Assembly (NCBI GenBank): GCA_016939335.1
Contig: JAFGHC010000027.1
Location: 1-60,666 of the forward strand
Direction of reading: 5' to 3'
Source: Candidatus Saganbacteria bacterium
GTDB lineage: Bacteria; Margulisbacteria; WOR-1; O2-12-FULL-45-9; XYB2-FULL-48-7
DNA: 60,666 nt
Shown here: in pieces, positions 1-60,666 of the stretch
Position numbering within the stretch: position 1 is the first letter of the stretch
How the letters are laid out: every line of letters begins with the position of its first letter
The notes under the pieces: generated by a model
Told to the model about the DNA's origin: nothing
Seen by the model: only the letters and a program-made list of their open reading frames with translations
Database searches by the model: none
Made by a program: the position numbers and the translations under genes

Positions 1-96
1 TATACTTGCGGAAGTTGCGCCCGGAGGCCAATGCCGGCCGATATCAGCACTGTCTTTCAGGGGGCAATGATGTTCCCGATTTTACCGTTTTTGTTC

Positions 97-102
97 TATA
101 AT
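97..102 (+). promoter_or_regulatory. -10 box, leaderless start of DUF3175 gene
   Basis: A perfect TATAAT ends 7 bases before the ATG at 110, so transcription would begin at or next to the start codon. There is no Shine-Dalgarno sequence and no convincing -35. The same geometry recurs at seven other genes in this window. Confidence 0.6.
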
Positions 103-109
103 ATGGGGG

Positions 110-382
110 ATGAAGCAGAAACGGTGGTCCGGCAGAGTGACCCGCGCAAGCAACGCGCTTGATCTTGAGGGCGGGATCTTTACTTTCCCCGATCCCAAGC
201 GGATCGCCCGCTCGCTCAAGCGCTCGGCGCTGGCAAGCGCCCGCCGCAAAGCCCGCCCTTTCCAGTCGGCCATGTCGATGCTGAATTTCTACATCAACCG
301 GGCGGGCAAGAACCTGCCCAAGAGCCGGCTGGCGATACTCAACAAGGCAAAAGATGAATTAAGGAGGTTGTTCAAGCGATGA
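110..382 (+). CDS. DUF3175 family protein
   Basis: Small basic protein of 90 residues matching the DUF3175 family, whose function is unknown. The recognisable family blocks are the N-terminal RWSGRVTRASNALDLE, the central KRIARSLKRSA and the C-terminal SAMSMLNFYINRAGKNLP followed by a helical KDELRRLF tail. The whole family length is present. It has no signal peptide or membrane segment and is probably cytoplasmic. It overlaps the downstream PAS gene by an ATGA junction, so the two are co-transcribed and perhaps translationally coupled. The start is an ATG 7 bases after a TATAAT, implying a leaderless mRNA. The family call is firm; no function can be inferred beyond the pairing with a sensor-type domain. 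Confidence 0.85.
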   Translation: MKQKRWSGRVTRASNALDLEGGIFTFPDPKRIARSLKRSALASARRKARPFQSAMSMLNFYINRAGKNLPKSRLAILNKAKDELRRLFKR

Positions 383-765
383 TCGGTAAAATACCGGAAA
401 ACGTCCTGTCCGCCATTCTGGAAACGCTCCCGGTCGAATTCTCGGTGCTGGACGCGGACGACCAGGTGATGGCCTGGAACAAGCATGACACCCGCATCTT
501 TAAGCGGCCCGAGGCGGCGCTCGGCCGCAACGTCCGCCAGTGCCATCCGCCCAAGAGCCTGGACAAGGTGCTGGCGATCATCAACGAGATGAAAGCGGGG
601 AAGCGCGGCAAGGCGCGTTTCTGGATCGACCTGCAAGGCAAGAAAGTGATGATCGAATATTATGCTCTGCGCGACAAGGCGGGGAAATATCTCGGCTGCC
701 TCGAAGCGTCGCAAGATATCACCGAGATCCAGGGGCTGAAGGGCGAGCAAAGACTGCTTGATTGA
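379..765 (+). CDS. Single PAS-domain protein
   Basis: A 128-residue protein that is essentially one PAS domain. It has an N-terminal helix (ENVLSAILETLPVEFSVLD), then the PAS core with the phrase AWNKHDTRIFKRPEAALGRNV, and ends in the PAC-like YYALRDKAGKYLGCLEASQDIT. The sequence resembles the PAS module at the C terminus of DUF438 proteins, which bind haem or small ligands; that likeness is from memory of the family. It has no output domain, so it must act through a partner or as a simple ligand-binding protein. The ATG overlaps the stop of the DUF3175 gene, and a good AAGGAGG lies 12 bases upstream. The protein ends with a short charged helix after the PAC motif. Confidence 0.85.
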   Translation: MIGKIPENVLSAILETLPVEFSVLDADDQVMAWNKHDTRIFKRPEAALGRNVRQCHPPKSLDKVLAIINEMKAGKRGKARFWIDLQGKKVMIEYYALRDKAGKYLGCLEASQDITEIQGLKGEQRLLD

Positions 766-820
766 TTAGTAATGCGTAACGGTCGCGGACCACGGGTGGC
801 GGCCGACGGGGAGACGGAAC

Positions 821-922
821 TAAATTCGAAATCCGAATATCGAAATCCGAAGGAAATGAGATCAAAATTATAAATTCGAATTTCGTGCTTATTTCGAATT
901 TCGTATTTCGAGATTCGGATTT
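821..922. repeat. Dispersed word repeat (TTCGAAATCCGAA type)
   Basis: About 100 bases built from near-palindromic words such as TTCGAAATCCGAA and CGAATTTCGTATTTCG. The same word family fills 55305-55448 between lon and clpP. It is AT-rich and non-coding, and lies between convergent genes (the PAS gene and the small membrane protein). Confidence 0.8.
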
Positions 923-930
923 ATGAGCCC

Positions 931-1098
931 CTACATCTTCAAATAAGCCAGCGCCTGATAGATGAGCATCGCGGGCCAGACGAGGGATTTGAGGACGCCG
1001 AGGCAGCCGTTGCCGAACGAGGTCGTGTGCTGAATGTAATAGACCAGCGCGCCGATGAGGCCGAGAACGTAAACCATGCCTCCGCCGCCTTTGTTCAT
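931..1098 (-). CDS. Small two-segment membrane protein (55 aa)
   Basis: A 55-residue reading frame on the minus strand, starting MNKGGGGMVYVLGLIGALVY and ending in ALAYLKM. It has two hydrophobic segments: VYVLGLIGALVYYI (about residues 9-22) and CLGVLKSLVWPAMLIYQALAYL (about 32-53), joined by a short loop QHTTSFGNG. The pattern G-hydrophobic helix, loop with a T-S-F, then VLGFLKALVWPAFLVY-like helix is one I recognise from short conserved hypothetical proteins of several phyla. The ATG follows AGGAAAA by a normal distance, and the gene starts four bases after the stop of the upstream secreted protein, so the two form an operon. Its role is unknown. Confidence 0.75.
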   Translation of the reverse strand: MNKGGGGMVYVLGLIGALVYYIQHTTSFGNGCLGVLKSLVWPAMLIYQALAYLKM

Positions 1099-1102
1099 GC
1101 AA

Positions 1103-1444
1103 TTATTTTCCTGCCGGCTTGTTCGTCTTCAGCTTTTCCCGCCGCTCTTTCCGCTCCTGGCGGACCGCCTGGCGGTGCGCCTGCTTCTTTTTGCGCATTT
1201 CCTGCCGGAAGGCCTTGTTCTCGGCCATCTGTTTCTTACGCTGTCCGGCCCAGGCCTTTTGTTTTTCCGCCCGGCTCTTGCCGGCCAGGCCCTGCTTCAG
1301 CGCGATGTTCTCCTTGCGCTGCTCGAGCCGGTGGGAGCGCACCGCTTGCCGCTGCTCGCGCCGGAAAGCCGCCCGTTCATTCGCCAGCACCGCGAGCGAG
1401 AGCGCCGTCAGGACCAGGAGCGAACCGATCATTATCTTTTTCAT
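1103..1444 (-). CDS. Secreted, highly basic coiled-coil-like protein
   Basis: A 113-residue protein with a clear Sec signal peptide (MKKIMIGSLLVLTALSLAVLA, cleavage probably near residue 21). The mature part is almost entirely charged and helical, rich in Arg, Lys, Gln and Glu, with repeated patterns such as RREQRQAVR, RKENIALKQ and RQAVRQERKERREK. It contains no cysteine and no recognised domain. It resembles periplasmic Lys/Arg-rich helical proteins whose function is unknown, and it could be an envelope, nucleic-acid or polyanion binder. It is the first gene of a two-gene unit with the 55-residue membrane protein. Confidence 0.7.
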   Translation of the reverse strand: MKKIMIGSLLVLTALSLAVLANERAAFRREQRQAVRSHRLEQRKENIALKQGLAGKSRAEKQKAWAGQRKKQMAENKAFRQEMRKKKQAHRQAVRQERKERREKLKTNKPAGK

Positions 1445-1503
1445 GATCAGTCACCTCTTGGGCTGGAAGTATAGCAGAACGGCCGGGCGCGCCCCGGACG
1501 GCA

Positions 1504-2280
1504 CTACCTTAAAAAAACAAGCGTCCCCCACATTATCATCATCCCGAGAATTATGCCCAGAGAGACGAGATGCTCCTCTCCGTATTTATGGGCGGCGGGC
1601 AGGAGCTCATCAAAACTTATATAGATCATTATCCCGGCGACAAAAGCCAGCATGCCGTTAACCAACCCCGGCGTTAAAAATGGCCAGAGCAGCAGGGCGG
1701 CGGCAACCGCGCCGAGCGGCTCGGTAAGCCCGGAAGCGAATGAATACCAGAAAGCTTTCTTTCTGCTGTTGGTAGCGCAATAGACCGGCAGGGAGACCGA
1801 GATCCCTTCCGGTATATTATGGATGGCGATGGCCGCCGCCAGAATAACGCCGACCCCGATGGAATGAACGGTGCCGACGAACACCGTGACCCCTTCGGCC
1901 ACATTATGGATAGCGATCCCGATCGCCGTCAGCATTCCGGTCCTGGCCAGTTGTTCGGCTTTGCGATCGTTTTTATCGACGGGGAGGCATTCCGCTATAT
2001 ACTCGTGGGGGATCACTACGTCAATCAGAAAAACCAGCAGGATGCCCGCAAGGAATATTATATTGGCCCAGATAAAACCGATCTGGCCGATCGACCGGCC
2101 GAGCAACTCGACAAAGGAGATATAGATCATTACTCCGGCGGAGAGCCCCATACCAAGCGCTAACGTTTTATTGTCATTCTTTTTAATGAGCAGCGACAGC
2201 AGTGCGCCGATGGTGGTCGAGAATCCGGCTAATAATGACAGGCCTATCCCGATTAAAACAATCTCCTTAGGAATCCCCAT
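1504..2280 (-). CDS. zupT: ZIP-family divalent metal transporter
   Basis: A polytopic inner-membrane protein of the ZIP/ZupT family, which imports zinc and other divalent metals. About eight hydrophobic segments are visible. The two diagnostic metal-site helices are AIAIHNVAEGVTVF and AIAIHNIPEGISVS, both with the H-N-x-x-E-G motif of ZupT. The sequence between them (VGTVHSIGVGVILAA) and the C-terminal ISFDELLPAAHKYGEEHL are also family-typical. I place the start at the ATG at 2280 (MGIPKEIV) rather than an in-frame start ten codons upstream, because a perfect TATAAT lies 6 bases before it. That gives 258 residues, the usual length. It stands alone, and the gene is divergent from rsgA. Confidence 0.9.
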   Translation of the reverse strand: MGIPKEIVLIGIGLSLLAGFSTTIGALLSLLIKKNDNKTLALGMGLSAGVMIYISFVELLGRSIGQIGFIWANIIFLAGILLVFLIDVVIPHEYIAECLPVDKNDRKAEQLARTGMLTAIGIAIHNVAEGVTVFVGTVHSIGVGVILAAAIAIHNIPEGISVSLPVYCATNSRKKAFWYSFASGLTEPLGAVAAALLLWPFLTPGLVNGMLAFVAGIMIYISFDELLPAAHKYGEEHLVSLGIILGMMIMWGTLVFLR

Positions 2281-2286
2281 ATTTTT

Positions 2287-2292
2287 ATTATA
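2287..2292 (-). promoter_or_regulatory. -10 box, leaderless start of zupT
   Basis: On the minus strand TATAAT lies exactly 6 bases before the ATG at 2280. No Shine-Dalgarno sequence is present. This decides the start codon chosen for zupT. Confidence 0.6.
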
Positions 2293-2366
2293 GCACCCGA
2301 AGACGAACACCGCATGAATGGCGCCGGGTAAAACGGCTTTCGTGTGCTAAAATATTTATAACTTTT

Positions 2367-2414
2367 ATGTTATGTTTAGCCAGCGAAACTTCGTGCGCCC
2401 CACGAATACATCAC
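2367..2414 (+). pseudogene. Remnant A of the tsaD 5' end
   Basis: Translation from the ATG at 2367 gives MLCLASETSC, the N terminus of TsaD (the intact gene at 8825 reads MLVMAIETSC). Homology to tsaD stops after about 10 codons, but the sequence stays similar to remnant B (3453-3500) for another 17 bases up to a shared ACATCA. The frame runs into the rsgA start and stops at about 2423. A TATAAC sits just upstream, so the fragment may keep an ancestral promoter. I read it as a displaced 5' end left by an insertion event. Confidence 0.75.
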
Positions 2415-2415
2415 T

Positions 2416-3420
2416 ATGAGCGATAAAAGCCCGATCGCCAGGGTCGTCGCCCATTATCGGGACAGATACCGGGTCAGGAGCGGCCAGAACGAGTTCTGGG
2501 CCGAAGTGACCGGTAAAATGATGTTCACCGCGGCCGGGCCGGCCGATTACCCGCTCGTCGGCGATCTGGTAGAGATAACGGAACTGGAAAGCGATCATGC
2601 CATGATCAGACGGGTCGTGCCGAGAAAAACGCTCTTGCAGCGAAAAGCGTCCGGCAAAATCGCGGCTCAGCCGATCGCCGCCAACATCGATACCGCTTTT
2701 GTCGTTCAGGCGGCCGATCGCGATCATAATTTAAACCGCCTGGACCGTTATCTGGCGATCATCCGGGCCGGCAAGATCGAGCCGGTCATCGTCTTGAACA
2801 AGATCGACCTGGCAGCCGAGGGCCGGCTGGCCGGCATACTCGCGCAGATCGCCGGGCGCCATCAAGATACCACCGTGATCGCCACCAGCGCCGCGGCCGG
2901 CGACGGCCTGAAAGAGTTGCGCGCAAGACTGGAGAGCGGGAAAGTCCACTGTTTTGTCGGTTCTTCCGGCGCGGGCAAATCGTCAATTATCAACAAATTG
3001 CTGGGCAAGGAACTGCTGAAAACAAAAGAGATCAGCCTGTTCACCAAGAAAGGGAAACACACGACCACTCACCGCCAGCTGTTCATCCTCGATAGCGGCG
3101 CCCTGGTCATCGATAATCCGGGGATGAGGGAGATCGGGGTGGCGGACAGCGGCCCCGCCCTGGCCGGCGTTTTCGCTGAGATCGCGGACCTGGCCCGGGA
3201 TTGCCGGTACACCGATTGCGCTCACGATCACGAGCCGGGCTGCGCCATCCTGGCCGCGCTAAAGTCGGGCGCCATCGACCGCGATCAATACCTGAATTAC
3301 CTGAAACTGAAAAAGGAAGCCGATCATTACGCCCTGTCCAGCCTGGAGAAAAAGCAAAAAGACCGCGGCTTAAGCCGCCTGATCAAGAATTACTACAAAC
3401 AAACAAAGAGCGGGCGATAA
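2416..3420 (+). CDS. rsgA: Ribosome small-subunit-dependent GTPase RsgA
   Basis: A 334-residue circularly permuted GTPase that acts in late 30S ribosome maturation. Order of elements: N-terminal OB fold (to about residue 80); permuted G4 (LNKID), G5 (TSA) and G1 (GSSGAGKSS); switch region with KKGKHTTTHRQL; G3 (DNPGMRE); and a C-terminal zinc knuckle CRYTDCAHDHEPGC followed by a helical tail. All motifs needed for activity are present. The start ATG at 2416 has no evident Shine-Dalgarno sequence and lies inside the tail of the tsaD remnant. A second tsaD remnant begins 33 bases after the stop codon, so the whole gene sits between two copies of a foreign 5' end. The gene itself looks ordinary, with base composition like the housekeeping genes. 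Confidence 0.95.
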   Translation: MSDKSPIARVVAHYRDRYRVRSGQNEFWAEVTGKMMFTAAGPADYPLVGDLVEITELESDHAMIRRVVPRKTLLQRKASGKIAAQPIAANIDTAFVVQAADRDHNLNRLDRYLAIIRAGKIEPVIVLNKIDLAAEGRLAGILAQIAGRHQDTTVIATSAAAGDGLKELRARLESGKVHCFVGSSGAGKSSIINKLLGKELLKTKEISLFTKKGKHTTTHRQLFILDSGALVIDNPGMREIGVADSGPALAGVFAEIADLARDCRYTDCAHDHEPGCAILAALKSGAIDRDQYLNYLKLKKEADHYALSSLEKKQKDRGLSRLIKNYYKQTKSGR

Positions 3421-3452
3421 TCGTTATCGCTGTGATAAAATGATGATCCAAC

Positions 3453-3500
3453 ATGCTTTGCTTAGCCATCGAAACTTCGTGCGTTCCCCAAACACATCAG
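3453..3500 (+). pseudogene. Remnant B of the tsaD 5' end
   Basis: The ATG at 3453 opens MLCLAIETSC, a perfect TsaD N-terminal signature, then diverges and stops at TAA after 20 codons. It is a direct repeat of remnant A, and both are in the same orientation as the real tsaD 5.4 kb downstream. A CTTAGCCA inside it (3461-3468) is matched by the inverted TGGCTAAG at 3509-3516. The AT-rich nuclease island begins immediately afterwards, so this is a candidate left junction of that island. Confidence 0.8.
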
Positions 3501-3579
3501 GGTAAATTTGGCTAAGGCGCTCAAGGCATCCCCCACCATACTACCTGAAAAAGCATTACGATCTAAATAATCCAATTCG

Positions 3580-4125
3580 CTATATTTTGGATAAACATTC
3601 GTCAAATTGTTCCGACAAAATAACCAAAGAATTATCTGGATGAAAAGTATTTTTCCCTACTCTTTTTAGGTAGCGGAGATACACGCGTTGGCGAAGAAAT
3701 GCGTCTAATAATGTCGCCGAGCGAGCAACAAGCACGCCTATTCTCCCAAGAGCAGAAGCATTTATTAAATCTCCAAGCAGATGTTTTCTACTCCCTGTAT
3801 CTTCAATCTCAATACAAAAAAGGCATCGCGCATTTTCATTAAAGTGCAGGATGCCATCAAACGAAACGCGTTCCTGAATATCACCGACAACATTTTTGTT
3901 ATGTTTATTAATCAAGCTTTCTACAAAACCACGCGTTTTCATGAGAGCTTGCGTGTATTCAGCCTCATATGTCCTTTGGATGGCAAAAGGCCCAACAGCC
4001 AAATCAACAACTGGGGAATATATTTGACGCCCCTCTCCCATAAATGGTCTCCACTGGACCTCCACTTCATTATAAAGCTTTTTCAATCTTTTTTTTGCTT
4101 TTTCCTGATATTCTCTCTCATTCAT
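3580..4125 (-). CDS. Predicted PD-(D/E)XK-like fold protein, island gene 3
   Basis: A 181-residue protein of unknown function, last gene of the AT-rich island operon. A possible restriction-endonuclease-like core is visible. After an N-terminal helix (YQEKAKKRLKKLYN) comes YSPVVDLAVGPFA, carrying an acidic residue at the position of the catalytic Asp. Further on, CLFCIEIEDTGSRKHLLGD supplies a strand with E-x-E in place of the usual E-x-K, followed by NASALGRIGVLVARS. The IEIE-D-x-G-S-R-K-H-x-x-G-D-x-x-N-A phrase is a conserved pattern in a family of uncharacterised proteins that I know only as hypothetical. The missing Lys makes catalytic activity uncertain; a binding role is equally possible. 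It starts 19 bases after the 1177-residue gene and shares its low GC. Confidence 0.6.
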   Translation of the reverse strand: MNEREYQEKAKKRLKKLYNEVEVQWRPFMGEGRQIYSPVVDLAVGPFAIQRTYEAEYTQALMKTRGFVESLINKHNKNVVGDIQERVSFDGILHFNENARCLFCIEIEDTGSRKHLLGDLINASALGRIGVLVARSATLLDAFLRQRVYLRYLKRVGKNTFHPDNSLVILSEQFDECLSKI

Positions 4126-4144
4126 ATATTTCTAATCATCGCGG

Positions 4145-7100
4145 TCATCCTAGCTCAACTGTGGGGTATAATTCTTCTAACAAGCGCTGAATTTCTTTGC
4201 ATAGCCCTCTTTGCATTTCTGTTTTTGGGTTTATTGCCTTATAAGCTTTTACGAGCTCATTCATATAATAGCAATTCACTAAAATCCCTTTCTTTGTCGC
4301 GTCAGATATCATTTTAAGCAAAAAAGAAAATACTGACAAAAAATCATCGAGCGATTGCCCTAATATAATTTGGAAAACATCTTCCTCCGCCCCCCATAAT
4401 TGAGCATTTTGCTTATTTTTGATATGGGAATCGATCTCTATCTTAAATGCCTTCATAAACATATTCTTATATTTAGCATATTTACTTGGGCTTGCTATCT
4501 CAACTTCTATCACTCGATAAATATGCTCATACGCTTCTTTATCATATATATTCACCATGTGTTCAAAATATGGCTCTACCCTCAAAAAGTCATCTGTGGA
4601 TTTCTGTTGATCGTTTTGCGCAAGATTCCAGAATTCCCATGCTAATTGTCCTTTAAAAGGGCTTTCACTTGAGCATAATACCCTCAACTTATCTTTAAAG
4701 GGTTTAGAATTAAATTTTTGATCATCTTCTACAAATTCAGCATAATAGATAAAAAGGAATGCTGCCTTAGCCGCGCCCCTTCTCTCAAAAATAGATAGAA
4801 CTGCAGTCGCGTCATCAACACTCAAATCACGAATAAATGAGAACACATGAATTAGATATTCAATTAAATCGTAAGGCTTGGACAATTTCGCTTCGAATTG
4901 GTCATTTATTTGACGCAAAAGATTAAGCGCATAAAGCTTAATCTCATCCCCGAGGCCAGCCCTATACTCATTTAATTTGCCTCGCCTCCAATAATCAGAT
5001 AAATCAAGGAAAGGCACTAAAGCTTCTTTCCTTATGTATAGATCGGGCTCAGAATATTCTAACTTCTTTGCAAGAACGCCATCTAAGTCCATCAAGATTT
5101 TTATCTTTTCATAGGCATACGCCATCATACTAGGGTCATTCGTCAAAACAAAATACTTTAATAACCAAGCAACATGGGCTCTCACGCCGGAAATTGTGGG
5201 GATAGATTCACCGTTCTTAATTTTTATGTGCTGATTATATCTGTCCTGTTTGTCAGTATCCGGGTCGGGATCATCGATACATAAATCTACAATGTTTTTA
5301 CCCTCATTATAATACTTATTCTTAACCAGCTCTTCGCCCATTATTACTATATTCATTCGTATGTGCGTGCTATTTTTAAATTTACTCCAAAATACATCTT
5401 TATTCTTCAGATATGGCGAAATCATTGCATACGTCTTAACTGGATCAATCTTAGATAATTCCCTTATCGGTGCCGCTAAAAAATCCAAAACCTGCTCGCT
5501 TGGCGCCTCCTTACTTAGCAAGCAATGAACAATCTTCTCCCCACGCACAGCTCCTTCTGCCCAATCTTTTTCTATTAGCCCGGTGATAATCCCACTCTTA
5601 TCCCACACAATATCGCTATTAGATTCGTTTAAATATTTCGCAAAATCAATAGTATTGAATATATCCACTATAAAGCCGGGATCTGTTCCGGGGATTTGTT
5701 CTTTAATAAGCAATTCAAAAGAATCAAAATTATGATTATCATACCTAGCAAAATCTTTTCTTTTGATTAGAGACAAAAAGTATTCTTTTGCCGGCTCATA
5801 CCCTATTTTAATTAATTTAACCAGCACATGTATCGCAAAAAGACTCGTAGGATATCCAGGCTCATATTTACTAGCATCGAGCTTTATAAGCTCAATAATT
5901 CTATTTAATCCATATTGATTTAATTCGCCCTGGCTTAATAAATAAAATACCATCTCTGACGTCTGAGGAAGTCCTTTAATTATTTGCACAATATCTTTTA
6001 GGGCTAAAAAGGCATCCTCTCTTTTTGCGGCGCTAAGCGTATTGTCTGAGATTCTTTCCATCACGATTGGGATTAGCGCCCGATAAAGAAAAACGGGGTT
6101 ATTCCTACTTATACGTTTAAGCAAAATATTCCTTTTAAAGAAAAGCCATGAATTAGCTTTGTTCCCCTCATACATCTCCAAAAATAATGGTTTAAACAAC
6201 AACCTCACTACGCCCTTATCAGAAATTGAATAAGTATTTCCCACTTGCAACCTCCCACCACCAGCCCGCTCATACCCCTTAAATCCTCCGCCATATATGG
6301 CATTAAATTGAGCCGAGATTTTACCAACAACATATTTAAAATTTTTAAAATTTATTTTTAAATTAGAACAAATATAATTTCTAACGAACTTATAAATCAG
6401 AGGGGGAGTTTCAACAACGTTTTCAAAATCATCCGAAGTAAAATCATAGTATTTAAACAAAAAAGCAATAAATTCTCCCACATTTGATGCCCGGCCCAAC
6501 AATGCCTGCATAATTTGAGCAATATGCTCATCTTCCTGCCAATTTTTCTTTTGCCTAGCCCTGCTATTCCTATACTTCCAATCAAAAGGCCTTAGTATTT
6601 CTTTCTTTAAAAATCCTATAATCAATGAATCGTATTCGCCTTTAGCATCTTTACTAACCACTTCTTCTAACATGTCCATAGCGTCATCGTACTCGAATTC
6701 GGAAGAAAACCGCCTATAATTATTGATTAGAAATTTCATGACATAAGAGGGAGACGCCAACCCATTTTTCCATTTTTCCCTTATAATGCGTATTGCAAAA
6801 TGAATATAACATTCTTTAATTAACATCTTTTCCAAAAAGAAGCTCATTTCTTCAATAGTGAAATTAGAACTTTTTAGTTTATCGCTTAGATAAAAGATTA
6901 ATTGTGGCTTCGCACTCAATTGGCTCAAATAGACATGATTATCAAGTTCTCGAAAATTATTCGGGCAATCTAAATAGGACTTTAATGCTATAACCTCATT
7001 CCCCATCTTGATTTTCGGGTCAAATGGCGTTGGAATATTTGACAAATATTGCTCAAATTCCAATAGTTTCGATTTAAATTCGTTATTAGATATAGCGCCC

Positions 7101-7678
7101 CCCGATTTCCCTGTGTTCATTATTTCTTTAAAATATTGGGCGATAATATTATCTTTATCTTTGTCATCATAATAAAAATGATATTTAAAGGTAAAATGTT
7201 CACTTATTCGGGCATGAATCGCTTCTATATTGTTAAACTCAATGATTTCGGTTCTTAATAAAAATGAAATTTCCTGCGGAGTCCAATTCTGCTTAACTAG
7301 CGTTTTAATCCTAGGGTTCTGGCTAAGCAATCCTTCTTTAAACAAATAAGCATAATTTTTTAGATATAGATACACATTCCTTGCCCTCTCGCTCAGTCGC
7401 CTAACAACGATGAAAAACCTGTCCTCAACCCCATACTGCTTGCGCAATTTCTTCGCAATAATATTTTTGATATCACTCAGCCTTAATGGTTTTGCAAACG
7501 ATTTAATCTCATAATCCTCAACAATATCTTTGTATATCAATGTGAAATCACTTCGTCCTGCCGGCTCAATAACAATTTTCTCAAAATCAGATTTTTCGCT
7601 GGCCGCCAACAAATAAAGAAGCGCTATGTCTGCCTGGTCAGAAATCCCAGTAACTGTTGATTGCCCTTTATTTTTCAT
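4145..7678 (-). CDS. Large helical-repeat protein with N-terminal nuclease-like domain, island gene 2
   Basis: A protein of about 1177 residues that I do not recognise as a named family. The first 80 residues resemble a restriction-type (PD-(D/E)XK) domain of the DUF4297/Cap4 kind. They contain a G-x3-Q helix (TGISDQADIALLYLLAA), then IVIEPAGRSDFTLIY with a candidate catalytic Asp, then DYEIKSFAKPLRLSDIKNI with E-x-K. Cap4-like domains are known as DNA-degrading effectors in anti-phage systems. The remaining 1000 residues look entirely alpha-helical, like a long HEAT/ARM-type solenoid, with no Walker motif seen. An ATG at 7678 forms an ATGA overlap with the upstream gene; an in-frame ATG at 7690 is the alternative. 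Very low GC compared with flanking genes suggests horizontal transfer. The nuclease assignment is inference. Confidence 0.6.
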   Translation of the reverse strand: MKNKGQSTVTGISDQADIALLYLLAASEKSDFEKIVIEPAGRSDFTLIYKDIVEDYEIKSFAKPLRLSDIKNIIAKKLRKQYGVEDRFFIVVRRLSERARNVYLYLKNYAYLFKEGLLSQNPRIKTLVKQNWTPQEISFLLRTEIIEFNNIEAIHARISEHFTFKYHFYYDDKDKDNIIAQYFKEIMNTGKSGGAISNNEFKSKLLEFEQYLSNIPTPFDPKIKMGNEVIALKSYLDCPNNFRELDNHVYLSQLSAKPQLIFYLSDKLKSSNFTIEEMSFFLEKMLIKECYIHFAIRIIREKWKNGLASPSYVMKFLINNYRRFSSEFEYDDAMDMLEEVVSKDAKGEYDSLIIGFLKKEILRPFDWKYRNSRARQKKNWQEDEHIAQIMQALLGRASNVGEFIAFLFKYYDFTSDDFENVVETPPLIYKFVRNYICSNLKINFKNFKYVVGKISAQFNAIYGGGFKGYERAGGGRLQVGNTYSISDKGVVRLLFKPLFLEMYEGNKANSWLFFKRNILLKRISRNNPVFLYRALIPIVMERISDNTLSAAKREDAFLALKDIVQIIKGLPQTSEMVFYLLSQGELNQYGLNRIIELIKLDASKYEPGYPTSLFAIHVLVKLIKIGYEPAKEYFLSLIKRKDFARYDNHNFDSFELLIKEQIPGTDPGFIVDIFNTIDFAKYLNESNSDIVWDKSGIITGLIEKDWAEGAVRGEKIVHCLLSKEAPSEQVLDFLAAPIRELSKIDPVKTYAMISPYLKNKDVFWSKFKNSTHIRMNIVIMGEELVKNKYYNEGKNIVDLCIDDPDPDTDKQDRYNQHIKIKNGESIPTISGVRAHVAWLLKYFVLTNDPSMMAYAYEKIKILMDLDGVLAKKLEYSEPDLYIRKEALVPFLDLSDYWRRGKLNEYRAGLGDEIKLYALNLLRQINDQFEAKLSKPYDLIEYLIHVFSFIRDLSVDDATAVLSIFERRGAAKAAFLFIYYAEFVEDDQKFNSKPFKDKLRVLCSSESPFKGQLAWEFWNLAQNDQQKSTDDFLRVEPYFEHMVNIYDKEAYEHIYRVIEVEIASPSKYAKYKNMFMKAFKIEIDSHIKNKQNAQLWGAEEDVFQIILGQSLDDFLSVFSFLLKMISDATKKGILVNCYYMNELVKAYKAINPKTEMQRGLCKEIQRLLEELYPTVELG

Positions 7679-8229
7679 TTTGCTCGCCATTTGCGCATAA
7701 CATCCGAAGGCTCATATGTTCGGTTTGCATTTTTTATTGTTTCACGATTACTAATAATACCCATCAATTCCTCTGCATCAATTATTTTTATATAGCTAAA
7801 CTCTTTCTTATTGCTATAAATATATTCGGCGGCACTTTTATTCACTTTTCCTGAAGTAACTATATAAAAACCGTCGAGGTGCACTCCCTCGCTACCCTTA
7901 CTTGATGTTCCAAAATTAAAGCTATGAGAAAATGCCATTTTAATTTGATTTTGAATCGTTATAATGTTGCTGTTTTTATCTGGCTTTCCCTTGCAAACAA
8001 GATCGACACATTTTACTTGCACTCCAAATCTTTTTCGATGACGAAATATATCGGGATTTTCAAACCACACATCTATCCCCATCTCGGCGCTTCCGTGCAT
8101 ATCCTTAACATCTTCTGCAAAAATATAATTTAGAAGTGGAATTATAATCTTCTGACGCAATAAGTCCTCATTTTTGATGGACTTCAATATATCTATATTA
8201 ATAGTATCTAGATTAATGTTTTTCTTCAT
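7675..8229 (-). CDS. Restriction-endonuclease-like protein, island gene 1
   Basis: A 184-residue protein with a clear PD-(D/E)XK signature of the Mrr/type IV kind. HGSAEMGIDVWFENPD carries the helix glutamate and catalytic Asp, and RFGVQVKCVD supplies the Q-x-K strand. After an insertion, GFYIVTSGKVNKSAAEYI is the typical following strand and helix, ending in a short basic tail. Length fits a stand-alone nuclease domain with no separate recognition domain. It is the promoter-proximal gene of three and overlaps the next by four bases, so the three are presumably translated as a coupled unit. Low GC and A/T-ending codons contrast with the housekeeping genes on both sides. It is likely part of a defence system; the target is unknown. 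Confidence 0.7.
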   Translation of the reverse strand: MKKNINLDTINIDILKSIKNEDLLRQKIIIPLLNYIFAEDVKDMHGSAEMGIDVWFENPDIFRHRKRFGVQVKCVDLVCKGKPDKNSNIITIQNQIKMAFSHSFNFGTSSKGSEGVHLDGFYIVTSGKVNKSAAEYIYSNKKEFSYIKIIDAEELMGIISNRETIKNANRTYEPSDVMRKWRAK

Positions 8230-8560
8230 GCATAAATGCCTTGATTTTCTGCTTCTTTATTTACTTATTCAATCTGCATGATGAATTATTATACCTCTTT
8301 TGCCTGTTTTAATCGCGAATACTTAGATAATATGGCATTCTTGCTATGCTGGTCGTCAGTTTTTCCCTCTTCAGCAGTATTGTTAATAATCGACAAAGCT
8401 ATTTGTATCCCGCCCGTCCTTAAGAGAAGGCAACATTTCTTTTTTAATCTTTCGTTCTTTCGTTAATTTCGCTCCCTAAAGAACAACATCAAGGTTTTTA
8501 TTCAAACCTCTTTATGTTAAAATCACATTCAGTTAACGAATTAAAGGAGGGGGTGTTTCC
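8230..8560. other. Divergent intergenic region of the island
   Basis: About 330 AT-rich bases between the divergent nuclease operon and the small plus-strand gene. I see a candidate minus-strand -10 at 8288-8293 and a plus-strand promoter-like stretch near 8505-8530. A 62-codon frame at 8278-8466 has no ribosome site and an unnatural composition, so I do not call it. No tRNA, repeat array or recombinase fragment is visible. Confidence 0.6.
8288..8293 (-). promoter_or_regulatory. Candidate -10 box of the nuclease operon
   Basis: TATAAT on the minus strand, about 59 bases before the start of the first island gene. The -35 region is weak. It is the best promoter match in the divergent region. 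Confidence 0.45.
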
Positions 8561-8770
8561 ATGAAAGAATTTGTGGCAATTGAAGATTTAAACGAAGTGT
8601 TTGCTGATTTTAAGAGAAAATTAAATGGATATGTTTTAAGGCGTGCTAAAGAAGAAACTTTAAGGCTATCACCCAATAAAGCCAAGAGAATCATGGCTAA
8701 AGTATTAGATATTTATAAACAAAGAAAGCTAACAAATAAAATTCTTGATGACATCTTAAAATCCTCATAA
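8561..8770 (+). CDS. Small helical protein of unknown function (69 aa)
   Basis: A 69-residue lysine-rich protein predicted to be all helix, with segments ALDLNEVF-like at the start (VAIEDLNEVFADFKRKL), a middle RRAKEETLRLSPNKAKRIMAKV and an end KLTNKILDDILKSS. No family is recognised. It is real rather than spurious because an unusually strong AAAGGAGGGGG lies 7 bases before the ATG and a promoter-like TTAAAAT lies further upstream. Its AT-rich composition groups it with the nuclease island. It stands between that island and tsaD in the same orientation as tsaD, where an antitoxin, immunity protein or small regulator of the divergent operon would be expected; this role is a guess. Confidence 0.6.
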   Translation: MKEFVAIEDLNEVFADFKRKLNGYVLRRAKEETLRLSPNKAKRIMAKVLDIYKQRKLTNKILDDILKSS

Positions 8771-8824
8771 GAAATTATATTTTGTTCTTTATGTTTTCCG
8801 TAAATATCAAGGAGAACTACTGAT

Positions 8825-9868
8825 GTGTTAGTGATGGCCATCGAAACCTCCTGCGACGAGACCGCCGCCGCCGTCGTGCGCGACGGGCGGGAAGTTCTGT
8901 CCAGCGTCATCTCTTCGCAGACCGAGTTCCACAAAAAGTACGGCGGGATCGTGCCGGAGGTGGCCGCCCGCAAGCATATCGAGGTCATCTCGCCGGTCAT
9001 CAAGGAAGCGATGGAGACGGCAAAAGCCGGCTTCCGCGAACTTGACGCGGTCGCCGTCACCTGCGGCCCCGGGCTGGTCGGCTCGCTCATCGTCGGGCTC
9101 TCCGCCGCCAAAGCGATCGCCTGGTCGATCAACAAGCCCCTCATCGGCGTCAACCATCTTGAGGGACATATCTATGCGAACTTTTTAAATCCCAACCTCA
9201 AACTTCAAACATCCAAACAAAAGGCAAAGGACAATCATCAAAAACCAAATTTCCCTTTTGTTTGCTTGCTGGTTTCCGGCGGTCACACAATGATTATCAA
9301 AGTTAACGGGCACGGAGTCTACCAGACCCTCGGCCGCACGCGCGACGACGCAGCGGGGGAAGCGTTCGACAAAGTGGCGCGGTTCCTCGGTCTCGGCTAC
9401 CCGGGCGGGCCGGTCATCGACCGGCTGGCCAAAGAAGGCAACCCAAAGGCCGTGAAGTTCACCCGCCCCCTCCCCGACGGCTACGACTTCAGCTTCAGCG
9501 GGATCAAGACGGGTGTTGTCAACGTCAAGAGCCGTGACCCGGGACTCACGACCCGGGACATTGTTGCTTCCTTCCAGCAAGCCGTCGTCGATGTCCTGGT
9601 CGATAAAGCTGTCCGCGCCGCGCTGGACCACGGCTGTCAAACAATGACGCTCGCCGGCGGCGTTTCGGCAAATTCATTATTGAGAAGCCAGCTTGAAGCG
9701 CGCGGAGAAGACGCAGGCTTAAAGGTTGTCATCCCGCCCTTCGAATACTGCACCGACAACGCCGCCATGATCGCCAGCGCCGGATTTTATAAATACATCA
9801 ATTCGTCATTCGTCATTCGTCATTCGTCATTATCCCTTGAAGCCGTTGCCAGTTTGCGCCTGGAGTAA
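8825..9868 (+). CDS. tsaD: tRNA N6-threonylcarbamoyltransferase TsaD
   Basis: This 347-residue ASKHA-fold protein transfers the threonylcarbamoyl group to A37 of ANN-decoding tRNAs. Family signatures: AIETSCDET at the N terminus, KHIEVISPV with metal-binding His, NHLEGHIYAN with the H-x3-H metal site, LVSGGHTMI and the ATP-site GGVSANSLLR. A GTG at 8825, 10 bases after AAGGAG, gives the usual MLVMAIETSC start. Two stretches look alien. About 17 residues after HIYANFL (9186-9252), encoded by an A/C-rich word repeat, separate normally adjacent motifs. The C-terminal NSSFVIRHSSLSLEA is encoded by tandem ATTCGTC words. Both insertions are in frame and sit in surface positions. Two 5'-end fragments of this gene lie upstream at 2367 and 3453. 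Confidence 0.95.
   Translation: MLVMAIETSCDETAAAVVRDGREVLSSVISSQTEFHKKYGGIVPEVAARKHIEVISPVIKEAMETAKAGFRELDAVAVTCGPGLVGSLIVGLSAAKAIAWSINKPLIGVNHLEGHIYANFLNPNLKLQTSKQKAKDNHQKPNFPFVCLLVSGGHTMIIKVNGHGVYQTLGRTRDDAAGEAFDKVARFLGLGYPGGPVIDRLAKEGNPKAVKFTRPLPDGYDFSFSGIKTGVVNVKSRDPGLTTRDIVASFQQAVVDVLVDKAVRAALDHGCQTMTLAGGVSANSLLRSQLEARGEDAGLKVVIPPFEYCTDNAAMIASAGFYKYINSSFVIRHSSLSLEAVASLRLE
9186..9252 (+). repeat. In-frame word repeat inside tsaD
   Basis: A/C-rich sequence made of variations on AAATCCCAA and CTTCAAACATCCAAAC. It codes for an extra loop (LKLQTSKQKAKDN) between the HIYANF and FPFVCLLVSGGHT blocks of TsaD, which are normally nearly adjacent. Confidence 0.7.
9801..9834 (+). repeat. Tandem ATTCGTC words inside tsaD
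   Basis: Four near-copies of ATTCGTC/CATTCGT in tandem, in frame near the TsaD C terminus. The same words build the intergenic repeat at 42456-42569. Confidence 0.8.
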
Positions 9869-9876
9869 TATAGTAA

Positions 9877-9882
9877 TATAAT
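9877..9882 (+). promoter_or_regulatory. -10 box, leaderless start of histidine kinase gene
   Basis: TATAAT 7 bases before the ATG at 9890. It argues for that ATG rather than the in-frame one at 9881, which overlaps the -10 itself. Confidence 0.55.
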
Positions 9883-9889
9883 GGCGGTC

Positions 9890-10696
9890 ATGCTTATGCT
9901 ACTAACTGACCCGTCAGCGGCCGCGGCTTTTGGGTTCATCCTGGCGCTCCTCTGCTTGCTGCCGATCGTCATTCTCGCCTGCCGCAAAAAGCCGGGCGTG
10001 ACGGCCAACAGCCATCTCAAGATAGTCGACCAGGTGGCCCACGAGATCAAAAGCCCGCTGGCGGCGATCATCGGCTACACCAGTTTGCTCAACGCCCGCC
10101 AGCTCGGCCCCCTGGGCGAACAGCAGGCCGAGCCGCTCCAGATCATCGACCACCAGTCGCGGCGCATCCTTGAGATCGTCCAGGACTGCCTCGACCTGAC
10201 CCGGCTGGAAGCGCGGCAGTTGAAGTTCGAGACCAAGCCGGGCAGCCTGGCGGCGGCGGCCGCGCGGGCGCTCGACGAAACCGCCGCCCAGCTTAACGCC
10301 AAACGGGTCACCGTCGACCGCGAGTTCGACCCGCGCACGCCAACGGTGGCGATGAACGAAGAAAAGATCGTCCGCGTTTTCGCCAATCTGATCTCCAACG
10401 CGGTCAAATACTCGCGCGAGGGCGGGCGGATCGCGATCACGCTCGCGCCGCACAGGAACGGCGCGCTGGCCGCGGTCAGGGACGAAGGGCTGGGGATCGC
10501 GCCCGCCGACCTGCCGCATGTCTTTGAACCCTTCTTCAACCCCAACAAAGAGTCGGCCGCCCAGCGGGAGACCGGCATGGGGCTGGCGCTCTGCAAACTG
10601 ATCGTGGAAAAAGGGCACGGCGGGCGGCTGTGGGGAACGTCCGAAGGCCCCGGCCGGGGCGCAACTTTTTCTTTTGCCCTCCCCCGGGCGGCTTGA
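9890..10696 (+). CDS. Membrane-anchored sensor histidine kinase
   Basis: A 268-residue kinase with one N-terminal membrane helix (about residues 12-31) and almost no extracytoplasmic domain. The HisKA domain has the H box HEIKSPLAAIIGY with phospho-acceptor His51. The catalytic domain shows the N box NLISNAVKYS, G1 DEGLGIA, F box HVFEPFF and G2 GMGLALCK, all intact. No response regulator is next to it, so it is an orphan kinase. The minimal sensor region suggests it reads a membrane-proximal or cytoplasmic signal, or works through a partner. It lies between tsaD and gatC, with its own TATAAT 7 bases from the chosen start and 12 bases to the next gene. Confidence 0.9.
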   Translation: MLMLLTDPSAAAAFGFILALLCLLPIVILACRKKPGVTANSHLKIVDQVAHEIKSPLAAIIGYTSLLNARQLGPLGEQQAEPLQIIDHQSRRILEIVQDCLDLTRLEARQLKFETKPGSLAAAAARALDETAAQLNAKRVTVDREFDPRTPTVAMNEEKIVRVFANLISNAVKYSREGGRIAITLAPHRNGALAAVRDEGLGIAPADLPHVFEPFFNPNKESAAQRETGMGLALCKLIVEKGHGGRLWGTSEGPGRGATFSFALPRAA

Positions 10697-10702
10697 TATA
10701 AT
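10697..10702 (+). promoter_or_regulatory. -10 box, leaderless start of gatC
   Basis: TATAAT exactly 6 bases before the gatC ATG at 10709, within the 12-base gap after the kinase gene. It probably starts the gatC-gatA unit independently. Confidence 0.6.
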
Positions 10703-10708
10703 AACGTC

Positions 10709-10987
10709 ATGCAGATCGACGTCGAACACGTGGCGCGGCTCGCCCGCCTCGGCCTTTCCGACGAGGAAAAAAAGCTGTTCGGCGAACAGCTCGCCGCCAT
10801 CCTCACTTACGCCGACAATCTGAAAAAGCTCAACACCGACGGGGTGCCGCCAACCACCCACGCTATCCCGCTGAAGAACGTCTACCGCGCGGACAAGGCC
10901 GCTCCCTCCCCCGACCTGCCCGCGATCATGGCGGGCGCCCCCGACAAGGCGGACCGGATGTTCCGCGTGCCGAGGATCATCGAATGA
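10709..10987 (+). CDS. gatC: Asp/Glu-tRNA amidotransferase subunit C
   Basis: A 92-residue GatC, which clamps GatA and GatB together in the enzyme that makes Gln-tRNA(Gln) and/or Asn-tRNA(Asn) by transamidation. Family marks are [20 protein letters not shown] at the N terminus, the central [14 protein letters not shown] and the C-terminal FRVPRIIE. The length is normal. Its stop overlaps the gatA start (ATGA), so translation is coupled. The presence of the complex implies that the organism lacks GlnRS and/or AsnRS, or uses both routes. Confidence 0.95.
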
Positions 10988-12426
10988 CCGCGCATGAGCT
11001 GGCGGCCCGGCTCGCCGGCCGTAAACTTTCTTCAGCCGAACTCACCCGGTCGTTTTTTGAACGGATCAAGAAGCTCGAGGAGCGGGTCAAAGCTTTTGTG
11101 ACACTGGACGAGACCGGGGCGCTGGCGCAGGCGGCCGAGGCCGACCGCCGCTTAAAGAGCAAAGAGCATGTCACCCCCCTGACCGGCATCCCGATCGCTG
11201 TCAAAGACAATATGTGCACGAAGGGGCTGCGCACCACCTGTTCGTCAAAGATACTGACCGATTACCACCCGCCCTACGACGCCACCGTCGTAGCCAGGCT
11301 GAAGGCGGCCGGGGCGGTCATCATCGGCAAGACCAACCTCGACGAGTTCGCCATGGGCTCGTCGACGGAGAACTCGGCCTTCCAGATCACGCACAATCCC
11401 TGGAATCTCGCCGCGGTGCCGGGCGGCTCCTCGGGCGGCTCGGCGGCGGCGGTGGCGGCGGGGGAAGCGGTCATCGCCCTCGGCTCCGACACCGGCGGCT
11501 CGATCCGCCAGCCGGCCGCTTTCTGCGGCGTGGTCGGGCTCAAGCCGACCTACGGGCGGGTCTCGCGCTACGGGCTGGTCGCCTTCGCTTCGTCGCTCGA
11601 CCAGATCGGCCCGATCACCCGGGACGTGACCGACTGCGCGCTGCTGCTGAATCTCTTGGCCGGCCACGACCCGCTCGATACGACATCGGTCGAGGCGCCG
11701 GTCCCCGACTACCGCCGGGTGCTGGCCGGCGGCATCAAAAAGCTGAAGGTCGGGCTGATCAGCGACCTGATGGGCAACGGGATCGACCGCGAGGTCAAGG
11801 CGGCGGTCAAAAAAGCGGCCGACCTGTTCGCCCGGCTCGGGGCAGAAGTCATTGAGGTCTCGCTCCCGACCTTAGAGTACGCCGTGGCGACTTATTATCT
11901 GATCGCTCCGGCCGAGGCAAGCTCCAATTTAGCGCGCTACGACGGCGTCAAGTTCGGCTACCGGAATAAAGAGGCCAAAGACCTGATCTCGATGTATTAC
12001 AGCACCCGGCGCGAAGGCTTCGGCGCCGAGGTCAAGCGCCGGATCATGCTCGGCACTTACGCCCTCTCGGCCGGCTACTACGACGCATATTACCTGAAAG
12101 CGCTCAAGGTCAGAACGCTGATCAAACGCGACTTCGACCGGGCCTTTGACCGCTGCGACGCGCTCCTCTCGCCGGCCGCGCCGACCGTCGCCTTCAAGAC
12201 CGGCGAGAAGACGGACGACCCCCTCTCGATGTACCTCTCCGACATCGCCACCATCCCGGTCAACCTGGCCGGGCTCCCCGCCCTGTCGCTCCCCTGCGGC
12301 TTCAGCCGGGGCCTGCCGATCGGGCTGCAGATCATTGGCCGGGCATTCGACGAGGAGACTATCCTGCGGGCGGCCTTCACTTACGAGCAGAACACCGAAT
12401 GGCACAAAGCCCAAGCGAATGTTTAA
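10984..12426 (+). CDS. gatA: Asp/Glu-tRNA amidotransferase subunit A
   Basis: A 480-residue amidase that releases ammonia from glutamine for the GatB kinase/transferase site. The amidase catalytic triad is present: Lys74 in IPIAVKDN, cis-Ser149 in [10 protein letters not shown] and Ser173 in [10 protein letters not shown]. Downstream family marks include [20 protein letters not shown] and the C-terminal [14 protein letters not shown]. Length and order match the family. The ATG is inside the gatC stop codon. The end of the gene overlaps the start of the secreted protein that separates it from gatB. Confidence 0.97.
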
Positions 12427-13507
12427 ACCGCTTAAATTAATCCCTTCATTATTTTTTATTTTTTATCTTTTATCTTTTATTTGTTTTTGCCGGGCCGAAA
12501 CGCCGCAAAAATTCCCGCCGGTCTCGGGCACGATCTTCGGCCAGGTCTCGCCGGGGGTCCGCTCGGCCACCGTCAACGGCAAGCCGGTCCGGTTCGACGC
12601 CGACCAGAACTTTACCGCCGCCGTCCGGCTGCGGGCCGGCGAGAAATACCTGACGCTGGTCATCAACTACGACAACCTGCGCATCATCAAGAAATACCTG
12701 ATCCTGCGCAAATCGGCGGTCAGCAACTTCAAGGTCTTCGTCCCCAAGGAAAAGATCGAGAAGTCGATCGCCGCGCTCAAGGCGTCGCGCCAGCTCGCCG
12801 CGCAGCAGCAGGCGGCCCGGCGGCGCGCCCGGCTGAAGGAACTGGCGGAAGAGCAGCGGCTGGCCGCGCTGGCCAAAGCCCATCGCCTGAAAGAGCTGGC
12901 CGCGGCGCGGGAAAAGGCGTGGCTCGACCAGACCGCCTCGCCGAAATTCTTCGCCAATGAATTCCGGGCGAGCGGGGAGGTCGGGGCGCTGCTCGACGAG
13001 ATCAGCGCCGCCGGCTACGGCATCCCTTTCAAAACAAGGGAAAAGTCGCTGGCCAAGCTCAATGAACTCCTGGGCCTGCCCAACTTTTATGATCTGGTCA
13101 TGAAAAAGAACAAATTCGTGCCGCTCACCCCGCTGCTCCGCTCGCTGATCGCCGAGACCGAGGCCTACCGCTACCGCCCTTTCACCCAACTGACGCCGTA
13201 CCAGCGCAAGAAGCTGATGCTGCTCAACCGCCTGCTGATCGAGGCGCTCTTCGCCTCCGCGCCGCGACGCAGCACCTGGCTGGCGGCCCCGCCGATCCCC
13301 ACCTTTACCAAGACCAAGCAGTATCTCTTCGTCTGGGAATTCAGCGAAGGGAAGCTCCTGGCCGTCAAACAAAAACAGGGCAGCTATTCCGCCGATATAT
13401 ATATTCCCGTTTCCAAGAATTGGCTAAACCTGAAAGGCTTGTCGGAAAAAGACCTGCAGGAGCTGATCGAGAAGCCGGTCGCATCCTTTAAAGAGAAAAA
13501 GAAGTAG
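12419..13507 (+). CDS. Secreted coiled-coil protein between gatA and gatB
   Basis: A 362-residue exported protein of unknown function. The ATG at 12419 overlaps the gatA stop. A signal peptide of about 26 residues ends at CRA-ETP; its hydrophobic core ([17 protein letters not shown]) is encoded by tandem TTTTATCTTTTATC words. Residues about 35-100 form a small beta-rich domain ([20 protein letters not shown]), resembling a carboxypeptidase-regulatory or Ig-like fold. Residues about 108-165 are an Ala/Arg/Glu-rich coiled coil. The C-terminal part has a conserved-looking [22 protein letters not shown]. It splits the gatCAB operon, so it is co-transcribed with translation genes without an obvious link to them. 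No family was recognised. Confidence 0.75.
12431..12488 (+). repeat. T-rich word repeat encoding a signal peptide
   Basis: Tandem variants of TTTTATCTTTTATT and TATTTTTTATTTT. They supply the Phe/Leu/Ile core of the signal peptide of the 12419 gene. The complementary words occur in frame in the radical SAM gene at 15356. Confidence 0.7.
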
Positions 13508-13509
13508 CT

Positions 13510-13515
13510 TATAAT
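13510..13515 (+). promoter_or_regulatory. -10 box, leaderless start of gatB
   Basis: TATAAT overlapping an in-frame ATG at 13514 and lying 7 bases before the ATG at 13523. The geometry used elsewhere in the window selects 13523. Confidence 0.55.
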
Positions 13516-13522
13516 GGCAAAC

Positions 13523-15091
13523 ATGAAACATGAAACGGTGATCGGGCTGGAGGTCCACGCCCAGCTCCTGACCGAGAGCAAAATGTTCTGCTCCTGCCCG
13601 AACAAATTCGGCGCGCCGCCCAACACCAACATCTGCCCGGTCTGCACCGGCCAGCCCGGTTCGCTCCCCGTGACCAACAAAAAAGCGGTCGAGCTGGCGA
13701 TCAAGACGGCGCTCGCGCTCAACTGCCGGATCGAGCCGAGCTCGGTCTTCGCCCGCAAGCATTACTTCTATCCCGACCTCCCCAAAGACTACCAGATCTC
13801 CCAGTACGAACAGCCGCTGGCCACCGGCGGCTGGCTGGAGATCGAGATCGACGGCCAGGTCAAAAAGATCGGCATCACCCGGGTCCATCTCGAGGAAGAC
13901 GCCGGCAAACTGGTCCACGTCGGGGCCGCCCGGATCATGGGAGCGGAGGAATCGCTGGTCGATTTCAACCGGACCGGGACCCCCCTGATGGAGATCGTCT
14001 CGGAACCCGACCTGCGCTCGCCCCGCGAAGCGGCGGCCTACACCGAAACGCTGGCCAACCTGCTCCGCTACCTCGGCGTCTGCGACGCCAAGATGGAGGA
14101 GGGCTCGCTCCGCTGCGACGCCAATCTCTCGCTCCGGCCGGCCGGGGAAACGAAATTCGGCACCAAGACCGAGGTCAAGAACATGAACTCGTTCCGGGCG
14201 ATCGAGAAAGCGCTGGCCGCCGAAGAGAAAAGGCACGCGGAAGTGCTGGCGGAGGGCGGCCAGGTCGTCCAGGAAACGCGCTTTTTTGACGATGTGACCG
14301 AAACGACCAGCGGCATGCGCGGCAAGGAATTCGCCCACGATTACCGCTACTTCCCCGAACCGGACCTGGTGCCGCTCGAACCGCCGGCCAAATGGACCGA
14401 AGAAATAAAGAACGGCATTGGTGAATTGCCCCGCACGGTGATCGCCCGTTATATGAAAGAATATGAGCTCTCGCGGGAGTGGGCCGACTTCCTTGTCTAT
14501 CATGAGCTGACCGGCTGCCTTGAGGGGGCATTGAAAATTTATAAGACCAAACCTTTTAATTATGCCAGGTGGCTGATAGTCGAGCTCCCTTCCTTTATCG
14601 CGGAGCTCAACAAAGAGGCCGCCGAGAAAAGCAATATCAATAAGGCGAAGAGCGAACTCCCCCATCCATGGGTGATCGAGGACGCGGCTGAAAAAGCGGC
14701 TGAAGATAATTATAAAAAAAACATCGAAGTCTCGGGTAAATCCCTGCCTAAATTGAACCTCACCCCGGCAAAACTCGCGGAGATCGAGAAATTGATCGAC
14801 GGCGGGACGCTAAGCTATAAGATCGCCAAAACCGTCCTGTTTGCCGCCATCAAGACAGGAAAAGAGCTCGCCGCGATCATCGCGCAGCAGGGGCTGACCC
14901 AGATCAGCGATGAGGGGGAGCTCCTGAAAGTCGCGCGGGAAGTCGTCAAGAACAATCCCAGGCAGGCCGAGCAGTACAAGGGGGGCAAAGAAGCGGTGAT
15001 GATGTTCTTTGTCGGCCAGATGATGAAGGCGACCAAAGGGCGGGCCAATCCGGAACTGGCCGCCAAAATGCTGAAGCAGGCGCTCAGCTGA
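13523..15091 (+). CDS. gatB: Asp/Glu-tRNA amidotransferase subunit B
   Basis: A 522-residue GatB that activates the misacylated tRNA side chain and transfers ammonia. Family marks: [10 protein letters not shown], the zinc-binding CSCPN and [12 protein letters not shown], the kinase-site [16 protein letters not shown] and [13 protein letters not shown], and the C-terminal tRNA-binding YqeY-like tail with [14 protein letters not shown]. Usual length is about 475-480. The extra length is an insertion of about 35 residues near residues 362-405, between the helical domain and the tail ([12 protein letters not shown] through [12 protein letters not shown]). The start is taken at the ATG 7 bases after TATAAT; an in-frame ATG three codons earlier is the alternative. 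Confidence 0.96.
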
Positions 15092-15098
15092 CAAACTT

Positions 15099-15722
15099 AT
15101 GAGCGACATCGTTTATCAGGCGGGCAATTCCCTCTACCTCAACATCACCAACCGGTGCACCAACCAGTGCCCGTTCTGCGTCAGGTATAAAAGCCGGAAG
15201 TTCAACCGGAAACACCTTCTCTGGCTGGAAAAAGAGCCGGCGGCGGAAGAGCTGCTGGCCGCCGGCGGCGATATTTCCAAATACAAGCAGATCGTCTTCT
15301 GCGGCTACGGCGAGCCGACAATTCGGCTGGATATCATTAAGGCTGTCGCAGCCGAATTAAAATCAAAAATAAAAAATAAAAAATCAAAGACCATGGTCCG
15401 CCTGGACACCAACGGCCACGGGAACCTGTTCTGGGGGCGCAATATCCTGCCCGAGCTGAAAGGGCTGATCGATTCCGTTTCGGTCAGCCTGAACGCGGCC
15501 GACGCGGCGACGTACGATAAACTCTGCCATTCGGCTTACGGGCCAGCGGCTTACCCGGCGGTGATCGATTTTATCAAGGAAGCGAAAAAACACATCCCCG
15601 AGGTCGAGGCGTCGATTGTTGACCTGCCGGCGGTCGATAAAAAGAAAGCCCGGGCGCTCGCGGCCGGTTTGGGTGTAAAATTCAGGATCAGGCCGTATTA
15701 CGAGGAGAGTTATGTCAGATAA
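15099..15722 (+). CDS. Radical SAM protein (TatD-associated type)
   Basis: A 207-residue radical SAM enzyme. The cluster motif is C-x3-C-x2-C in NRCTNQCPFCVRYKS at about residues 21-28. The rest of the barrel is compact, with VFCGYGEPTIR, the SAM-binding VRLDTNGHGN, DSVSVSLNAAD and a short end. Size and the motif order fit the small radical SAM family often encoded with a TatD nuclease (TIGR04038 as I recall it); no tatD is visible here. The substrate is unknown. It starts 7 bases after gatB and overlaps lpdA by 11 bases, so it is in the same operon. A run KSKIKNKKSK (15356-15389) is encoded by an A-rich word repeat and lengthens a loop before the SAM strand. Confidence 0.85.
   Translation: MSDIVYQAGNSLYLNITNRCTNQCPFCVRYKSRKFNRKHLLWLEKEPAAEELLAAGGDISKYKQIVFCGYGEPTIRLDIIKAVAAELKSKIKNKKSKTMVRLDTNGHGNLFWGRNILPELKGLIDSVSVSLNAADAATYDKLCHSAYGPAAYPAVIDFIKEAKKHIPEVEASIVDLPAVDKKKARALAAGLGVKFRIRPYYEESYVR
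15356..15389 (+). repeat. A-rich word repeat inside radical SAM gene
   Basis: Tandem AAAATAAAAAATAAAAAATC-type words, in frame, coding Lys/Asn/Ile. They are the complement of the T-rich words at 12431-12488. Confidence 0.7.
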
Positions 15723-17043
15723 TTACGATCTCGCGGTCCTGGGCGGCGGACCGGCCGGCTACGCGGCGGCGCTCCGGGGGGCTCAGCTCGGCGCCAGGGT
15801 CTGCCTGATCGAGCAAGAGAAAGTGGGCGGCACCTGCCTGAATCAGGGCTGTATCCCGACCAAAGCGCTGATCGCCTGCACCTCGCTCTATGAGAAAATA
15901 CAGAAAGCGGGAAGTTTCGGCATCACCGCCGGCGCGGCCGCCATCGACCTGGCCAAAGTCATCGAGCGAAAAGACGCTATCGTCTCAAAGATCGTCAAAG
16001 GCCTGCAAAAACTGATCGAGCAGAACAGGATCGAGATCATTCAGGGGGAAGGCAAGATCATCGCCCCGGATAGAATTGAAATAATAAAATCCGACGGTTA
16101 TAAGTTATCAGTTATTGGTCATAAGTTAATAATTGCCACCGGCTCCGCCCCCGCCTCCCTCCCCGGCCTGAACTTCGATCACGACCGCTTCCTCTGCAGC
16201 GACGACGCGCTGGCGCTTAAAGAAACGCCGCGCCAGATCACGATCGTCGGCGGCGGGGTGATCGGCATTCACTTTGCCTCGATCTATAGCGCCCTCGGCG
16301 CCGAAGTCACTATCTATGAAGCGCTGCCGGAGATCCTGCCCGGTATCGACGAAGAAGTCGTCGCACTGATTAAAAGGATCTTGAGCCGGAAGAAAGTCAA
16401 GATCCTCACTAACACTCTGTACGATCCGGCTAAAGCTGATTCCAAGGCCCTGATCTGCGTCGGCCGCACGCCGAAGATCATGGGGTTCGAAGCGCTCGGC
16501 CTAAAAATGGACCGGCGGAGTGTTCGGGTCAACGAAAAGATGGAGACGAGCGTCAAAGGCGTCTCTGCCGCCGGCGACGTCTGCAGCAAAGTGATGCTGG
16601 CCCATGTCGCCTACGAGCAGGGCGTGGCCGCCGCGGAAAACGCGCTGGGCGGCAGCCGGACGTTCAGTTATAACTGTGTGCCGCTCGGCATCTATACCAA
16701 CCCGGAGATCGGCGCGGTCGGGCTGACCGAAAAAGCGGCCCGCGAGCAAGGCTTGAACGTCAGCGTCGGCCGGTTCCCCTTCGGCGCGCTGGGGATCGCG
16801 CAGGCGCTGGGCGAGATCGAGGGCTTCATTAAGGTCGTGGCGGACGAGCAGAAGAAAATATTAGGCGTCCATATCATCGGACCGGAAGCGACCTCGCTGA
16901 TCGGGACGGCTTGCCTCGCGCTCAAGAATAATTTATCGGCCGAACAGCTGGCGGAAACTTTCCAGGCCCACCCCTCTTATCCCGAAGGCCTGCAGGAAGC
17001 GGCGCTGAACATCTTCCGCCGCAGTCTGCATATCCCGAACTGA
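15712..17043 (+). CDS. lpdA: Dihydrolipoyl dehydrogenase family flavoprotein
   Basis: A 443-residue pyridine nucleotide-disulphide oxidoreductase. The FAD-binding start is LAVLGGGPAGYAAA, and the redox disulphide is in GGTCLNQGCIPTK. The NAD-binding motif is VGGGVIGIHFASIYSALGAE, the second FAD motif VSAAGDVC, and the C-terminal His-Glu pair is in HPSYPE, as in dihydrolipoyl dehydrogenases. It could serve a 2-oxoacid dehydrogenase or the glycine cleavage system, but no E1/E2 or gcv genes are in the window. Residues around YKLSVIGHKLIIATG, ahead of the ATG motif, are encoded by a word repeat also found next to the tRNA-Gly gene. The start overlaps the radical SAM gene by 11 bases. Confidence 0.9.
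   Translation: MSDNYDLAVLGGGPAGYAAALRGAQLGARVCLIEQEKVGGTCLNQGCIPTKALIACTSLYEKIQKAGSFGITAGAAAIDLAKVIERKDAIVSKIVKGLQKLIEQNRIEIIQGEGKIIAPDRIEIIKSDGYKLSVIGHKLIIATGSAPASLPGLNFDHDRFLCSDDALALKETPRQITIVGGGVIGIHFASIYSALGAEVTIYEALPEILPGIDEEVVALIKRILSRKKVKILTNTLYDPAKADSKALICVGRTPKIMGFEALGLKMDRRSVRVNEKMETSVKGVSAAGDVCSKVMLAHVAYEQGVAAAENALGGSRTFSYNCVPLGIYTNPEIGAVGLTEKAAREQGLNVSVGRFPFGALGIAQALGEIEGFIKVVADEQKKILGVHIIGPEATSLIGTACLALKNNLSAEQLAETFQAHPSYPEGLQEAALNIFRRSLHIPN
16097..16132 (+). repeat. Word repeat inside lpdA
   Basis: GTTATAAGTTATCAGTTATT and the following GGTCATAAGTTAATA. The reverse complement of the same words is the intergenic spacer 20293-20343 (CTTATAACCAATAACTG). In lpdA they encode YKLSVIGHKLI. 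Confidence 0.75.
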
Positions 17044-17050
17044 AGCCAAC

Positions 17051-18682
17051 TTATTTCTGGATCAGGCTCCGGGCCGTCATGGCGGCCGGTTTTTCCAGCC
17101 CCAGCAGGTCAAGGACGGTCACGCCGATATCGGGGATGATCCCCGTCTCCCTCAACTTCACCTCGCGGCCCAGGACCCAGAACGGCACCGGGTTGAGCGA
17201 ATGCTGGGTGCTGGGGACCGGCGCGTCGTCTTTTTGGAGCAGCATCTCGTCGCAGTTGCCGTGGTCGGCGGTGATGATGAAAACTCCCCCCTTGGCCAGC
17301 CAGGCGGGAACGAGCTTTTCCAGGCAGGCGGAAACGTGGCCGACCGCCGCGATCGCCGCCTGGAGATTGCCGGTGTGGCCGACCATGTCGCCGTTCTGGA
17401 AGTTGTGAACGATAAGGGAATGATCTTTTTCGGCCATGGCTTTGAGCGCGTAGTCGGTTTCAAGGTAGGCGGTCATCTCGGGGACGAGATCGTAGCGTTT
17501 GCCTTCCTCCGTCCGTTGTTTCAGCTCGAGGTCCTGCGCCAGGTGGCGCTCCTCGCCCGGGAAAGGTTCGGCGCGCCGGCCGGAGAACCAGGCGGTGACG
17601 TGGGCGAATTTTTCCGGGCCGGCCAGGCGCAGCTGCTTCAATTTATGGCGCGCGACGATCTCGCCGACCGTTTCGGGAATCTCTTTCTCGGGGAAAGCGG
17701 TCAGACCATGGAGACCGGGATAATACTCGGTCATGGCCACGAAGACGCACGGCTTGATCCTCTCCTGCAAAGCGCTGATCTCGCGATAAACCTGCTCGCC
17801 GATCGGCGCCGTCCCCTGCTTGTAATTAAAATAGCGCTTTTCGCTCTCGCAGAACGCGGCGGTCAGCTGGACCGTCCGGTCCTGGCGGAAGTTCCAGTAG
17901 ACGACCGCGTCGCCCGGCCTGATCCCCTGGTAGCCGCCGATCACCGTCGGCCGGATAAATTCGTCGGTCTGCCCCCGGGCGTAAGAGGCGTTGACCGCCT
18001 CCCGGGCCGAGGCCGCCCCAAACTCCCCTTTGCCGCAGGCGACCGCCCGCAGAGCGATCAGTGTCTTGTCCCAGGCGGTGTCGCGGTCCATGGCCAGCTC
18101 CCGCCCCATGACGGTGCAGATCTTGGCGATCTGCCGCAGGCCGAGCGCGGTGATCTTGTCCTCAAGCATCTTGAGATAAACCTCGCCCGCGGCGGTCGGG
18201 CTGGTGTCGCGGCCATCGGTGAAAAGATGCAGGGCGACTTTTTTCAAGCCGCTCCGCTCGACCAGTTCCAGCAAAGCAAAAGTGTGCTTGAGGCTGCCGT
18301 GGACGGTGCCGCCGTGCCCCTGCAGTATCCCCATCAGGTGCAAGGTCGAATTGTTTTTGCGGCAAGTCTCGACCGCCGCCAGCAGCGCTTCGTTGGCGAA
18401 AAAACCGCCGTCCTTGATCGCCACGTTGATCCGCTCGATCGATTGGTAGACGACCCGGCCGGCCCCCATGTTCAGATGGTTGACCTCGGAGTTCCCCATC
18501 GTTCCCGCCGGCAGGCCGACCGCCAGGCCGGAGCACTCGAGCCGCGCGTAAGGGTGTTTTTCGAAAAGGGAATTAATGAAGGGGGAAAGGCCCGCCTGAC
18601 CGGCGTCGAAGATCGCGTTTTTCTGGTCGTTCTCCCCCACCGCGAAGCCGTCGAGGATACAGAGGTAGACGGGTGTTGTCAT
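17051..18682 (-). CDS. gpmI: 2,3-bisphosphoglycerate-independent phosphoglycerate mutase
   Basis: A 543-residue alkaline-phosphatase-superfamily enzyme that interconverts 3- and 2-phosphoglycerate through a phosphoserine, using two metal ions. The first metal Asp is in LCILDGFAVG. The catalytic Ser65 is in GTMGNSEVNHLNMG. The transferase domain has DGRDTSPTAA and VVYWNFRQDRT. The C-terminal metal site is FIITADHGNCDEM followed by STQHSLNPVPFW. It is slightly longer than the usual 510 residues. It is convergent with lpdA (7-base gap) and starts 6 bases after a minus-strand TATAAT. It pairs functionally with enolase in this window. Confidence 0.96.
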   Translation of the reverse strand: MTTPVYLCILDGFAVGENDQKNAIFDAGQAGLSPFINSLFEKHPYARLECSGLAVGLPAGTMGNSEVNHLNMGAGRVVYQSIERINVAIKDGGFFANEALLAAVETCRKNNSTLHLMGILQGHGGTVHGSLKHTFALLELVERSGLKKVALHLFTDGRDTSPTAAGEVYLKMLEDKITALGLRQIAKICTVMGRELAMDRDTAWDKTLIALRAVACGKGEFGAASAREAVNASYARGQTDEFIRPTVIGGYQGIRPGDAVVYWNFRQDRTVQLTAAFCESEKRYFNYKQGTAPIGEQVYREISALQERIKPCVFVAMTEYYPGLHGLTAFPEKEIPETVGEIVARHKLKQLRLAGPEKFAHVTAWFSGRRAEPFPGEERHLAQDLELKQRTEEGKRYDLVPEMTAYLETDYALKAMAEKDHSLIVHNFQNGDMVGHTGNLQAAIAAVGHVSACLEKLVPAWLAKGGVFIITADHGNCDEMLLQKDDAPVPSTQHSLNPVPFWVLGREVKLRETGIIPDIGVTVLDLLGLEKPAAMTARSLIQK

Positions 18683-18688
18683 AAAGGT

Positions 18689-18694
18689 ATTATA
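18689..18694 (-). promoter_or_regulatory. -10 box, leaderless start of gpmI
   Basis: TATAAT on the minus strand, 6 bases before the ATG at 18682. No Shine-Dalgarno sequence is present. Confidence 0.6.
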
Positions 18695-18725
18695 CTACAG
18701 CTGTAAAGCGGGTGGGAAACAGAAT

Positions 18726-18773
18726 CCCCACACTGAAGTGTGGGGAATTATACCCCGGACTTTAGTCTGGGGT
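18726..18773. repeat. Pair of REP-like hairpins
   Basis: Two adjacent palindromes: CCCCACACTGAAGTGTGGGG (18726-18745) and a second at 18752-18773 with arms CCCCGGACT and AGTCTGGGG around TT. They lie between gpmI and the Com-like gene. Relatives occur at 25074 and 60619. Each has a C-rich arm, an AT centre and, in most cases, a following AATT. Confidence 0.75.
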
Positions 18774-18789
18774 GCCAAACATCCTGGGT

Positions 18790-18993
18790 TCAGTTCTCCA
18801 GCAGGTCGTACTTGACCCAGCCGCGTTCGATGATCTTCTTGGTCACGTTGTTCTCGGGCACTTCGTAGATAATGACCGTCTCTTCGGTGTAGAGGTTCAT
18901 CGTTTTGCACTTGGGACATTTGATCTCGACACGGCTTCCGTCCGCGACCTTGGCCAGCAGCCGGTGGCAAAATTTACATCTGAATTCTTTCAT
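18790..18993 (-). CDS. Com-like zinc-ribbon protein
   Basis: A 67-residue protein with one zinc ribbon: CKFC at about residues 6-9 and CPKC at about 26-29, in the context FRCKFCHRLLAKV and VEIKCPKCKTMN. This matches the Com family, named for the Mu phage translational activator of mom; bacterial homologues are usually annotated as DNA- or RNA-binding regulators of unknown target. The C-terminal half (VIIYEVPENNVTKKIIERGW) extends beyond phage Com. AGGAAGTGA lies at a good distance before the ATG. It sits downstream of the orphan gene at 19010 on the same strand, with 16 bases between them, so it may be in the sigma-28-type transcript. Confidence 0.75.
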   Translation of the reverse strand: MKEFRCKFCHRLLAKVADGSRVEIKCPKCKTMNLYTEETVIIYEVPENNVTKKIIERGWVKYDLLEN

Positions 18994-19009
18994 GGTTATT
19001 TATCACTTC

Positions 19010-19588
19010 CTATTTAGGTTGCCCCAACTGCCTTTCCAGAAAATCCAATGACCAGACATAATCCTTATAATCAACTTCGGCTAACTTACTCAAAAATCTC
19101 AAAGCTAGCTCTCTATCAATTTTCTTAAATTCAAAACTATGAACGATCACGCTCATAAGCTTTTTTCCCAAGGTCTCTTTTTCAACCAGCCTGGCATATG
19201 CTTCAAGCTGTTTGGCATCAAGTACCCCCACATCGGGGAAAGCCACGGCTTGCTCGACCGTCATCCGCCCAATTTTTTCGGGAGTTATCCGTTTCACTTC
19301 TTCGGCGGTCAGCGTCTTTATTACTTCAGGGGTAAGCGCTTCTACCGGAAGATTCTCGATCTGCGCGTTTTTTTGCAGTTTTTTCACGTCAGCCAGCGAT
19401 ATCCCGCCAGCGGCAAAGCGGAAGACCGGGCCGACGCCCGGCAGCTTACCCAGGGTTCCTCTAAGCGGGCCTTCCGCCCCAAACACGGCCCGGGCCGCGC
19501 GGGGATACCCTCTGCGCGCCAAACCAAGCGCCGCTCTTTCCAGGCCCGCCTGCAACCGGAAGCCGACCCGCTCCATTCTTATCGCCAT
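19010..19588 (-). CDS. Orphan protein, sigma-28 regulon candidate
   Basis: A 192-residue protein of no family I recognise. The N-terminal 60 residues are basic and amphipathic (FRLQAGLERAALGLARRG, then GKLPGVGPVFRFAAGG) with no Sec signal. Residues about 78-112 contain a short internal repeat of the type L/I-T-P/A-E-x-I/V-x-x-L/M/I-T (LTPEVIKTLTAEEVKRITPE, then KIGRMTVEQAV). The C-terminal third is helical (HSFEFKKIDRELALRFLSKL). The start follows TAGGAGG. Upstream at 19629-19656 is a perfect TGAAATTT-N12-GCCGATAA. It is followed by the Com-like gene in the same direction. Function is unknown; the T-P-E/T-x-E repeat might be a binding module. Confidence 0.7.
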   Translation of the reverse strand: MAIRMERVGFRLQAGLERAALGLARRGYPRAARAVFGAEGPLRGTLGKLPGVGPVFRFAAGGISLADVKKLQKNAQIENLPVEALTPEVIKTLTAEEVKRITPEKIGRMTVEQAVAFPDVGVLDAKQLEAYARLVEKETLGKKLMSVIVHSFEFKKIDRELALRFLSKLAEVDYKDYVWSLDFLERQLGQPK

Positions 19589-19628
19589 TTTATCTGCCTC
19601 CTAAGTTCATCTTCGCCCCGTCATTTGT

Positions 19629-19656
19629 TTATCGGCCCCCCGTTTGAAAAATTTCA
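19629..19656 (-). promoter_or_regulatory. Sigma-28-type promoter P1
   Basis: On the minus strand: TGAAATTT (19656-19649), 12 bases, then GCCGATAA (19636-19629). The -10 is identical to the FliA consensus GCCGATAA. It points at the orphan gene starting at 19588. Confidence 0.75.
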
Positions 19657-19772
19657 CTTAATTTGTTAATATAACTAACAACACGTCCGCTAGAAACCTT
19701 TAAGTGACCGGCGGACTACGACACGGTCCGACTGCGCCGGACCTACAACTAACAACTTCCGGAGGCGTTAGC

Positions 19773-20132
19773 GTGTCCTTCAGATTCCTAGATTTCCCGG
19801 TCTACAAAGAAATCAAAAAATACATTGGAGATGTTTACTCGCTCTCCTCAAATTTCCCCAAAGACGAACAATTTGGCTTAACCAATCAATTGCGCCGGGC
19901 CGCGACCTCGATCGCCCTGAATTTGGCCGAAGGATCGGACCGGGGTTCGGACCAAGACTTTAAACGCTTCATCCAAATGGCCATTGGGTCGGTGAACGAA
20001 ACGGTCGCAGTTTTAGATATTGCTCTTGAAATGGGCTTCATTAGCCAAGAAAATTACGCTATAATAATAAAGAAAGCTGAAAGCATTGTTAAGCAATTAT
20101 CCGGTTTTCGGCAATCTTTAAAAGGCCGTTAG
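19773..20132 (+). CDS. Four-helix-bundle protein (23S rRNA IVP family)
   Basis: A 119-residue protein of the four-helix-bundle family originally found in intervening sequences of 23S rRNA. Family marks are the N-terminal FPVYKEIKKYI, the central LTNQLRRAATSIALNLAEGS, then FIQMAIGSVNETVAVLDIAL and the C-terminal IVKQLSGFRQSLK. I take the GTG at 19773, 7 bases after GGAGG, giving the normal length. The gene is bracketed by word-repeat DNA (ACAACTAACAAC before it; GTTAGTTGTTAGTTGTAG after its stop). It does not lie in an rRNA gene here. A second, different copy is at 29361. The function of stand-alone copies is not established. Confidence 0.85.
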   Translation: MSFRFLDFPVYKEIKKYIGDVYSLSSNFPKDEQFGLTNQLRRAATSIALNLAEGSDRGSDQDFKRFIQMAIGSVNETVAVLDIALEMGFISQENYAIIIKKAESIVKQLSGFRQSLKGR

Positions 20133-20215
20133 TTGTTAGTTGTAGCGAGGCCGCCGCAGGCGGACGAGCGTGTCGTAAGTTGTCAGTCGTAGTTCGCCGC
20201 AGGCGAACGTGTTGA
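20133..20215. repeat. Word repeats and triloop hairpins
   Basis: GTTAGTTGTTAGTTGTAG follows the four-helix-bundle gene, then two hairpins with a GCA loop. One has GCCGCCGCAGGCGGAC. The other is GTTCGCCGCAGGCGAAC at 20192-20208. The ACAACTAACAAC words before the gene (19750-19758) are the complement of the first element. Confidence 0.6.
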
Positions 20216-20218
20216 TAC

Positions 20219-20291
20219 GCGGGAGTAGCTCAGTTGGTAGAGCATCACCTTGCCAAGGTGAGGGTCGCCGGTTCGAGCCCGGTCTCCCGCT
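20219..20291 (+). tRNA. tRNA-Gly (GCC)
   Basis: A full cloverleaf. The acceptor stem pairs GCGGGAG with CTCCCGC, the D arm is GCTCAGTTGGTAGAGC, and the anticodon stem TCACC/GGTGA encloses the loop TTGCCAA (anticodon GCC). A 5-base variable loop (GGGTC-like) and the T arm CCGGTTCGAGCCCGG follow. CCA is not encoded. The eno gene begins 66 bases downstream. Confidence 0.95.
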
Positions 20292-20292
20292 T

Positions 20293-20343
20293 TTAACTTG
20301 TAACTTACGAACTTATAACCAATAACTGAAAGAATAACTGAAA
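20293..20343. repeat. Word repeat between tRNA-Gly and eno
   Basis: Words such as AACTTGTAACTTACGAACTT and CAATAACTGAAAGAATAACTG. The reverse complement is found in frame within lpdA at 16097-16132. It carries the AAAGGGG that serves eno as ribosome site at its end. Confidence 0.7.
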
Positions 20344-20357
20344 GGGGAAATTTTATT

Positions 20358-21692
20358 ATGGTCAGGTTAGGAGAAGAGTATTTTTTTGTCGGTGAACGGG
20401 CAAAAACAGGAGCACGGATCGAGGCGGTGCACGCCCGCCAGGTCCTCGATTCGCGGGGCAACCCGACCGTTGAGGTTGACGTGGCCCTGAAAGACGGCAC
20501 GCTCGGACGGGCGGCGGTCCCCTCGGGCGCTTCGACCGGCGAGCACGAAGCGCTGGAACTGCGGGACAAGGACGACAAGCGCTACGGCGGAAAGGGAGTC
20601 TATACCGCGGTCAAGAACGTCAATGAAATAATCGCGCCCAAGGTCGTCGGGCTCCCCTCGCACCAGCAGTTGAAGATCGACAACCTGATGCTGGAACTTG
20701 ACGGGACCGAGTTCAAGAGCAAGCTGGGCGCCAACGCGCTGCTCGGCGTCTCTCTCGCGGTCGCCCGGGCGGCTTCAATTTCCTACGGAGTGCCATTATT
20801 TAAGTACATCGGCGGCGATCAGGCCGTCACCCTCCCCGTACCCAACATGAACGTGATGAACGGCGGCGCCCACGCCGGCTGGAACTACGAGCTCCAGGAA
20901 TTCATGATCTCGCCGGCCGGGGCCCAGTCCTACTCCGACGCCTTGCGGATCGGCGCCGAGGTCTATCAGGCCCTGAAAAAGGTACTGAAAGATAAAGGGC
21001 ACCCCACCACCGTCGGCGACGAAGGCGGGTTTGCCCCCAAGCTGACGAAAAACGAGGAAGCGATCCAGGTCATCATCGAAGCGATCGAGCAGGCCGGCTA
21101 TACGCCGGGCCAAGATGTTTATCTCTCGCTTGATCCCGCCTCAAGCGGATTTTACAAAGACGGCAAATACAGCCTGAAGAGCGAAGGCAAAGAGTTTTCG
21201 GCCGGAGAAATGGTCGACATGTATGAGCAATGGGTCGGGAAATACCCAATAATTTCCATCGAGGACGGCCTGGCGGAAGACGACTGGGACGGCTGGAAGA
21301 TCATGACCGAAAGATTGGGGCAAAAGATCCAGCTGGTCGGCGACGATATTTTTGTCACCAACCCGGACTTCCTGAAGAAAGGGATCAAGCAAAAGTGCGG
21401 CAACTCGATCCTGATCAAGCTTAACCAGATCGGGACGCTGTCGGAAACACTCTACACAATGGAAGTCGCCAAAGCGGCCGGCTATACATATATGACCTCG
21501 CACCGGAGCGGCGAGACGGAAGATGCGACGATCGCCGACCTGGCGGTGGCCAGTAACTCCGGCCAGATCAAGACCGGCGCGCCGGCACGGTCGGAGCGGG
21601 TCTGTAAATATAATCAGTTGCTGCGGATCGAAGAAATACTCGGGGCTAAAGCGAAGTATATCGGACTGGCGGGGTTCAACCCGAAAGTCTGA
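20358..21692 (+). CDS. eno: Enolase
   Basis: A 444-residue phosphopyruvate hydratase. All family signatures are present: [17 protein letters not shown], the mobile loop [14 protein letters not shown], the catalytic GDEGGFAP, metal ligands in [21 protein letters not shown] and [10 protein letters not shown], and the catalytic Lys region [13 protein letters not shown] with [17 protein letters not shown]. The start at 20358 follows AAAGGGG but gives about 18 residues more than usual before [14 protein letters not shown] ([20 protein letters not shown]). No other in-frame start nearer the conserved block has a ribosome site. The extension abuts a word repeat. The gene is convergent with the 21676 orphan and overlaps it by 17 bases. 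Confidence 0.97.
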
Positions 21693-22740
21693 CAAGCAAC
21701 CGCAACCTGACCCCGTTCGGGCTGTCCACTTCGAGGCCGGAGTTCGTGGGCGCCAATATTTGCGGCCGGACTTTCCCTTGAAGCGCGCTCCCCTCTCTGG
21801 GCGCCTTCAGCGCCTCTTTTCGCGCTTCCACTTCGCCCTCGAGCCGTGCCAATCGCATTTCGACGACCATCAGTCTTTTGTCCATTCGCCAGGCGGCGCT
21901 TCCTTCCGGCAATTTCCCCTTCTTTCCGGCCAAGCGCTGAAGTTGTTTCCGGGCGGCCCCGATCTCTTTGCCGATCTTGGCCAGATACTTCATGTATTTC
22001 CCCAGATCGCCTTTAACATATCTTCCGCACTTCAGTCTTAAATCGACGTCCTGGATCTCACGCCAAATCACCACATTACTTGAGCGCAGCTGCGCCAGCA
22101 ATGAACGGCTTGTCAGTACTTTTTGGCCGGTCCAGTGGACCATTAGTCCAGTGCTCCCTTCTCTCAGCTTCAAAATACCGCCAGAATGGCGTTCAACCGC
22201 AATAGTTCGGACAATTTCTCCCGGTGATAAGCCAACCAGGGAACGGTCCTGTTCGGCCAGGTCATGCGCCATCCTATTGATTATTCTTATCTGCTCTATG
22301 TCTTTTGCCAGCCCCTTTGCCTTTTGCCCCAGCAACTCTAAACCAAGCTGCAAATCATAACCGCCATTATCTTTAAGCATCTCTCCCGGGGGAATTTCCC
22401 CTTGCCGGATGCCCGATAAAAGCTCGTCTATTTTGGCGCTCATATCATCGACACGTTTGGCAAAAAAATAAAGCTGCCTGCCTGTGAATTTCTCCTGCCC
22501 AAGACGTCCTTCTATCATCACCAGGCTTGTATACATATATGTCAGCAAGACCTGCCCCAGTTGTAAAAAAGTCGGCTGCGCATGCCAGTTGATCGCGCCC
22601 GGCCGGATAATCGGTCCTGTTTGCAGGCGGGGATTTTCCTGGATAATTATCCCCGGCTGTATCCTGGCCCCTGTTCGTATAACTTTGGCTAACGACATGG
22701 ATTTATTATTGATTCCCGGCCCAACTTGTCCGACTGCCAT
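21676..22740 (-). CDS. Orphan protein, sigma-28 regulon candidate
   Basis: A 354-residue protein without a recognised family. It has no Sec signal: the N terminus is [19 protein letters not shown], followed by an Ile/Pro/Gly/Arg-rich segment. Residues about 60-180 are helical with heptad-like patterns ([20 protein letters not shown], then [18 protein letters not shown]). A middle part, [20 protein letters not shown], looks like beta strands. Further coiled-coil-like helices follow ([20 protein letters not shown]). The 3' end overlaps the eno 3' end by 17 bases. The promoter at 22763-22790 is TGAAATTT-N12-GCAGATAA. Its function is unknown; the layout (disordered start, long helices) is what one sees in many secreted effectors, which is only an analogy. 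Confidence 0.65.
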
Positions 22741-22762
22741 TTAAAAAGTTGCCTCAAAATAA

Positions 22763-22790
22763 TTATCTGCCTGGAGAACATTAAATTTCA
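22763..22790 (-). promoter_or_regulatory. Sigma-28-type promoter P2
   Basis: Minus strand: TGAAATTT (22790-22783), 12 bases, then GCAGATAA (22770-22763). It drives the 21676-22740 gene; a GAGG lies between promoter and ATG. Confidence 0.65.
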
Positions 22791-22902
22791 CCCAATCCCA
22801 ACTTTTTTCAGATCTTGGGCGTGGAAGCCAAAAGCTGCCGGGCAGAGGGACACCCCGGTTCACCTTTTATCGGTTTAGCTCCAACTATCTGGAAGTTCAC
22901 GG

Positions 22903-23571
22903 CTAACAGAGATGAACAGGGACCGGCGTCCCGGTCGCCGACAAATGCGCGGCGCGATATTGTTCGGCAAAGAGGTCCTTGATCTCGTGCCGGCCGGGAT
23001 TTGCCGGGTCAAGCCGCAGTTCGGGTTCGGCTTTCAGATAGCCAAGGAAATAAGCCAGGTTGGAGACCAGCTGGCGCGGCCCCAGGGGCCCCTCCCGCTC
23101 GTTATAACAGTTCAGATAGATCATTTGCCTCGGCTCATCCATGTGCCGCCATTTCAAAACCGAATGATCGATCAGGGAAAAAGCGAACGGGTGGTTCTCG
23201 GCCCAATCCGCTCCTTCCAGTACACCGTCAACCACAAAACCTCTGACCACCGAACCGTTCTGCCGGTTGTATAGATGCGAGCAAAAGACCAGCGCCCGGC
23301 AAAATCCAGCCAAATCGGCTGACAGTCCTGCCCGATCGATCAATTCCTGCATCTCGACCGGGACCAGCGAAATATCGGTCCTAACAAGAACGCTCTTCTC
23401 TTTCGCCCTAAAACCGGCGCACAGTTCCTGAACGACCTGGAACGAAGGGGCGGAAGTTTCGGTGCCATGTTCAAAACCGAGCAGCGCCCGTTCCACGTGC
23501 GCCTGCCGGCCCAGCCGATAGCGGCCGACGCAGCTGGTCATTAAGCCTAAAGAAAGCGCCCTGAATGCCAT
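22903..23571 (-). CDS. Orphan protein, sigma-28 regulon candidate
   Basis: A 222-residue protein of unknown family with several cysteines and no signal peptide or membrane helix. Visible pieces: ALSLGLMTSCVGRYRLGRQ at the start; a helical ELCAGFRAKEKSVLVRTDI; AGFCRALVFCSHLYNRQNGS; a strand-rich RGFVVDGVLEGADWAENHPF; and MIYLNCYNEREGPLGPRQLV. It looks like a globular cytoplasmic fold. It lies directly downstream of the dpp operon on the same strand but has its own promoter 15 bases from its start (TGAAATTC-N12-GGCGATAG). No Shine-Dalgarno sequence is visible in the very short leader. Confidence 0.65.
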   Translation of the reverse strand: MAFRALSLGLMTSCVGRYRLGRQAHVERALLGFEHGTETSAPSFQVVQELCAGFRAKEKSVLVRTDISLVPVEMQELIDRAGLSADLAGFCRALVFCSHLYNRQNGSVVRGFVVDGVLEGADWAENHPFAFSLIDHSVLKWRHMDEPRQMIYLNCYNEREGPLGPRQLVSNLAYFLGYLKAEPELRLDPANPGRHEIKDLFAEQYRAAHLSATGTPVPVHLC

Positions 23572-23585
23572 GTTAATTCGGGTAT

Positions 23586-23613
23586 CTATCGCCAGAGCCA
23601 GCGGGGAATTTCA
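23586..23613 (-). promoter_or_regulatory. Sigma-28-type promoter P3
   Basis: Minus strand: TGAAATTC (23613-23606), 12 bases, then GGCGATAG (23593-23586). It lies in the 51-base gap between dppF and the 22903 orphan. Confidence 0.65.
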
Positions 23614-23622
23614 GTTCTGGGA

Positions 23623-24327
23623 TTAGATCCGCAGGGTCGAGGCAAGGAGTTTCTGGGTGTAGGGGTGGCGCGGGGTAGCCAGAACCTCGGCCGGGGGGCC
23701 GAGCTCGACAATCTCCCCTTCCTTCATGACCGCGATCCGGTCGCTCAAATAGCCGATGACTGACAGGTCGTGGGCGATAAAAAGATAGGTCAGCCCGATC
23801 GTCCGCTTCAGCTCTTTTAGCAACATCAATATTTCCGCCTGGACCGAAACGTCAAGCGACGAGACCGGCTCGTCGAGCACGAGGAATTGCGGTCGCGAAG
23901 CGAGGGCGCGGGCGATGCCGACCCGCTGGCGCTCGCCGCCGGAAAGCTCGTGCGGGTAACGCCCGGCGTATCCCTTCGGCAGCCTGACCATTTCCAGCAA
24001 CTCATCGACTTTACTGCCGGTTTTATGAATTTTAATCGGCTCCGCGATCGCTTCACCGACGCGTATTCTCGGGTTAAGCGAGGTCTGCGGGTCCTGGAAA
24101 ACGATCTGGCAATCGCGGCGGAGGTTGTCCAGGCCGTGATAAATGACCGAACCCGAAGTCGGCGCGATCAGCCGCAGGACCAGCCGGGCGAGCGTCGATT
24201 TTCCCGAGCCCGATTCGCCGACCAGGCCGAGCGTTTCGCCCTTAAAGATCCGCAGATCGATCCCGTTGACAGCGGTTAGCGGGCCGAATCTCTTAACGAG
24301 TTTGTTTATTCCGATCAGTTCATTCAC
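23623..24327 (-). CDS. dppF: Oligopeptide/dipeptide ABC transporter ATPase (second)
   Basis: A 234-residue ATPase that powers the Dpp/Opp-type peptide importer. Walker A is GESGSGKST, the Q loop [12 protein letters not shown], the signature SGGERQR, Walker [14 protein letters not shown] and the switch His in FIAHDL. It is short: typical DppF/OppF proteins are about 320 residues with a C-terminal peptide-transporter extension containing an iron-sulphur or regulatory tail, which is absent here. It still ends in the family-like [10 protein letters not shown]. The ATG overlaps the dppD stop. It is the last gene of the operon dppB-dppC-dppD-dppF. Confidence 0.9.
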
Positions 24328-25123
24328 GGTTAATTATCCTCAAGGCGTCGAGCAGCTTGCGCGTATAGGAAGATTGCGGGCGGGAAAGGACCGCGGCCAC
24401 CGGGCCGGTCTCGACGACAGAGCCTTTGTTAATGACCAGAACGTCCCTGCAGAACGCCTTCACGATGCCGAAATTATGGGTGATAAAAATGACGGACAGG
24501 TTAAACTCCGCCTGCACCTCTTTTAACAGCTGGATGATCTCCAGCTGGATCGTGGTGTCGAGCGCGGTCGTCGGCTCGTCGGCGATCAGGAGCTGCGGCC
24601 GGCAGGCGAGCGCCATGGCGATCATCACCCGCTGGCGCATCCCGCCGGAAAACTGGTGCGGATAGTCATGGGCCCGCCGCTCCGCTTCCTTGATGTGGAC
24701 CGCCTCGAGCCTTTTGACCGCCGCCGCCCAGGCCGCCGCGCGCCCCAGCCCCTGATGCAACCTGACCGCTTCGGCGATCTGCTCGCCGACCGTAAAAACC
24801 GGGTTGAGCGAAGTGAACGGGTCCTGGAAGATCATCGAGATCTTGGCGCCGCGGACGCGGACCATTTCAGCGTCTGATAATTTAAGCAGGTTTTTGCCGT
24901 CAAAAATTATTTCGCCGGACGTGATCCTCCCGGGCGGCGCGATCAATTTCATGAGCGCCAGGGCGATCGTCGATTTGCCGGAGCCGGACTCGCCCGCGAT
25001 GCCAAGCGTGGCCCCCTTGGCCAGGCTAAAGCTGACGTTAGCGACCGCCTTAACGCCCGGATAAACTACCGATAAATTCCCCACAATTAATTGTGGGGAA
25101 TTTTTTAAATTATTGTCTAACAT
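24320..25123 (-). CDS. dppD: Oligopeptide/dipeptide ABC transporter ATPase (first)
   Basis: An ATPase of the Dpp/Opp peptide importer, 267 residues from the ATG at 25123 (an in-frame ATG at 25153 is the alternative). Walker A is GESGSGKST, the Q loop [12 protein letters not shown], the signature SGGMRQR, Walker [13 protein letters not shown] and the switch His in FITHNFG. It is shorter than the usual 320-330 residues, lacking most of the C-terminal extension. The N-terminal residues [10 protein letters not shown] are encoded by a perfect 30-base palindrome (25074-25103) of the REP-like class. The start overlaps the dppC stop and follows GGAGAAG. Confidence 0.9.
25074..25103. repeat. Perfect palindrome inside dppD
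   Basis: A 30-base perfect inverted repeat centred on TTAA, with arms AAATTCCCCACAATT. It is in frame in dppD and related to the hairpins at 18726 and 60619. Confidence 0.8.
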
Positions 25124-25910
25124 CGAGCTTCTCCCTGATCCCTTCGCCGACAAAATAGAGCGAGAGGACGGTAACGAGGATCAGCAGGCCCGGGATGATC
25201 GCCAGCCAGGGGGCGTCGAACATATAAGCCTGGGAGTCCATCAGCATATTCCCCCAGGAGGCCATCGGCGGCTGGACGCCGAGCCCGAGAAAAGAGAGCG
25301 CCGACTCGGTCAGGATCGCCCCCGCCATCCCCAGCGTGCCGGCCACGATGATCGGCGCCTGGGCGTTGGGCAGGATATGGCGGAAGATGATGCGCCGGTC
25401 CGAACAGCCGATGGCGCGGGCCGCCTCGACGTACTGGAGCTCGCGGATACGCAGGAACTCGCCTCTGACCAGGCGGGCCACTCCCATCCAGGAGGTCAGG
25501 CCGATCACCACCATGACGTTATAAATGTTGGGCGTCAGCATCGCCTGGATCGCCAGGATGAGGAAGATCGAAGGGAACGCCAGCATCACGTCGACAAAGC
25601 GCATGATGACAGAATCGAAGAAGCCCCCATAATAGCCGGCCAGCGAACCGAAGAGCGTGCCGATCACGATCGAGATGAGGACGGCGACCAGTCCGACGGA
25701 AAGCGAAACGCGCGCGCCGAAAAGCGCCCGGCTGAAAAGGTCGCGGCCCAGGTCGTCGGTCCCGAAGAAATGGGAAAATGACGGCGGCAGGGTCTGGCTG
25801 GCCACGATCTCGTCAGGGCCATAGGGCGCGAGCAGCGGCGCCGCAGCCGCCAGCAGGACAAAAATCGCCAGGACCGTCAAACCAAAGATCACCAGTTTAT
25901 TCTTTCCCAT
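25110..25910 (-). CDS. dppC: Oligopeptide/dipeptide ABC transporter permease C
   Basis: A permease of about 266 residues from the ATG at 25910 (MGKNKLVIFGL), which follows GAGG and overlaps the dppB stop by 14 bases. It has the N-terminal helix LVIFGLTVLAIFVLLAAAAP, the periplasmic stretch FFGTDDLGRDLFSRALFGAR typical of DppC, then five further membrane segments. The EAA-type coupling motif is EAARAIGCSDRRIIFRHILP. Together with DppB it forms the membrane channel for peptides or similar substrates. All motifs are intact. Confidence 0.92.
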   Translation of the reverse strand: MGKNKLVIFGLTVLAIFVLLAAAAPLLAPYGPDEIVASQTLPPSFSHFFGTDDLGRDLFSRALFGARVSLSVGLVAVLISIVIGTLFGSLAGYYGGFFDSVIMRFVDVMLAFPSIFLILAIQAMLTPNIYNVMVVIGLTSWMGVARLVRGEFLRIRELQYVEAARAIGCSDRRIIFRHILPNAQAPIIVAGTLGMAGAILTESALSFLGLGVQPPMASWGNMLMDSQAYMFDAPWLAIIPGLLILVTVLSLYFVGEGIREKLDVRQ

Positions 25911-26808
25911 AGCGTATCCTCGGATCGACCAGAGAGTAGCCAAGGTCGGCCAGCAGATTGGCGATCACGATCAGCAAAGCGGAGAACATGACGATCCCCA
26001 TGATCACCGGATAGTCGCGCTGGAAAATGGACTGCACGCCGAGCCGCCCCATCCCCGGCCAGGCGAAGATCGTCTCGATAATAAAGGCGCCGCCGAAAAG
26101 ATCAGGCAAGGAAAGGCCGAGGATCGTCACGATCGGGATGAGCGCGTTGCGCAGGGCGTGTTTAAAAATTACCACTCTCTCGGGCAAGCCCTTCGCCCGG
26201 GCGGCGCGGATAAAATCCTGGCCCAGCACTTCGAGCATCGCCGAACGCTGGTAACGGGTCAGCCCCGCCAGGTTGCCGAGCGTCATGGTGAGGAGCGGCA
26301 GGATCAGGTTGCCAACCGCCGGGAACCAGTGCAGCTTGACCGAAAATAAGAGCATCAGCATCAGTCCGAGCCAAAACGTCGGCATCGCCATGCCGGTGAA
26401 GGAAAGGAAAGTGACTGTATTATCGAACCAGGAGCCTTTTCTGACGGCGGAAATGACACCCACAGGGATAGTTATGAGCAAAGTGATAAGGAACGCCGGG
26501 ACCATGAGCAACAGCGTGACCGGCAAACGCTGGGCAATTTCGTAAATGACCGGCTGGCCGGTCGTGTAGCTCTGGCCGAAATCGAGCAGGCAGGCGTTCT
26601 TGAGCCAGAGGAAATACTGGATGTAAACCGGCTGGTCAAGCCCCCAGTTCGCCCGCACGCGGGCCAGCTCTTCCGGCCGGACGTTGGGGTCGATAAACAA
26701 GGCGGTCGGGTCGCCCGGCGCCAGGTGCATGACGAAGAAGGAGATGAGCGAAATGCCGATCAGGAGGGGAATAAGCTGAAGCAGCCTTTTGATAAAATAC
26801 TTGCGCAC
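25897..26808 (-). CDS. dppB: Oligopeptide/dipeptide ABC transporter permease B
   Basis: A 303-residue permease with six membrane segments. Family marks: YFIKRLLQLIPLLIGISLIS at the N terminus, FFVMHLAPGDPTALF, the central GMAMPTFWLGLMLMLLFSV, and the coupling motif RAARAKGLPERVVIFKHALR. The conserved end is SLVDPRIRYG. The start is a GTG at 26808, 11 bases after TATACT on the minus strand. The gene is separated from the presumed substrate-binding protein gene (27818-29359) by a divergent orphan gene at 26865, so the operon looks split by an insertion. Confidence 0.92.
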   Translation of the reverse strand: MRKYFIKRLLQLIPLLIGISLISFFVMHLAPGDPTALFIDPNVRPEELARVRANWGLDQPVYIQYFLWLKNACLLDFGQSYTTGQPVIYEIAQRLPVTLLLMVPAFLITLLITIPVGVISAVRKGSWFDNTVTFLSFTGMAMPTFWLGLMLMLLFSVKLHWFPAVGNLILPLLTMTLGNLAGLTRYQRSAMLEVLGQDFIRAARAKGLPERVVIFKHALRNALIPIVTILGLSLPDLFGGAFIIETIFAWPGMGRLGVQSIFQRDYPVIMGIVMFSALLIVIANLLADLGYSLVDPRIRYGKE

Positions 26809-26830
26809 CGGTTCATTTTAGTATATTAAC

Positions 26831-26858
26831 TGAAATTTCTCCACTCCGGCGCCGATAA
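26831..26858 (+). promoter_or_regulatory. Sigma-28-type promoter P4
   Basis: TGAAATTT (26831-26838), 12 bases, GCCGATAA (26851-26858), the best match with P1. The GTG start at 26865 lies 6 bases after the -10, so the transcript would be leaderless. Confidence 0.75.
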
Positions 26859-26864
26859 TTTTGC

Positions 26865-27806
26865 GTGAGCGAGCTAAGTATTCCACCGCTGTCATATTCT
26901 CATGCCGAGCCTGCCGAGCCGCCCGTAAAAAAGACGGGAGCTGGCAGTGAAAGCCAGGTTCCGCAAAAACCGGTGACGGTCCGGCCAAAAGCCAAGGGCC
27001 TGTTGCAGGGGTTTGGATATTTCAATCCCGGCCTCGGTGCAATGTACGGCGCTTCGATCAATGCCTACGAAAACGCCTTAAATCATCCGGCTTACGGCGA
27101 AATGAAAGCCGAATACTCCCCGACCGTGATCACGGATGACAAGCCGGACCTTTCCTCTGTCTTTCATCACTGGTCTTTTTTTGTCGACCTGGGACAATTC
27201 CGCCTCGGGCACGATTTGAGCAATACTGACCAAACGCTGCTGCTGCGCGAAAGCTACCTGACCGACAACTTCTATCTGACCTACAATATCAGGGAATTAA
27301 CGGTCGAAATGACGAAGCAAAACTACGGCTGGCTCAGCCTTTCGCTCTTGAGTTTCGGGGAAAAAGATAACCCGGTCTTTTTCACCCTCTGGCTCGATTA
27401 TGCTCTGGACCGCTACAACTTTACTTTCAAGGGCTCGAGTTATTCATATTATCCCTACCCCACGCCCGAAAAGGACCTCAATTCCGAGGCCCTGCTCGGT
27501 TCGGGCGGCGGCTGGGGGCACCGGATCGCCGCCGACATCGTTCTGACGAGTTCGGAGGGCCGGCCGGGCCGCGGCGAATTCGCCTGGTTCTTATCGCTGC
27601 AAACGGGCTACAACTTCGGCCAGCTGAGCGATGCCGCCAACGGCTGGCGGAGCCGGTTGTCCGCCTGGACCACCGGCATTTCCTTCGGGGTGCAGTTCAA
27701 TCACACCGGCGCGCAGACAAAATATGTGGATTGTCCCGAGCAGGATACTGGTCACGGACCCGACGGCGACTATTGCGATCTGACCAGGGACTATTACGAC
27801 TATTAG
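26865..27806 (+). CDS. Orphan beta-rich protein, sigma-28 regulon candidate
   Basis: A 313-residue protein of no known family, inserted against the direction of the dpp operon. The N-terminal 45 residues are disordered and Pro/Ser/Glu-rich (SELSIPPLSYSHAEPAEPP) with no Sec signal. From about residue 85 the sequence alternates in a beta-barrel-like way, with aromatic residues at strand ends: HHWSFFVDLGQFRLGHDL, FYLTYNIRELTVEM, FFTLWLDYALDRYNFTF, FAWFLSLQTGYNFG and TGISFGVQFN. The tail is acidic and Tyr-rich (DLTRDYYDY). It could be an outer-membrane-barrel-like or jelly-roll protein; the missing signal peptide argues against ordinary Sec export. The GTG start is chosen from the promoter position. 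Confidence 0.65.
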   Translation: MSELSIPPLSYSHAEPAEPPVKKTGAGSESQVPQKPVTVRPKAKGLLQGFGYFNPGLGAMYGASINAYENALNHPAYGEMKAEYSPTVITDDKPDLSSVFHHWSFFVDLGQFRLGHDLSNTDQTLLLRESYLTDNFYLTYNIRELTVEMTKQNYGWLSLSLLSFGEKDNPVFFTLWLDYALDRYNFTFKGSSYSYYPYPTPEKDLNSEALLGSGGGWGHRIAADIVLTSSEGRPGRGEFAWFLSLQTGYNFGQLSDAANGWRSRLSAWTTGISFGVQFNHTGAQTKYVDCPEQDTGHGPDGDYCDLTRDYYDY

Positions 27807-27817
27807 GCCGCCCGCCC

Positions 27818-29359
27818 CTACTTTCTGATATAAACCTTCTCGAGATGCAGGAACAACCCCGCCGGCCCGGGCTTTGACAAACCACCCACCCGCTCCCCGA
27901 CACCGGTCACGATCTTCGGGTACCAGAGGAAGATATACGGCTGGTCGGCGGCGATCAGGTCCCAGAGCCGCCGGTAGACCGCCCGCCGCCGGTTTCTGGC
28001 AATGGTCGTCCGCCCCTGCTCCAGCAGCTTGTCGGCTGCGGGATTTTTATACTTTACGAAATTAAACCCTTTCGGATACTGGCTGGAGTGCCAGATCGCA
28101 TAAGCGTCGGGATCGAGCCCGAGCGACCAGCCCATGATCACCGCCTCAAAATCTTTGGGATCTTTCGGCGCGTTGACGATCTTGAGCAGGGCCGACCATT
28201 CAAGGACGCGGACATTGACCTTGACGCCGACCTTTTTGTATTGCTGCTGGAGGATGACCGCCGCTTTTTCCCGCTCTTTATTCCCCTGGTTGACGAGAAT
28301 GGTGAACTCGAGATTCTCTTTGCCCGCCTCTTTCAACAGGCGTCTGGCCTTCTCCGGATCGTAATCATATTTCGGCACCCGGTCGGAATACGCCCAGGAG
28401 ACCGGGGCCGACGGGGCGTAGGCCGGTGAAGCGAGTCCCCGGAAGATCAGGCCGACCAGCTGTTTCTTGTCGGTGGCGTAAGCCAGCGCCTGCCGGACGC
28501 GCCGGTCGGCGAACTTGGGATTGGCCAGATTGAAACCAAGGTAAGTGTAGAGCAGCGCGTCATATTCATAAACGTTGACCCCTCTGGCCGCCTTCATCCG
28601 CGTGTAGTCTTTGGGCGGGATGTCGGCCTCGTCGATCTCGCCGGCCTCCAGGGCGACCAGGCGCGAATTCGCGTCCGGGATCTCTTTGTAAACGATCTGT
28701 TTGAGAAGCGGTTTGCCCAAATAGTAGCCGGAATTGCGCTCGACCGTCACGCGGTCGCCGGCGCGCCACTCCTTGAAGATGAACGGCCCGGTGCCGACGG
28801 GGCGGCGGTTAAACCTGGCCCTGTTAATGTCTTTATCGGCCAGCAAATGTTTGGGGATAATGCCGATCCCCGCGTTGATCAGGAACGGAGCGAACGGCTG
28901 CGGCAGGAGCGCCTGGACGGTGTGCCGATCAACGACGCGGAACTCGATCGGCTTGCCGTCGATGATGAAATCGCTCCGGCGGACGGAGTTGACCTTGGGG
29001 TTAAGGATCGAATCAAAAGTGAATTTGACGTCCGCAGCCGTAAATGGAACGCCGTCATGCCACCTGACATTTTTGCGCAGATGGAAAGTCCAGGTTTTGC
29101 CATCCGGAGAAACCGCCCAGCGCTCCGCCAGGTCGGGGACCATCTCCAGCTTTTCGTTAACGGTCACCAGCCCGCTGAAGATCGCGCCTTCGACCGCCGA
29201 GGAAACGCTGTCGGTGGAGAGGATCGGGTTGAGGACGGAGACTTCGCCCCCGAGGCTGAAGCGAAGGGCTCCCTCAGGATCAGGGAGTGACAGGGAGTGG
29301 CAGGGATGAGCAAGGATGAGCAGGGAAAACATTAAAACTATGCTTTTTGCCCTGGACAT
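27818..29359 (-). CDS. Peptide ABC transporter substrate-binding protein
   Basis: A solute-binding protein of the SBP_bac_5 (DppA/OppA) family, about 513 residues from the ATG at 29359 (MSRAKSIVLMFSLLILAHPC). After the signal peptide come LRFSLGGEVSVLNPILSTDS, the family signature LAERWAVSPDGKTWTFHLRKNVRWHDGVPFTAADVKF, and PVGTGPFIFKEWRAGDRV; these are quoted in pieces. It delivers peptides or related solutes to DppBCDF. The signal peptide and first mature residues (LLILAHPCHSLSLPDPEG) are encoded by GGGATGAGC/GGGAGTG words (29279-29327). The start lies one base after the stop of the four-helix-bundle gene (TAATATG), so it is coupled to it. The orphan at 26865 separates it from dppB. Confidence 0.9.
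   Translation of the reverse strand: MSRAKSIVLMFSLLILAHPCHSLSLPDPEGALRFSLGGEVSVLNPILSTDSVSSAVEGAIFSGLVTVNEKLEMVPDLAERWAVSPDGKTWTFHLRKNVRWHDGVPFTAADVKFTFDSILNPKVNSVRRSDFIIDGKPIEFRVVDRHTVQALLPQPFAPFLINAGIGIIPKHLLADKDINRARFNRRPVGTGPFIFKEWRAGDRVTVERNSGYYLGKPLLKQIVYKEIPDANSRLVALEAGEIDEADIPPKDYTRMKAARGVNVYEYDALLYTYLGFNLANPKFADRRVRQALAYATDKKQLVGLIFRGLASPAYAPSAPVSWAYSDRVPKYDYDPEKARRLLKEAGKENLEFTILVNQGNKEREKAAVILQQQYKKVGVKVNVRVLEWSALLKIVNAPKDPKDFEAVIMGWSLGLDPDAYAIWHSSQYPKGFNFVKYKNPAADKLLEQGRTTIARNRRRAVYRRLWDLIAADQPYIFLWYPKIVTGVGERVGGLSKPGPAGLFLHLEKVYIRK
29279..29327. repeat. GGGA-word repeat encoding a signal peptide
   Basis: Tandem CAGGGAGTGA, CAGGGAGTGG, CAGGGATGAG, CAAGGATGAG and CAGGGAAAAC, a degenerate 10-base period. 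It codes for the hydrophobic core and cleavage region of the substrate-binding protein signal peptide. The same words recur inverted at 29786-29833. Confidence 0.8.
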
Positions 29360-29360
29360 A

Positions 29361-29780
29361 TTAATAGTTTGTTGTCTTGTTCTGAAAATAATCATAATAA
29401 TTGATCCAGGTGCCTGTTTTTTCTTTGGCCCTGAGGGATTGGATCAGCCTTTTCAAAATATAAATAGTTTTGCCGACTAACGAGTCGAGCGCATCAAACT
29501 CCTCTCGGGAAATCAATCTATCATCGAAACAGTCCCTGATGTCACCAAGCAACTCGGCGGCAGAATCATGCGAAATAGAAAGATATGACATGTATTTCTT
29601 GATCGACCCTTTGCCATAACCTTCTTGAATATTTTGTTTGATCGACCTGGCGGCGTCACGCATTTGAGAAACCCTGCGCATTTCTATTTTCGGGAACTTC
29701 GTAGTAATCTCATGAACCATCTTTCTCAATTTATAAGCATTTTGCCAGGCGATCAGCTTTTCGTACCCTTTCCCCTCCAC
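29361..29780 (-). CDS. Four-helix-bundle protein (23S rRNA IVP family), second copy
   Basis: A 139-residue four-helix-bundle protein. Marks: YEKLIAWQNAYKLRKMVHEI at the start, RVSQMRDAARSIKQNIQEGY in the middle, MSYLSISHDSAAELLGDIRD and LVGKTIYILKRLIQSLR. It differs clearly from the copy at 19773 and is not a recent duplicate. The GTG start at 29780 follows GGAGGG, and both the ribosome site and the first codons lie at the edge of a GGGA-word repeat. It is upstream of, and coupled to, the transporter substrate-binding gene, although the family has no known link to transport. No rRNA gene is near. Confidence 0.85.
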   Translation of the reverse strand: MEGKGYEKLIAWQNAYKLRKMVHEITTKFPKIEMRRVSQMRDAARSIKQNIQEGYGKGSIKKYMSYLSISHDSAAELLGDIRDCFDDRLISREEFDALDSLVGKTIYILKRLIQSLRAKEKTGTWINYYDYFQNKTTNY

Positions 29781-29785
29781 AGTCT

Positions 29786-29833
29786 TACCCTCCCTGCTAA
29801 TCCCTCCTCATCCCCGTTCCTCCCCGTCACTCC
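29786..29833. repeat. GGGA-word repeat, inverted copy
   Basis: Words TCCCTGCTAATCCCTCC, TCATCCCCGTTCC and TCCCCGTCACTCC, inverted relative to 29279-29327. The two copies bracket the four-helix-bundle gene and the start of the next gene. Confidence 0.7.
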
Positions 29834-30240
29834 TATAAATTAGTAAGCTCGAGGACTTTCGCGATCCCATTTTTCTTGTAGCCGGTCAGCGCGTAGACCT
29901 GCGTCGCGTCGGTATAATTGTAAATGATCTTCCCCATGACATCGCCGTCGGCATACTCTTGGCCGGTGAACGGGTTCTTGGGCACGGCGGCCATATACCC
30001 TCCTCCCATCAAATAGTTCCGGCAGAGCGATTCGAGCGGGAGATTGTAAGCGATCGGGTAAACATTGTTGTCCATCTGGTAAGCTTCGATCGCCAGCTGG
30101 ACCGTGTGCATGACCCCCTTGACCCCCGCCTCCTTCGCCCGGTCGCGCGCGCCGAGCAGGTTCGGCGCCAGAAAGACCGCCAGCAGCCCGATGATGCCGA
30201 TAACGACCAGGATTTCTACAAGAGTAAAACCTTTTCTCAT
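29833..30240 (-). CDS. gspG: Type II secretion/type IV pseudopilin
   Basis: A 135-residue prepilin. The class III signal is MRKG followed by FTLVEILVVIGIIGLLAVFL, with cleavage before Phe and the essential Glu5. After the hydrophobic helix come ARDRAKEAGVKGVMHTVQLA and YQMDNNVYP, typical of GspG-type major pseudopilins. It also has the calcium-loop-like end DATQVYALTGY. I choose the ATG at 30240, preceded by CGGAGGTGATC; an in-frame GTG two codons upstream is less likely. It is downstream of gspF on the same strand and would form the secretion pseudopilus with it. No gspD, gspE or prepilin peptidase is in the window. Confidence 0.85.
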   Translation of the reverse strand: MRKGFTLVEILVVIGIIGLLAVFLAPNLLGARDRAKEAGVKGVMHTVQLAIEAYQMDNNVYPIAYNLPLESLCRNYLMGGGYMAAVPKNPFTGQEYADGDVMGKIIYNYTDATQVYALTGYKKNGIAKVLELTNL

Positions 30241-30264
30241 GATCACCTCCGATTATACTCCAAA

Positions 30265-31281
30265 CTACTGCAAACTTGAAACCAGATCCGTGAGCGGCAA
30301 AAACATCGCCAGCACCACCACGCCCACTATCAGGCCAACGCCTAAAGTCATGGCCGGCTCGAGCAGCGCGGTGAAACGCTTGAGCAGCAACTCGCGCTCG
30401 CCCGCCTGAAAAGCGGCCACGCTCAAGAGCAAACGGTCCATCTGGCCGGTGGCTTCTCCCAACTTCAACAACTGCCGAGCCTCGGGCGGCCAGGGGCCGC
30501 CGCGCAAAGCGGCGCTCAAACTCGCCCCGTTCTCGATCTGCCGGGCGGCCGCCTGCAACGCCGCTTTCATCGCCTGGCTATCGAGCGACTCGCCGGTCAC
30601 CCGTAGCGCCTCGAGCAGCGGCGCGCCGCCCTGCAAGAGTGAGCCGAGCGTTCCGCAACTCTGGAGCGTCAGCTCCTGCCGGTAGAGACGGCCGAAAAGC
30701 GGCGTTTTGAGAATAAAGCGCTCCAGCCATAACGGGCGGCGGTTTTTCAAGTTAATAAGCGCTGCCCCGCCAGCAACCGCCGCCAGCAAAAAAACCGGCC
30801 AAAGCGCGGTGAATCCCCCGCTCACCTGAAGAATGAGGCTGGTTATAAGCGGCAGTGACCGGCCGCTCTCGGTCAACAGCGAATTGAGGCCGGGCAGAAC
30901 AAAGACGATCAGCACCAGGACCGACAGCAAACTGATCAGCGTGACAAACGCCGGATAAACGAGTGCCGCGGCCAGTTTGGCATCGAGGTCTGCTTTGACC
31001 GTGTAATCGGCCGCCAGCCGGCCCAGACAACCCTCAAGGTCTCCCGCGTGTTCAGCCGCCTTTAATGCTCCGGCCGCCGGCGGCGGCAACAGTTCGCGCG
31101 CCGCTTCGCTTAAGGGCAAGCCGTGGTTGAGTTTTTCGATCGCCAGGTCCAGCGCCTGGGTGTGTTTTCTGACCGGCGGCAAGCCGCGCGCCACCGACAG
31201 GGCGGCGAGTAACGGCAGGCCGGCGGAGAGCAGCGAGCGAAGGTGCGAACAGAAGTCGGCGGTCTGGCGTTTGTTCAACAT
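30265..31281 (-). CDS. gspF: Type II secretion/type IV pilus inner-membrane platform protein
   Basis: A 338-residue GspF/PilC protein with two T2SF domains (about residues 8-125 and 208-330). Each domain is helical: FCSHLRSLLSAGLPLLAALS in the first and LQSCGTLGSLLQGGAPLLEA in the second. They are separated by two membrane helices (VTLISLLSVLVLIVFVLPGL and LWPVFLLAAVAGGAALI), and a third membrane helix ends the protein (GVGLIVGVVVLAMFLPL). It is the platform on which the assembly ATPase acts. It lies upstream of the pseudopilin and just downstream of the ORF6N gene (7-base gap). Confidence 0.9.
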   Translation of the reverse strand: MLNKRQTADFCSHLRSLLSAGLPLLAALSVARGLPPVRKHTQALDLAIEKLNHGLPLSEAARELLPPPAAGALKAAEHAGDLEGCLGRLAADYTVKADLDAKLAAALVYPAFVTLISLLSVLVLIVFVLPGLNSLLTESGRSLPLITSLILQVSGGFTALWPVFLLAAVAGGAALINLKNRRPLWLERFILKTPLFGRLYRQELTLQSCGTLGSLLQGGAPLLEALRVTGESLDSQAMKAALQAAARQIENGASLSAALRGGPWPPEARQLLKLGEATGQMDRLLLSVAAFQAGERELLLKRFTALLEPAMTLGVGLIVGVVVLAMFLPLTDLVSSLQ

Positions 31282-31287
31282 GAATGA

Positions 31288-31824
31288 CTATTTAAAAATC
31301 ATCTGTTTCAACAGCTCGATCATCTCATTGATGATTTTCTTAACTCTTGCGATTTCGCCCGCTTTGATCTTATCTTTTTGAAAAAGATGCATAATAGCGC
31401 GTGAATGCGTGGATAGTTTGTTCATCACAGCTGGGCTTTTTAGAATCATTTGCCTATTTTTACCCATTATTTCTTCCAAAATCGTAAAAGCCCGCATGAT
31501 TTGAATTGAACGTTGAATGGCGACCGGAGATCTTAGAACAACTGATACCATATTGGCGCCGTTACGCGTGAAAACATAGGGCAGATACCGGCGGCCACCC
31601 CAACTTGAGGTCGCAATTTGCGACCTCAAGAATTTATATTCAGGCCCCGTTAATTGGAACATAAAATCAGCTGGAAATCTTTCGGAGTTCCGCTTAACTC
31701 TTTCCACCAGTTTTTTCGTGGGAATACAATATATTTTGGCTAAGTCAACGTCCAAGATCACTCTCTGTCCTCTTATTTCAATTATCATCGACTGTATCTC
31801 CCTCGTTTCAACAATATCTGACAT
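31288..31824 (-). CDS. ORF6N-domain protein
   Basis: A 178-residue protein with an N-terminal ORF6N domain: IEIRGQRVILDVDLAKIY, KKLVERVKRNSERFPADFMF, FLRSQIATSSWGGRRYLPYV and FTRNGANMVSVVLRS. The domain was named from phage antirepressors of the KilA-N/ORF6N class and is taken to bind DNA. The C-terminal half is a helical RAFTILEEIMGKNRQ and IARVKKIINEMIELL. I choose the ATG at 31824, which follows GGGAGGG, over one at 31875. The GC content is lower than that of neighbours, and it sits between gspF and metG, so it is probably acquired. Its coding sequence contains a perfect 27-base palindrome (31604-31630). Confidence 0.85.
   Translation of the reverse strand: MSDIVETREIQSMIIEIRGQRVILDVDLAKIYCIPTKKLVERVKRNSERFPADFMFQLTGPEYKFLRSQIATSSWGGRRYLPYVFTRNGANMVSVVLRSPVAIQRSIQIMRAFTILEEIMGKNRQMILKSPAVMNKLSTHSRAIMHLFQKDKIKAGEIARVKKIINEMIELLKQMIFK
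31604..31630. repeat. Perfect 27-base palindrome in ORF6N gene
   Basis: Arms of 13 bases (CTTGAGGTCGCAA and its complement) around one central base, in the codons for LRSQIATSS. It could be an intragenic operator for the encoded DNA-binding protein. Confidence 0.7.
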
Positions 31825-31833
31825 GATTTCCCT

Positions 31834-31861
31834 CCCAGAAGTCTCATTTAGCGACTTCTGA
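31834..31861. promoter_or_regulatory. Inverted repeat in ORF6N leader
   Basis: CAGAAGTC and GACTTCTG separated by about a dozen bases, immediately before the ribosome site of the ORF6N gene. It is a candidate operator or leader hairpin; no T-run follows, so a terminator is unlikely. Confidence 0.4.
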
Positions 31862-31976
31862 ATTGAGGGAAGCAATTTTATTGCCAGAAAGAAGAGAAAT
31901 TTTGTAGCTGTTTTTTTATGATAAAATCGGGGAAAACAGAAAAAGCAAGATTTCTGGACCGGCGGGATTTCGTCAG

Positions 31977-33473
31977 TTACTTTTGAATTCGGGGGAAAAG
32001 CGGCGCCCCTTTGACGACTTTCTCGCCGCTGAGGTTAATCTGGGCCTTGATTTTTTCCGCGGTTTCGGGCATGAATGGAGCGATCAGCGCCGTGACCAGC
32101 GTGAGAACCTCGACCAGGTTAACCAGCACCAGCGCCAACCGCTCTTTCTCTCCGTTCTTGGCCAGCGTCCAGGGCGCCTGTTTTTCAATGTAAACGTTGG
32201 CCCGGGAGATCAGCGTCCAGATCGCCGTCAGGGCGTCCGAAAACGCCAACTCATCCATATATTTATCGACCAGCCCAGGGGTCTCTTTGATCAGGCCGAT
32301 CAATTCCCGGCTCAAATCGTCCATGACCGCGGATTTCGGACTTGGAACTTGTGACTCGCAGTATTTCTCCACCATCGTCAGCGTCCGGCTCAAGAGGTTC
32401 CCCAGATCATTGGCCAGATCAGCATTATACCGGTTGATGAAAGAATTCATGGAAAAGTCGCCGTCAACGCCGAACGGCACTTCGCGCAGGATGAAATAGC
32501 GGACGGCGTCGACCCCGTACTCCGCGCTCAAGGCGAGCGGATCGACCACGTTGCCGCGGCTCTTGCTCATTTTTGCCCCTTCGACCGTCCACCAGCCGTG
32601 CCCGAAAATTTTTTTCGGCAAAGGCAGCCCCAGCGCCAGCAGCAGGCAAGGCCAGGTCACGGCGTGGAAACGGACGATCTCCTTCCCCATCAGATGGACG
32701 TCGGCCGGCCAGAACTTGCGGAAGAGGCCGTCATCGGCGCTCAAATAACCGAGGGCGGAAACGTAGTTGATCAGCGCGTCGAACCAGACGTAGACGACAT
32801 GGCGCGGGTCCTCGGGCACGACGATCCCCCAGGGAAAAGCGGTGCGCGTGACCGAAAGGTCTTTCAGCCCCTGTTTGACGAACTGAACAATCTCGTTGCG
32901 GCGCGGCTCGGGCCGGATAAAATCTGGGTTGGCCTCGATGTGCCGCAGCAGCGGTTCCTGGTATTTGGAAAGCCGGAAGTAGTAGGTCTCTTCGCGCAGC
33001 CGGTCGGCCGGCCGGCCGCAGTCGGGGCAGAGCCGGCGCTCCTCCATGTCCTCGGCCAGGTCGGACTCGTTCCAATAAGTTTCGCAGGGGACGCAGTACC
33101 ACCCCTCGTATTCGCCCTTGTAGATATCGCCCTGTCTGAGCAGCCGGCCGAAGATCTTCTGGACGGCCGTTTCGTGCTTCCGGTCGGTGGTGCGGATGAA
33201 GTCGTCATAGCTGATGCCCAGTTTGTCCCAGGCGTCCCGGAAGCGGACGACTATCTTATCGACATATTCCTGAGGCGACAGGTTGTTTTGTTCGGCCGCT
33301 TTCCAGACCTTCTGGCCGTGCTCGTCAGTGCCGGTGAGAAAATGGACGTCGCAGCCCGCCGCCCGCTTGTGGCGCGCCAGCACGTCGGCGGCGATCGTCG
33401 TGTAGGCGTGGCCGAGATGCGGCACGTCGTTGACGTAATAAAGGGGGGTCGTCAGGTAAAACTTTTCCTTCAT
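31977..33473 (-). CDS. metG: Methionyl-tRNA synthetase
   Basis: A 498-residue class I synthetase that charges tRNA-Met. The ATP-binding HIGH-type motif is VPHLGHAYT (His19-His22 region) and the KMSKS loop is AKMSKSRGNVVDP. The connective-peptide zinc site has C-x2-C pairs in WYCVPCETY and RLCPDCGRP. The C-terminal anticodon-binding helical domain ends near LIAPFMPETAEKIKAQ. It lacks the C-terminal EMAP/Trbp111-like tRNA-binding domain seen in longer forms. The ATG follows a minus-strand TATAAT by 6 bases. Confidence 0.96.
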   Translation of the reverse strand: MKEKFYLTTPLYYVNDVPHLGHAYTTIAADVLARHKRAAGCDVHFLTGTDEHGQKVWKAAEQNNLSPQEYVDKIVVRFRDAWDKLGISYDDFIRTTDRKHETAVQKIFGRLLRQGDIYKGEYEGWYCVPCETYWNESDLAEDMEERRLCPDCGRPADRLREETYYFRLSKYQEPLLRHIEANPDFIRPEPRRNEIVQFVKQGLKDLSVTRTAFPWGIVVPEDPRHVVYVWFDALINYVSALGYLSADDGLFRKFWPADVHLMGKEIVRFHAVTWPCLLLALGLPLPKKIFGHGWWTVEGAKMSKSRGNVVDPLALSAEYGVDAVRYFILREVPFGVDGDFSMNSFINRYNADLANDLGNLLSRTLTMVEKYCESQVPSPKSAVMDDLSRELIGLIKETPGLVDKYMDELAFSDALTAIWTLISRANVYIEKQAPWTLAKNGEKERLALVLVNLVEVLTLVTALIAPFMPETAEKIKAQINLSGEKVVKGAPLFPRIQK

Positions 33474-33479
33474 AATGTC

Positions 33480-33485
33480 ATTATA
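33480..33485 (-). promoter_or_regulatory. -10 box, leaderless start of metG
   Basis: TATAAT on the minus strand, 6 bases before the ATG at 33473. No Shine-Dalgarno sequence is present. Confidence 0.6.
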
Positions 33486-33504
33486 AGCTTTTTTGGAAAT
33501 AAAG

Positions 33505-33532
33505 TGAAATTTTCCGCCACCCCGCCCGATAT
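33505..33532 (+). promoter_or_regulatory. Sigma-28-type promoter P5
   Basis: TGAAATTT (33505-33512), 12 bases, CCCGATAT (33525-33532). It stands about 60 bases before the ATG at 33595 and would transcribe the 33595 gene and the GH9 cellulase. Confidence 0.65.
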
Positions 33533-33594
33533 ATACCTGGCAGTATAAGTGCGATCAATTTATGGTCCAACAAACTATAAGGGGGTGAAAATAA

Positions 33595-34269
33595 ATGACA
33601 TACGTAAGCGCACTAATTCCATCCTTAACTCTGGCCGCCGGGCTGAATAAAAAGGGAGAGGGCTCATCGGTCAAAGCGATCGCCGGCGAGGTCGTAAAGA
33701 TACTGGAGAACGACGGCACTGACAACGCCTCTGTTAAAGCGGCTGATTATCTTAAAGGGCAAACAACCAGCGCCGAGAAACAGGGGAAAGTACTGGAAGA
33801 GGTCAGGAAAGCCCTGATCGCTACCGGTGAATATGACAATAACTCCATCAACACTGTCATTGGCGATATTCGCAATCGGCTCCGCTCTGCTTCGGCGCCA
33901 AAAGCGGAGGAAGTAAGACCGGCGGCGGCCGCCGCCAGCGGAGAGCTTAAGGGCGAGATCGTCAGCATCACCAAGACCGGCTCGTTCGGCGGCGACGGAT
34001 CGCCGCAGGTGAACATCAAGGTCAAGATCGAGAACCTGCCGGCAGGCGCTCACACCTTGAGCGGTTTCCTTCGGACCAATAAAGATTGGCCGGCGGGCGG
34101 CTGCACCACCGGCGGCAAGAGCTCCGGGACGTTCACTTTCCAGGCGTACCTCCATCCGGGCAATCAGTCGAGCCCGTTCTATATCGAGGTTGCCGATAAA
34201 TACGGCAAAAAGCTCGGCCGGATCCCTGAAGGGGATTACGACACTCTGAAAGTTCGTTTCCCGAGGTAG
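33595..34269 (+). CDS. Orphan protein with beta-sandwich C-terminal domain shared with the cellulase
   Basis: A 224-residue protein in two parts. Residues 1-115 are helical (VKAIAGEVVKILENDGTDNA, then KVLEEVRKALIATGEYDNN) and end in an Ala-rich linker. Residues about 120-224 are a beta-rich domain: GEIVSITKTGSFGGDGSPQV, VKIENLPAGAHTLSGFLRT, GTFTFQAYLHP and FYIEVADKYGKKLG. The GH9 enzyme encoded next ends in a domain of the same length and strand order (IRFRFTNIPPAVVSLKGNIY and FFIQGFDRTGKRIF), so the two are probably homologous. That suggests a shared carbohydrate-binding or anchoring role, which I infer only from linkage. No signal peptide. AGGGGGTG precedes the ATG. Confidence 0.7.
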   Translation: MTYVSALIPSLTLAAGLNKKGEGSSVKAIAGEVVKILENDGTDNASVKAADYLKGQTTSAEKQGKVLEEVRKALIATGEYDNNSINTVIGDIRNRLRSASAPKAEEVRPAAAAASGELKGEIVSITKTGSFGGDGSPQVNIKVKIENLPAGAHTLSGFLRTNKDWPAGGCTTGGKSSGTFTFQAYLHPGNQSSPFYIEVADKYGKKLGRIPEGDYDTLKVRFPR

Positions 34270-34282
34270 CATCATAATTAGA

Positions 34283-34306
34283 GGAGGGAGACATCGGTCT
34301 CCCTCC
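34283..34306 (+). other. Strong intercistronic hairpin
   Basis: Ten paired bases (GGAGGGAGAC/GTCTCCCTCC) around an ATCG loop between the 33595 gene and the cellulase gene. No T-run follows, so it is more likely a transcript-stability or partial attenuation element than a terminator. Confidence 0.6.
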
Positions 34307-34331
34307 CTTATCACAGGAATGACCGTAATTT

Positions 34332-36527
34332 ATGACCTTGGCAATTTCCGATACTACCAGCGCCCTGTTGCTGGCTTATCATTTAGAAAAAAAAGATAGT
34401 TCGTCGGCTTCTTCTCCCCCCGGTGAAGAAGGGGCGCATCTGGTCAGAAAAGCTTCCCCCTCTGCCCCGGCGGAAGGGACGCACCTTGTTAGGAAAACCG
34501 CCTCCTCTGCCCCGTCGGACGTCGACATTCTGGTCAATCAGGCCTTTTATCTCCCCGGCTACTCCAAGGTCGCGCTGGTCCGCGCCAATAGCGAAATCGC
34601 GGCCGGCAAATTCAAACTTACCGAAACCAGCAGCAATAAAACCGTTCACGAAGGCGCGCTAAAAAGATATGGAACATATGCCCGCTGGGGCAATGAGTTT
34701 TATTACTTCGCTGATTTTTCTTCACTCAACAAAGAAGGAACGTATAAATTAACGGCCGAATGGCCGGGGCATCAGGCCTCCGCTGCTGTTGTCATCAAAA
34801 AATCGGAATTGAGCCGCGCGACAGGCAATGCGGCCGGGTTTTTTTATTTTCAGCGCTGCGGCGCGGCGATTCCCGGCTGGCACGGGCCCTGCCATACCAA
34901 TGATCCAGAGGGGACGGCCGGCGGCTGGCACGACGCGGGAGATTATAATAAATACATTTACACCCAGTGGCAGCCGGCTTGGGCGCTTCTCGATCTTTAC
35001 CAGAAAACAAAGGACCGGAAATATCTGGCCGAAGCTAAATGGGGAGAGGATTTTTTGGCCAAAATGGTCAGGCCCGACGGGAGCATGTGGAGCGCCGTCT
35101 TCGGCGGCTGGGACTGGACCAGGCCGGAACAGGGCAATACCAGGGAGCTGACGTCAGCTCAATGGGGCGACCCGACCTGGGCAGTAGCGGCCAACAGCGC
35201 GACTTTCGCTAAGATGGCCGCTTATACTTCCGGCACGGAGCACGAGAAGTTCCTCCGCCTGGCCAAACAGACCAACCAGTATTTCCGTCAGCATTTCCGG
35301 TTCGGGCACATCCCGCGCGGCGAAGACCTTCAGGGGCTCGGCGGAATCGTCCTCAGCGACCTTTTGCTCCACGAACAGACAGGCGACGGCTCATATTTGG
35401 CCGACGCCGAAAAGAACGTCCGCCTGATCCTGGCGCACCAGGACCGGCGCGGCTTCTTCTTTACCGACAGCAACAGGCAAGAACCTTTCTGGGACGACTA
35501 CATGACCTATTTCTTTGTCGAGGCGCTCGGCGATTACGCCCGCCGTTTCCCGCGCCGCGAGCTGACCGGCCAGATCAAGGCCGCCCTGCGCAACCTGGCC
35601 GATAACCAGTTGAAATTCCTCTCCTCCCGCACTCCTTTCCGCCAGATGCAAATGCTCGACCCTCTCGACCAGCACCCGCCGAACGGCGAGGTTTTTGAGA
35701 ACTTTTTCGACAAGAAGATCGAAGGCTGGATCCGCGGGGCCAATAGCTACTACCTGTCGTCGGCCAACGCGGCGATGATCGCCTATTCCCTGCTCGGCAA
35801 GCCGGAGTACAAGGAGATCGCCATTAACCAGCTGAACTGGGTGCTCGGGGTCAATCCTTATGGCATTTCTTTCATGGAGGGGAGCTGCGTCAGGTGCACT
35901 AAGAACGGTCATCACCGTTATGACACTTTACCCGGGCACGCCAATGGGATTGTGCCGGGCGGGATCACCAACGGTCTGGCCAGCAACAACGGAGAAGATT
36001 ATTTTTACGACGCTCTGGGCAAGACCTGGGCGAGCAATGAGACCTGGCTGCCGCATAACGCCTGGTTCATCATGCTCGGCTTAAAACTTTCCGCTTATCT
36101 TGATGAGGCGGCCGCCGCTTCCAGCCTGACCGTCAACAGTGATAGCGCCAACGCTGAAAAAAAACCGCCGGCCGCCCCGGAACCGGTCGTGATCAGCGCT
36201 TCCGGCCTTCTCCCCAACATCACTTTCCAGTCGGTAGTCAGGAATGGAACGCTCAAAGAGAACGGCGATTCGATCGGCGTTGATATCAGGTTCCGGTTCA
36301 CCAACATTCCTCCGGCGGTCGTTTCTCTCAAGGGAAATATATATACCAGCGGCATCTGGCCGCAGGGAGAAGTTAAGGTCGAACGGGGGAAAAGCGACTA
36401 TATTTTCAAGGCCTTCCTGTACAAATTGAACCGTTTCAGCGGTTTTTTTATCCAGGGTTTCGACCGGACAGGAAAAAGAATCTTTCAAAGCGATTCATTC
36501 CCGATCGAACTACCTCCCAAGAAATAA
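34332..36527 (+). CDS. Glycoside hydrolase family 9 cellulase without signal peptide
   Basis: A 731-residue GH9 endoglucanase-type enzyme that hydrolyses beta-1,4-glucans by inversion. Order: a disordered N terminus with a duplicated G-A/T-HLVRK-(T/A)-S-(P/S)-SAP unit (about residues 34-60); an Ig-like CelD_N domain (ILVNQAFYLPGYSKVALV to WPGHQASAAVVIKK); and the (alpha/alpha)6 catalytic domain. The catalytic part shows the base motif GGWHDAGDYNKY, the HHRYDTLPGHANGIVPGG block and the acid Glu in SNETWLPHNAWF. The last 100 residues are the beta domain shared with the 33595 protein. All catalytic residues are present, but there is no Sec signal, which is odd for a cellulase. It may use another export route or act on an intracellular glucan. 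It is probably co-transcribed from P5. Confidence 0.88.
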   Translation: MTLAISDTTSALLLAYHLEKKDSSSASSPPGEEGAHLVRKASPSAPAEGTHLVRKTASSAPSDVDILVNQAFYLPGYSKVALVRANSEIAAGKFKLTETSSNKTVHEGALKRYGTYARWGNEFYYFADFSSLNKEGTYKLTAEWPGHQASAAVVIKKSELSRATGNAAGFFYFQRCGAAIPGWHGPCHTNDPEGTAGGWHDAGDYNKYIYTQWQPAWALLDLYQKTKDRKYLAEAKWGEDFLAKMVRPDGSMWSAVFGGWDWTRPEQGNTRELTSAQWGDPTWAVAANSATFAKMAAYTSGTEHEKFLRLAKQTNQYFRQHFRFGHIPRGEDLQGLGGIVLSDLLLHEQTGDGSYLADAEKNVRLILAHQDRRGFFFTDSNRQEPFWDDYMTYFFVEALGDYARRFPRRELTGQIKAALRNLADNQLKFLSSRTPFRQMQMLDPLDQHPPNGEVFENFFDKKIEGWIRGANSYYLSSANAAMIAYSLLGKPEYKEIAINQLNWVLGVNPYGISFMEGSCVRCTKNGHHRYDTLPGHANGIVPGGITNGLASNNGEDYFYDALGKTWASNETWLPHNAWFIMLGLKLSAYLDEAAAASSLTVNSDSANAEKKPPAAPEPVVISASGLLPNITFQSVVRNGTLKENGDSIGVDIRFRFTNIPPAVVSLKGNIYTSGIWPQGEVKVERGKSDYIFKAFLYKLNRFSGFFIQGFDRTGKRIFQSDSFPIELPPKK

Positions 36528-36530
36528 GCT

Positions 36531-36632
36531 CTACTCCCCGACCGGGAACAGGATCCTGATCTCCGCCATGTTGGAAAGAACGCTGTTCAGCTTCTTCGGC
36601 ACCTCGCCGGTCAGATAATAGGGTTCGAATGG
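36531..36632 (-). pseudogene. 3' remnant of an Asp-box protein gene
   Basis: The minus strand encodes PFEPYYLTGEVPKKLNSVLS then NMAEIRILFPVGE and a stop. The intact gene at 39239-40396 ends EFPDYYLTGGVPEKLNNALS then NVAEIRILFPVNP. At the DNA level it is a clear direct repeat of 39243-39343. The homology ends two bases before the -35 element of P6, so a paralogue appears to have been cut away at that point. Confidence 0.8.
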
Positions 36633-36633
36633 G

Positions 36634-36661
36634 TGAAATTTTTCCCGTTTTTTCACGATAA
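36634..36661 (+). promoter_or_regulatory. Sigma-28-type promoter P6
   Basis: TGAAATTT (36634-36641), 12 bases, CACGATAA (36654-36661). It abuts the 3' gene remnant and is 23 bases before the ATG at 36685. Confidence 0.7.
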
Positions 36662-36684
36662 ATATACGTGGAGATCATTATCAA

Positions 36685-38676
36685 ATGACCGGTCGTATCA
36701 GTACATCTTTAGAAAAAGCTCGGGCGACAGGCCGTTCTCTAACTCGCTACGCCCGGCGGCTTTTATTGCCTTTAGGCATAGCGGCCGGCCTGGCCGGCCT
36801 TGGAACAGTCGCTACGCTCGCCAAATTCACCAAAGACGAATCGTTTAAAGGGGCAGTGTATCACCCATATGTTCCCGAAGTCCGGCCATTGATCAAAAAC
36901 GTTCTCCCTCTCCCGGAAACATTGAGCAAGCTAACCGCCCAGGGCGCTCTCTCGGAAAGCGATCTTTACAACCTGGCCGACAGAGCTCATCAGCAACTAT
37001 ATGAAATGAGAGATAAAACCGGGAGGCTCACGAACGATGACGCTGACAGTCTCGTCAAAATCGCGCGCGCCATCGATCAAGCCAATACGCAACATCTTGA
37101 CGCGGACAATCAATGGCTGGCAGTTATTACGCGGATTAAAATCGCAGAGACGCTATTTTTATCATTAAAGGGAGAGAGCTTTTATTCGCCAAAGTGCGGA
37201 CCTTATATCGATCTTGCCATGGATATCGCTTCACAAAATTATGGGCGGCTTGCCGCCTTCCCGCGTTCGGCAGAAATTTTAGGGCTTAAAAGAATAGATG
37301 ATCCGCGACTGATCCCGGTTATAATCAATGACATCCTTTATGCGGCGCTCCATCTGTCCGAGACGCGTCCCTTGCCTATTTGCGAAAAAGAAGGAAACTC
37401 CCCCGACCGGTTCGGGCAATTTGACGAATATGTCAGGGGTATAATTTTCCGGGGTGACGGAGGGGCCGACATGACCTTGGAAGAACAAAAGGATATCGCG
37501 CTCACTTATCTCGAACAAAGAATGAGGAACGGCTATTGGTACAAGGGGAAAGCCCAGGCGGCTAACCGTTATTATCAAGAACTGGTCGGGGGCCGCCTGG
37601 TCCGCATCGACATAGAAAACCTGAAGATAGTCTCCACGGCGCGCAAGGCGTTGCGCAAAAAAGTTCCGCTTTTTAAGGAAAGCTGCGCGGCACACGAGTG
37701 CCCCCCGACCCTGCTGGCGACCATCGCGCTTTATAATAATTTATTTAAGGCGCGCTTCCCTGTCTATCGGGTAGCTGACGGGCTTAGTATCTTTTCCTCA
37801 TCTACGTCAGAAGCTTCCCTGGCCTCAAAAGCGGCAAAATGGGCGCGGGGAAAATGGAGCGAACCACTTAAAGGCATTGCCTTTCAAGACCGGTTTACAG
37901 ACTTTATATCGGGAGTGTTCCTGGGCGCCTGCGGGACAACGGGCCTGATGCAAGTTCGCGCCTGCCCTCTTCAGTTTCAACACATAAAGAATATTAGAGA
38001 AGATGACTTATGGGGGAGATTGGCCGCACCTGCCGATGACTGGTCCAACCAGCGAATAAATTATGCTTTATATTTTAAGGATAAATATTCGATCGAAGCC
38101 GGGGCCGCGCTTTGGGGACAGATGCTCAAGAGACTGGAACAAATTGAACTGGCCGGGCAGCCGCAGTCAGTCAGCCTGCCTAAAATGGCTCATTTCAAAA
38201 ACGGAAATTGGCGGCTAAATTATTCTCCCGACCAATCTTTCTTCGGTCCGGACTTCTTTTCGTCATTATTTGAGGCCACCTACGGAAGGTTTCATTCTGG
38301 AGAATATCTCTATTCCGGCTTAATCGACCCCCCTAAGGCCGACGTTCCCGCCTATGCAACAGATTACATAGATCCGGCGACATATTTGTTCAACGTATAT
38401 TTTTTGCCCAATGCCCGCCCTTTTTCCGCGCTCCATCGCGTTATTCTTCAATCAGGTCTCTTCCGGGCAGGTAAAGGGCTTTTTGTGGGCCTAACTCGAA
38501 TTAATCAATTGGAACAATTGGACAAGGCTCTTTTATCCGGCGACGAGTACCTAGCCAAGGCGGCCGAAAGAACTATTTGCGCAATAAGCGCGGATGCTTC
38601 TCACCCGCAATTCAAGGAAAAAGCGATTGCCATAAGAGAGAATAGGAATTTAGCTTGTAATTTTTCAATAGAATGA
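36685..38676 (+). CDS. Large membrane-anchored orphan with transglycosylase-like motif
   Basis: A 663-residue protein with a basic N terminus and one membrane helix at about residues 26-47 (LLLPLGIAAGLAGLGTVATL), then a long soluble part. The only familiar stretch is ECPPTLLATIALYNNLFKAR followed, about 70 residues on, by FLGACGTTGLMQVRACP. The GLMQV phrase is the hallmark of lytic transglycosylase (SLT/lysozyme-fold) domains, and IEAGAALWGQMLKRLE also resembles their end. The expected catalytic Glu is not where I would look for it, so activity is doubtful. The C-terminal 200 residues match nothing known. It has its own sigma-28-type promoter, and GTGGAG precedes the ATG. Confidence 0.55.
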   Translation: MTGRISTSLEKARATGRSLTRYARRLLLPLGIAAGLAGLGTVATLAKFTKDESFKGAVYHPYVPEVRPLIKNVLPLPETLSKLTAQGALSESDLYNLADRAHQQLYEMRDKTGRLTNDDADSLVKIARAIDQANTQHLDADNQWLAVITRIKIAETLFLSLKGESFYSPKCGPYIDLAMDIASQNYGRLAAFPRSAEILGLKRIDDPRLIPVIINDILYAALHLSETRPLPICEKEGNSPDRFGQFDEYVRGIIFRGDGGADMTLEEQKDIALTYLEQRMRNGYWYKGKAQAANRYYQELVGGRLVRIDIENLKIVSTARKALRKKVPLFKESCAAHECPPTLLATIALYNNLFKARFPVYRVADGLSIFSSSTSEASLASKAAKWARGKWSEPLKGIAFQDRFTDFISGVFLGACGTTGLMQVRACPLQFQHIKNIREDDLWGRLAAPADDWSNQRINYALYFKDKYSIEAGAALWGQMLKRLEQIELAGQPQSVSLPKMAHFKNGNWRLNYSPDQSFFGPDFFSSLFEATYGRFHSGEYLYSGLIDPPKADVPAYATDYIDPATYLFNVYFLPNARPFSALHRVILQSGLFRAGKGLFVGLTRINQLEQLDKALLSGDEYLAKAAERTICAISADASHPQFKEKAIAIRENRNLACNFSIE

Positions 38677-38783
38677 ACCGTACGACCAATTTACTTTGCC
38701 AGATCAAACCGGTCAAGCGGCTTTTTGGCCGTTGGCCGCTGAGCGGAAACAGCGTCACAATCTCGAATACGTCGGCAATAAAG

Positions 38784-38811
38784 TGAAATTTGCCGGGCGC
38801 GGAGAGGATAT
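38784..38811 (+). promoter_or_regulatory. Sigma-28-type promoter P7
   Basis: TGAAATTT (38784-38791), 12 bases, GAGGATAT (38804-38811). The -10 is the weakest of the set and overlaps a TATATAAT that a vegetative sigma factor could use. It precedes the 38847 gene. Confidence 0.55.
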
Positions 38812-38846
38812 ATAATCAGCCTGCGTCAAGTTGAAAGGAGCAGCTC

Positions 38847-39224
38847 ATGTCCGATTCGCTCGCCGGCCCCGTGCCGGCCAAGGTCCCGGTCTACCGCCTG
38901 GTCCCCGCCGAGCAAAGAAAAAGAAAGCGGGGGAACGAAAAGGAGCGGCTCGGCACGGCCAGCGCCATGATCAAGGTCTATTCGCACGACGTGCTGGCCG
39001 CCGCGGAAGAAGGCCGCAAGACCAGGCTGCTCTGCCAGATCACCGCTACGGTCCCAAGCAAAACGGGCCGGTCCGCCGATCAGGTCGAGGAGGTATTCGA
39101 CCTGGATCACCGCGAAGCCGCCCCCTACATAAAAGCTTCGACGACCTTCCCGGACACCTGCAGTATCTATACGCTGATAATCAAACGGCCGGCCGATCCC
39201 CGCAATATAAATTTCCTGAAATAG
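38847..39224 (+). CDS. Orphan small protein, sigma-28 regulon candidate
   Basis: A 125-residue protein of unknown family. The first 35 residues are basic and flexible (VPVYRLVPAEQRKRKRGNEK). The rest looks like a small alpha/beta fold: TASAMIKVYSHDVLAAAEEG, TRLLCQITATVPSKTG, DQVEEVFDLDHRE and CSIYTLIIKRP. It has two cysteines and no signal peptide. AAAGGAGC precedes the ATG at a normal distance. It is convergent with the Asp-box protein gene (14-base gap). A longer frame in another phase starting at 38831 is a composition artefact. Confidence 0.6.
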   Translation: MSDSLAGPVPAKVPVYRLVPAEQRKRKRGNEKERLGTASAMIKVYSHDVLAAAEEGRKTRLLCQITATVPSKTGRSADQVEEVFDLDHREAAPYIKASTTFPDTCSIYTLIIKRPADPRNINFLK

Positions 39225-39238
39225 CCCGGCTCGCCAAG

Positions 39239-40396
39239 CTACGGGTTAACCGGAAACAGGATCCTGATCTCCGCCACGTTGGAGAGCGCGTTATTCAGCT
39301 TCTCCGGGACCCCGCCGGTCAAATAATAGTCGGGAAATTCGCAAACCGGCAGCGGCCGCCACCGGCCGGACGGATCGTCCTTCAGCTTGACGTCCACCAG
39401 GAAACGGTCGAGCAAACGCGCCTCCCAATCGTCCTTAAAGAGATCGGCCGCCAGGTAATCGGGTTTGATGAACGCGCGGAAGAGCGGCGCCCGCCCCTCG
39501 AGCGACGGTTCGCCGTCGAGCGGGGCGACGACCAGCCACTGCGGCGCACCGTAAGCGTATTTAAGGGCGGCCGCGTGACCGGCGGGGATGATCTGGAAGC
39601 CGCCCAGGCTGCCGAGCGGCGAAGTGGAAACGTCGAGCACCCCCGCGTGATTGGCCCTGACCCGGCCGGCCGAAGCGTATTTGCTCCCCTCGAACCGCCC
39701 GATCCCCCGCGCGGGAAAAACGACGCTGCCGACCTCCCTGGTCTCGCCGTTGAAATATGCGACGACGACCCGGCCGCCGGCCCGGTTCTCGATCTCGATC
39801 TCTCTGGGATAATCGACCGGGACCTCAACGATGAGGTAGATCCTGTCCTCGGGCCAGGGGACGTAACCGGGCGGGACCGGCTGATAAACGTAACCGGCGC
39901 GGTGGACCATTACCCGGTTGCCGACCAGCGGCGCGTACTCGCCGCCGAAGATCCCCGTGCCGGCCGGAATATCGGTGTAGATCGAAGCGTCGGCGCTGAA
40001 ATATGACCGGTAATCACGGGGCGGGCTGTAAAACTCCTTCGGCAGCAGGCTGAAAATGACCGCGCGCCCGTCGGCCTCGGTCGAGGTCTTCAGGTGGATG
40101 GCGTTGACCGCCGTGGCGGCCACCTGGCCGTCGGGCACCCAGCGGGCCGCGGCGTAGCCGTGCGGATTGGTCTGGACCGTCGGAGCGACGACCTTGCCCA
40201 ACCGCTGCCAATTCTTGCCGCGGTCGGCGCTGACCTCGACCGTTCCGCCGGCCTGGTTCCAGACCTTGATCCGGTAGATCTCCTTGAGCTTGAGAACGGG
40301 CGCAGCTTCCGGACTGGCAGCTTCGGGTGTAACTTGAGCCAAACAGACAGCCGAAAGCAGACAGCCGAAAGCAGACAGCAGGAGAAGTCGCCGCAT
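39239..40396 (-). CDS. Secreted protein with Asp-box motif, last gene of the TPM-LemA-PepA cluster
   Basis: A 385-residue exported protein of unknown function. Its signal peptide (MRRLLLLSAFGCLLSAVCLA, cleavage before QVTPEA) is built from tandem CAGACAGCCGAAAG-type words. The mature protein begins with YRIKVWNQAGGTVEVSADRG and KNWQRLG; S-x-D-x-G-x-x-W is the Asp-box of BNR/sialidase-like propellers, here as a single copy. The central part is beta-rich (EDRIYLIVEVPVDYPREIEI, then NRAGGRVVVAYFNGETREVG), and the end is the conserved-looking YYLTGGVPEKLNNALSNVAE. A 3' fragment of a paralogue lies at 36531. The start shares one base with the pepA stop. Confidence 0.7.
   Translation of the reverse strand: MRRLLLLSAFGCLLSAVCLAQVTPEAASPEAAPVLKLKEIYRIKVWNQAGGTVEVSADRGKNWQRLGKVVAPTVQTNPHGYAAARWVPDGQVAATAVNAIHLKTSTEADGRAVIFSLLPKEFYSPPRDYRSYFSADASIYTDIPAGTGIFGGEYAPLVGNRVMVHRAGYVYQPVPPGYVPWPEDRIYLIVEVPVDYPREIEIENRAGGRVVVAYFNGETREVGSVVFPARGIGRFEGSKYASAGRVRANHAGVLDVSTSPLGSLGGFQIIPAGHAAALKYAYGAPQWLVVAPLDGEPSLEGRAPLFRAFIKPDYLAADLFKDDWEARLLDRFLVDVKLKDDPSGRWRPLPVCEFPDYYLTGGVPEKLNNALSNVAEIRILFPVNP
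40342..40384. repeat. Tandem word repeat encoding a signal peptide
   Basis: Two and a half tandem copies of CAGACAGCCGAAAG. On the minus strand they code for LLSAFGCLLSAVC, the hydrophobic core of the signal peptide of the 39239 gene. Related words occur in frame in argF at 46690. Confidence 0.8.
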
Positions 40397-41880
40397 CAGG
40401 CGTTGAGGAACTCGATCAGGGTCCGCACCGGCACCCCAGTCGCCCCCTCGGGAAGATAGCCGCGACCCTTGTCGAGAAAAGCGGTCCCGGCGATGTCGAG
40501 ATGCGCCCAGGGTGTGTCACCGACAAACTTGGCAAGGAAAGCGGCGCCGCTGGAAGGGGAAGCTTTGCCGGTCCCCGAAGTGTTCTTTAAATCAGCCACC
40601 TTGCTCTTAAGCGCTTCCTTATACTCATCATAAAGCGGCAGCTGCCACATCCGCTGGCCGCAGCGGTTGCCGGTCTTGATGATCTCGTCCAGCAACACCT
40701 GGTCGTTCCCCATGATCCCGGTGGCGGCGTCGCCCAGCGCCGTGCTGCAGCCGCCGGTCAGCGTCGCCACGTCGATGATCCTGGTGGCGCCATGCTTTTT
40801 GGCGTAAGTTATCGCGTCAGCCAGGATCAGCCTGCCCTCGGCATCGGTGTTGGTGATCTCGATCGTGCAGCCGGAGAGCGAATCGATCACGTCACCCGGC
40901 TTGCTCGCGTGGCCGGAGGGCATGTTCTCGGTCAGCGGAATGATCCCGAGGACGTTCTTCTTCGGCTTGAGGTCGGCCAGCAGGCTCATCACGCCCAGCA
41001 CCGCCGCCGCCCCCGCCATGTCGGACTTCATCTCTTCCATATTTTTTGACGGCTTGAGCGAGATGCCGCCCGAGTCAAAGGTGATCCCTTTGCCGATCAG
41101 GGCGAGCTTTTCTTTGGCGCCCGGTTTGCCGCGATATTCCAGGGTCACGAAGCGCGGCGGCTGATCGGATCCTTTGGCCACCGACCAGAGCGCTCCCATC
41201 CCCGCCGCCTTCGGGTCAAGCGACGCGAACTTCAAACCGTTGATCTTCGCGATACGCTGCGCCAGTTGGGCAAAAGCGGCCGGCGTCATCCGGTTGGACG
41301 GTTCGTTAACCAGGTCGCGCGCGTGGTTTTCCGCTTCGGCGATGATCAGGCCAAGCCTGGCGCCGCGGGTAAAAGCCCCGATCTTTTTCGCGTCTTTGTC
41401 GATGAGGACCAATTGACCGACCTTGAACTCGGGAGCTTCCTTTTCTTTGGCGTAGCCGGTAAATTCGTAAAGCCCGAGGACCGAGCCCTCGACCACGGCT
41501 TTGGCCGCCGCTTCGGGAACGAGACAATCGCAGCCGGAACCGAGGACGATCGAAGCGACCGTTCTGGCTTTCGTTTCCTTCGCCCGTTTGATAATCGCGG
41601 CCGCGGCGGCCCGCACCGCTTCGAGGTCCAGCTTATCCCGCCGGCCGAGACCGGCGACCGCGACCTTGCCGGCTTTCCCGTCACCGCAATGGATAACGGT
41701 CGTGGCCGCCAGTTTGCCGGTGATCTCGCCGTCACGCATCAGCCGAGAGATCAAACCGTTCAACTCTTTATCGGCGGCGGCCGCCGCGCCCGACGGCCTC
41801 TTTTCGCCCTCGAAGACGCCGACCGCCAGCAGGTCGCACTGACAGCCGGCTAACGATCTATGCTCGACGCTTATCTTCAT
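40396..41880 (-). CDS. pepA: Leucyl aminopeptidase (M17)
   Basis: A 494-residue cytosolic aminopeptidase with two metal ions. The N-terminal domain runs to about residue 165. The catalytic domain has LIGKGITFDSGGISLKPS with the metal-binding Lys/Asp and GMKSDMAGAA-like MKSDMAGAAAVLG. The family signature is NTDAEGRLILADAI. All metal ligands are present. The ATG immediately follows the lemA stop (TAGATG), so the genes are coupled. The usual role is peptide turnover; why it accompanies LemA and TPM proteins is unknown. Confidence 0.95.
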   Translation of the reverse strand: MKISVEHRSLAGCQCDLLAVGVFEGEKRPSGAAAAADKELNGLISRLMRDGEITGKLAATTVIHCGDGKAGKVAVAGLGRRDKLDLEAVRAAAAAIIKRAKETKARTVASIVLGSGCDCLVPEAAAKAVVEGSVLGLYEFTGYAKEKEAPEFKVGQLVLIDKDAKKIGAFTRGARLGLIIAEAENHARDLVNEPSNRMTPAAFAQLAQRIAKINGLKFASLDPKAAGMGALWSVAKGSDQPPRFVTLEYRGKPGAKEKLALIGKGITFDSGGISLKPSKNMEEMKSDMAGAAAVLGVMSLLADLKPKKNVLGIIPLTENMPSGHASKPGDVIDSLSGCTIEITNTDAEGRLILADAITYAKKHGATRIIDVATLTGGCSTALGDAATGIMGNDQVLLDEIIKTGNRCGQRMWQLPLYDEYKEALKSKVADLKNTSGTGKASPSSGAAFLAKFVGDTPWAHLDIAGTAFLDKGRGYLPEGATGVPVRTLIEFLNA

Positions 41881-42438
41881 CTAGAACTTGACCTTGGGCG
41901 CCTCTTTGGCTCCCTGGGCCGCCTCGAAAAAAGTTTTCTCCCGGTCAAAGCCGAACAGGCCGACCAGGGTGACCGTCGGAAAACTCCTGGCCGTCGTGTT
42001 ATAGCTCCGGACCGCGTCGTTATACCTCATCCGGGAAACGGCGATCCGGTTCTCGGTGCCGGCCAGCTCGTCCTGCAGGGCGCGGAAATTTTCCGAAGCG
42101 CGCAGCTGCGGATAGTTCTCGGCCACGGCGATCAGCCGGCCGAGAAAACCTTCCATTTCGTTGGCCGCTTTGACCTTTTCGGAGCCGTTCCGGGCGCCGG
42201 CCCAGGCCGAGCGCGCCGCCGCAACGTTCTCGAACAGCGTTTTCTCGTGCCGGGCGTACCCTTTGACCGTCGCGACCAGGTTGGGGACCAGATCATAGCG
42301 CCGCTGGAGCTGCGTCTCCACCTGACCCCAGTTCTGCTTGACCTCCTGGTCTTTGCCGACCAGGCCGTTATAAATACCGACTGTCCAGAAACCGAGCAAT
42401 AAGACGACTACCAGGATGCCGATTAACCACTTAGACAT
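41881..42438 (-). CDS. lemA: LemA family protein
   Basis: A 185-residue LemA protein with a single N-terminal membrane helix (LIGILVVVLLLGFWTVGIYN) and a soluble helical domain. Marks are VKQNWGQVETQLQRRYDLVP, LVATVKGYARHEKTLFENV and ENYPQLRASENFRALQDEL, ending in SFPTVTLVGLFGFDRE. LemA proteins are membrane-anchored helical bundles of unclear biochemical role, commonly encoded with TPM-domain proteins, as here. AAAAGGAGG precedes the ATG. A composite inverted repeat separates it from the upstream TPM gene. Confidence 0.93.
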   Translation of the reverse strand: MSKWLIGILVVVLLLGFWTVGIYNGLVGKDQEVKQNWGQVETQLQRRYDLVPNLVATVKGYARHEKTLFENVAAARSAWAGARNGSEKVKAANEMEGFLGRLIAVAENYPQLRASENFRALQDELAGTENRIAVSRMRYNDAVRSYNTTARSFPTVTLVGLFGFDREKTFFEAAQGAKEAPKVKF

Positions 42439-42455
42439 AGAAAACCCTCCTTTTA

Positions 42456-42569
42456 ATGACGAATTACGAATGTCGAATTACGAATTATTGTGTCCGCCTC
42501 TGGCGGACTTTAATTAATGTGCCGAAGGCACACCTTCATTCGTCATTCGTAATTAGTAATTCGTAATTC
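42456..42569. repeat. Composite inverted word repeat between TPM and lemA genes
   Basis: The outer arms are inverted ATTACGAATGACGAATTACG-type words, also used in tsaD at 9801. The centre holds two hairpins, GTCCGCCTCTGGCGGAC and TGTGCCGAAGGCACA. Together they form a nested structure about 115 bases long. Confidence 0.75.
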
Positions 42570-43432
42570 TACCAGGACCTCCCCGCTCCCCCGCCCCCGC
42601 TGCTGCCGCCGCCAAAGCCGCCGAAGCCGCCTCCGCCGCCGCCAAAACCTCCGCCGCTGAACGACCCGCCGATCCAACCGCCCCAGCCGCCGCGAAAAAA
42701 TCGTAAATATGATACCATAAATCCGAGCACCGCTCCAAGCGCGGCGCCGCCCGGCCCGCCGAGAAAGAACCCGAAGAGCGCGCCGATGAGCGCGCCGGCT
42801 ATGCCGGCCAGCAGACCGTGCAAGAAGATCGTGAAGACCGCAATGATCAGCACCGCGGCCGAGATGACCGCGTCATTTGACCCCCAGTCATCCCGGCTTG
42901 TTTTTCGGGCCGGCCGGTACTGCTCGCCCATTTCCTGCTTGGCGCCGGCCGCGATCTGTTCGCTCAAAGCGGCCGCCACATTATAAAGCCCTTCGCCGAA
43001 TTGCCCCGCCTTGAAATAAGGAATGCCGAATTTGTCGAGGATCGCGCCGGCTTTGGCGTCGTTGATCACCCCTTCGAGCCCGTAGCCGACCTCGATCTCG
43101 ATCCGCCGCTCGTCTTTGGCCAGCAGGATGAGCAGGCCGTTGTCTTTCCCTTTCTGGCCGGGGCGCCACTGCTCGAACAGTCTGACCGCGTAGGTCTTGG
43201 GATCAAGCGGCTCAACCGACTTGACGATCGCCACCGCCAGCTGCGCCGAAGTCTTCTCCGCCAGTTCGCGGCAGAGCCCTTCGAGTTTGGCTTCGGCCTG
43301 GGCGTCAAGCAGGCCGGCGTAATCGTTGACAAAGCCGGTGGGACGGGGAAAAACTGGTTCAGCCGCCGGCACCGCGGCAACCAGCAAAAAAGCGGCCGAT
43401 AAAGCGGTAACTAGTCTCAATAATGGCTTCAT
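42569..43432 (-). CDS. TPM-domain membrane protein
   Basis: A 287-residue protein with a Sec signal (MKPLLRLVTALSAAFLLVAA) and an extracytoplasmic TPM domain (TLP18.3/Psb32/MOLO-1 family). Its marks are PRPTGFVNDYAGLLDAQAEA, LAVAIVKSVEPLDPKTYAVR, DNGLLILLAKDERRIEIEVG and YGLEGVINDAKAGAILDK. It then has membrane helices in residues about 190-250 and a Gly/Ser-rich tail (GGGGGGFGGFGGGSSGGG). This layout is the usual partner of LemA proteins. The molecular function is not settled. It starts near T-rich word repeats (43434-43472) that follow ndk. Confidence 0.9.
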   Translation of the reverse strand: MKPLLRLVTALSAAFLLVAAVPAAEPVFPRPTGFVNDYAGLLDAQAEAKLEGLCRELAEKTSAQLAVAIVKSVEPLDPKTYAVRLFEQWRPGQKGKDNGLLILLAKDERRIEIEVGYGLEGVINDAKAGAILDKFGIPYFKAGQFGEGLYNVAAALSEQIAAGAKQEMGEQYRPARKTSRDDWGSNDAVISAAVLIIAVFTIFLHGLLAGIAGALIGALFGFFLGGPGGAALGAVLGFMVSYLRFFRGGWGGWIGGSFSGGGFGGGGGGFGGFGGGSSGGGGAGRSW

Positions 43433-43433
43433 C

Positions 43434-43472
43434 TTGTTTTTTACTTCTAACTTATTACTTTTTACTTAAAAA
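43434..43472. repeat. Word repeat between ndk and TPM genes
   Basis: TTTTTTACTTCTAACTTATT and ACTTTTTACTT words. It contains the ndk stop codon, so it has reached the last codons of that gene. Confidence 0.6.
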
Positions 43473-43884
43473 AGATCGCCAGTTCGCGGTCAGCCGCCTC
43501 GGGCGAGTCGGAGCCGTGGACCAGGTTCTTGATGATCCCGTCCTCGTTGATGACCGCCGCTTCCTTGAGGTCGCCGCGGACGGTGCCGCGCTCGGCCGCC
43601 AGCGGGTCGGTGTCGCCCATCAGCCGGCGCAGGGCGGCGATCGCCCCCTCGCCGCTGACCAGGCAGGCGACCACCGGGCCGGAGGTGATGAACTTGATGA
43701 GGCCGGGGTAGAATTTCTTGCCGAGATGGGGCCGGTAGAGCTCGGCCGCCTGGGCGGGGGTCAGGACCAGCTGTTTTTTCTCTGCGACCGCCAGGCCGGC
43801 GCCGCTCACTCTCTTTAAGATCGTTTCCGCCAAGCCGCGGGCCACCCCGTCAGGCTTTATCATGAAGAAGGTTTTTTCTCGCAC
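43462..43884 (-). CDS. ndk: Nucleoside diphosphate kinase
   Basis: A 140-residue kinase that equilibrates nucleoside di- and triphosphates. The phosphohistidine is His123 in NLVHGSDSPEAADRE, and other marks are FMIKPDGVARGL, LYRPHLGKKFYPGLIKFI and RGTVRGDL. The length is normal. A GTG at 43884 with GGAGA upstream is the start; it lies 35 bases inside the argH 3' end. The overlap puts ndk in the arginine operon. Confidence 0.96.
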   Translation of the reverse strand: MREKTFFMIKPDGVARGLAETILKRVSGAGLAVAEKKQLVLTPAQAAELYRPHLGKKFYPGLIKFITSGPVVACLVSGEGAIAALRRLMGDTDPLAAERGTVRGDLKEAAVINEDGIIKNLVHGSDSPEAADRELAIFFK

Positions 43885-45244
43885 GCTTGATCTCCTCTCT
43901 CACCCGCACCGCGGCCGTGCCGCCCGGCAGATCGCGGCTGGCGATGCTGCTTTCGGCCGAGAGGATGCGCGTGACATCATAGGTGAAGACGGGCGAGAAC
44001 TGCTTGAGCTGCGTGAGCGAGAGGTATTCCAGCTGCATGTTCGATTCCTCGCAGTAGGCGACGATCTTGCCGACGATCGCGTGGGCCTCGCGGAACGGCA
44101 CCCCCTGCCGCACTAAATAATAGGCCAGGTCGGTCGCCGTCAGGTAGCCCTTGCGGGCGGCGGCGGTCATCACCTCGCAGTTAAAACTGGCGCCGGCCAG
44201 CATCTCGCAATAGATCGAGAGGACCCGGCGGACCGTGTCGGCGGTGTCAAAGAGCGGCTCCTTGTCCTCCTGCAGGTCGCGGTTGTAGGCGAGCGGCAGC
44301 CCCTTGAGCATGGTCAGCAGCCCGAGCAGATGGCCGAAGACCCGCCCCGTTTTGCCGCGGGAAAGCTCGGCCACGTCGGGATTTTTTTTCTGCGGCATGA
44401 TCGAGGAGCCGGTGGTGTAGCGGTCGGAGAGCTCGACGAAATCGAATTCGTAGGTCGACCAGATGACCAGTTCCTCCGAGAGGCGCGAAATGTGCGTCAG
44501 GAGGAGCGCCCCGGCCGCGACGAATTCGACGATAAAATCGCGGTCGGAGACGGCGTCCAGGCTGTTGCGCGAGACGCGCGAGAAGCCAAGCTCCTTGGCG
44601 AGCGCGTCGCGGTCGATCGGAAAGCCGGCGCCGGCCAGCGCCCCCGAACCGAGCGTCAGGCAATCGGCCGCCCGCCCGGCCGCCAGGAAGCGCTCCTTGT
44701 CGCGCTGGAGCATCTCGTAATAGGCCATCAGGTGGTGCGAGAGCAGGACCGGCTGCGCCCGCTGCAGGTGGGTGTAGCCGGGCATCACCACCTTGAGGTG
44801 CTTCTCGGCCAGGTCGACGATGACCGTCTGCAGCTTATTGATCAGCAGGACGATCTCGGTCGTTTCGTACTTGACGTACATGCGGGCGTCGGTCACCACC
44901 TGGTCGTTGCGGCTGCGGCCGGAATGGAGCTTTTTGCCGACCTCGCCGATCCGCTCGATCAGGAGGGTCTCGATGTTCATGTGGATGTCTTCCAGCTCGG
45001 GCCGCAGCGGCAGCCGGCCGCTTTCGATCCCTTTCATGATCTCTTCCAGCGCCCTGATGATCTTTTTCGCTTCGGCGGCGGAGAGGATGTGCGGCTTGAC
45101 CAGCGCCCGCGCGTAGGCGATGCTCTGAACGATATCCTGCTTGTAAAGGCGGCGGTCGTAGGCGACCGAACTGCTGAATTCTTCCGCCGACTTCGCCAGC
45201 GGCTCGCGGAACCGCCCCCCCCACGCCTTTTTGTTGACTGCCAT
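43850..45244 (-). CDS. argH: Argininosuccinate lyase
   Basis: A 464-residue lyase of the fumarase/aspartase superfamily that makes arginine and fumarate. Marks: WGGRFREPLAKSAEEFSSSV, the HSGRSRNDQV block, GYTHLQRAQPVLLSHHL and the superfamily signature GSSIMPQKKNPD with the catalytic serine loop. It is the third step of the argF-argG-argH unit, which runs on the minus strand. The gene follows argG after 4 bases. Confidence 0.97.
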   Translation of the reverse strand: MAVNKKAWGGRFREPLAKSAEEFSSSVAYDRRLYKQDIVQSIAYARALVKPHILSAAEAKKIIRALEEIMKGIESGRLPLRPELEDIHMNIETLLIERIGEVGKKLHSGRSRNDQVVTDARMYVKYETTEIVLLINKLQTVIVDLAEKHLKVVMPGYTHLQRAQPVLLSHHLMAYYEMLQRDKERFLAAGRAADCLTLGSGALAGAGFPIDRDALAKELGFSRVSRNSLDAVSDRDFIVEFVAAGALLLTHISRLSEELVIWSTYEFDFVELSDRYTTGSSIMPQKKNPDVAELSRGKTGRVFGHLLGLLTMLKGLPLAYNRDLQEDKEPLFDTADTVRRVLSIYCEMLAGASFNCEVMTAAARKGYLTATDLAYYLVRQGVPFREAHAIVGKIVAYCEESNMQLEYLSLTQLKQFSPVFTYDVTRILSAESSIASRDLPGGTAAVRVREEIKRARKNLLHDKA

Positions 45245-45248
45245 TTTT

Positions 45249-46454
45249 TTACCTTCCCTTCCTCAATAACGCGGCAACCTTGAGCGGCAGGCCGAAAAGG
45301 TTGATAAAGCCCTCGGCGTCCTTCTGGTTATAAACTGACTCCTTTTCAAAGCTGGCCAGGTCGGGCCGGTAAAGCGAGCGCGCCGCGCGCCGGCCGACGA
45401 CGCCGCAGCTCCCCTTGAAAAGCTTGAGGCGGACGGTGCCGCTGACATTTTTCTGCGTCCGGCCGATGAAAGCGTCGAGCGCCTCCTTGAGCGGCGTGAA
45501 CCACTGGCCGTTATAGACCAGTTCGGCGTATTTCTGGGCGAGCTGCTGTTTGAAGTGCATCGTGTCGCGGTCGAGCGTCAGCGTTTCCAGCGCCTGGTGC
45601 GCGGCGTAGAGGACGGTGCCGCCCGGCGTCTCGTAAACGCCGCGCGACTTGATGCCGACCAGCCGGTTCTCGACGATATCGACCCGGCCGACCCCGTGGC
45701 GCCCGGCGATCCGGTTGAGCGTCTGGATCAGCTTAACCGGAGTTAACCGCTTGCCGCTCACGGCTACCGGCTTGCCGCTGACAAACTCTATCTCAACGTA
45801 CTCGGGCCGGTTGGGCGCTTTTTCCGGCGGGTTCGTCAGCAGGAACATTTCTTCTTGCGGCTCGAACCAGGGGTCCTCCAGGACGCCCCCTTCGTAGCTG
45901 ATATGCCAGAGGTTCCGGTCGGAGGAATACGGTCTCTTCCGGGTGACGGGGACCGGGATATTGTGCCGCTCGGCGTACTCGATCTCTTCCTCGCGGCCGC
46001 CGAGCTCCCACTCACGCCAGGGGGCGATGATCTTGAGCTCCGGCGCCAGCGCCTTGAAGGCAAGCTCGAAGCGGACCTGGTCGTTCCCCTTGCCGGTCGC
46101 GCCGTGAGCCACGGCGTCGGCCTTCTCTTTTTTGGCGATCTCCACCTGCCGCTGGGCGATCAGCGGCCGGGCGACCGACGTCCCCAAGAGGTACTGGTTC
46201 TCATAGACCGCGCCCGCCTTGAGCATCGGGAAAACGAAGTCGCGGGCGAATTCCTCTTTCAGGTCCTCGAGATAAACTTTCGACGCTCCCGTCTTGAGCG
46301 CTTTCGCCCTTAAGTTCTTCAGTTCCTCCGCCTGCCCGACATCCGCCGCATAGGCGATGACCTCGCAGCCGTAATTGTCCTTCAGCCACTTGATCATGAT
46401 GGAAGTGTCGAGCCCGCCGGAATACGCCAGGACCACTTTTTTGATCTTGCTCAT
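45249..46454 (-). CDS. argG: Argininosuccinate synthase
   Basis: A 401-residue enzyme that condenses citrulline and aspartate with ATP. The PP-loop is [17 protein letters not shown]. Further marks are [14 protein letters not shown] and the substrate-binding [17 protein letters not shown]. The length is typical. TAAGGAGC precedes the ATG; argF ends 9 bases upstream. Confidence 0.97.
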
Positions 46455-46463
46455 GGTTGCTCC

Positions 46464-47417
46464 TTAACGGTTTTCCAGATAGAGTGCCAGCTGTTTATCG
46501 CCGAGCAGTTTGACCAGGATCGCCTTCTGGACGTGGAGGCGGTTCTCCGCCTGGTCGAACACGACCGAATTCGGCCCGTCGATCACCTGGTCGGTGACTT
46601 CTTCGCCGCGGTGGGCGGGGAGGCAGTGCATGAAGATGTAATCGGGTTTGGCCAGACCGACCAGGGCTGAATTGATCTGAAAATCCCTGAATTCGGCTTT
46701 CCGCTTTCGGCTTTCGGCTTCCTGCCCCATCGAGGTCCAGACGTCGGTATAGATGACGTCGGCGCCCTGCGCGGCAATGACCGGATCATTAAGGATATCG
46801 ATCTCAATGCCCGCCTTCCTGGCATCGGCAAAGGCCTGGTCGACGATCTTTTCGTTGGGTTCGTAACCCCTGGGGGTGGCGACCGTCAAATTGATGCCAA
46901 CCTTGGCGGAAGCCGACATCAGCGAGTGGCAGACATTGTTGCCGTCGCCGATATAAGCCATTTTCAGGCCTTTCAGGTCGCGCCCTTTTTTTTCGATCAC
47001 CGTAAAAACGTCGGCCAGCGCCTGGCAGGGATGAAGGAGGTCGGAGAGCGCGTTGATCACCGGCACGCTGGCGTATTTGGCCAGTTCGCTGACCTTATCA
47101 TGGGCAAAAGTGCGGATGAGGATGGCGTCGGCAAAGCGGGAGAGCGTCCGCGCCACGTCGCCGACCGACTCCCGGGTGCCGAGGCCGATCGCCTCCTGGT
47201 CGAGGTTGATCGCCAGCCCCCCGAGCTGCCACATGCCGACCTCAAAAGAGACCCGGGTGCGCGTGCTCGGTTTTTCGAAGATCATCGCCAGCGACTTGGC
47301 CCAGAGGTACTCGTGTTTGACCTTGTTCTTCTGCTTATCCTTCAGGTCGGCGGCCAGGTTCAGTATTTCCTCAACCTGGCGGGCGGACAGATCGTGGATT
47401 GATATGAAGTCCTTCAT
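46464..47417 (-). CDS. argF: Ornithine carbamoyltransferase
   Basis: A 317-residue transcarbamoylase from the ATG at 47417 (MKDFISIHDLS). The carbamoyl-phosphate loop is FEKPSTRTRVSFEVG, HPCQALAD follows, the ornithine loop is DVWTSMGQEAE and the C-terminal motif is MHCLPAHRGEEVT. The residues EAESRKRKAEF after the SMG loop are encoded by tandem GCCGAAAGC words like those at 40342, so a word repeat may have replaced the normal sequence there without changing length. It heads the arg operon; no ARG box was identified. Confidence 0.95.
   Translation of the reverse strand: MKDFISIHDLSARQVEEILNLAADLKDKQKNKVKHEYLWAKSLAMIFEKPSTRTRVSFEVGMWQLGGLAINLDQEAIGLGTRESVGDVARTLSRFADAILIRTFAHDKVSELAKYASVPVINALSDLLHPCQALADVFTVIEKKGRDLKGLKMAYIGDGNNVCHSLMSASAKVGINLTVATPRGYEPNEKIVDQAFADARKAGIEIDILNDPVIAAQGADVIYTDVWTSMGQEAESRKRKAEFRDFQINSALVGLAKPDYIFMHCLPAHRGEEVTDQVIDGPNSVVFDQAENRLHVQKAILVKLLGDKQLALYLENR
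46690..46724. repeat. GCCGAAAGC words inside argF
   Basis: GCTTTCCGCTTTCGGCTTTC, then GGCTT. It is in frame in argF and similar to the signal-peptide repeat at 40342-40384. Confidence 0.5.
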
Positions 47418-47465
47418 GATCAGGACTATAATATAGCACAAAGAGGGGAAAAAGACAAAGCAGGG

Positions 47466-50400
47466 TTATTGGGCCAGAAGTTCTCCTGTCAGCCGCCGCA
47501 GGACGCTGGTCTCAAGGTTGACCTGGAAAGGATCGGCGGCCGCTTGCCGCGCCGACAGGTTGAGCGTCACCCCTTGAGGGCCAGGCTGGGTCAGGTCGAG
47601 GCTTTGCAGGACATACTTTAAATAAGCTTTGACAATGTCGCCGTCCGCCTTATAACCGAGCAGCGACAACTGTTTCGCCAGGTCGCGCCGGACGACCGGC
47701 AGCGCGGCCAGCTTATCGGCCGGTATTGTCAGATCAAGCGCGGCCAGCTCCGCCAGGGAAATATCATAAGTGCCGGGATGAGCCTTGCTGGCTGTGGCCA
47801 GGATCGCTTCCGCCGCTCTGATCTGCTGTTCATCGCCCTCGGTCTTGATCGGGCCGGAAATGGCGTAGCTGCCGACCGTTCCTTCATCGCTGACCCAGCC
47901 GTTGCCGGTCGCCAGCATGGCAAAGTGCTGCCGCTCGCCGAAGACCTTGATATCGGCAAAAGTCCGGCTGCCGACCACTTCACCGGTCAGTGGATTGACG
48001 ATATTGACGCGCCGGCGGTTGCTGCAGACCACTTCAAACCGGGTGCGGCTGCCGCTGGTATCCTCGGGGAGATGGTGTTTTGCGCGGTAGCGGCCGATCG
48101 CGTCAGCCACCGCTTCCAGCAATTCCTCGTCCAGCTCGGCATAGTTGCCGACCTCCAGCCGGTCGAGCGAACCTAACGCTCCCAGAAGCCTGGTCAGCGC
48201 GCGGTTGCCCGGCTGGTCGGCCAGCGCCCGCCGTTCTTCAAAAGAAAGCTGGTCATAATTTCTGGCCGCCTGAAGTATCCCGAGGAAGGCTTGCGCCCGC
48301 GTCAGGCTGACGGTCCGGCCGTTAACTTCGATCCGCTTGGCAACTTCGCTGAAATACGGGATCTCGGTATCCTGGTCCCTGACAGCCAGAACGCCGGAAC
48401 CGTCGCGCCGGGCGCCCAGGTCGTGAAAGGCGTTGATGATGTCGCCCCGCGTCCATTTCCTGCCGATCCACCGGTCGGTGCCGAGAGTCTTGCCGGCCGT
48501 TTCCATAAAAATAAATGTCAAAAACCCAACTCCCACACCGGCCACCGCCTGGCCTCCAAAGCCGAACGGTCTGGCCACTTTGGCCGCCGCCAGACCGGCC
48601 GAAGCGGCAATATACGCGGTCAAAGCCTGGACAGCGACCGCCAGGGCGGCGTAAGCTTTGGTCGCGGCGTCGCTCGAAGACAAATGCTCCCGATGTTCGA
48701 CTGTCGAAGAAAGGGCCGCCAGGCCGGCCGCCAGCGCTCCGCCGAGCTTGACCGGGGATATTTTTGTAGCCGCGCCGGCCGTATTTTCCAAGACCTTTAG
48801 TCCGGTAAAAAACACAAAGTACCCCTCCACCGCCCCAGCTGCCACCTTGACCGCCTTGCCCGCTCCTTCTTTACGTATCTCGTCCCAATGTATGGCAATA
48901 TCGAGCGCGATGATCACCGCCATCATCGGACCGTGCTGGCGGAGGAAACCGTTAACTTTCATCCCGATCCGGTTTTTAAGCTCGGCCAGTTCCGCTTTTT
49001 TCTGCTTGAGGACGAACTTGTCCAGACCGCCCGATTTTATCTCCCGCTGCAAAGCCCTGGCCCGGTAATAATCGGCCTGCAAATCTTTTTCGAACGCCTG
49101 TTTGGCCGCGGCTTTATGTTCGAACTCGGCCCATTCCTTCTCCCAGGCGGCCGCGGCAACCCGGCGCGCTTCGGCTTTTTCGGCGGCGCTGACGGGGAGC
49201 TTGTCGATCCTGGCCAGCGCGGCAGCGCGGGCCTGCTCAAAGGCCGCTTTAGCCGACATGGTTATTACTGGCGGGGCATCGGTCTTTGCCACTTCATAAA
49301 CCAGTTTGTCGCCGTCAACGATAAACCTGACGAACAACCCGTCACGATTACTTTGGTCGATCAGGCCGGACCGGTTCTGGCCGGCGATCGGCCGGGGGTC
49401 AGCGAGCGCGCGGCCGAGCGGGTGCACCAAGCCATAAGCCTTGCCCTGATTATCGTAGCGGACTTCCACGATCAGATTGCGGCGCTGCGGGTTCAATTTT
49501 TTGCCGGCCTCGCCGTACTCCATTAAGACCGCTTTTTCGCGGTTGAAATAAACATCGAGGTTGGCCGAGCTCCCGGGCAGCTCGATCGTGCCGAAACCGG
49601 CGGTGACCGTCAGACCGCGGTAGTAAACCCCCGCCCGGCCTCTGGTGATCTGCGTCAGATCGACCGTCACATATTCCACGCCGCCGAGCTCGTAAACGGC
49701 TGGCCGGAACCGCTGGAGATACTGCCGCCCGAGCACCGTTTCTTTCAGCCGGCTCGTCTCGACCCGGAGATCAAAGGGGCTTTCATTCAACTCTTTCATC
49801 AGATCGGCCAGCGCTGTTTTCATCGTCTCCGGCGGAACGTTCTCGTCCGCCAGGAGGTAAAACTCCTCGGAGCCGGGACCGTGGCGATAAAGAGTGATCC
49901 CTTTCTCCGCCAGGCCGGCCCGGCTCGCCGCCTGGGCGAACCTGACCTCGACGACGGCATCCATCATCGCCTCACCGATAAAACCGAGCGAGCGGAAAGC
50001 GCCAACAGAGTTGCCGTCAAAAAAGGCGAAACGGACCCGGCGCCCGCCCCGGAGCAGCGCCGTCGCGTCGGCGCCCAGTTGCGTATTGTCGCGCAAGCCG
50101 GAGTGGGGTTCGACATAACGGCTACCCGCCGGCGCCTGGACCGCCCGGCTCTCTTCTTTGATCCGGTCATAATTGGGCAGGCGGAAAGCCGGGGTGAATG
50201 TTTCGAGGTAGCCGCTTTCCTGCCGGCCGACCCGGAATTCACGGCCAAAGCGCCCCGCGCTCGCCTCGGGGCGGTTCAGATAATAAATTTCTTCCCGCAG
50301 GCCGCGGTAGACGGCCTTATCGGAGATCCCGCCGGCCAGTTCGGCGGCATCGTAAACCAGAATGCCGGGAGTGACCAGCGTCTGTTTCCCCAAATTGGCG

Positions 50401-50951
50401 GCCGTCAAGCGGACCGTCCTTTTTTTATAAACAAAGTCAAGCCGGTCGGTAACTTTCACATCGCGGCTGATCGCTTCGGCGGTCGCGGCGTCGGGAACGA
50501 GCAGGGCAAAATGCGGCCCGTCGCGGACGATCACAATCTCCTTGGCCGGGAGGCCGTGAGATTCAGCCACCCGGCGCAGATGCTTGCTGAAACCCACCAG
50601 ATAATAATCGCCGGCATCATGGGAAACAGTGTCATTGATGTATTTCAGTCCCGAAAGATTGACCACCAGCCAGCGGGCCGGCCGGCCGGCGGCGAGCATT
50701 TTTTGGGTGTGAAAAACGTGAGCGTCCGAAGAGAACGCGCCGGTCCGGTCAAGCTTGAAAACCGGCTCGCCGACCCCGGCCGCCTTGCCATATGAAGTGA
50801 CCGGCGGCGGCGTGATCGGGACATATTTTAACTGCGGCGCTCCCGTTGCCGGATTTGCCCCTCCCCCCCCGCCAGTTTGCGGCTGTCTGGCAGCGCCGGG
50901 CGCTTCCGTCGGCCGGTAAGGATCAGTTCTATTAACACTCATTTCTGCCAT
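47466..50951 (-). CDS. Giant multidomain protein with two degenerate GGDEF domains
   Basis: A 1161-residue protein. Residues 1-55 are disordered (Pro/Gly/Ala-rich). Residues about 70-190 are a GGDEF-like fold: LVVNLSGLKYINDTVSHDAG and DYYLVGFSKHLRRVAE match the family, but the active-site turn reads RDGPHF, so cyclase activity is unlikely. A second degenerate copy lies at about 305-400, with FAFFDGNSVGAFRSLGFIGE and a GPGSEEF turn. Later parts are a charged helical region (about 580-680), hydrophobic segments at about 690-850 (VIIALDIAIHW, LAVAVQALTAYIAASAGLAA), and a C-terminal domain of unknown type. It may bind a nucleotide or act as a scaffold. No signal peptide. It lies downstream of the 51118 orphan, past a terminator-like hairpin. 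Confidence 0.7.
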   Translation of the reverse strand: MAEMSVNRTDPYRPTEAPGAARQPQTGGGGGANPATGAPQLKYVPITPPPVTSYGKAAGVGEPVFKLDRTGAFSSDAHVFHTQKMLAAGRPARWLVVNLSGLKYINDTVSHDAGDYYLVGFSKHLRRVAESHGLPAKEIVIVRDGPHFALLVPDAATAEAISRDVKVTDRLDFVYKKRTVRLTAANLGKQTLVTPGILVYDAAELAGGISDKAVYRGLREEIYYLNRPEASAGRFGREFRVGRQESGYLETFTPAFRLPNYDRIKEESRAVQAPAGSRYVEPHSGLRDNTQLGADATALLRGGRRVRFAFFDGNSVGAFRSLGFIGEAMMDAVVEVRFAQAASRAGLAEKGITLYRHGPGSEEFYLLADENVPPETMKTALADLMKELNESPFDLRVETSRLKETVLGRQYLQRFRPAVYELGGVEYVTVDLTQITRGRAGVYYRGLTVTAGFGTIELPGSSANLDVYFNREKAVLMEYGEAGKKLNPQRRNLIVEVRYDNQGKAYGLVHPLGRALADPRPIAGQNRSGLIDQSNRDGLFVRFIVDGDKLVYEVAKTDAPPVITMSAKAAFEQARAAALARIDKLPVSAAEKAEARRVAAAAWEKEWAEFEHKAAAKQAFEKDLQADYYRARALQREIKSGGLDKFVLKQKKAELAELKNRIGMKVNGFLRQHGPMMAVIIALDIAIHWDEIRKEGAGKAVKVAAGAVEGYFVFFTGLKVLENTAGAATKISPVKLGGALAAGLAALSSTVEHREHLSSSDAATKAYAALAVAVQALTAYIAASAGLAAAKVARPFGFGGQAVAGVGVGFLTFIFMETAGKTLGTDRWIGRKWTRGDIINAFHDLGARRDGSGVLAVRDQDTEIPYFSEVAKRIEVNGRTVSLTRAQAFLGILQAARNYDQLSFEERRALADQPGNRALTRLLGALGSLDRLEVGNYAELDEELLEAVADAIGRYRAKHHLPEDTSGSRTRFEVVCSNRRRVNIVNPLTGEVVGSRTFADIKVFGERQHFAMLATGNGWVSDEGTVGSYAISGPIKTEGDEQQIRAAEAILATASKAHPGTYDISLAELAALDLTIPADKLAALPVVRRDLAKQLSLLGYKADGDIVKAYLKYVLQSLDLTQPGPQGVTLNLSARQAAADPFQVNLETSVLRRLTGELLAQ

Positions 50952-50970
50952 GTTTTTGCCTTATTTATAA

Positions 50971-50997
50971 CAAAAAAGGAAGCCGTGAATGGCTTCC
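50971..50997 (-). terminator. Rho-independent terminator
   Basis: On the minus strand GGAAGCC, a six-base loop, GGCTTCC and then TTTTTT. It lies after the 51118-51735 gene and before the 47466-50951 gene, both on this strand. Confidence 0.75.
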
Positions 50998-51117
50998 ATT
51001 AATAGCAAACGCTACCGAATGTCAGGCTCATTCAGATGGCTCTTCTTTCATTAATATAATCGTAATAAATAGGCAAATTCTTGCATAAATAAGGGGAAAA
51101 TATAAACTAGGAGGGGG

Positions 51118-51735
51118 CTAAATTTCTTGCGGGATCACTACGCCCAGCTTGGCCAGAACAGCCGCCGCATCATCCCCCACCATGCGCAGGAGCTCCATGT
51201 GAACTGTCGGTTCAAAAGCGTCGGCCCCTTTTTTCTCAACCGTCATGATCCCATGCCGGCTGTATCTTCCCTCTCCGCCCGCATCAAGCTGTCTGGTCAG
51301 CAACGGCGTAATGATGACGCTTTTTTTGCCGATCTCCCTAACTTCGGGAAACGCTTGAGGGTTAACTGCGGAAACAGCCGTCGGCCGGCCCGAGAACGAG
51401 CCGAAAACGTAAAATTTTACGCAGTCGCCTTGAGGGACATAAAAAGAATGGCCCTCCGCCAGCGCGATCGCCTGAAGATCGGACAGCCCGCCACCCCGCT
51501 CGAAACTGGCCGAGAGTTTGCCGAACAAGTACTCAAGGTCCTGCCCGATCCGCTTATAAAGCGCTTTTGCGGTCGGTATTCCCATGAGCAGTCTGGCTTC
51601 ATGACCGTGTAAAATGCCGATCCGCGCCGCCAGGTGCCGGAACTCCGGCTCAAGATGTGATAATCTCGACATTGTTCCGAACCCAAAACCAGCAAACAGC
51701 CGGCAGCCCTCACCGGAGCCCACTGAACGCAACAT
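51118..51735 (-). CDS. Orphan protein, sigma-28 regulon candidate
   Basis: A 205-residue protein not assigned to any family. The N terminus is Gly/Phe-rich and not a Sec signal (MLRSVGSGEGCRLFAGFGFG). Residues about 25-90 look helical (FRHLAARIGILHGHEARLLM, then LYKRIGQDLEYLFGKLSASF). Residues about 95-160 look beta-rich (HSFYVPQGDCVKFYVFGSF, then GKKSVIITPLLTRQLDAGGE). The end is amphipathic (HMELLRMVGDDAAAVLAKLG). AGGAGGG precedes the ATG. The upstream promoter is TGAAATTT-N12-CTCGATAA, and a terminator follows the gene, so it is a single-gene unit. Confidence 0.65.
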   Translation of the reverse strand: MLRSVGSGEGCRLFAGFGFGTMSRLSHLEPEFRHLAARIGILHGHEARLLMGIPTAKALYKRIGQDLEYLFGKLSASFERGGGLSDLQAIALAEGHSFYVPQGDCVKFYVFGSFSGRPTAVSAVNPQAFPEVREIGKKSVIITPLLTRQLDAGGEGRYSRHGIMTVEKKGADAFEPTVHMELLRMVGDDAAAVLAKLGVVIPQEI

Positions 51736-51771
51736 CGTTCCCTCCTAAAAATGACCGGACGCTTCATTAGA

Positions 51772-51799
51772 TTATCGAGAGGAGAGCGGGGAAATTTCA
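51772..51799 (-). promoter_or_regulatory. Sigma-28-type promoter P8
   Basis: Minus strand: TGAAATTT (51799-51792), 12 bases, CTCGATAA (51779-51772). It drives the 51118-51735 gene. Confidence 0.7.
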
Positions 51800-51944
51800 G
51801 GGGATTTAGGGGGAGCTTTAGGGGAGCGGGAACAGCGGGACAGCGGAATAAAAGAAAAGACAAAAGCAACTCTTTTGCCGTCTATTTTTTAGTCCTCTTT
51901 CCCCCTCTCTCGCTATCTTGCTATCTTGCTATCTCGCTATCCCC
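51800..51944. repeat. Word repeats (AGCGGGA and GCTATCTT types)
   Basis: First GGGGATTTAGGGG and AGCGGGAACAGCGGGACAGCGG words, then tandem CTATCTTGCTATCTTGCTAT copies. The last words run up to the stop codon of the lipoprotein gene. Confidence 0.65.
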
Positions 51945-52859
51945 CTACTTGATCTGGCTCTCCGTCTTGGCCGTCAGGTCGAGCGTGTAGATCCCGCTCT
52001 GCTCGCCGACCTTGCTGTAAACGACCTTGCTGGCGGCGGCCGCCATGCCTATGCGCGGCACCGCGCCGTGGAAACTGGCCATGACCTCGGTCGTGGCCGG
52101 CGTGCCGGCGCCGGTGTCGACGCTGCAGTAGCTGCCGCCGGCGATCCCGTAAACAATGTTGGCGTTGACCGACGAGATCTGCGGCAGGTCGACCGACGCG
52201 GCGGCGGCCAGGTTGGTGGTGGTCGCGCCGTCGGTCAGGGAGAGGATCGTCTCGCCGCCAACGGTGTGCACATAGGCGATCCGGGTGCCGAACTTCCAGC
52301 TGACGAACGAGGCGCCGGTCAGGCCGCCCGCCACCGTGGTGTCGCCCGTGCCGTCGAGATTGACGGTGTGGACCTCGGTCGCGGTGCAGTAAACGATCTT
52401 TTTGGCGTCACTGGACCAGTCGAAAGCGACGATCCCCGGCACGAACTTGAGCTCGACCCGGTCAAGTCCCGTGTGGGTGGAAGTTGAGATATTCTGAATG
52501 ATGACGTTGCCGTACAGGCCGCCGCTCAACTCCGTCGAATAAGCGACGTAGCTGCCGACCGGCGCGCAGGTCAGCCCGTAAGCCGAGGTCGCCGTCACAT
52601 CAAGCAGCGCCGTCTCGCTCGCCCCGGCGGCGGTCATGGTAGCCAGGTTCTCGGTATAGCGCGTGCCGGTCTGCGAGCCAAGCACGTCCTTGTCGACCGT
52701 TTGCAACCCTTTGACAAAAATTATGTCGCCGCCGGCCGTAAAGCTCGGGCGGTAGTAAAAGTAAGTGCTCTCCGTGCGGTTGCCGCACCCGGACAGACCG
52801 GCCGCCGCCAGCAGCAGGAGCGACCCGATCACGAGGCCCGGGCAGAATTTTCTTGACAT
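51945..52859 (-). CDS. TolB/WD40-like lipoprotein
   Basis: A 304-residue lipoprotein: signal peptide with lipobox LSGC (Cys25 region, LLLLAAAGLSGCGN). The mature part repeats short strands in the style of TolB/WD40-like propellers: IVAFDWSSDAKKIVYCTATE, VHTVNLDGTGDTTV, GTRIAYVHTVGGETILSLTD and SKVVYSKVGEQSGIYTLDLT. The motif of an Asp-rich turn between repeated YxxxxD-like strands supports a propeller but not a specific family. It follows lon after 15 bases on the same strand and shares its transcript. Function unknown. Confidence 0.75.
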   Translation of the reverse strand: MSRKFCPGLVIGSLLLLAAAGLSGCGNRTESTYFYYRPSFTAGGDIIFVKGLQTVDKDVLGSQTGTRYTENLATMTAAGASETALLDVTATSAYGLTCAPVGSYVAYSTELSGGLYGNVIIQNISTSTHTGLDRVELKFVPGIVAFDWSSDAKKIVYCTATEVHTVNLDGTGDTTVAGGLTGASFVSWKFGTRIAYVHTVGGETILSLTDGATTTNLAAAASVDLPQISSVNANIVYGIAGGSYCSVDTGAGTPATTEVMASFHGAVPRIGMAAAASKVVYSKVGEQSGIYTLDLTAKTESQIK

Positions 52860-52874
52860 AAATTATCCTCCTCG

Positions 52875-55298
52875 CTACGCATACATGACCGGCGGTTCGG
52901 CGCCGGGCGGGGTCTTGAACGGTTTCGGTCTCTCTTTCGGCCCGATCTTGCCCGCCAGGGCAAGCCCCAGCACTTCGTCCATCTCTTTGACAAAATTGAT
53001 CTTGAGATCGGCCGGGAGCTCTTTGCTGATCTCTTCCAGGTCCTTTTTGTTCTCTTTGGGGATTATAACACTTTTGATGCCGGCACGCCTGGCCGCCAGC
53101 AATTTTTCTTTCAGGCCGCCGATCGGCAGGATCTTGCCGCGCAGGGTGATCTCGCCGGTCATCGCCACGTCGCGGCGCACCGGGACGCCGGAGAGCGCCG
53201 AAGTCAGCGCCGTAGCGATCGTGATGCCGGCCGAGGGACCATCCTTGGGGACCGCTCCCTCGGGCACGTGGATATGAACGTCAAATTTGCGGTAAAAGTT
53301 ATCCTCAAGGCCCAGCTCGGCGGCCCGGGAGCGGACAAAGCTCATCGCCGCCTTGGCCGACTCCTGCATCACGTCGCCGAGCTGGCCGGTCAGCGTCAGG
53401 CCGCCCCGCCCCGGCATGACGGTGACCTCGACCGGGATGGTGTCGCCGCCGACCTCGGTCCAGACCAGGCCGGTCGCCGTCCCCACCTGGTCTTTTTCTT
53501 CGGCCAGGCCGAAACGAAAGCGCGGCGCACCCAGGTATGTTTCAATGTCAGATTTCTTGATCACGAACCTGGCCGTTTCTTTGCCTTTGACGATCCGGGT
53601 GGCGATCTTGCGCAGGACCGTGGCGATCTCGCGTTCGAGGTTCCTGACGCCCGCTTCCCGGGTGTATTCCCTGATCACTTCCAGCAGGGCGTCTTCCTCG
53701 AACTGCGCCTGGTTTTTCTTCAGGCCGTGGCGCTCCAGCTCGCGCGGCACCAGGAAGCCCCGGCAGATGCCGAGTTTTTCCTCTTCCGTGTACCCCGACA
53801 TCTCGATCACTTCCATCCGGTCCTGGAGCGGGCGGGGGATCGGCTCGCGGGTGTTGGCGGTCGTGATGAAAAAGACGTCGGAAAGGTCAAAGGCGACTTC
53901 CAGGTAATGGTCGGAGAATTCTTTGTTCATCTCGGGGTCGAGCACCTCGAGCAGCGCCGCCGCCGGGTCGCCGCGGAAATCGGCCCCCAGCTTGTCGATC
54001 TCGTCGAGCAGGAAGACCGGGTTGCTCACTCCGATCTTGTGGATCGACTGGATGACGCGCCCGGGGAGCGAGCCGACATAAGTCCGCCGGTGGCCGCGGA
54101 CCTCGGCCTCGTCGCGCACCCCGCCCAGGGCGACCCGCGTGAACTTGCGACCCATTGACCGGGCGATCGAGCGGGCGACCGACGTCTTGCCGACGCCGGG
54201 CGGGCCGACCAGACAGAGGATCGTGCCGCCGATCTTGCCGGTCAGCTGCAGGACGGCGAAATATTCGAGGATCCGTTCCTTGACCTTGCCCAAGCCGTAA
54301 TGATCTTCGTTGAGGATCTTTTCAACTTCGGCGATATCAAGCTTGCTCTTGGTCCGTTTTTTCCAGGGGAGCTCGACCAGCCAGTCAAGATAGGTGCGGA
54401 GCACCGCCGCTTCCGAGGCCATCGGCGGCATCTGTTCCAGGTGCTCCAGTTCCTTGGCCGCCTTGGCTTTGACCTCCGGCGGCAGCCTGGCGTCGTTGAC
54501 CTTCTTGCGCAATTCGGCCAGCTCGGGCTGGCCGCTTTCCTCGTCCTCGCCCAGTTCCTCCTGGATCGCCCGCATCTTCTCTTTGAGATAATATTCCTTC
54601 TGGACCTTCTCGATCTGCCGGCGGACCTTGCCCTGCAGTTTTTTCTCAACTTTCAGGACCTCGATCTCTTTGTCGAGGACCTCGGAGAGCTTCTTAAGCC
54701 TTTTTTCGGCCGCCAGCGCCTCAAGGATCGCCTGTTTTTCCTCGATCTTTAGCGTCAGGTAAGAGGAGATCAGGTCGGCCAGCCGGCCCGGGTTGTCGAC
54801 GTTGACGATCGACATCAGGGTTTCCGACGGGATGCGGCGGTTGAGCTTGACGTACTCCTCGAACTGCTTGACCACCACGCGCACCAGCGCTTCGGCCTCG
54901 GGGGTGAATTCCTCGCTTTCGGGCAGGCGGGTGACGGCGGCGCGGAAGTACGGGGTTTCCTGGACGAATTTCTCGAGGCGGACCCGGCAGATCCCCTCGA
55001 CCAGCACCTTGGTGGTGTCGTCGGGGAGCGCCAGCATCTGGACGATCTCGGCCAGCGTGCCGATCGGGCAAAGGTCCTTCGGCCCAGGCTCCTCGACCTC
55101 TTCGCTCTTCTGGGTGGCAAAGACGACCGTCTTTTCCTTGGCCAGCGTGTTTTCCAGCGCCTTGACCGACTTGCTGCGGCCGATGAAGAGCGGAACGATC
55201 ATTTGGGGGAAGACGACCATGTTGCGCAGAGGGATCAGCGGGAGCGCTTCCTTCCACGCCGCCGATTTTTCGGTTTTTTTAGACTTTTGGTCTACCAT
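52875..55298 (-). CDS. lon: ATP-dependent protease Lon
   Basis: An 807-residue LonA. The N-terminal substrate domain begins [20 protein letters not shown]. The coiled-coil linker holds [20 protein letters not shown]. The AAA+ module has Walker [10 protein letters not shown], Walker [11 protein letters not shown] and sensor motifs. The protease domain has the catalytic Ser in [14 protein letters not shown] and the Lys in [15 protein letters not shown]. It degrades misfolded and regulatory proteins. The start lies at the edge of the 55305-55448 repeat. It is followed by the lipoprotein gene. Confidence 0.97.
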
Positions 55299-55304
55299 AA
55301 CTTA

Positions 55305-55448
55305 TTTAAATCCGAAATTCGAATCTCGAAATCCGAAATAAGCCCGAAATCCGAAATAAGCCCGAAATCCGAACATCAAAATCCGAAACGGCCTCGAAAT
55401 TCGAAATTATAATTTCCTTCGAATTTCGTATTTCGGATTTCGAATTTA
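55305..55448. repeat. Dispersed word repeat (TTCGAAATCCGAA type)
   Basis: Near-tandem AAATCCGAAATAAGCCCGAA and TTCGAATTTCGTATTTCG words, the same family as 821-922. It fills the gap between the clpP stop and the lon start; the clpP stop codon falls inside it. Confidence 0.8.
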
Positions 55449-56075
55449 ACTCTTCTTTTTCTCGAGCCCCTTGCCGCTGCCCTTGATCGAAGTGATGACC
55501 TCGTCGACCAGGCCGTACTTGACCGCTTCGTCGGCGCCCATGAAGAAGTCGCGGTCGGTGTCCTTCTCGACTTTGGCCAGCGGCTGGCCGGTGTGTTTGG
55601 CCATGATCTCGTTGAGCAGTTTTTTCATCCGTAAAATTTCCATCGTCTGGATCTCGATGTCGGTGGCGGCCCCCTGCGCCCCGCCGAGCGGCTGGTGGAT
55701 CATGATCCGCGCGTTGGGGAGCGCGTAGCGCTTGCCCTTAGCTCCCGCGCAGAGCAGCAGCGCCCCCATCGAGGCGGCCTGCCCGATGCAGATCGTCGAG
55801 ACCGGCGTCGAAAGGTACTGGATGGTGTCGTAGATCGCCAGCCCGGCCGTGACCACGCCGCCCGGGGAATTGATGTACATGTAGGTGTCTTTGTTCGCGT
55901 CTTCCGACTGCAGGAAGAGGAGCTGGGCAATGATGAGGTTGGACACCTCATCGTCAACCACCCCGCCGATAAAAATAATCCTTTCCTTTAATAAGCGGGA
56001 AAAAATGTCGAACGCCCGTTCGCCGCGCGCCCCCTGCTCGACCACCATCGGGACCAGTTGCGCTTTTTCGTTCAT
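55446..56075 (-). CDS. clpP: ATP-dependent Clp protease proteolytic subunit
   Basis: A 209-residue serine peptidase that forms the ClpXP/ClpAP chamber. The catalytic Ser102 is in [12 protein letters not shown] and His127 in [27 protein letters not shown] and [20 protein letters not shown] are family-typical. The start overlaps the tig stop by ATGA, the common tig-clpP pair; clpX is not in the window. The C-terminal tail [11 protein letters not shown] is followed by the word repeat. Confidence 0.97.
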
Positions 56076-57124
56076 GGCCTGACCTCCTCTTTCTTGGCTG
56101 CTTTAACGCTGGCGTGCCCGATCAGCCAGTCCAGCGACTTTTTGCGCAGCAAATAATCCCTGATATAAGCGCGGCCGGTCTCATTAAGCTGCCGTTCGGC
56201 CGCCGCGCTCTCCTCCCCGTAAGCGGCGGCCATGTTTTTGATCTCCTCGCTCATGTCCGCTTCGGTCACTTCGATCTTTTCGGCCGCGGCGACCGCCTTG
56301 AGCACGAGCTTCCCTTTGACCCTGATCTCCGCCGGCTGTCTCAACTCGTCGCGCAGCGCCCCGGCCTCTTTCTTGGCCCCCTGCAGGTACTGCTCGAGGG
56401 TCAGGCCGCTCTGCGCCAGCGACGTCTTGAGCTCGTCGAGCATGATGTCGATCTCCCGCTCGGCCAGCGCCGGCGGGATGTCGACCCTGGCGCCGGCGCC
56501 GGCCGCCGCGATCGCCTGGTTGCGCAGGTCGGCCTCGGCTTCGGCCGCTTTCTCCCCGGCCATCGCCCGCTGCAGCTCGGCTTTCAGCTCGGCCAGCGTG
56601 CCGTAGCGGCTGACCTTTTTGGCGAAGTCGTCGTCAAGAGGAAGCAGTTCTTTTTTGCCGTCGGGGCCGGCGGCCGCCAGCCGGTCCTGCAGGCGGCCGA
56701 GGGCCGCGAGGACGTCGCTTTCGGCGACGGCGCCCGGCTTCTTTTCCAGCTTCAGTCCCTGGTACTTGCCGAGCTTGACCTCGGGATAGACCTCGACGTT
56801 CAGCTTGAAAATGAACGGTTTGCCTTTTTCCTGCTGGGTGATCTCCACGTTCGGGTAGTCGACCGGCTCGAGCTTGCACTCGTCAATAATGGCGGGATAG
56901 AGGCCGGCGATCAGCGCTTGGGCGGCGCGCTGCTGGACCGCCTCTAAATTAAGCGCCCCGGCCAGTATCCGGCGGGGGGCTTTGCCCGGCCGGAAGCCGG
57001 CGATCCTGATCTCTTTGCCGGCCTCGGCCATGGCCTGTTCGTAGCTTTTCTGGAAAGCGGCGTAGTCCTCTTCGATCTCGAGGAAGACCTTGTTGCCTTC
57101 GCGTTTTTGCGAGAGGATCTTCAT
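56072..57124 (-). CDS. tig: Trigger factor lacking the PPIase domain
   Basis: A 350-residue ribosome-associated chaperone. The N-terminal ribosome-binding domain has the signature [11 protein letters not shown] (about residues 44-54). The middle of the usual protein, a FKBP-type peptidyl-prolyl isomerase domain of about 90 residues, is missing: [20 protein letters not shown] leads straight to [19 protein letters not shown], the start of the C-terminal arm domain. The C-terminal helical domain is complete ([20 protein letters not shown]). Thus the chaperone body is kept and the isomerase lost. The ATG is 10 bases after a minus-strand TATAAT. It is followed by clpP. Confidence 0.93.
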
Positions 57125-57164
57125 TGGTGAAAATATTATACTATACTTCCCTGCGGTTGCGCAA

Positions 57165-57290
57165 ACTTAACCTCTCAACTCATCATCCAGGCCTTCTTCT
57201 CTTAGAAAGAGAAGAAGGAGTCGCTTTTCGGAGCGAAACCACCTCTCTCTTTTTAAGAGAGGGGGTCGGGGGGTGAGTTAAAAAACTTTT
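57165..57290. repeat. MITE-like hairpin cluster upstream of pckG
   Basis: It contains a 12-base stem (CCTTCTTCTCTT/AAGAGAAGAAGG), an AGTCGCTTTTCGGAGCGAAA-type hairpin and CTCTCTTTTTAAGAGAG followed by GGGGTCGGGGGGTGAG. The outer ends, CTCAACTCAT and GGGTGAGTT, are inverted. It has no coding potential. Confidence 0.6.
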
Positions 57291-57295
57291 CATGA

Positions 57296-57301
57296 TATAA
57301 T
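57296..57301 (+). promoter_or_regulatory. -10 box, leaderless start of pckG
   Basis: TATAAT 7 bases before the ATG at 57309. No Shine-Dalgarno sequence is present. Confidence 0.6.
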
Positions 57302-57308
57302 AAAAATA

Positions 57309-59084
57309 ATGACCAAGCACAAAGAATTAAATAAATGGGTCAAAGAATGCGCCGAGCTGTGCAAGCCGGACAAGATCGTCTGGTGCGACGGCTCGCTTGA
57401 GGAAAAAGAACGGCTGGAAAAACTCGCTTTCAAGAGCGGCGAGCTGATCAAGTTGAGCCAGCAGAAGCTCCCCGGCTGCACCTATCACCGGACCGCGCAG
57501 AACGACGTCGCCCGGACCGAGCATTTAACTTACATCTGCACGAAGCACAAGCAGGGCGCCGGCCCGACCAACAACTGGCTGCCGCCGGAAGAGGGCTACC
57601 GGCGCGCCGGCGAGATCTTCAAGGAATCAATGAAGGGGCGGACGATGTACGTCATCCCTTATTCGATGGGGCCGGTCGGCTCCCCTTTTTCCAAGATCGG
57701 CGTCGAGCTGACCGACAGCATCTATGTCGTCCTCAACATGCGGATCATGACCCGGATGGGCAAGGCCGTGCTCGATCAGCTGGAAAAGAGCGGCGGCGAC
57801 TTCACCCGCTGTCTGCACGGCAAGGCCGATCTTGACGTCGACCGGCGGCTGATCCTCCACTTCCCGGAAGACAACACGATCTGGAGCGTCGGCTCCGGCT
57901 ACGGCGGCAACGTCCTGCTCGGCAAGAAATGCCTTTCGCTCCGGATCGGCAGTTACCTCGGCCGGGCCGAGGGCTGGCTGGCCGAGCATATGCTGATCAT
58001 GGGGGTCGAAGAGCCATCCGGCGCGATCACTTACATCGCCGCCGCTTTTCCCTCCGCCTGCGGCAAAACGAACCTGGCAATGCTCCTGCCGCCGGAAGGG
58101 CTGAAGCGGAAAGGTTACCGGATCTGGACGGTCGGCGACGACATCGCCTGGATGCGGATCGATACCGACGGCAAGCTCTGGGCCGTTAATCCGGAATACG
58201 GCCTCTTCGGCGTGGCGCCGGGGACCAATACCAAAACGAATCCCAATATCATGGCAGCGATCAAGAAGGGGACGATCTACACCAATGTGCTCCTCAAGAA
58301 AGACAAGACCGTCTGGTGGGAAGGGGGCGACCCGCCCGTGCCGGCTTCGGGAACCAACTGGCAGGGAAAACAATGGAAGCCCGGCCTGGTCGACGAGAAC
58401 CGTCAGCCGATGCTGGCCGCCCATCCCAACGCCCGGTTCACCGTGCCGATCCAGAACGTCCCGTCGGTCACCAACCGGCTGGAGCACCACCACGGCGTGC
58501 CGATCGCGGCGATCATTTTCGGCGGCCGGCGCGCCCGGCTGGCCCCGCTCGTCTACGAAGCGTTCAGCTGGCAGCACGGCGTTTTTGTCGGCGCCACGAT
58601 GGCGTCGGAGCGGACCGCCGCGCAGTTTGGCGCCCAGGGTGAAGTCCGCCGCGACCCGATGGCGATGCTCCCGTTCTGCGGCTACAACATGGGCGATTAC
58701 TTCCGGCACTGGCTGGCGCTGGGGAAGAAGATGGTCGCCCCGCCGAAGATCTTCAACGTCAACTGGTTCCGCAAGGACAAGGACGGCAAATTTCTCTGGC
58801 CGGGGTTTGGCGAGAACCTGCGCGTCCTCGAGTGGATCATCAGCCGCTGCAAGGGCGAAGTGGACGCGGTCAGGACGCCGATCGGCTGCCTGCCGCACGA
58901 GAACGACATCGACATGACCGGCCTGCGCATCCCGCGCGAGAACATGAACAAGCTCCTCGCCATCAGCAAGGCCGACTGGAAAGAAGAAGCGGCCAGCATC
59001 GCCGAGTTCTTCAAGACTTTCGGCAAAGACCTGCCCAGAGAGATGGGCTCCGAGCTCGCCGCGCTGCAAAAAAGACTACGCTAA
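57309..59084 (+). CDS. pckG: Phosphoenolpyruvate carboxykinase (GTP)
   Basis: A 591-residue GTP-dependent PEPCK that interconverts oxaloacetate and phosphoenolpyruvate. Marks: RTAQNDVARTEHLTYICT, the PEPCK motif YVIPYSMGPVGSPFSKIGVE, the P-loop with its hypervariable Cys FPSACGKTNLAML, the metal site WTVGDDIAWMRID and NPEYGLFGVAPGT. The C-terminal guanine-binding region includes FNVNWFRKDKDGKFLWPGFG. It links the tricarboxylic acid pool to lower glycolysis, here represented by gpmI and eno. The 3' end overlaps the convergent abiEii gene by 9 bases. Confidence 0.97.
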   Translation: MTKHKELNKWVKECAELCKPDKIVWCDGSLEEKERLEKLAFKSGELIKLSQQKLPGCTYHRTAQNDVARTEHLTYICTKHKQGAGPTNNWLPPEEGYRRAGEIFKESMKGRTMYVIPYSMGPVGSPFSKIGVELTDSIYVVLNMRIMTRMGKAVLDQLEKSGGDFTRCLHGKADLDVDRRLILHFPEDNTIWSVGSGYGGNVLLGKKCLSLRIGSYLGRAEGWLAEHMLIMGVEEPSGAITYIAAAFPSACGKTNLAMLLPPEGLKRKGYRIWTVGDDIAWMRIDTDGKLWAVNPEYGLFGVAPGTNTKTNPNIMAAIKKGTIYTNVLLKKDKTVWWEGGDPPVPASGTNWQGKQWKPGLVDENRQPMLAAHPNARFTVPIQNVPSVTNRLEHHHGVPIAAIIFGGRRARLAPLVYEAFSWQHGVFVGATMASERTAAQFGAQGEVRRDPMAMLPFCGYNMGDYFRHWLALGKKMVAPPKIFNVNWFRKDKDGKFLWPGFGENLRVLEWIISRCKGEVDAVRTPIGCLPHENDIDMTGLRIPRENMNKLLAISKADWKEEAASIAEFFKTFGKDLPREMGSELAALQKRLR

Positions 59085-59885
59085 TCCCTTTTCGATCGCC
59101 GTTAGAAAATAATCCTTTTTGAAATACTCTCGTTCCGCCCGATCGCTTAAAAATGGCGCGACGTCGTTTAGTATCTTATGGAAATCGGTTTGAGCTATCT
59201 TTTCTCTCAACAACGCCTTCAGGGCGTTCGCGTCCAAATTAAAGCGCCCGCCCTCGGTTTGTTCGGCCGCGGCCGAGAGCAGAGCACAATTAACCGGGGT
59301 TTTCCTGGCCAAAAACCAGAGCAGATCGTAATAATCGCGCCCTTTGGCGTATTGGCGGAAAAGGAACGCGTGCAGTTTGGCAGCGAACAGCGAAGGCAAA
59401 TCGTAGCTTCTGACCTTAAAAAGAAAATTTTTGTTGACCAGGGAAATTTCCGTCAGATACCCCGCCGGAGGGTTGGCGTCGATCTCCAATTTAATGAACA
59501 GTTTCTCCGCTTTGTGGCTAGTCAAACCGAGATCAAATAACAGGCCCTTGAACCGGATAAATTCGCCCAGGACATTCTTCTCTTTTTTATCGGCCGACGC
59601 CTCCACGTCAAAACCGTTCAGGCCAAGCTCACGCTTGAGGGCGGCCAGCAGACGGTCAAAGCGGAAGCCGTCCTTCTTGACCAAACAAAAATCAAGGTCT
59701 TCGGAAAAGCGCGGCAGATCATAGAGCACCCGCAAGGCGGTGCCGCCGACAAAAGCCAGGTTGGCAAAATAGCCCTGCCGGTCCATGATCTGCAGGATCA
59801 ACTCCTGGAGAAATTCGCGGGCGGCATTATATTTTTCTTCGCGCGAGCCCAGGCCGGCAAGTTTGGCCGCCAAAACATCTTTCAT
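59076..59885 (-). CDS. abiEii: AbiEii-type nucleotidyltransferase toxin
   Basis: A 269-residue protein of the AbiEii/AbiGii family, the toxin of the type IV toxin-antitoxin system AbiE, originally known for phage abortive infection. The nucleotidyltransferase core is FVGGTALRVLYDLPRFSEDL followed by DFCLVKK: G-G-T-A-L and the S-E-D-L-D-F metal motif. Later marks are FAAKLHAFLFRQYAKGRDYY and DLLWFL. The ATG overlaps the abiEi stop. All catalytic residues are visible, so the toxin should be active. Confidence 0.9.
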   Translation of the reverse strand: MKDVLAAKLAGLGSREEKYNAAREFLQELILQIMDRQGYFANLAFVGGTALRVLYDLPRFSEDLDFCLVKKDGFRFDRLLAALKRELGLNGFDVEASADKKEKNVLGEFIRFKGLLFDLGLTSHKAEKLFIKLEIDANPPAGYLTEISLVNKNFLFKVRSYDLPSLFAAKLHAFLFRQYAKGRDYYDLLWFLARKTPVNCALLSAAAEQTEGGRFNLDANALKALLREKIAQTDFHKILNDVAPFLSDRAEREYFKKDYFLTAIEKGLA

Positions 59886-60496
59886 CGCCAGCCCTCCGCG
59901 AGGTCCTGCAGTTTTTTTACTCCGTAGCGGGCCGCGTAAGCGGTTAATTTGCGCTTATTAAGAACGGGCCTGTTTTGCAGGCGCAATGAATCGCGCAAAT
60001 AACCGGCCGGATTTTTACCGAGAGCGTTAAGATTTAAGTAAAGATAATCGAGCAGCGCTTTTTCCGGTTCGGCGATAAAGTACGGGAAGCCGGACTCGTC
60101 GCGCGCCTGCCGAAAGCCGAAATAAGCGTGTTTCTTCAAATGGCGATAGCTAAAAAAACCTTCTTCGTTGGCGAACTCCGCCGTCTTGCGGGCGGTGACT
60201 GAAGTGACAGAGACAGTCTTTTCGGGGATCAGTTTATAATAACTTAACGCGGTTTCCAGGCTGATATATGACGGCTGGTACAGAGTGGCGGCGATCAATT
60301 CCCTGGACAGCGCCGCCCCCCGCTCCTCCCGGCTCAAAGCATACAGCCCTTTGCGCAAACTGACGATCAAACCCCGTTTTTTCCAGCGGAGCAATTGGTT
60401 CCGCAGCGCTTGCGGATCGGCCGCGAATAGCTTAGCCACGTCTCCGCTGAACAGCGGGCTCTTTTTGACCTTTTGCTTGAACTCCTCGAATCTCAT
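59882..60496 (-). CDS. abiEi: AbiEi-type antitoxin/regulator
   Basis: A 204-residue antitoxin with an N-terminal winged helix (LRNQLLRWKKRGLIVSLRKG, then LYALS) that binds its own promoter in studied AbiE systems. The C-terminal half is the antitoxin domain: YISLETALSYYKLIPEKTVS, FFSYRHLKKHAYFGFR and AEPEKALLDYLYLN. The ATG follows TAGGAGA. The upstream region holds a TTGACA-N17-TATCAT promoter and an inverted repeat that fit autoregulation. Confidence 0.9.
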   Translation of the reverse strand: MRFEEFKQKVKKSPLFSGDVAKLFAADPQALRNQLLRWKKRGLIVSLRKGLYALSREERGAALSRELIAATLYQPSYISLETALSYYKLIPEKTVSVTSVTARKTAEFANEEGFFSYRHLKKHAYFGFRQARDESGFPYFIAEPEKALLDYLYLNLNALGKNPAGYLRDSLRLQNRPVLNKRKLTAYAARYGVKKLQDLAEGWR

Positions 60497-60506
60497 CGTT
60501 TCTCCT

Positions 60507-60526
60507 AATAATCATTTTTGATTATT
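60507..60526. promoter_or_regulatory. Candidate AbiEi operator
   Basis: AATAATCA, four T, TGATTATT: a perfect 8+8 inverted repeat between the abiE promoter and the ribosome site. AbiEi-type antitoxins are known to bind inverted repeats here. Confidence 0.6.
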
Positions 60527-60533
60527 TGCGGAA

Positions 60534-60562
60534 ATGATAATATGAAGCGGTAAGCCTGTCAA
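60534..60562 (-). promoter_or_regulatory. Vegetative promoter of abiEi-abiEii
   Basis: Minus strand TTGACA (60562-60557), 17 bases, TATCAT (60539-60534). It is the only near-consensus -35/-10 pair I found for a minus-strand operon here. Confidence 0.7.
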
Positions 60563-60618
60563 GAGGATAAATTGAGTGAAGTTTCCCCGGAATTTGGCCA
60601 AAGCGAATAAGATTGAAA

Positions 60619-60638
60619 CCACACACTAAAGTGTGTGG
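60619..60638. repeat. REP-like hairpin
   Basis: CCACACACTAAAGTGTGTGG, a perfect hairpin with AA centre followed by AATTT, of the same class as those at 18726 and 25074. The window ends 28 bases further on in ATTCCCC, possibly the arm of a further copy. Confidence 0.75.
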
Positions 60639-60666
60639 AATTTATCGTCGATAATTATTCCCCATA

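Follow-up and report, generated by a model that had tools for sequence, protein, structure and literature searches.

In Bdellovibrio bacteriovorus, FliA (sigma-28) is a global regulator of the attack phase, and most attack-phase promoters carry TTAAG-N16-CCGATA (PMC3627812). In Actinobacteria, WhiG, a sigma factor of the flagellar clade, has been reused for sporulation or pili (PMC8325347). The regulon of E. coli FliA is centred on flagella, its -35 element is usually TAAAGTTT, and one of its ChIP-seq sites, otsA, reads TGAAATT...GCCGATAA (PMC4183435).

The DNA considered here is a 60,666-nt stretch (the window) of a Candidatus Saganbacteria genome, in which eight copies of one motif are, with good confidence, promoters of a single class-wide regulon, most likely read by a FliA-derived sigma factor encoded on contig C35 (the C35 sigma). 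The case works like those of Bdellovibrio FliA and WhiG. As in Bdellovibrio, sigma-28-type promoters precede many non-flagellar genes and a flagellar sigma factor has turned global; however, in contrast to the flagellated Bdellovibrio, Saganbacteria have no flagellin, their -35 reads GAAATT, rpoD counts among the core targets, and region 3 is missing from the likely sigma factor. As with WhiG, a flagellar-clade sigma factor has been recruited elsewhere, the -10 is GCCGATAA, and WhiG is among the nearest solved structures, but WhiG keeps three sigma domains and a -35 TAAA (PMC8325347). The -10 and the register of the -35 are those of E. coli FliA, which differs in the -35 itself, in a spacing written one base shorter and in its flagellar-centred regulon (PMC4183435). 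No earlier description of the system was found in the literature searched, nor any paper joining Saganbacteria with a sigma factor, and a published Saganbacteria genome paper mentions neither flagella nor sigma factors.

The sigma factor is filed as a FliA-derived variant because it scores below the curated FliA_WhiG cut-off and is without region 3. HrpL is an ECF sigma factor whose regulons consist of type III effectors. The present regulon resembles such regulons in having one sigma factor, one sharp box, and unrelated, fast-changing genes scattered genome-wide; nevertheless, HrpL is of the ECF type, and type III export of the products is here a proposal from their N-termini. The motif allows dozens of uncharacterised genes to be grouped by regulon in uncultured relatives of the Cyanobacteria, in which a flagellar sigma factor would have outlived the flagellar filament and apparently taken control of rpoD.

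Promoters of the Window

An earlier note, made from the sequence alone, had listed eight sites in which TGAAATTY is followed by a 12-nt spacer, and all eight are present on the strands given below, each with precisely that spacing. It had counted two variant -10 elements, whereas four deviate (CAGATAA at 22763, CGATAG at 23586, CGATAT at 33505 and GGATAT at 38784); the strict pattern TGAAATTYN12NNCGATAA is exact in four of the eight, with 0.01 expected from shuffles. A weight matrix derived from the sites of this genome and run over both strands adds no ninth site to the window, in agreement with the note. Every site points into a gene, as had also been said, with the gene start 0–56 nt past the predicted start point of transcription, and none of the promoter-proximal genes matches a Pfam family above the cut-off.

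19629..19656, (-) strand: promoter TGAAATTTTTCAAACGGGGGGCCGATAA, predicted start point ~19622
19010..19588, (-) strand: orphan gene, 192 aa, without Pfam family
22763..22790, (-) strand: promoter TGAAATTTAATGTTCTCCAGGCAGATAA, variant -10, predicted start ~22756
21676..22740, (-) strand: orphan gene, 354 aa, without Pfam family above cut-off
23586..23613, (-) strand: promoter TGAAATTCCCCGCTGGCTCTGGCGATAG, variant -10, predicted start ~23579
22903..23571, (-) strand: orphan gene, 222 aa
26831..26858, (+) strand: promoter TGAAATTTCTCCACTCCGGCGCCGATAA, predicted start ~26865
26865..27806, (+) strand: orphan gene, 313 aa, without Pfam family, start codon uncertain (leaderless if right)
33505..33532, (+) strand: promoter TGAAATTTTCCGCCACCCCGCCCGATAT, variant -10, predicted start ~33539
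33595..34269, (+) strand: orphan gene, 224 aa, heading the cellulase operon
34332..36527, (+) strand: GH9 cellulase, 731 aa, Glyco_hydro_9 and CelD_N, second gene of the presumed transcription unit
36634..36661, (+) strand: promoter TGAAATTTTTCCCGTTTTTTCACGATAA, predicted start ~36668
36685..38676, (+) strand: orphan gene, 663 aa, without Pfam family
38784..38811, (+) strand: promoter TGAAATTTGCCGGGCGCGGAGAGGATAT, variant -10, predicted start ~38818
38847..39224, (+) strand: orphan gene, 125 aa, without Pfam family above cut-off
51772..51799, (-) strand: promoter TGAAATTTCCCCGCTCTCCTCTCGATAA, predicted start ~51765
51118..51735, (-) strand: orphan gene, 205 aa, without Pfam family

The 222-aa orphan shows weak similarity to a regulon protein of its own genome (site C4:50920; 27% over ~100 aa, E 2e-9), and no obvious Sec signal was seen by eye in the GH9 cellulase. 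Elsewhere in the window, an AbiEii-type toxin gene and an adjoining 204-aa gene (59076-60496) may form a type IV toxin-antitoxin pair, and beside the arginine biosynthesis genes lies a gene (47466-50951) whose 1161-aa product contains a weak GGDEF-like stretch.

Genome-Wide Occurrence and Anatomy of the Motif

The genome of the window (G000; 1.53 Mb, 42 contigs) holds 24 matches to the strict pattern and 66 to the core TGAAATT-N16-GATA, against none for either reversed-pattern control; a controlled whole-genome search had been proposed in the earlier note. At 63 of the 64 assignable sites, a correctly oriented start codon lies within a range of -6 to +90 nt around the predicted start point, with gene starts picked by a simple script, so that individual ones may be wrong. 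The spacer is fixed, since 274 kb of this genome contain 25 matches at N16, none at N15 and one at N17.

Sixty-five aligned sites, read at positions not used for their selection, reveal further elements: an upstream block rich in A/T over positions -8 to -4 and in A at -3 and -2, a C or G immediately 5' and a T immediately 3' of TGAAATT, an extended -10 TGcCGATAw, with TGcC before GATA and A or T behind it, and a pyrimidine-purine step ~7 nt past the -10, as for a transcription start. Spacers and flanks of the sites are unrelated in sequence to one another. The motif stands in register with the FliA promoter, with (T)GAAATT where FliA has TAAAGTT, and canonical sigma-28 sites (TAAA) are not above control in the 274 kb. 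The sigma-28-type reading of the earlier note is largely right: it holds for the -10 and the spacing, but the -35 GAAATT departs from TAAAGTT, and the likely sigma factor lacks region 3 and falls below the FliA/WhiG cut-off.

Regulon Content and the Site before rpoD

Strict matches occur in all 31 tested genomes of the class (Saganbacteria/WOR-1), from two to 65 in each, the latter in G029, whereas seven other genomes of the phylum Margulisbacteria have 0–4; G037, outside the class and counted over its whole genome, has only three, one of them at the sigma operon. The best conserved member of the regulon is rpoD, with the motif just before it, at the end of dnaG, in 21 of the 22 class genomes examined. 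In the genome of the window, this site is:

C13:4428-4455: motif site before rpoD

No Pfam family is found in 44 of the 58 regulon proteins (~76%), compared with four of the 30 other genes of the window (Fisher p 2e-8), which bears out the earlier proposal of one regulon of mostly orphan genes. At most 14 of the 58 match Pfam, and these include three FGE-sulfatase-like proteins, two starch synthases, a phosphoglucomutase, a ROK kinase, an epimerase, a nucleotidyl transferase, a PEP-utilising enzyme, a GGDEF protein and RpoD; a glycogen synthase gene is among the regulon genes. The description of the targets as orphans or the cellulase cluster, with no housekeeping gene among them, is therefore accurate for the window but too narrow genome-wide, where rpoD and genes for glycogen synthase, phosphoglucomutase, ROK kinase and a PEP-utilising enzyme are included. 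Altogether, a sigma factor descended from a flagellar one probably controls, across the class, a regulon of ~66 mostly unannotated genes plus rpoD. The motif, its statistics, the promoter anatomy, the class-wide conservation and the sites before rpoD and before the putatively autoregulated sigma operon can be read directly from the sequences.

Sigma Factors That Could Read the Motif

The genome encodes RpoD, one ECF sigma factor and two sigma-28-like ones; a gene of the sigma-28 family, which the earlier note had wished to see sought, is thus present twice, on C4 and on C35.

G000:C35:104-688: C35 sigma, 195 aa, Sigma70_r2 and Sigma70_r4 only, without r3
C4:75396-76118: C4 sigma-28-like gene, between flgBC and flgJ in the flagellar cluster
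C4:98367-98855: ECF sigma gene

The C35 sigma gene closes a small orfA-orfB-sigma operon. In most relatives this operon comes after flhB-flhA, with flhA as its immediate upstream neighbour in ~20 loci of the class and also in Margulisbacteria outside it; in the genome of the window, flhA lies on the same contig, 11 kb further upstream. Of 30 class relatives, 28 have a sigma of this type, with identities of 61–92% where it is complete; the 90%-complete assembly of G029 gave no match to it. The motif precedes the operon in eight class loci (this genome and seven others); in four Margulisbacteria that do not belong to the class and whose sigma factor is only 29–34% identical, it lies in the flhA-orfA interval. 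In many class members, the sigma operon has no motif in front, and in several of them little room is left after flhA.

FliA_WhiG (TIGR02479) is the best-scoring family for the C35 sigma, at 69.7 bits against a curated cut-off of 189.6. A PDB profile search places FliA/WhiG as its nearest relatives, with region 4 closest to them, and WhiG and FliA are among the best Foldseek matches to an AlphaFold model, although the model is weak (pTM 0.46). It consists of sigma2 and sigma4 only, as do ECF sigma factors, but its sigma4 matches Sigma70_r4 at 3e-11 and the ECF-type Sigma70_r4_2 at 0.005, below the cut-off. Since the -35 differs, region 3 is missing and the curated cut-off is not reached, the C35 sigma is considered to be derived from FliA and not a canonical FliA itself.

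Neither OrfA nor OrfB, the conserved neighbours of the sigma factor, matches a Pfam family. OrfA is a possible anti-sigma candidate; no RsiG-like partner was identified here. At two loci (L135:1819-2661 and L137:3782-4627), OrfB and the sigma factor share a single uninterrupted reading frame, an arrangement that suggests that both act together. We infer that the C35 sigma is the reader of the motif and that OrfA/OrfB control it. RNA polymerase with the C35 sigma would recognise the A-rich block, the -35 TGAAATT, a fixed gap of 16 nt and the extended -10 TGcCGATAwA, and transcription would start at a purine ~7 nt downstream of the -10. The C35 sigma would drive its own operon, as the motif before the operon in many genomes indicates, as well as dozens of fast-evolving lineage genes and rpoD, which would couple the housekeeping programme to the regulon.

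A less probable reader, though the strongest competitor, is the C4 sigma, a fuller FliA/WhiG relative located in the flgBC-fliEFGHIJ / flgJIHAG cluster. Its FliA_WhiG score is higher (131.9 bits over its whole length vs 69.7), its region 2.4 resembles that of FliA, whose -10 is that of the motif, and it occurs in 29 of 30 class relatives with 62–89% identity. Both sigma factors are class-wide and, therefore, distribution alone does not pick the reader. However, the flagellar cluster that holds the C4 sigma has no motif in the genome of the window (C4:60-80 kb) and none in the complete genome G002; the C4 sigma was not found in G001 (assembly 79% complete), which has motif sites; and the motif instead accompanies the operon of the C35 type, including beyond the class.

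If RpoD, the primary sigma factor, used the motif as a promoter type peculiar to the class, this would explain the site upstream of rpoD, the best conserved of all; moreover, 274 kb contain few promoters with perfect TTGACA/TATAAT. This reading is nevertheless very unlikely: the sharp core, fixed spacer and lack of a degenerate spectrum are unlike a primary sigma factor, most housekeeping genes of the window have no motif, and extended TATAAT -10 elements exceed their control (21 vs 6 in 274 kb). In -35 as well as in spacing, TGAAAT-N16-CGAT is also similar to the promoters of ECF sigma factors, for example B. subtilis SigW, but the ECF sigma is missing from 11 of 30 class relatives, all of them motif-bearing, and this distribution leaves it with hardly any probability as the reader. 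A chance pattern or repeat, favoured by nothing beyond the sites having been found by eye, is refuted to near certainty by the empty reversed controls, the unrelated spacers and flanks and the conservation across families.

Flagellar Apparatus without Flagellin

The complete genome G002 encodes FlhAB, FliPQR, FliN, FliM-like, FliE/F/H/I, FlgC, FlgH, FlgI and FliK-like proteins. In both genomes examined for it, FliG lacks the C-terminal torque domain, with 156 aa in G002 (L220:10419-10889) and ~150 aa in the genome of the window (G000:C4:72188-72652). Flagellin_N has no match above the cut-off in the 31 class genomes; it has one in three of the seven genomes outside the class, where the flagellins carry no motif, and flagellin was thus rejected as a regulon member. 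The short FliG and the missing flagellin suggest an export machine of flagellar type that apparently provides no motility.

Within their first 40 residues, one of 63 regulon proteins of this genome and none of 37 from G020 and G019 have a segment of Sec- or membrane-like character, compared with 54 of 195 other genes (p 8e-7). Moreover, among 92 regulon proteins, acidic residues make up 5.6% of the first 30 positions and 12.2% of the rest (p 3e-15). Such acid-poor, Sec-less N-termini fit type III signals, but also other targeting or cytosolic roles and, therefore, it is offered only tentatively that many regulon products may be substrates of the flagellin-less export apparatus. Several regulon enzymes look cytosolic, which counts against export of all products. 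Equally speculative is the wider proposal of a flagellum-derived secretion system with a torque-less FliG, in which the FliA-derived sigma factor would run a changing regulon of exported orphan effectors, wired to rpoD.

Turnover of the Regulon Genes

Common protein domains across the regulon were considered and rejected, since the regulon proteins of the window's genome and those of G020 and G019 share almost nothing except OrfA and a small zinc-finger protein. From these sequence comparisons, the promoter and sigma factor appear to stay while the cargo turns over almost completely between families. The promoter is a first handle on the joint role of the uncharacterised regulon genes: the motif is a near-unambiguous sequence tag, usable in any Saganbacteria genome to predict which of these genes work jointly and are possible export substrates.

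The small zinc-finger protein (69–71 aa, possibly Com-like) has the promoter in G020 and G019 (L215 and L227), and an uncharacterised protein of 62–63 aa keeps it in two families of the order (L064:2619 and G000:C36:6403). In G001, a motif site (L265:1215) stands before the gene for a 144-aa protein that contains a helix-turn-helix like that of sigma region 4, possibly a further regulator. In G000:C7:1-53716, very large uncharacterised proteins (1232–1933 aa) are encoded in one orientation, with nine core sites before genes and several one-mismatch sites likewise placed.

Follow-up and report, generated by a model that had tools for sequence, protein, structure and literature searches.

Displaced 3' gene ends beside accessory genes in Saganbacteria: a probable insertion into a conserved gene's last codons and similar scars at further loci

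Why are the last codons of a conserved gene found a second time, 2.7 kb away, directly beside a promoter-like motif? We addressed this question in a window of 60,666 nucleotides, the whole stretch of DNA analyzed here, which is part of the genome G000 (1.53 Mb, 42 contigs). The gene, which we call A, and the features around it are as follows.

31977-33473, minus strand: metG, apparent ancestral downstream neighbor of A
33504: promoter-motif site of the g33595/GH9 insert
33595-36527, plus strand: putative earlier insert between A and metG, comprising g33595 and a GH9 enzyme
34332-36527, plus strand: the GH9 enzyme (GH9 E=4e-38)
36531-36632, minus strand: displaced copy of the last 33 codons and stop of A (70/81 identity, profile E=5e-12, stop in register)
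36633-36660, plus strand: promoter-like motif P6, GTGAAATTT-N15-GATA, starting one base past the displaced tail
36685-38676, plus strand: ORFan g36685, 663 aa, probably inserted
38783-38813, plus strand: second promoter-like motif, ahead of g38847
38847-39224, plus strand: ORFan g38847, 125 aa, probably inserted
39239-40396, minus strand: gene A, intact and conserved, no Pfam family; the other tail copy is at 39239-39340

The initial annotation had described the fragment at 36531-36632 as a repeat of the 3' end of A in the same orientation, and we have confirmed this. The direct repeat (36541-36621 and 39249-39329, spacing 2708) is identical at 70 of 81 positions (86%); it scored E=2.6e-20 when the whole window was searched against itself and 5.6e-23 in a gene-tail search. 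The minus-strand frame of the fragment is open from F (codon -33), which is as far as homology to A reaches, through the stop, and the stop codons of the fragment (36531) and of A (39239) fall in alignment. The encoded C termini are ...FEPYYLTGEVPKKLNSVLSNMAEIRILFPVGE in the fragment and ...FPDYYLTGGVPEKLNNALSNVAEIRILFPVNP in A, each followed by the stop. A profile built from 19 A tails, with the fragment left out, scored the fragment at E=5.2e-12 and A's own tail at E=8e-20; everything else in the six frames of the window was at noise level (next-best E=1.3). A DNA search of the whole of G000 found no third copy of the tail. A degenerate third copy near 38745, before the g38847 promoter, was suggestive by eye and was not significant when tested.

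As A lies on the minus strand, the fragment corresponds to its 3' end, and its stop faces that of the convergent GH9 gene, from which it is separated by 3 bases. The other end of the fragment, at 36632, is one base ahead of the GTGAAATTT element of P6. The single frame that crosses the fragment is about 41 codons long and starts at a GTG antisense to P6; the fragment is thus not part of a longer expressed gene, which would have undermined the original reading. Elsewhere in the window there are other accessory genes: AbiEii with a partner ORF (59076-60496), an ORF6N-domain protein (31288-31875), and a 23S rRNA-intervening-sequence protein (29361-29780).

We then compared the locus with relatives. 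A search of contigs with an alignment of A returned 80 loci, while a single A sequence gave no match. A is full-length and single-copy in 32 of the 57 genomes searched, and the tail is present in 31 of these 32; two complete copies of A were found in no relative. The gene order in relatives, all on one strand, is argF-argG-argH-ndk-(tpm)-(lemA)-pepA-A-metG, and in 11 of them the gap between A and metG is about 10 to 60 nt. In the window the same gap is 5.7 kb and holds, in order, g33595, GH9, the displaced tail (minus strand), g36685, and g38847, the four genes being on the plus strand. None of these four genes has a homologue in 20 syntenic loci, and g36685 and g38847 have none among the genomes of 56 relatives. 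No Pfam, NCBIfam, or PHROG family was found for g36685, and for g38847 no family scored above its cut-off (an S16-like match was sub-threshold). Thus, relatives carry one complete A beside metG and no regulon genes, the arrangement by which the fragment had been proposed to be recognizable as the footprint of an insertion. This empty arrangement was observed at family distance and beyond rather than within the genus of the window. The gap appears to be a hot spot: G001, G003, G006, and G010 hold other genes there, and the insert of G010 has motif sites close to both ends.

The explanation that we favor, and consider likely, is that a unit consisting of P6, g36685, the second promoter, and g38847 was inserted into the 3' end of A and left a copy of the tail on its far side. 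In the ancestral state pepA, A, and metG would have been adjacent. GH9 and g33595 would have entered first, between A and metG; since the stop of GH9 is 3 bases from that of the displaced tail, GH9 probably adjoined A before the g36685 unit came in. The unit would later have entered the last ~33 codons of A. The outcome would be two tails, one that completes A and one (36531-36632) left between GH9 and P6 at a distance of 2.7 kb. Insertions of this kind would be tolerated because the duplication restores the end of the gene. The repeat and its frame, the empty arrangement in relatives, the ORFan status of both genes, and the recurrence described below are observations; how the steps followed one another and how the DNA recombined are inferred. 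The tails have diverged to 86% identity, which makes this an old event with blurred edges.

To place this locus among others, we scanned the sampled genome stretches for gene ends that occur a second time at another place on the same strand. Besides the window, about a dozen displaced gene ends were found in G000, G003, and G002 and at an A homologue of another family. In G000, the ends of tsf (50 nt, 96%), thiC (38 nt, 92%), and argB (38 nt, 95%) are duplicated; at tsf, an inserted 281-aa ORF has its promoter motif directly against the displaced tail, which is also the arrangement in the window. G003 has duplicated ends of A, abiEi, eno, and tyrS, and G002 has those of two genes. The same scar is present at loci L133 and L137. 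The repeats are 33 to 197 nt long at these loci, compared with 81 to 102 nt at the window. G003, which belongs to the same family, has an independent displaced A tail with different cargo. Locus L218 adds a third independent instance involving an A homologue, with a 45-nt tail copy (98%) beyond a Fic-family gene; this is a Saganbacteria genome of another family, and the scar is therefore not confined to the family of the window. The displaced ends bracket AbiEii/AbiEi (at eno), ParE (at tyrS), ORF6N (at L133), or Fic genes, or ORFans with the same promoter motif. At L109, a gene start is duplicated and the inserted gene is a nucleotidyltransferase of the MNT type.

An automated count gave 13 free displaced tails in 1.73 Mb of four same-family genomes, 11 of them solid or usable, as 2 sit in a repeat region of G004; the rate is biased, since promoter motifs guided part of the G000 sampling and A guided the choice of the L041 and L047 stretches. 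No free displaced tail was counted in a comparison sample of 0.86 Mb, drawn from E. coli K-12 and from relatives at the order, class, and phylum levels. These counts are lower bounds: the ORF filter missed tsf, which is masked by a longer antisense ORF, and thiC, where the repeat ends 31 nt short of the stop codon. Matches at L084 and L160 were weak or in repeat regions and were kept out of the main evidence. The repeats of L060 and L062 turned out to be intergenic satellite sequence rather than gene ends, and the candidate at L067 (7734-9546) is a neighboring gene pair with shared starts and ends, apparently diverged paralogues.

Several other arrangements were noted during the scan. At L087 (contig C14 of G000, 507-3556), AbiEii and a neighboring 519-aa gene have the same final codons, NVLELLGISAPE(T/S)M and the stop; here the displaced tail seems to have become the C terminus of the inserted toxin gene. 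The A-metG gap of G003 (L041, contig C21) contains nested repeats, arranged X' Y' core Y X. Its outer pair comprises the abiEi end and the A end (90 nt, 88%), and an SLH-type gene end (106 nt, 80%) forms the inner pair; a single insertion does not explain the inner pair. At L059 (contig C3 of G000, 3177-4747), three small related neighbor genes near two promoter-motif sites have strongly conserved starts and ends (75 to 91% over short stretches). At L060 and L062 (contig C4 of G000) and at L084 (contig C10), satellite-like repeats with the pattern CGAAATTCGAAATACGAA or GAATTACGAATGACGAATG lie between genes, and some extend into gene ends.

Which of the two copies is native? G008, a congener of G003, lacks the insert at tyrS, and the one tail present there can be aligned to each of the G003 copies; this is an empty site. 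The displaced tyrS end of G003 is identical to G008 at 27 of 27 positions and the intact tyrS at 22 of 27, while the two G003 copies are identical to each other over the ~100 bases preceding these last 27. The DNA beyond the displaced copy is homologous to G008. Likewise at eno of G003, the displaced copy ends in F..PKR and the stop, as in G008, and the intact gene ends in Y..PKKS and the stop. Since the displaced tails match the congener better than the intact genes do, some inserts apparently imported a gene end. Simple decay of a duplicate would not give this pattern, which suggests that the incoming DNA brought its own gene end; at tyrS and eno it probably carried its own version, joined by recombination within the tail. 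The opposite was observed at L133, where the intact gene and not the displaced tail is nearer to the congener, and L218 fits plain copying of the target. Thus, both routes may occur. Across ten repeat pairs the differences are coding-like, with 32.5 synonymous to 28.5 nonsynonymous changes (p=1e-5 when tested against neutrality and 0.027 against a mixture in which one copy is neutral and the other constrained); the window pair alone is too small to discriminate.

The initial annotation had also taken the fragment to mark the boundary of a regulon unit. The motif in question, TGAAATTT-N15-GATA, which resembles a sigma-28-type promoter, has 48 sites in G000 against 2 for the reversed pattern, with near-constant spacing, and is also enriched in the samples of G003 and G012. 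Two sigma-28-like candidates are present in G000, below the family cut-off (contig C4, 75396-76064; contig C13, 3393-3998). The window unit and the tsf unit are both motif-driven and bordered upstream by a displaced tail, and to this extent the proposal holds. It does not extend to a general rule, as the promoter motif is missing from the units bracketed at eno, tyrS, argB, and L133. Among loci from samples that were not chosen by motif, the motif is within ~150 bp of a repeat copy at 3 of ~11 (L103, L115, and L137), for which a rough estimate of chance is 0.2. The link between the promoter motif and the scars is suggestive.

Could a site-specific recombinase account for the displaced ends? 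Tyrosine-recombinase integrative elements target the 3' ends of genes; the element restores the gene end, and the old end is displaced to the far side. The scars share this restored end and displaced old end, and the mosaic ends of the tyrS repeats resemble a reciprocal exchange. A tyrosine recombinase, since lost or acting in trans, might thus have integrated site-specifically into the 3' end of A, with the tails as attachment-site hybrids. However, scans of g36685, g38847, and other inserted ORFs turned up no integrase family, and the repeats at A, tsf, argB, thiC, eno, and tyrS are mutually unrelated, with no common core. Because no recombinase was found in the inserts examined and the target ends share no sequence, we consider an element of this kind improbable.

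The other suggestion of the initial annotation, tandem duplication followed by loss, is not supported. In this history, the block of g36685, g38847, and A would have been duplicated and one copy then deleted save for A's tail. The truncated A end and its orientation could likewise arise in this way, and the Y'/Y repeat of the G003 locus could be such a remnant. It would nevertheless require two deletions where an insertion needs one event, two A genes are present in no relative, and the G008 tyrS site has no insert and a single tail. It also leaves unexplained why the scar recurs at unrelated genes, always as short tails (33 to 200 nt). We find this history quite improbable. The fragment exactly fills the gap between GH9 and P6 with its frame intact, as might be expected had it been retained for a regulatory job, for example as a GH9 terminator or part of P6. 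Yet terminator-like matches in the region are no more frequent than in shuffles (6 versus 5.1), and the match inside the fragment is on the minus strand, the wrong direction for GH9; a regulatory role as the reason for its retention is very improbable.

Insertion of the unit with duplication of the tail thus remains our preferred reading, and it resembles a known type of event. Insertion with long target duplication was described from two H. pylori genomes (Nobusato et al. 2000), frequently with restriction-modification genes (PMC1643837), and these insertions are said to have 'long and variable target duplications' (PMC3031569). In these accounts, accessory genes lie between long direct repeats derived from the target, the unoccupied site is single-copy, and a transposase is not needed. 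Here too, target-derived repeats of tens to hundreds of bases flank the inserts. A related genome has a single repeat and no insert for the window (at family distance and beyond) and for tyrS (in a congener). The cargo is different: restriction-modification genes are absent from the window insert, whose genes belong to no recognizable family. As that association is reported as frequent and not universal (PMC1643837), we took the geometry and not the cargo as defining. Unlike the H. pylori cases as described, the cargo here consists of ORFans with a shared promoter motif or of toxin-antitoxin genes, the lineage is another, the 3' ends of conserved genes are preferred, and there is evidence of imported ends (tyrS, eno). 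Homology-facilitated illegitimate recombination, a laboratory-defined process (PMC3240628), joins one side via homology to a conserved gene and the other without it; inserts that carry a gene end of their own might plausibly have arrived by this route. An insertion sequence or transposon does not fit: the inserted ORFs examined contain no transposase, and the edges of the window insert have no convincing inverted repeat pair. Since the repeats are coding ends of different genes, an integron gene cassette is unlikely.

Taken alone, the window feature is ordinary in kind; what makes it interesting is that it recurs at core genes unrelated to one another, the cargo being toxin-antitoxin and regulon genes. 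The scars are a sequence-level record of small lineage-specific genes entering the compact genomes of an uncultivated group, with the last codons of core genes as the entry point and the gene end repaired by duplication. They could help to date and polarize gene gains, and to examine whether regulon ORFans and toxin-antitoxin modules come in by a common route. A bolder proposal, which we hold to be rather unlikely, is that a dedicated and undescribed process of this lineage places gene units at the 3' ends of conserved genes as a main route of gene gain, using imported or copied ends and no element-encoded recombinase, the units being toxin-antitoxin modules and members of the TGAAATTT-N15-GATA regulon.

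Finally, a short near-copy of the 3' part of a gene nearby is also a feature of diversity-generating retroelements. This was rejected for the window: the differences between the fragment and A involve all bases and are not adenine-specific, and there is no reverse transcriptase among the inserted genes. G000 does have such a retroelement at another locus (L078; contig C41, 4000-22900), at 7023-8996. It comprises a reverse transcriptase ORF (7117-7914, RVT_1), a template repeat (7023-7101), and a variable repeat (8171-8249), with nearly all differences at template adenines. The variable repeat is in a 280-aa gene with an FGE-sulfatase-like match; a motif belonging to the same regulon (9071, minus strand) precedes this gene.
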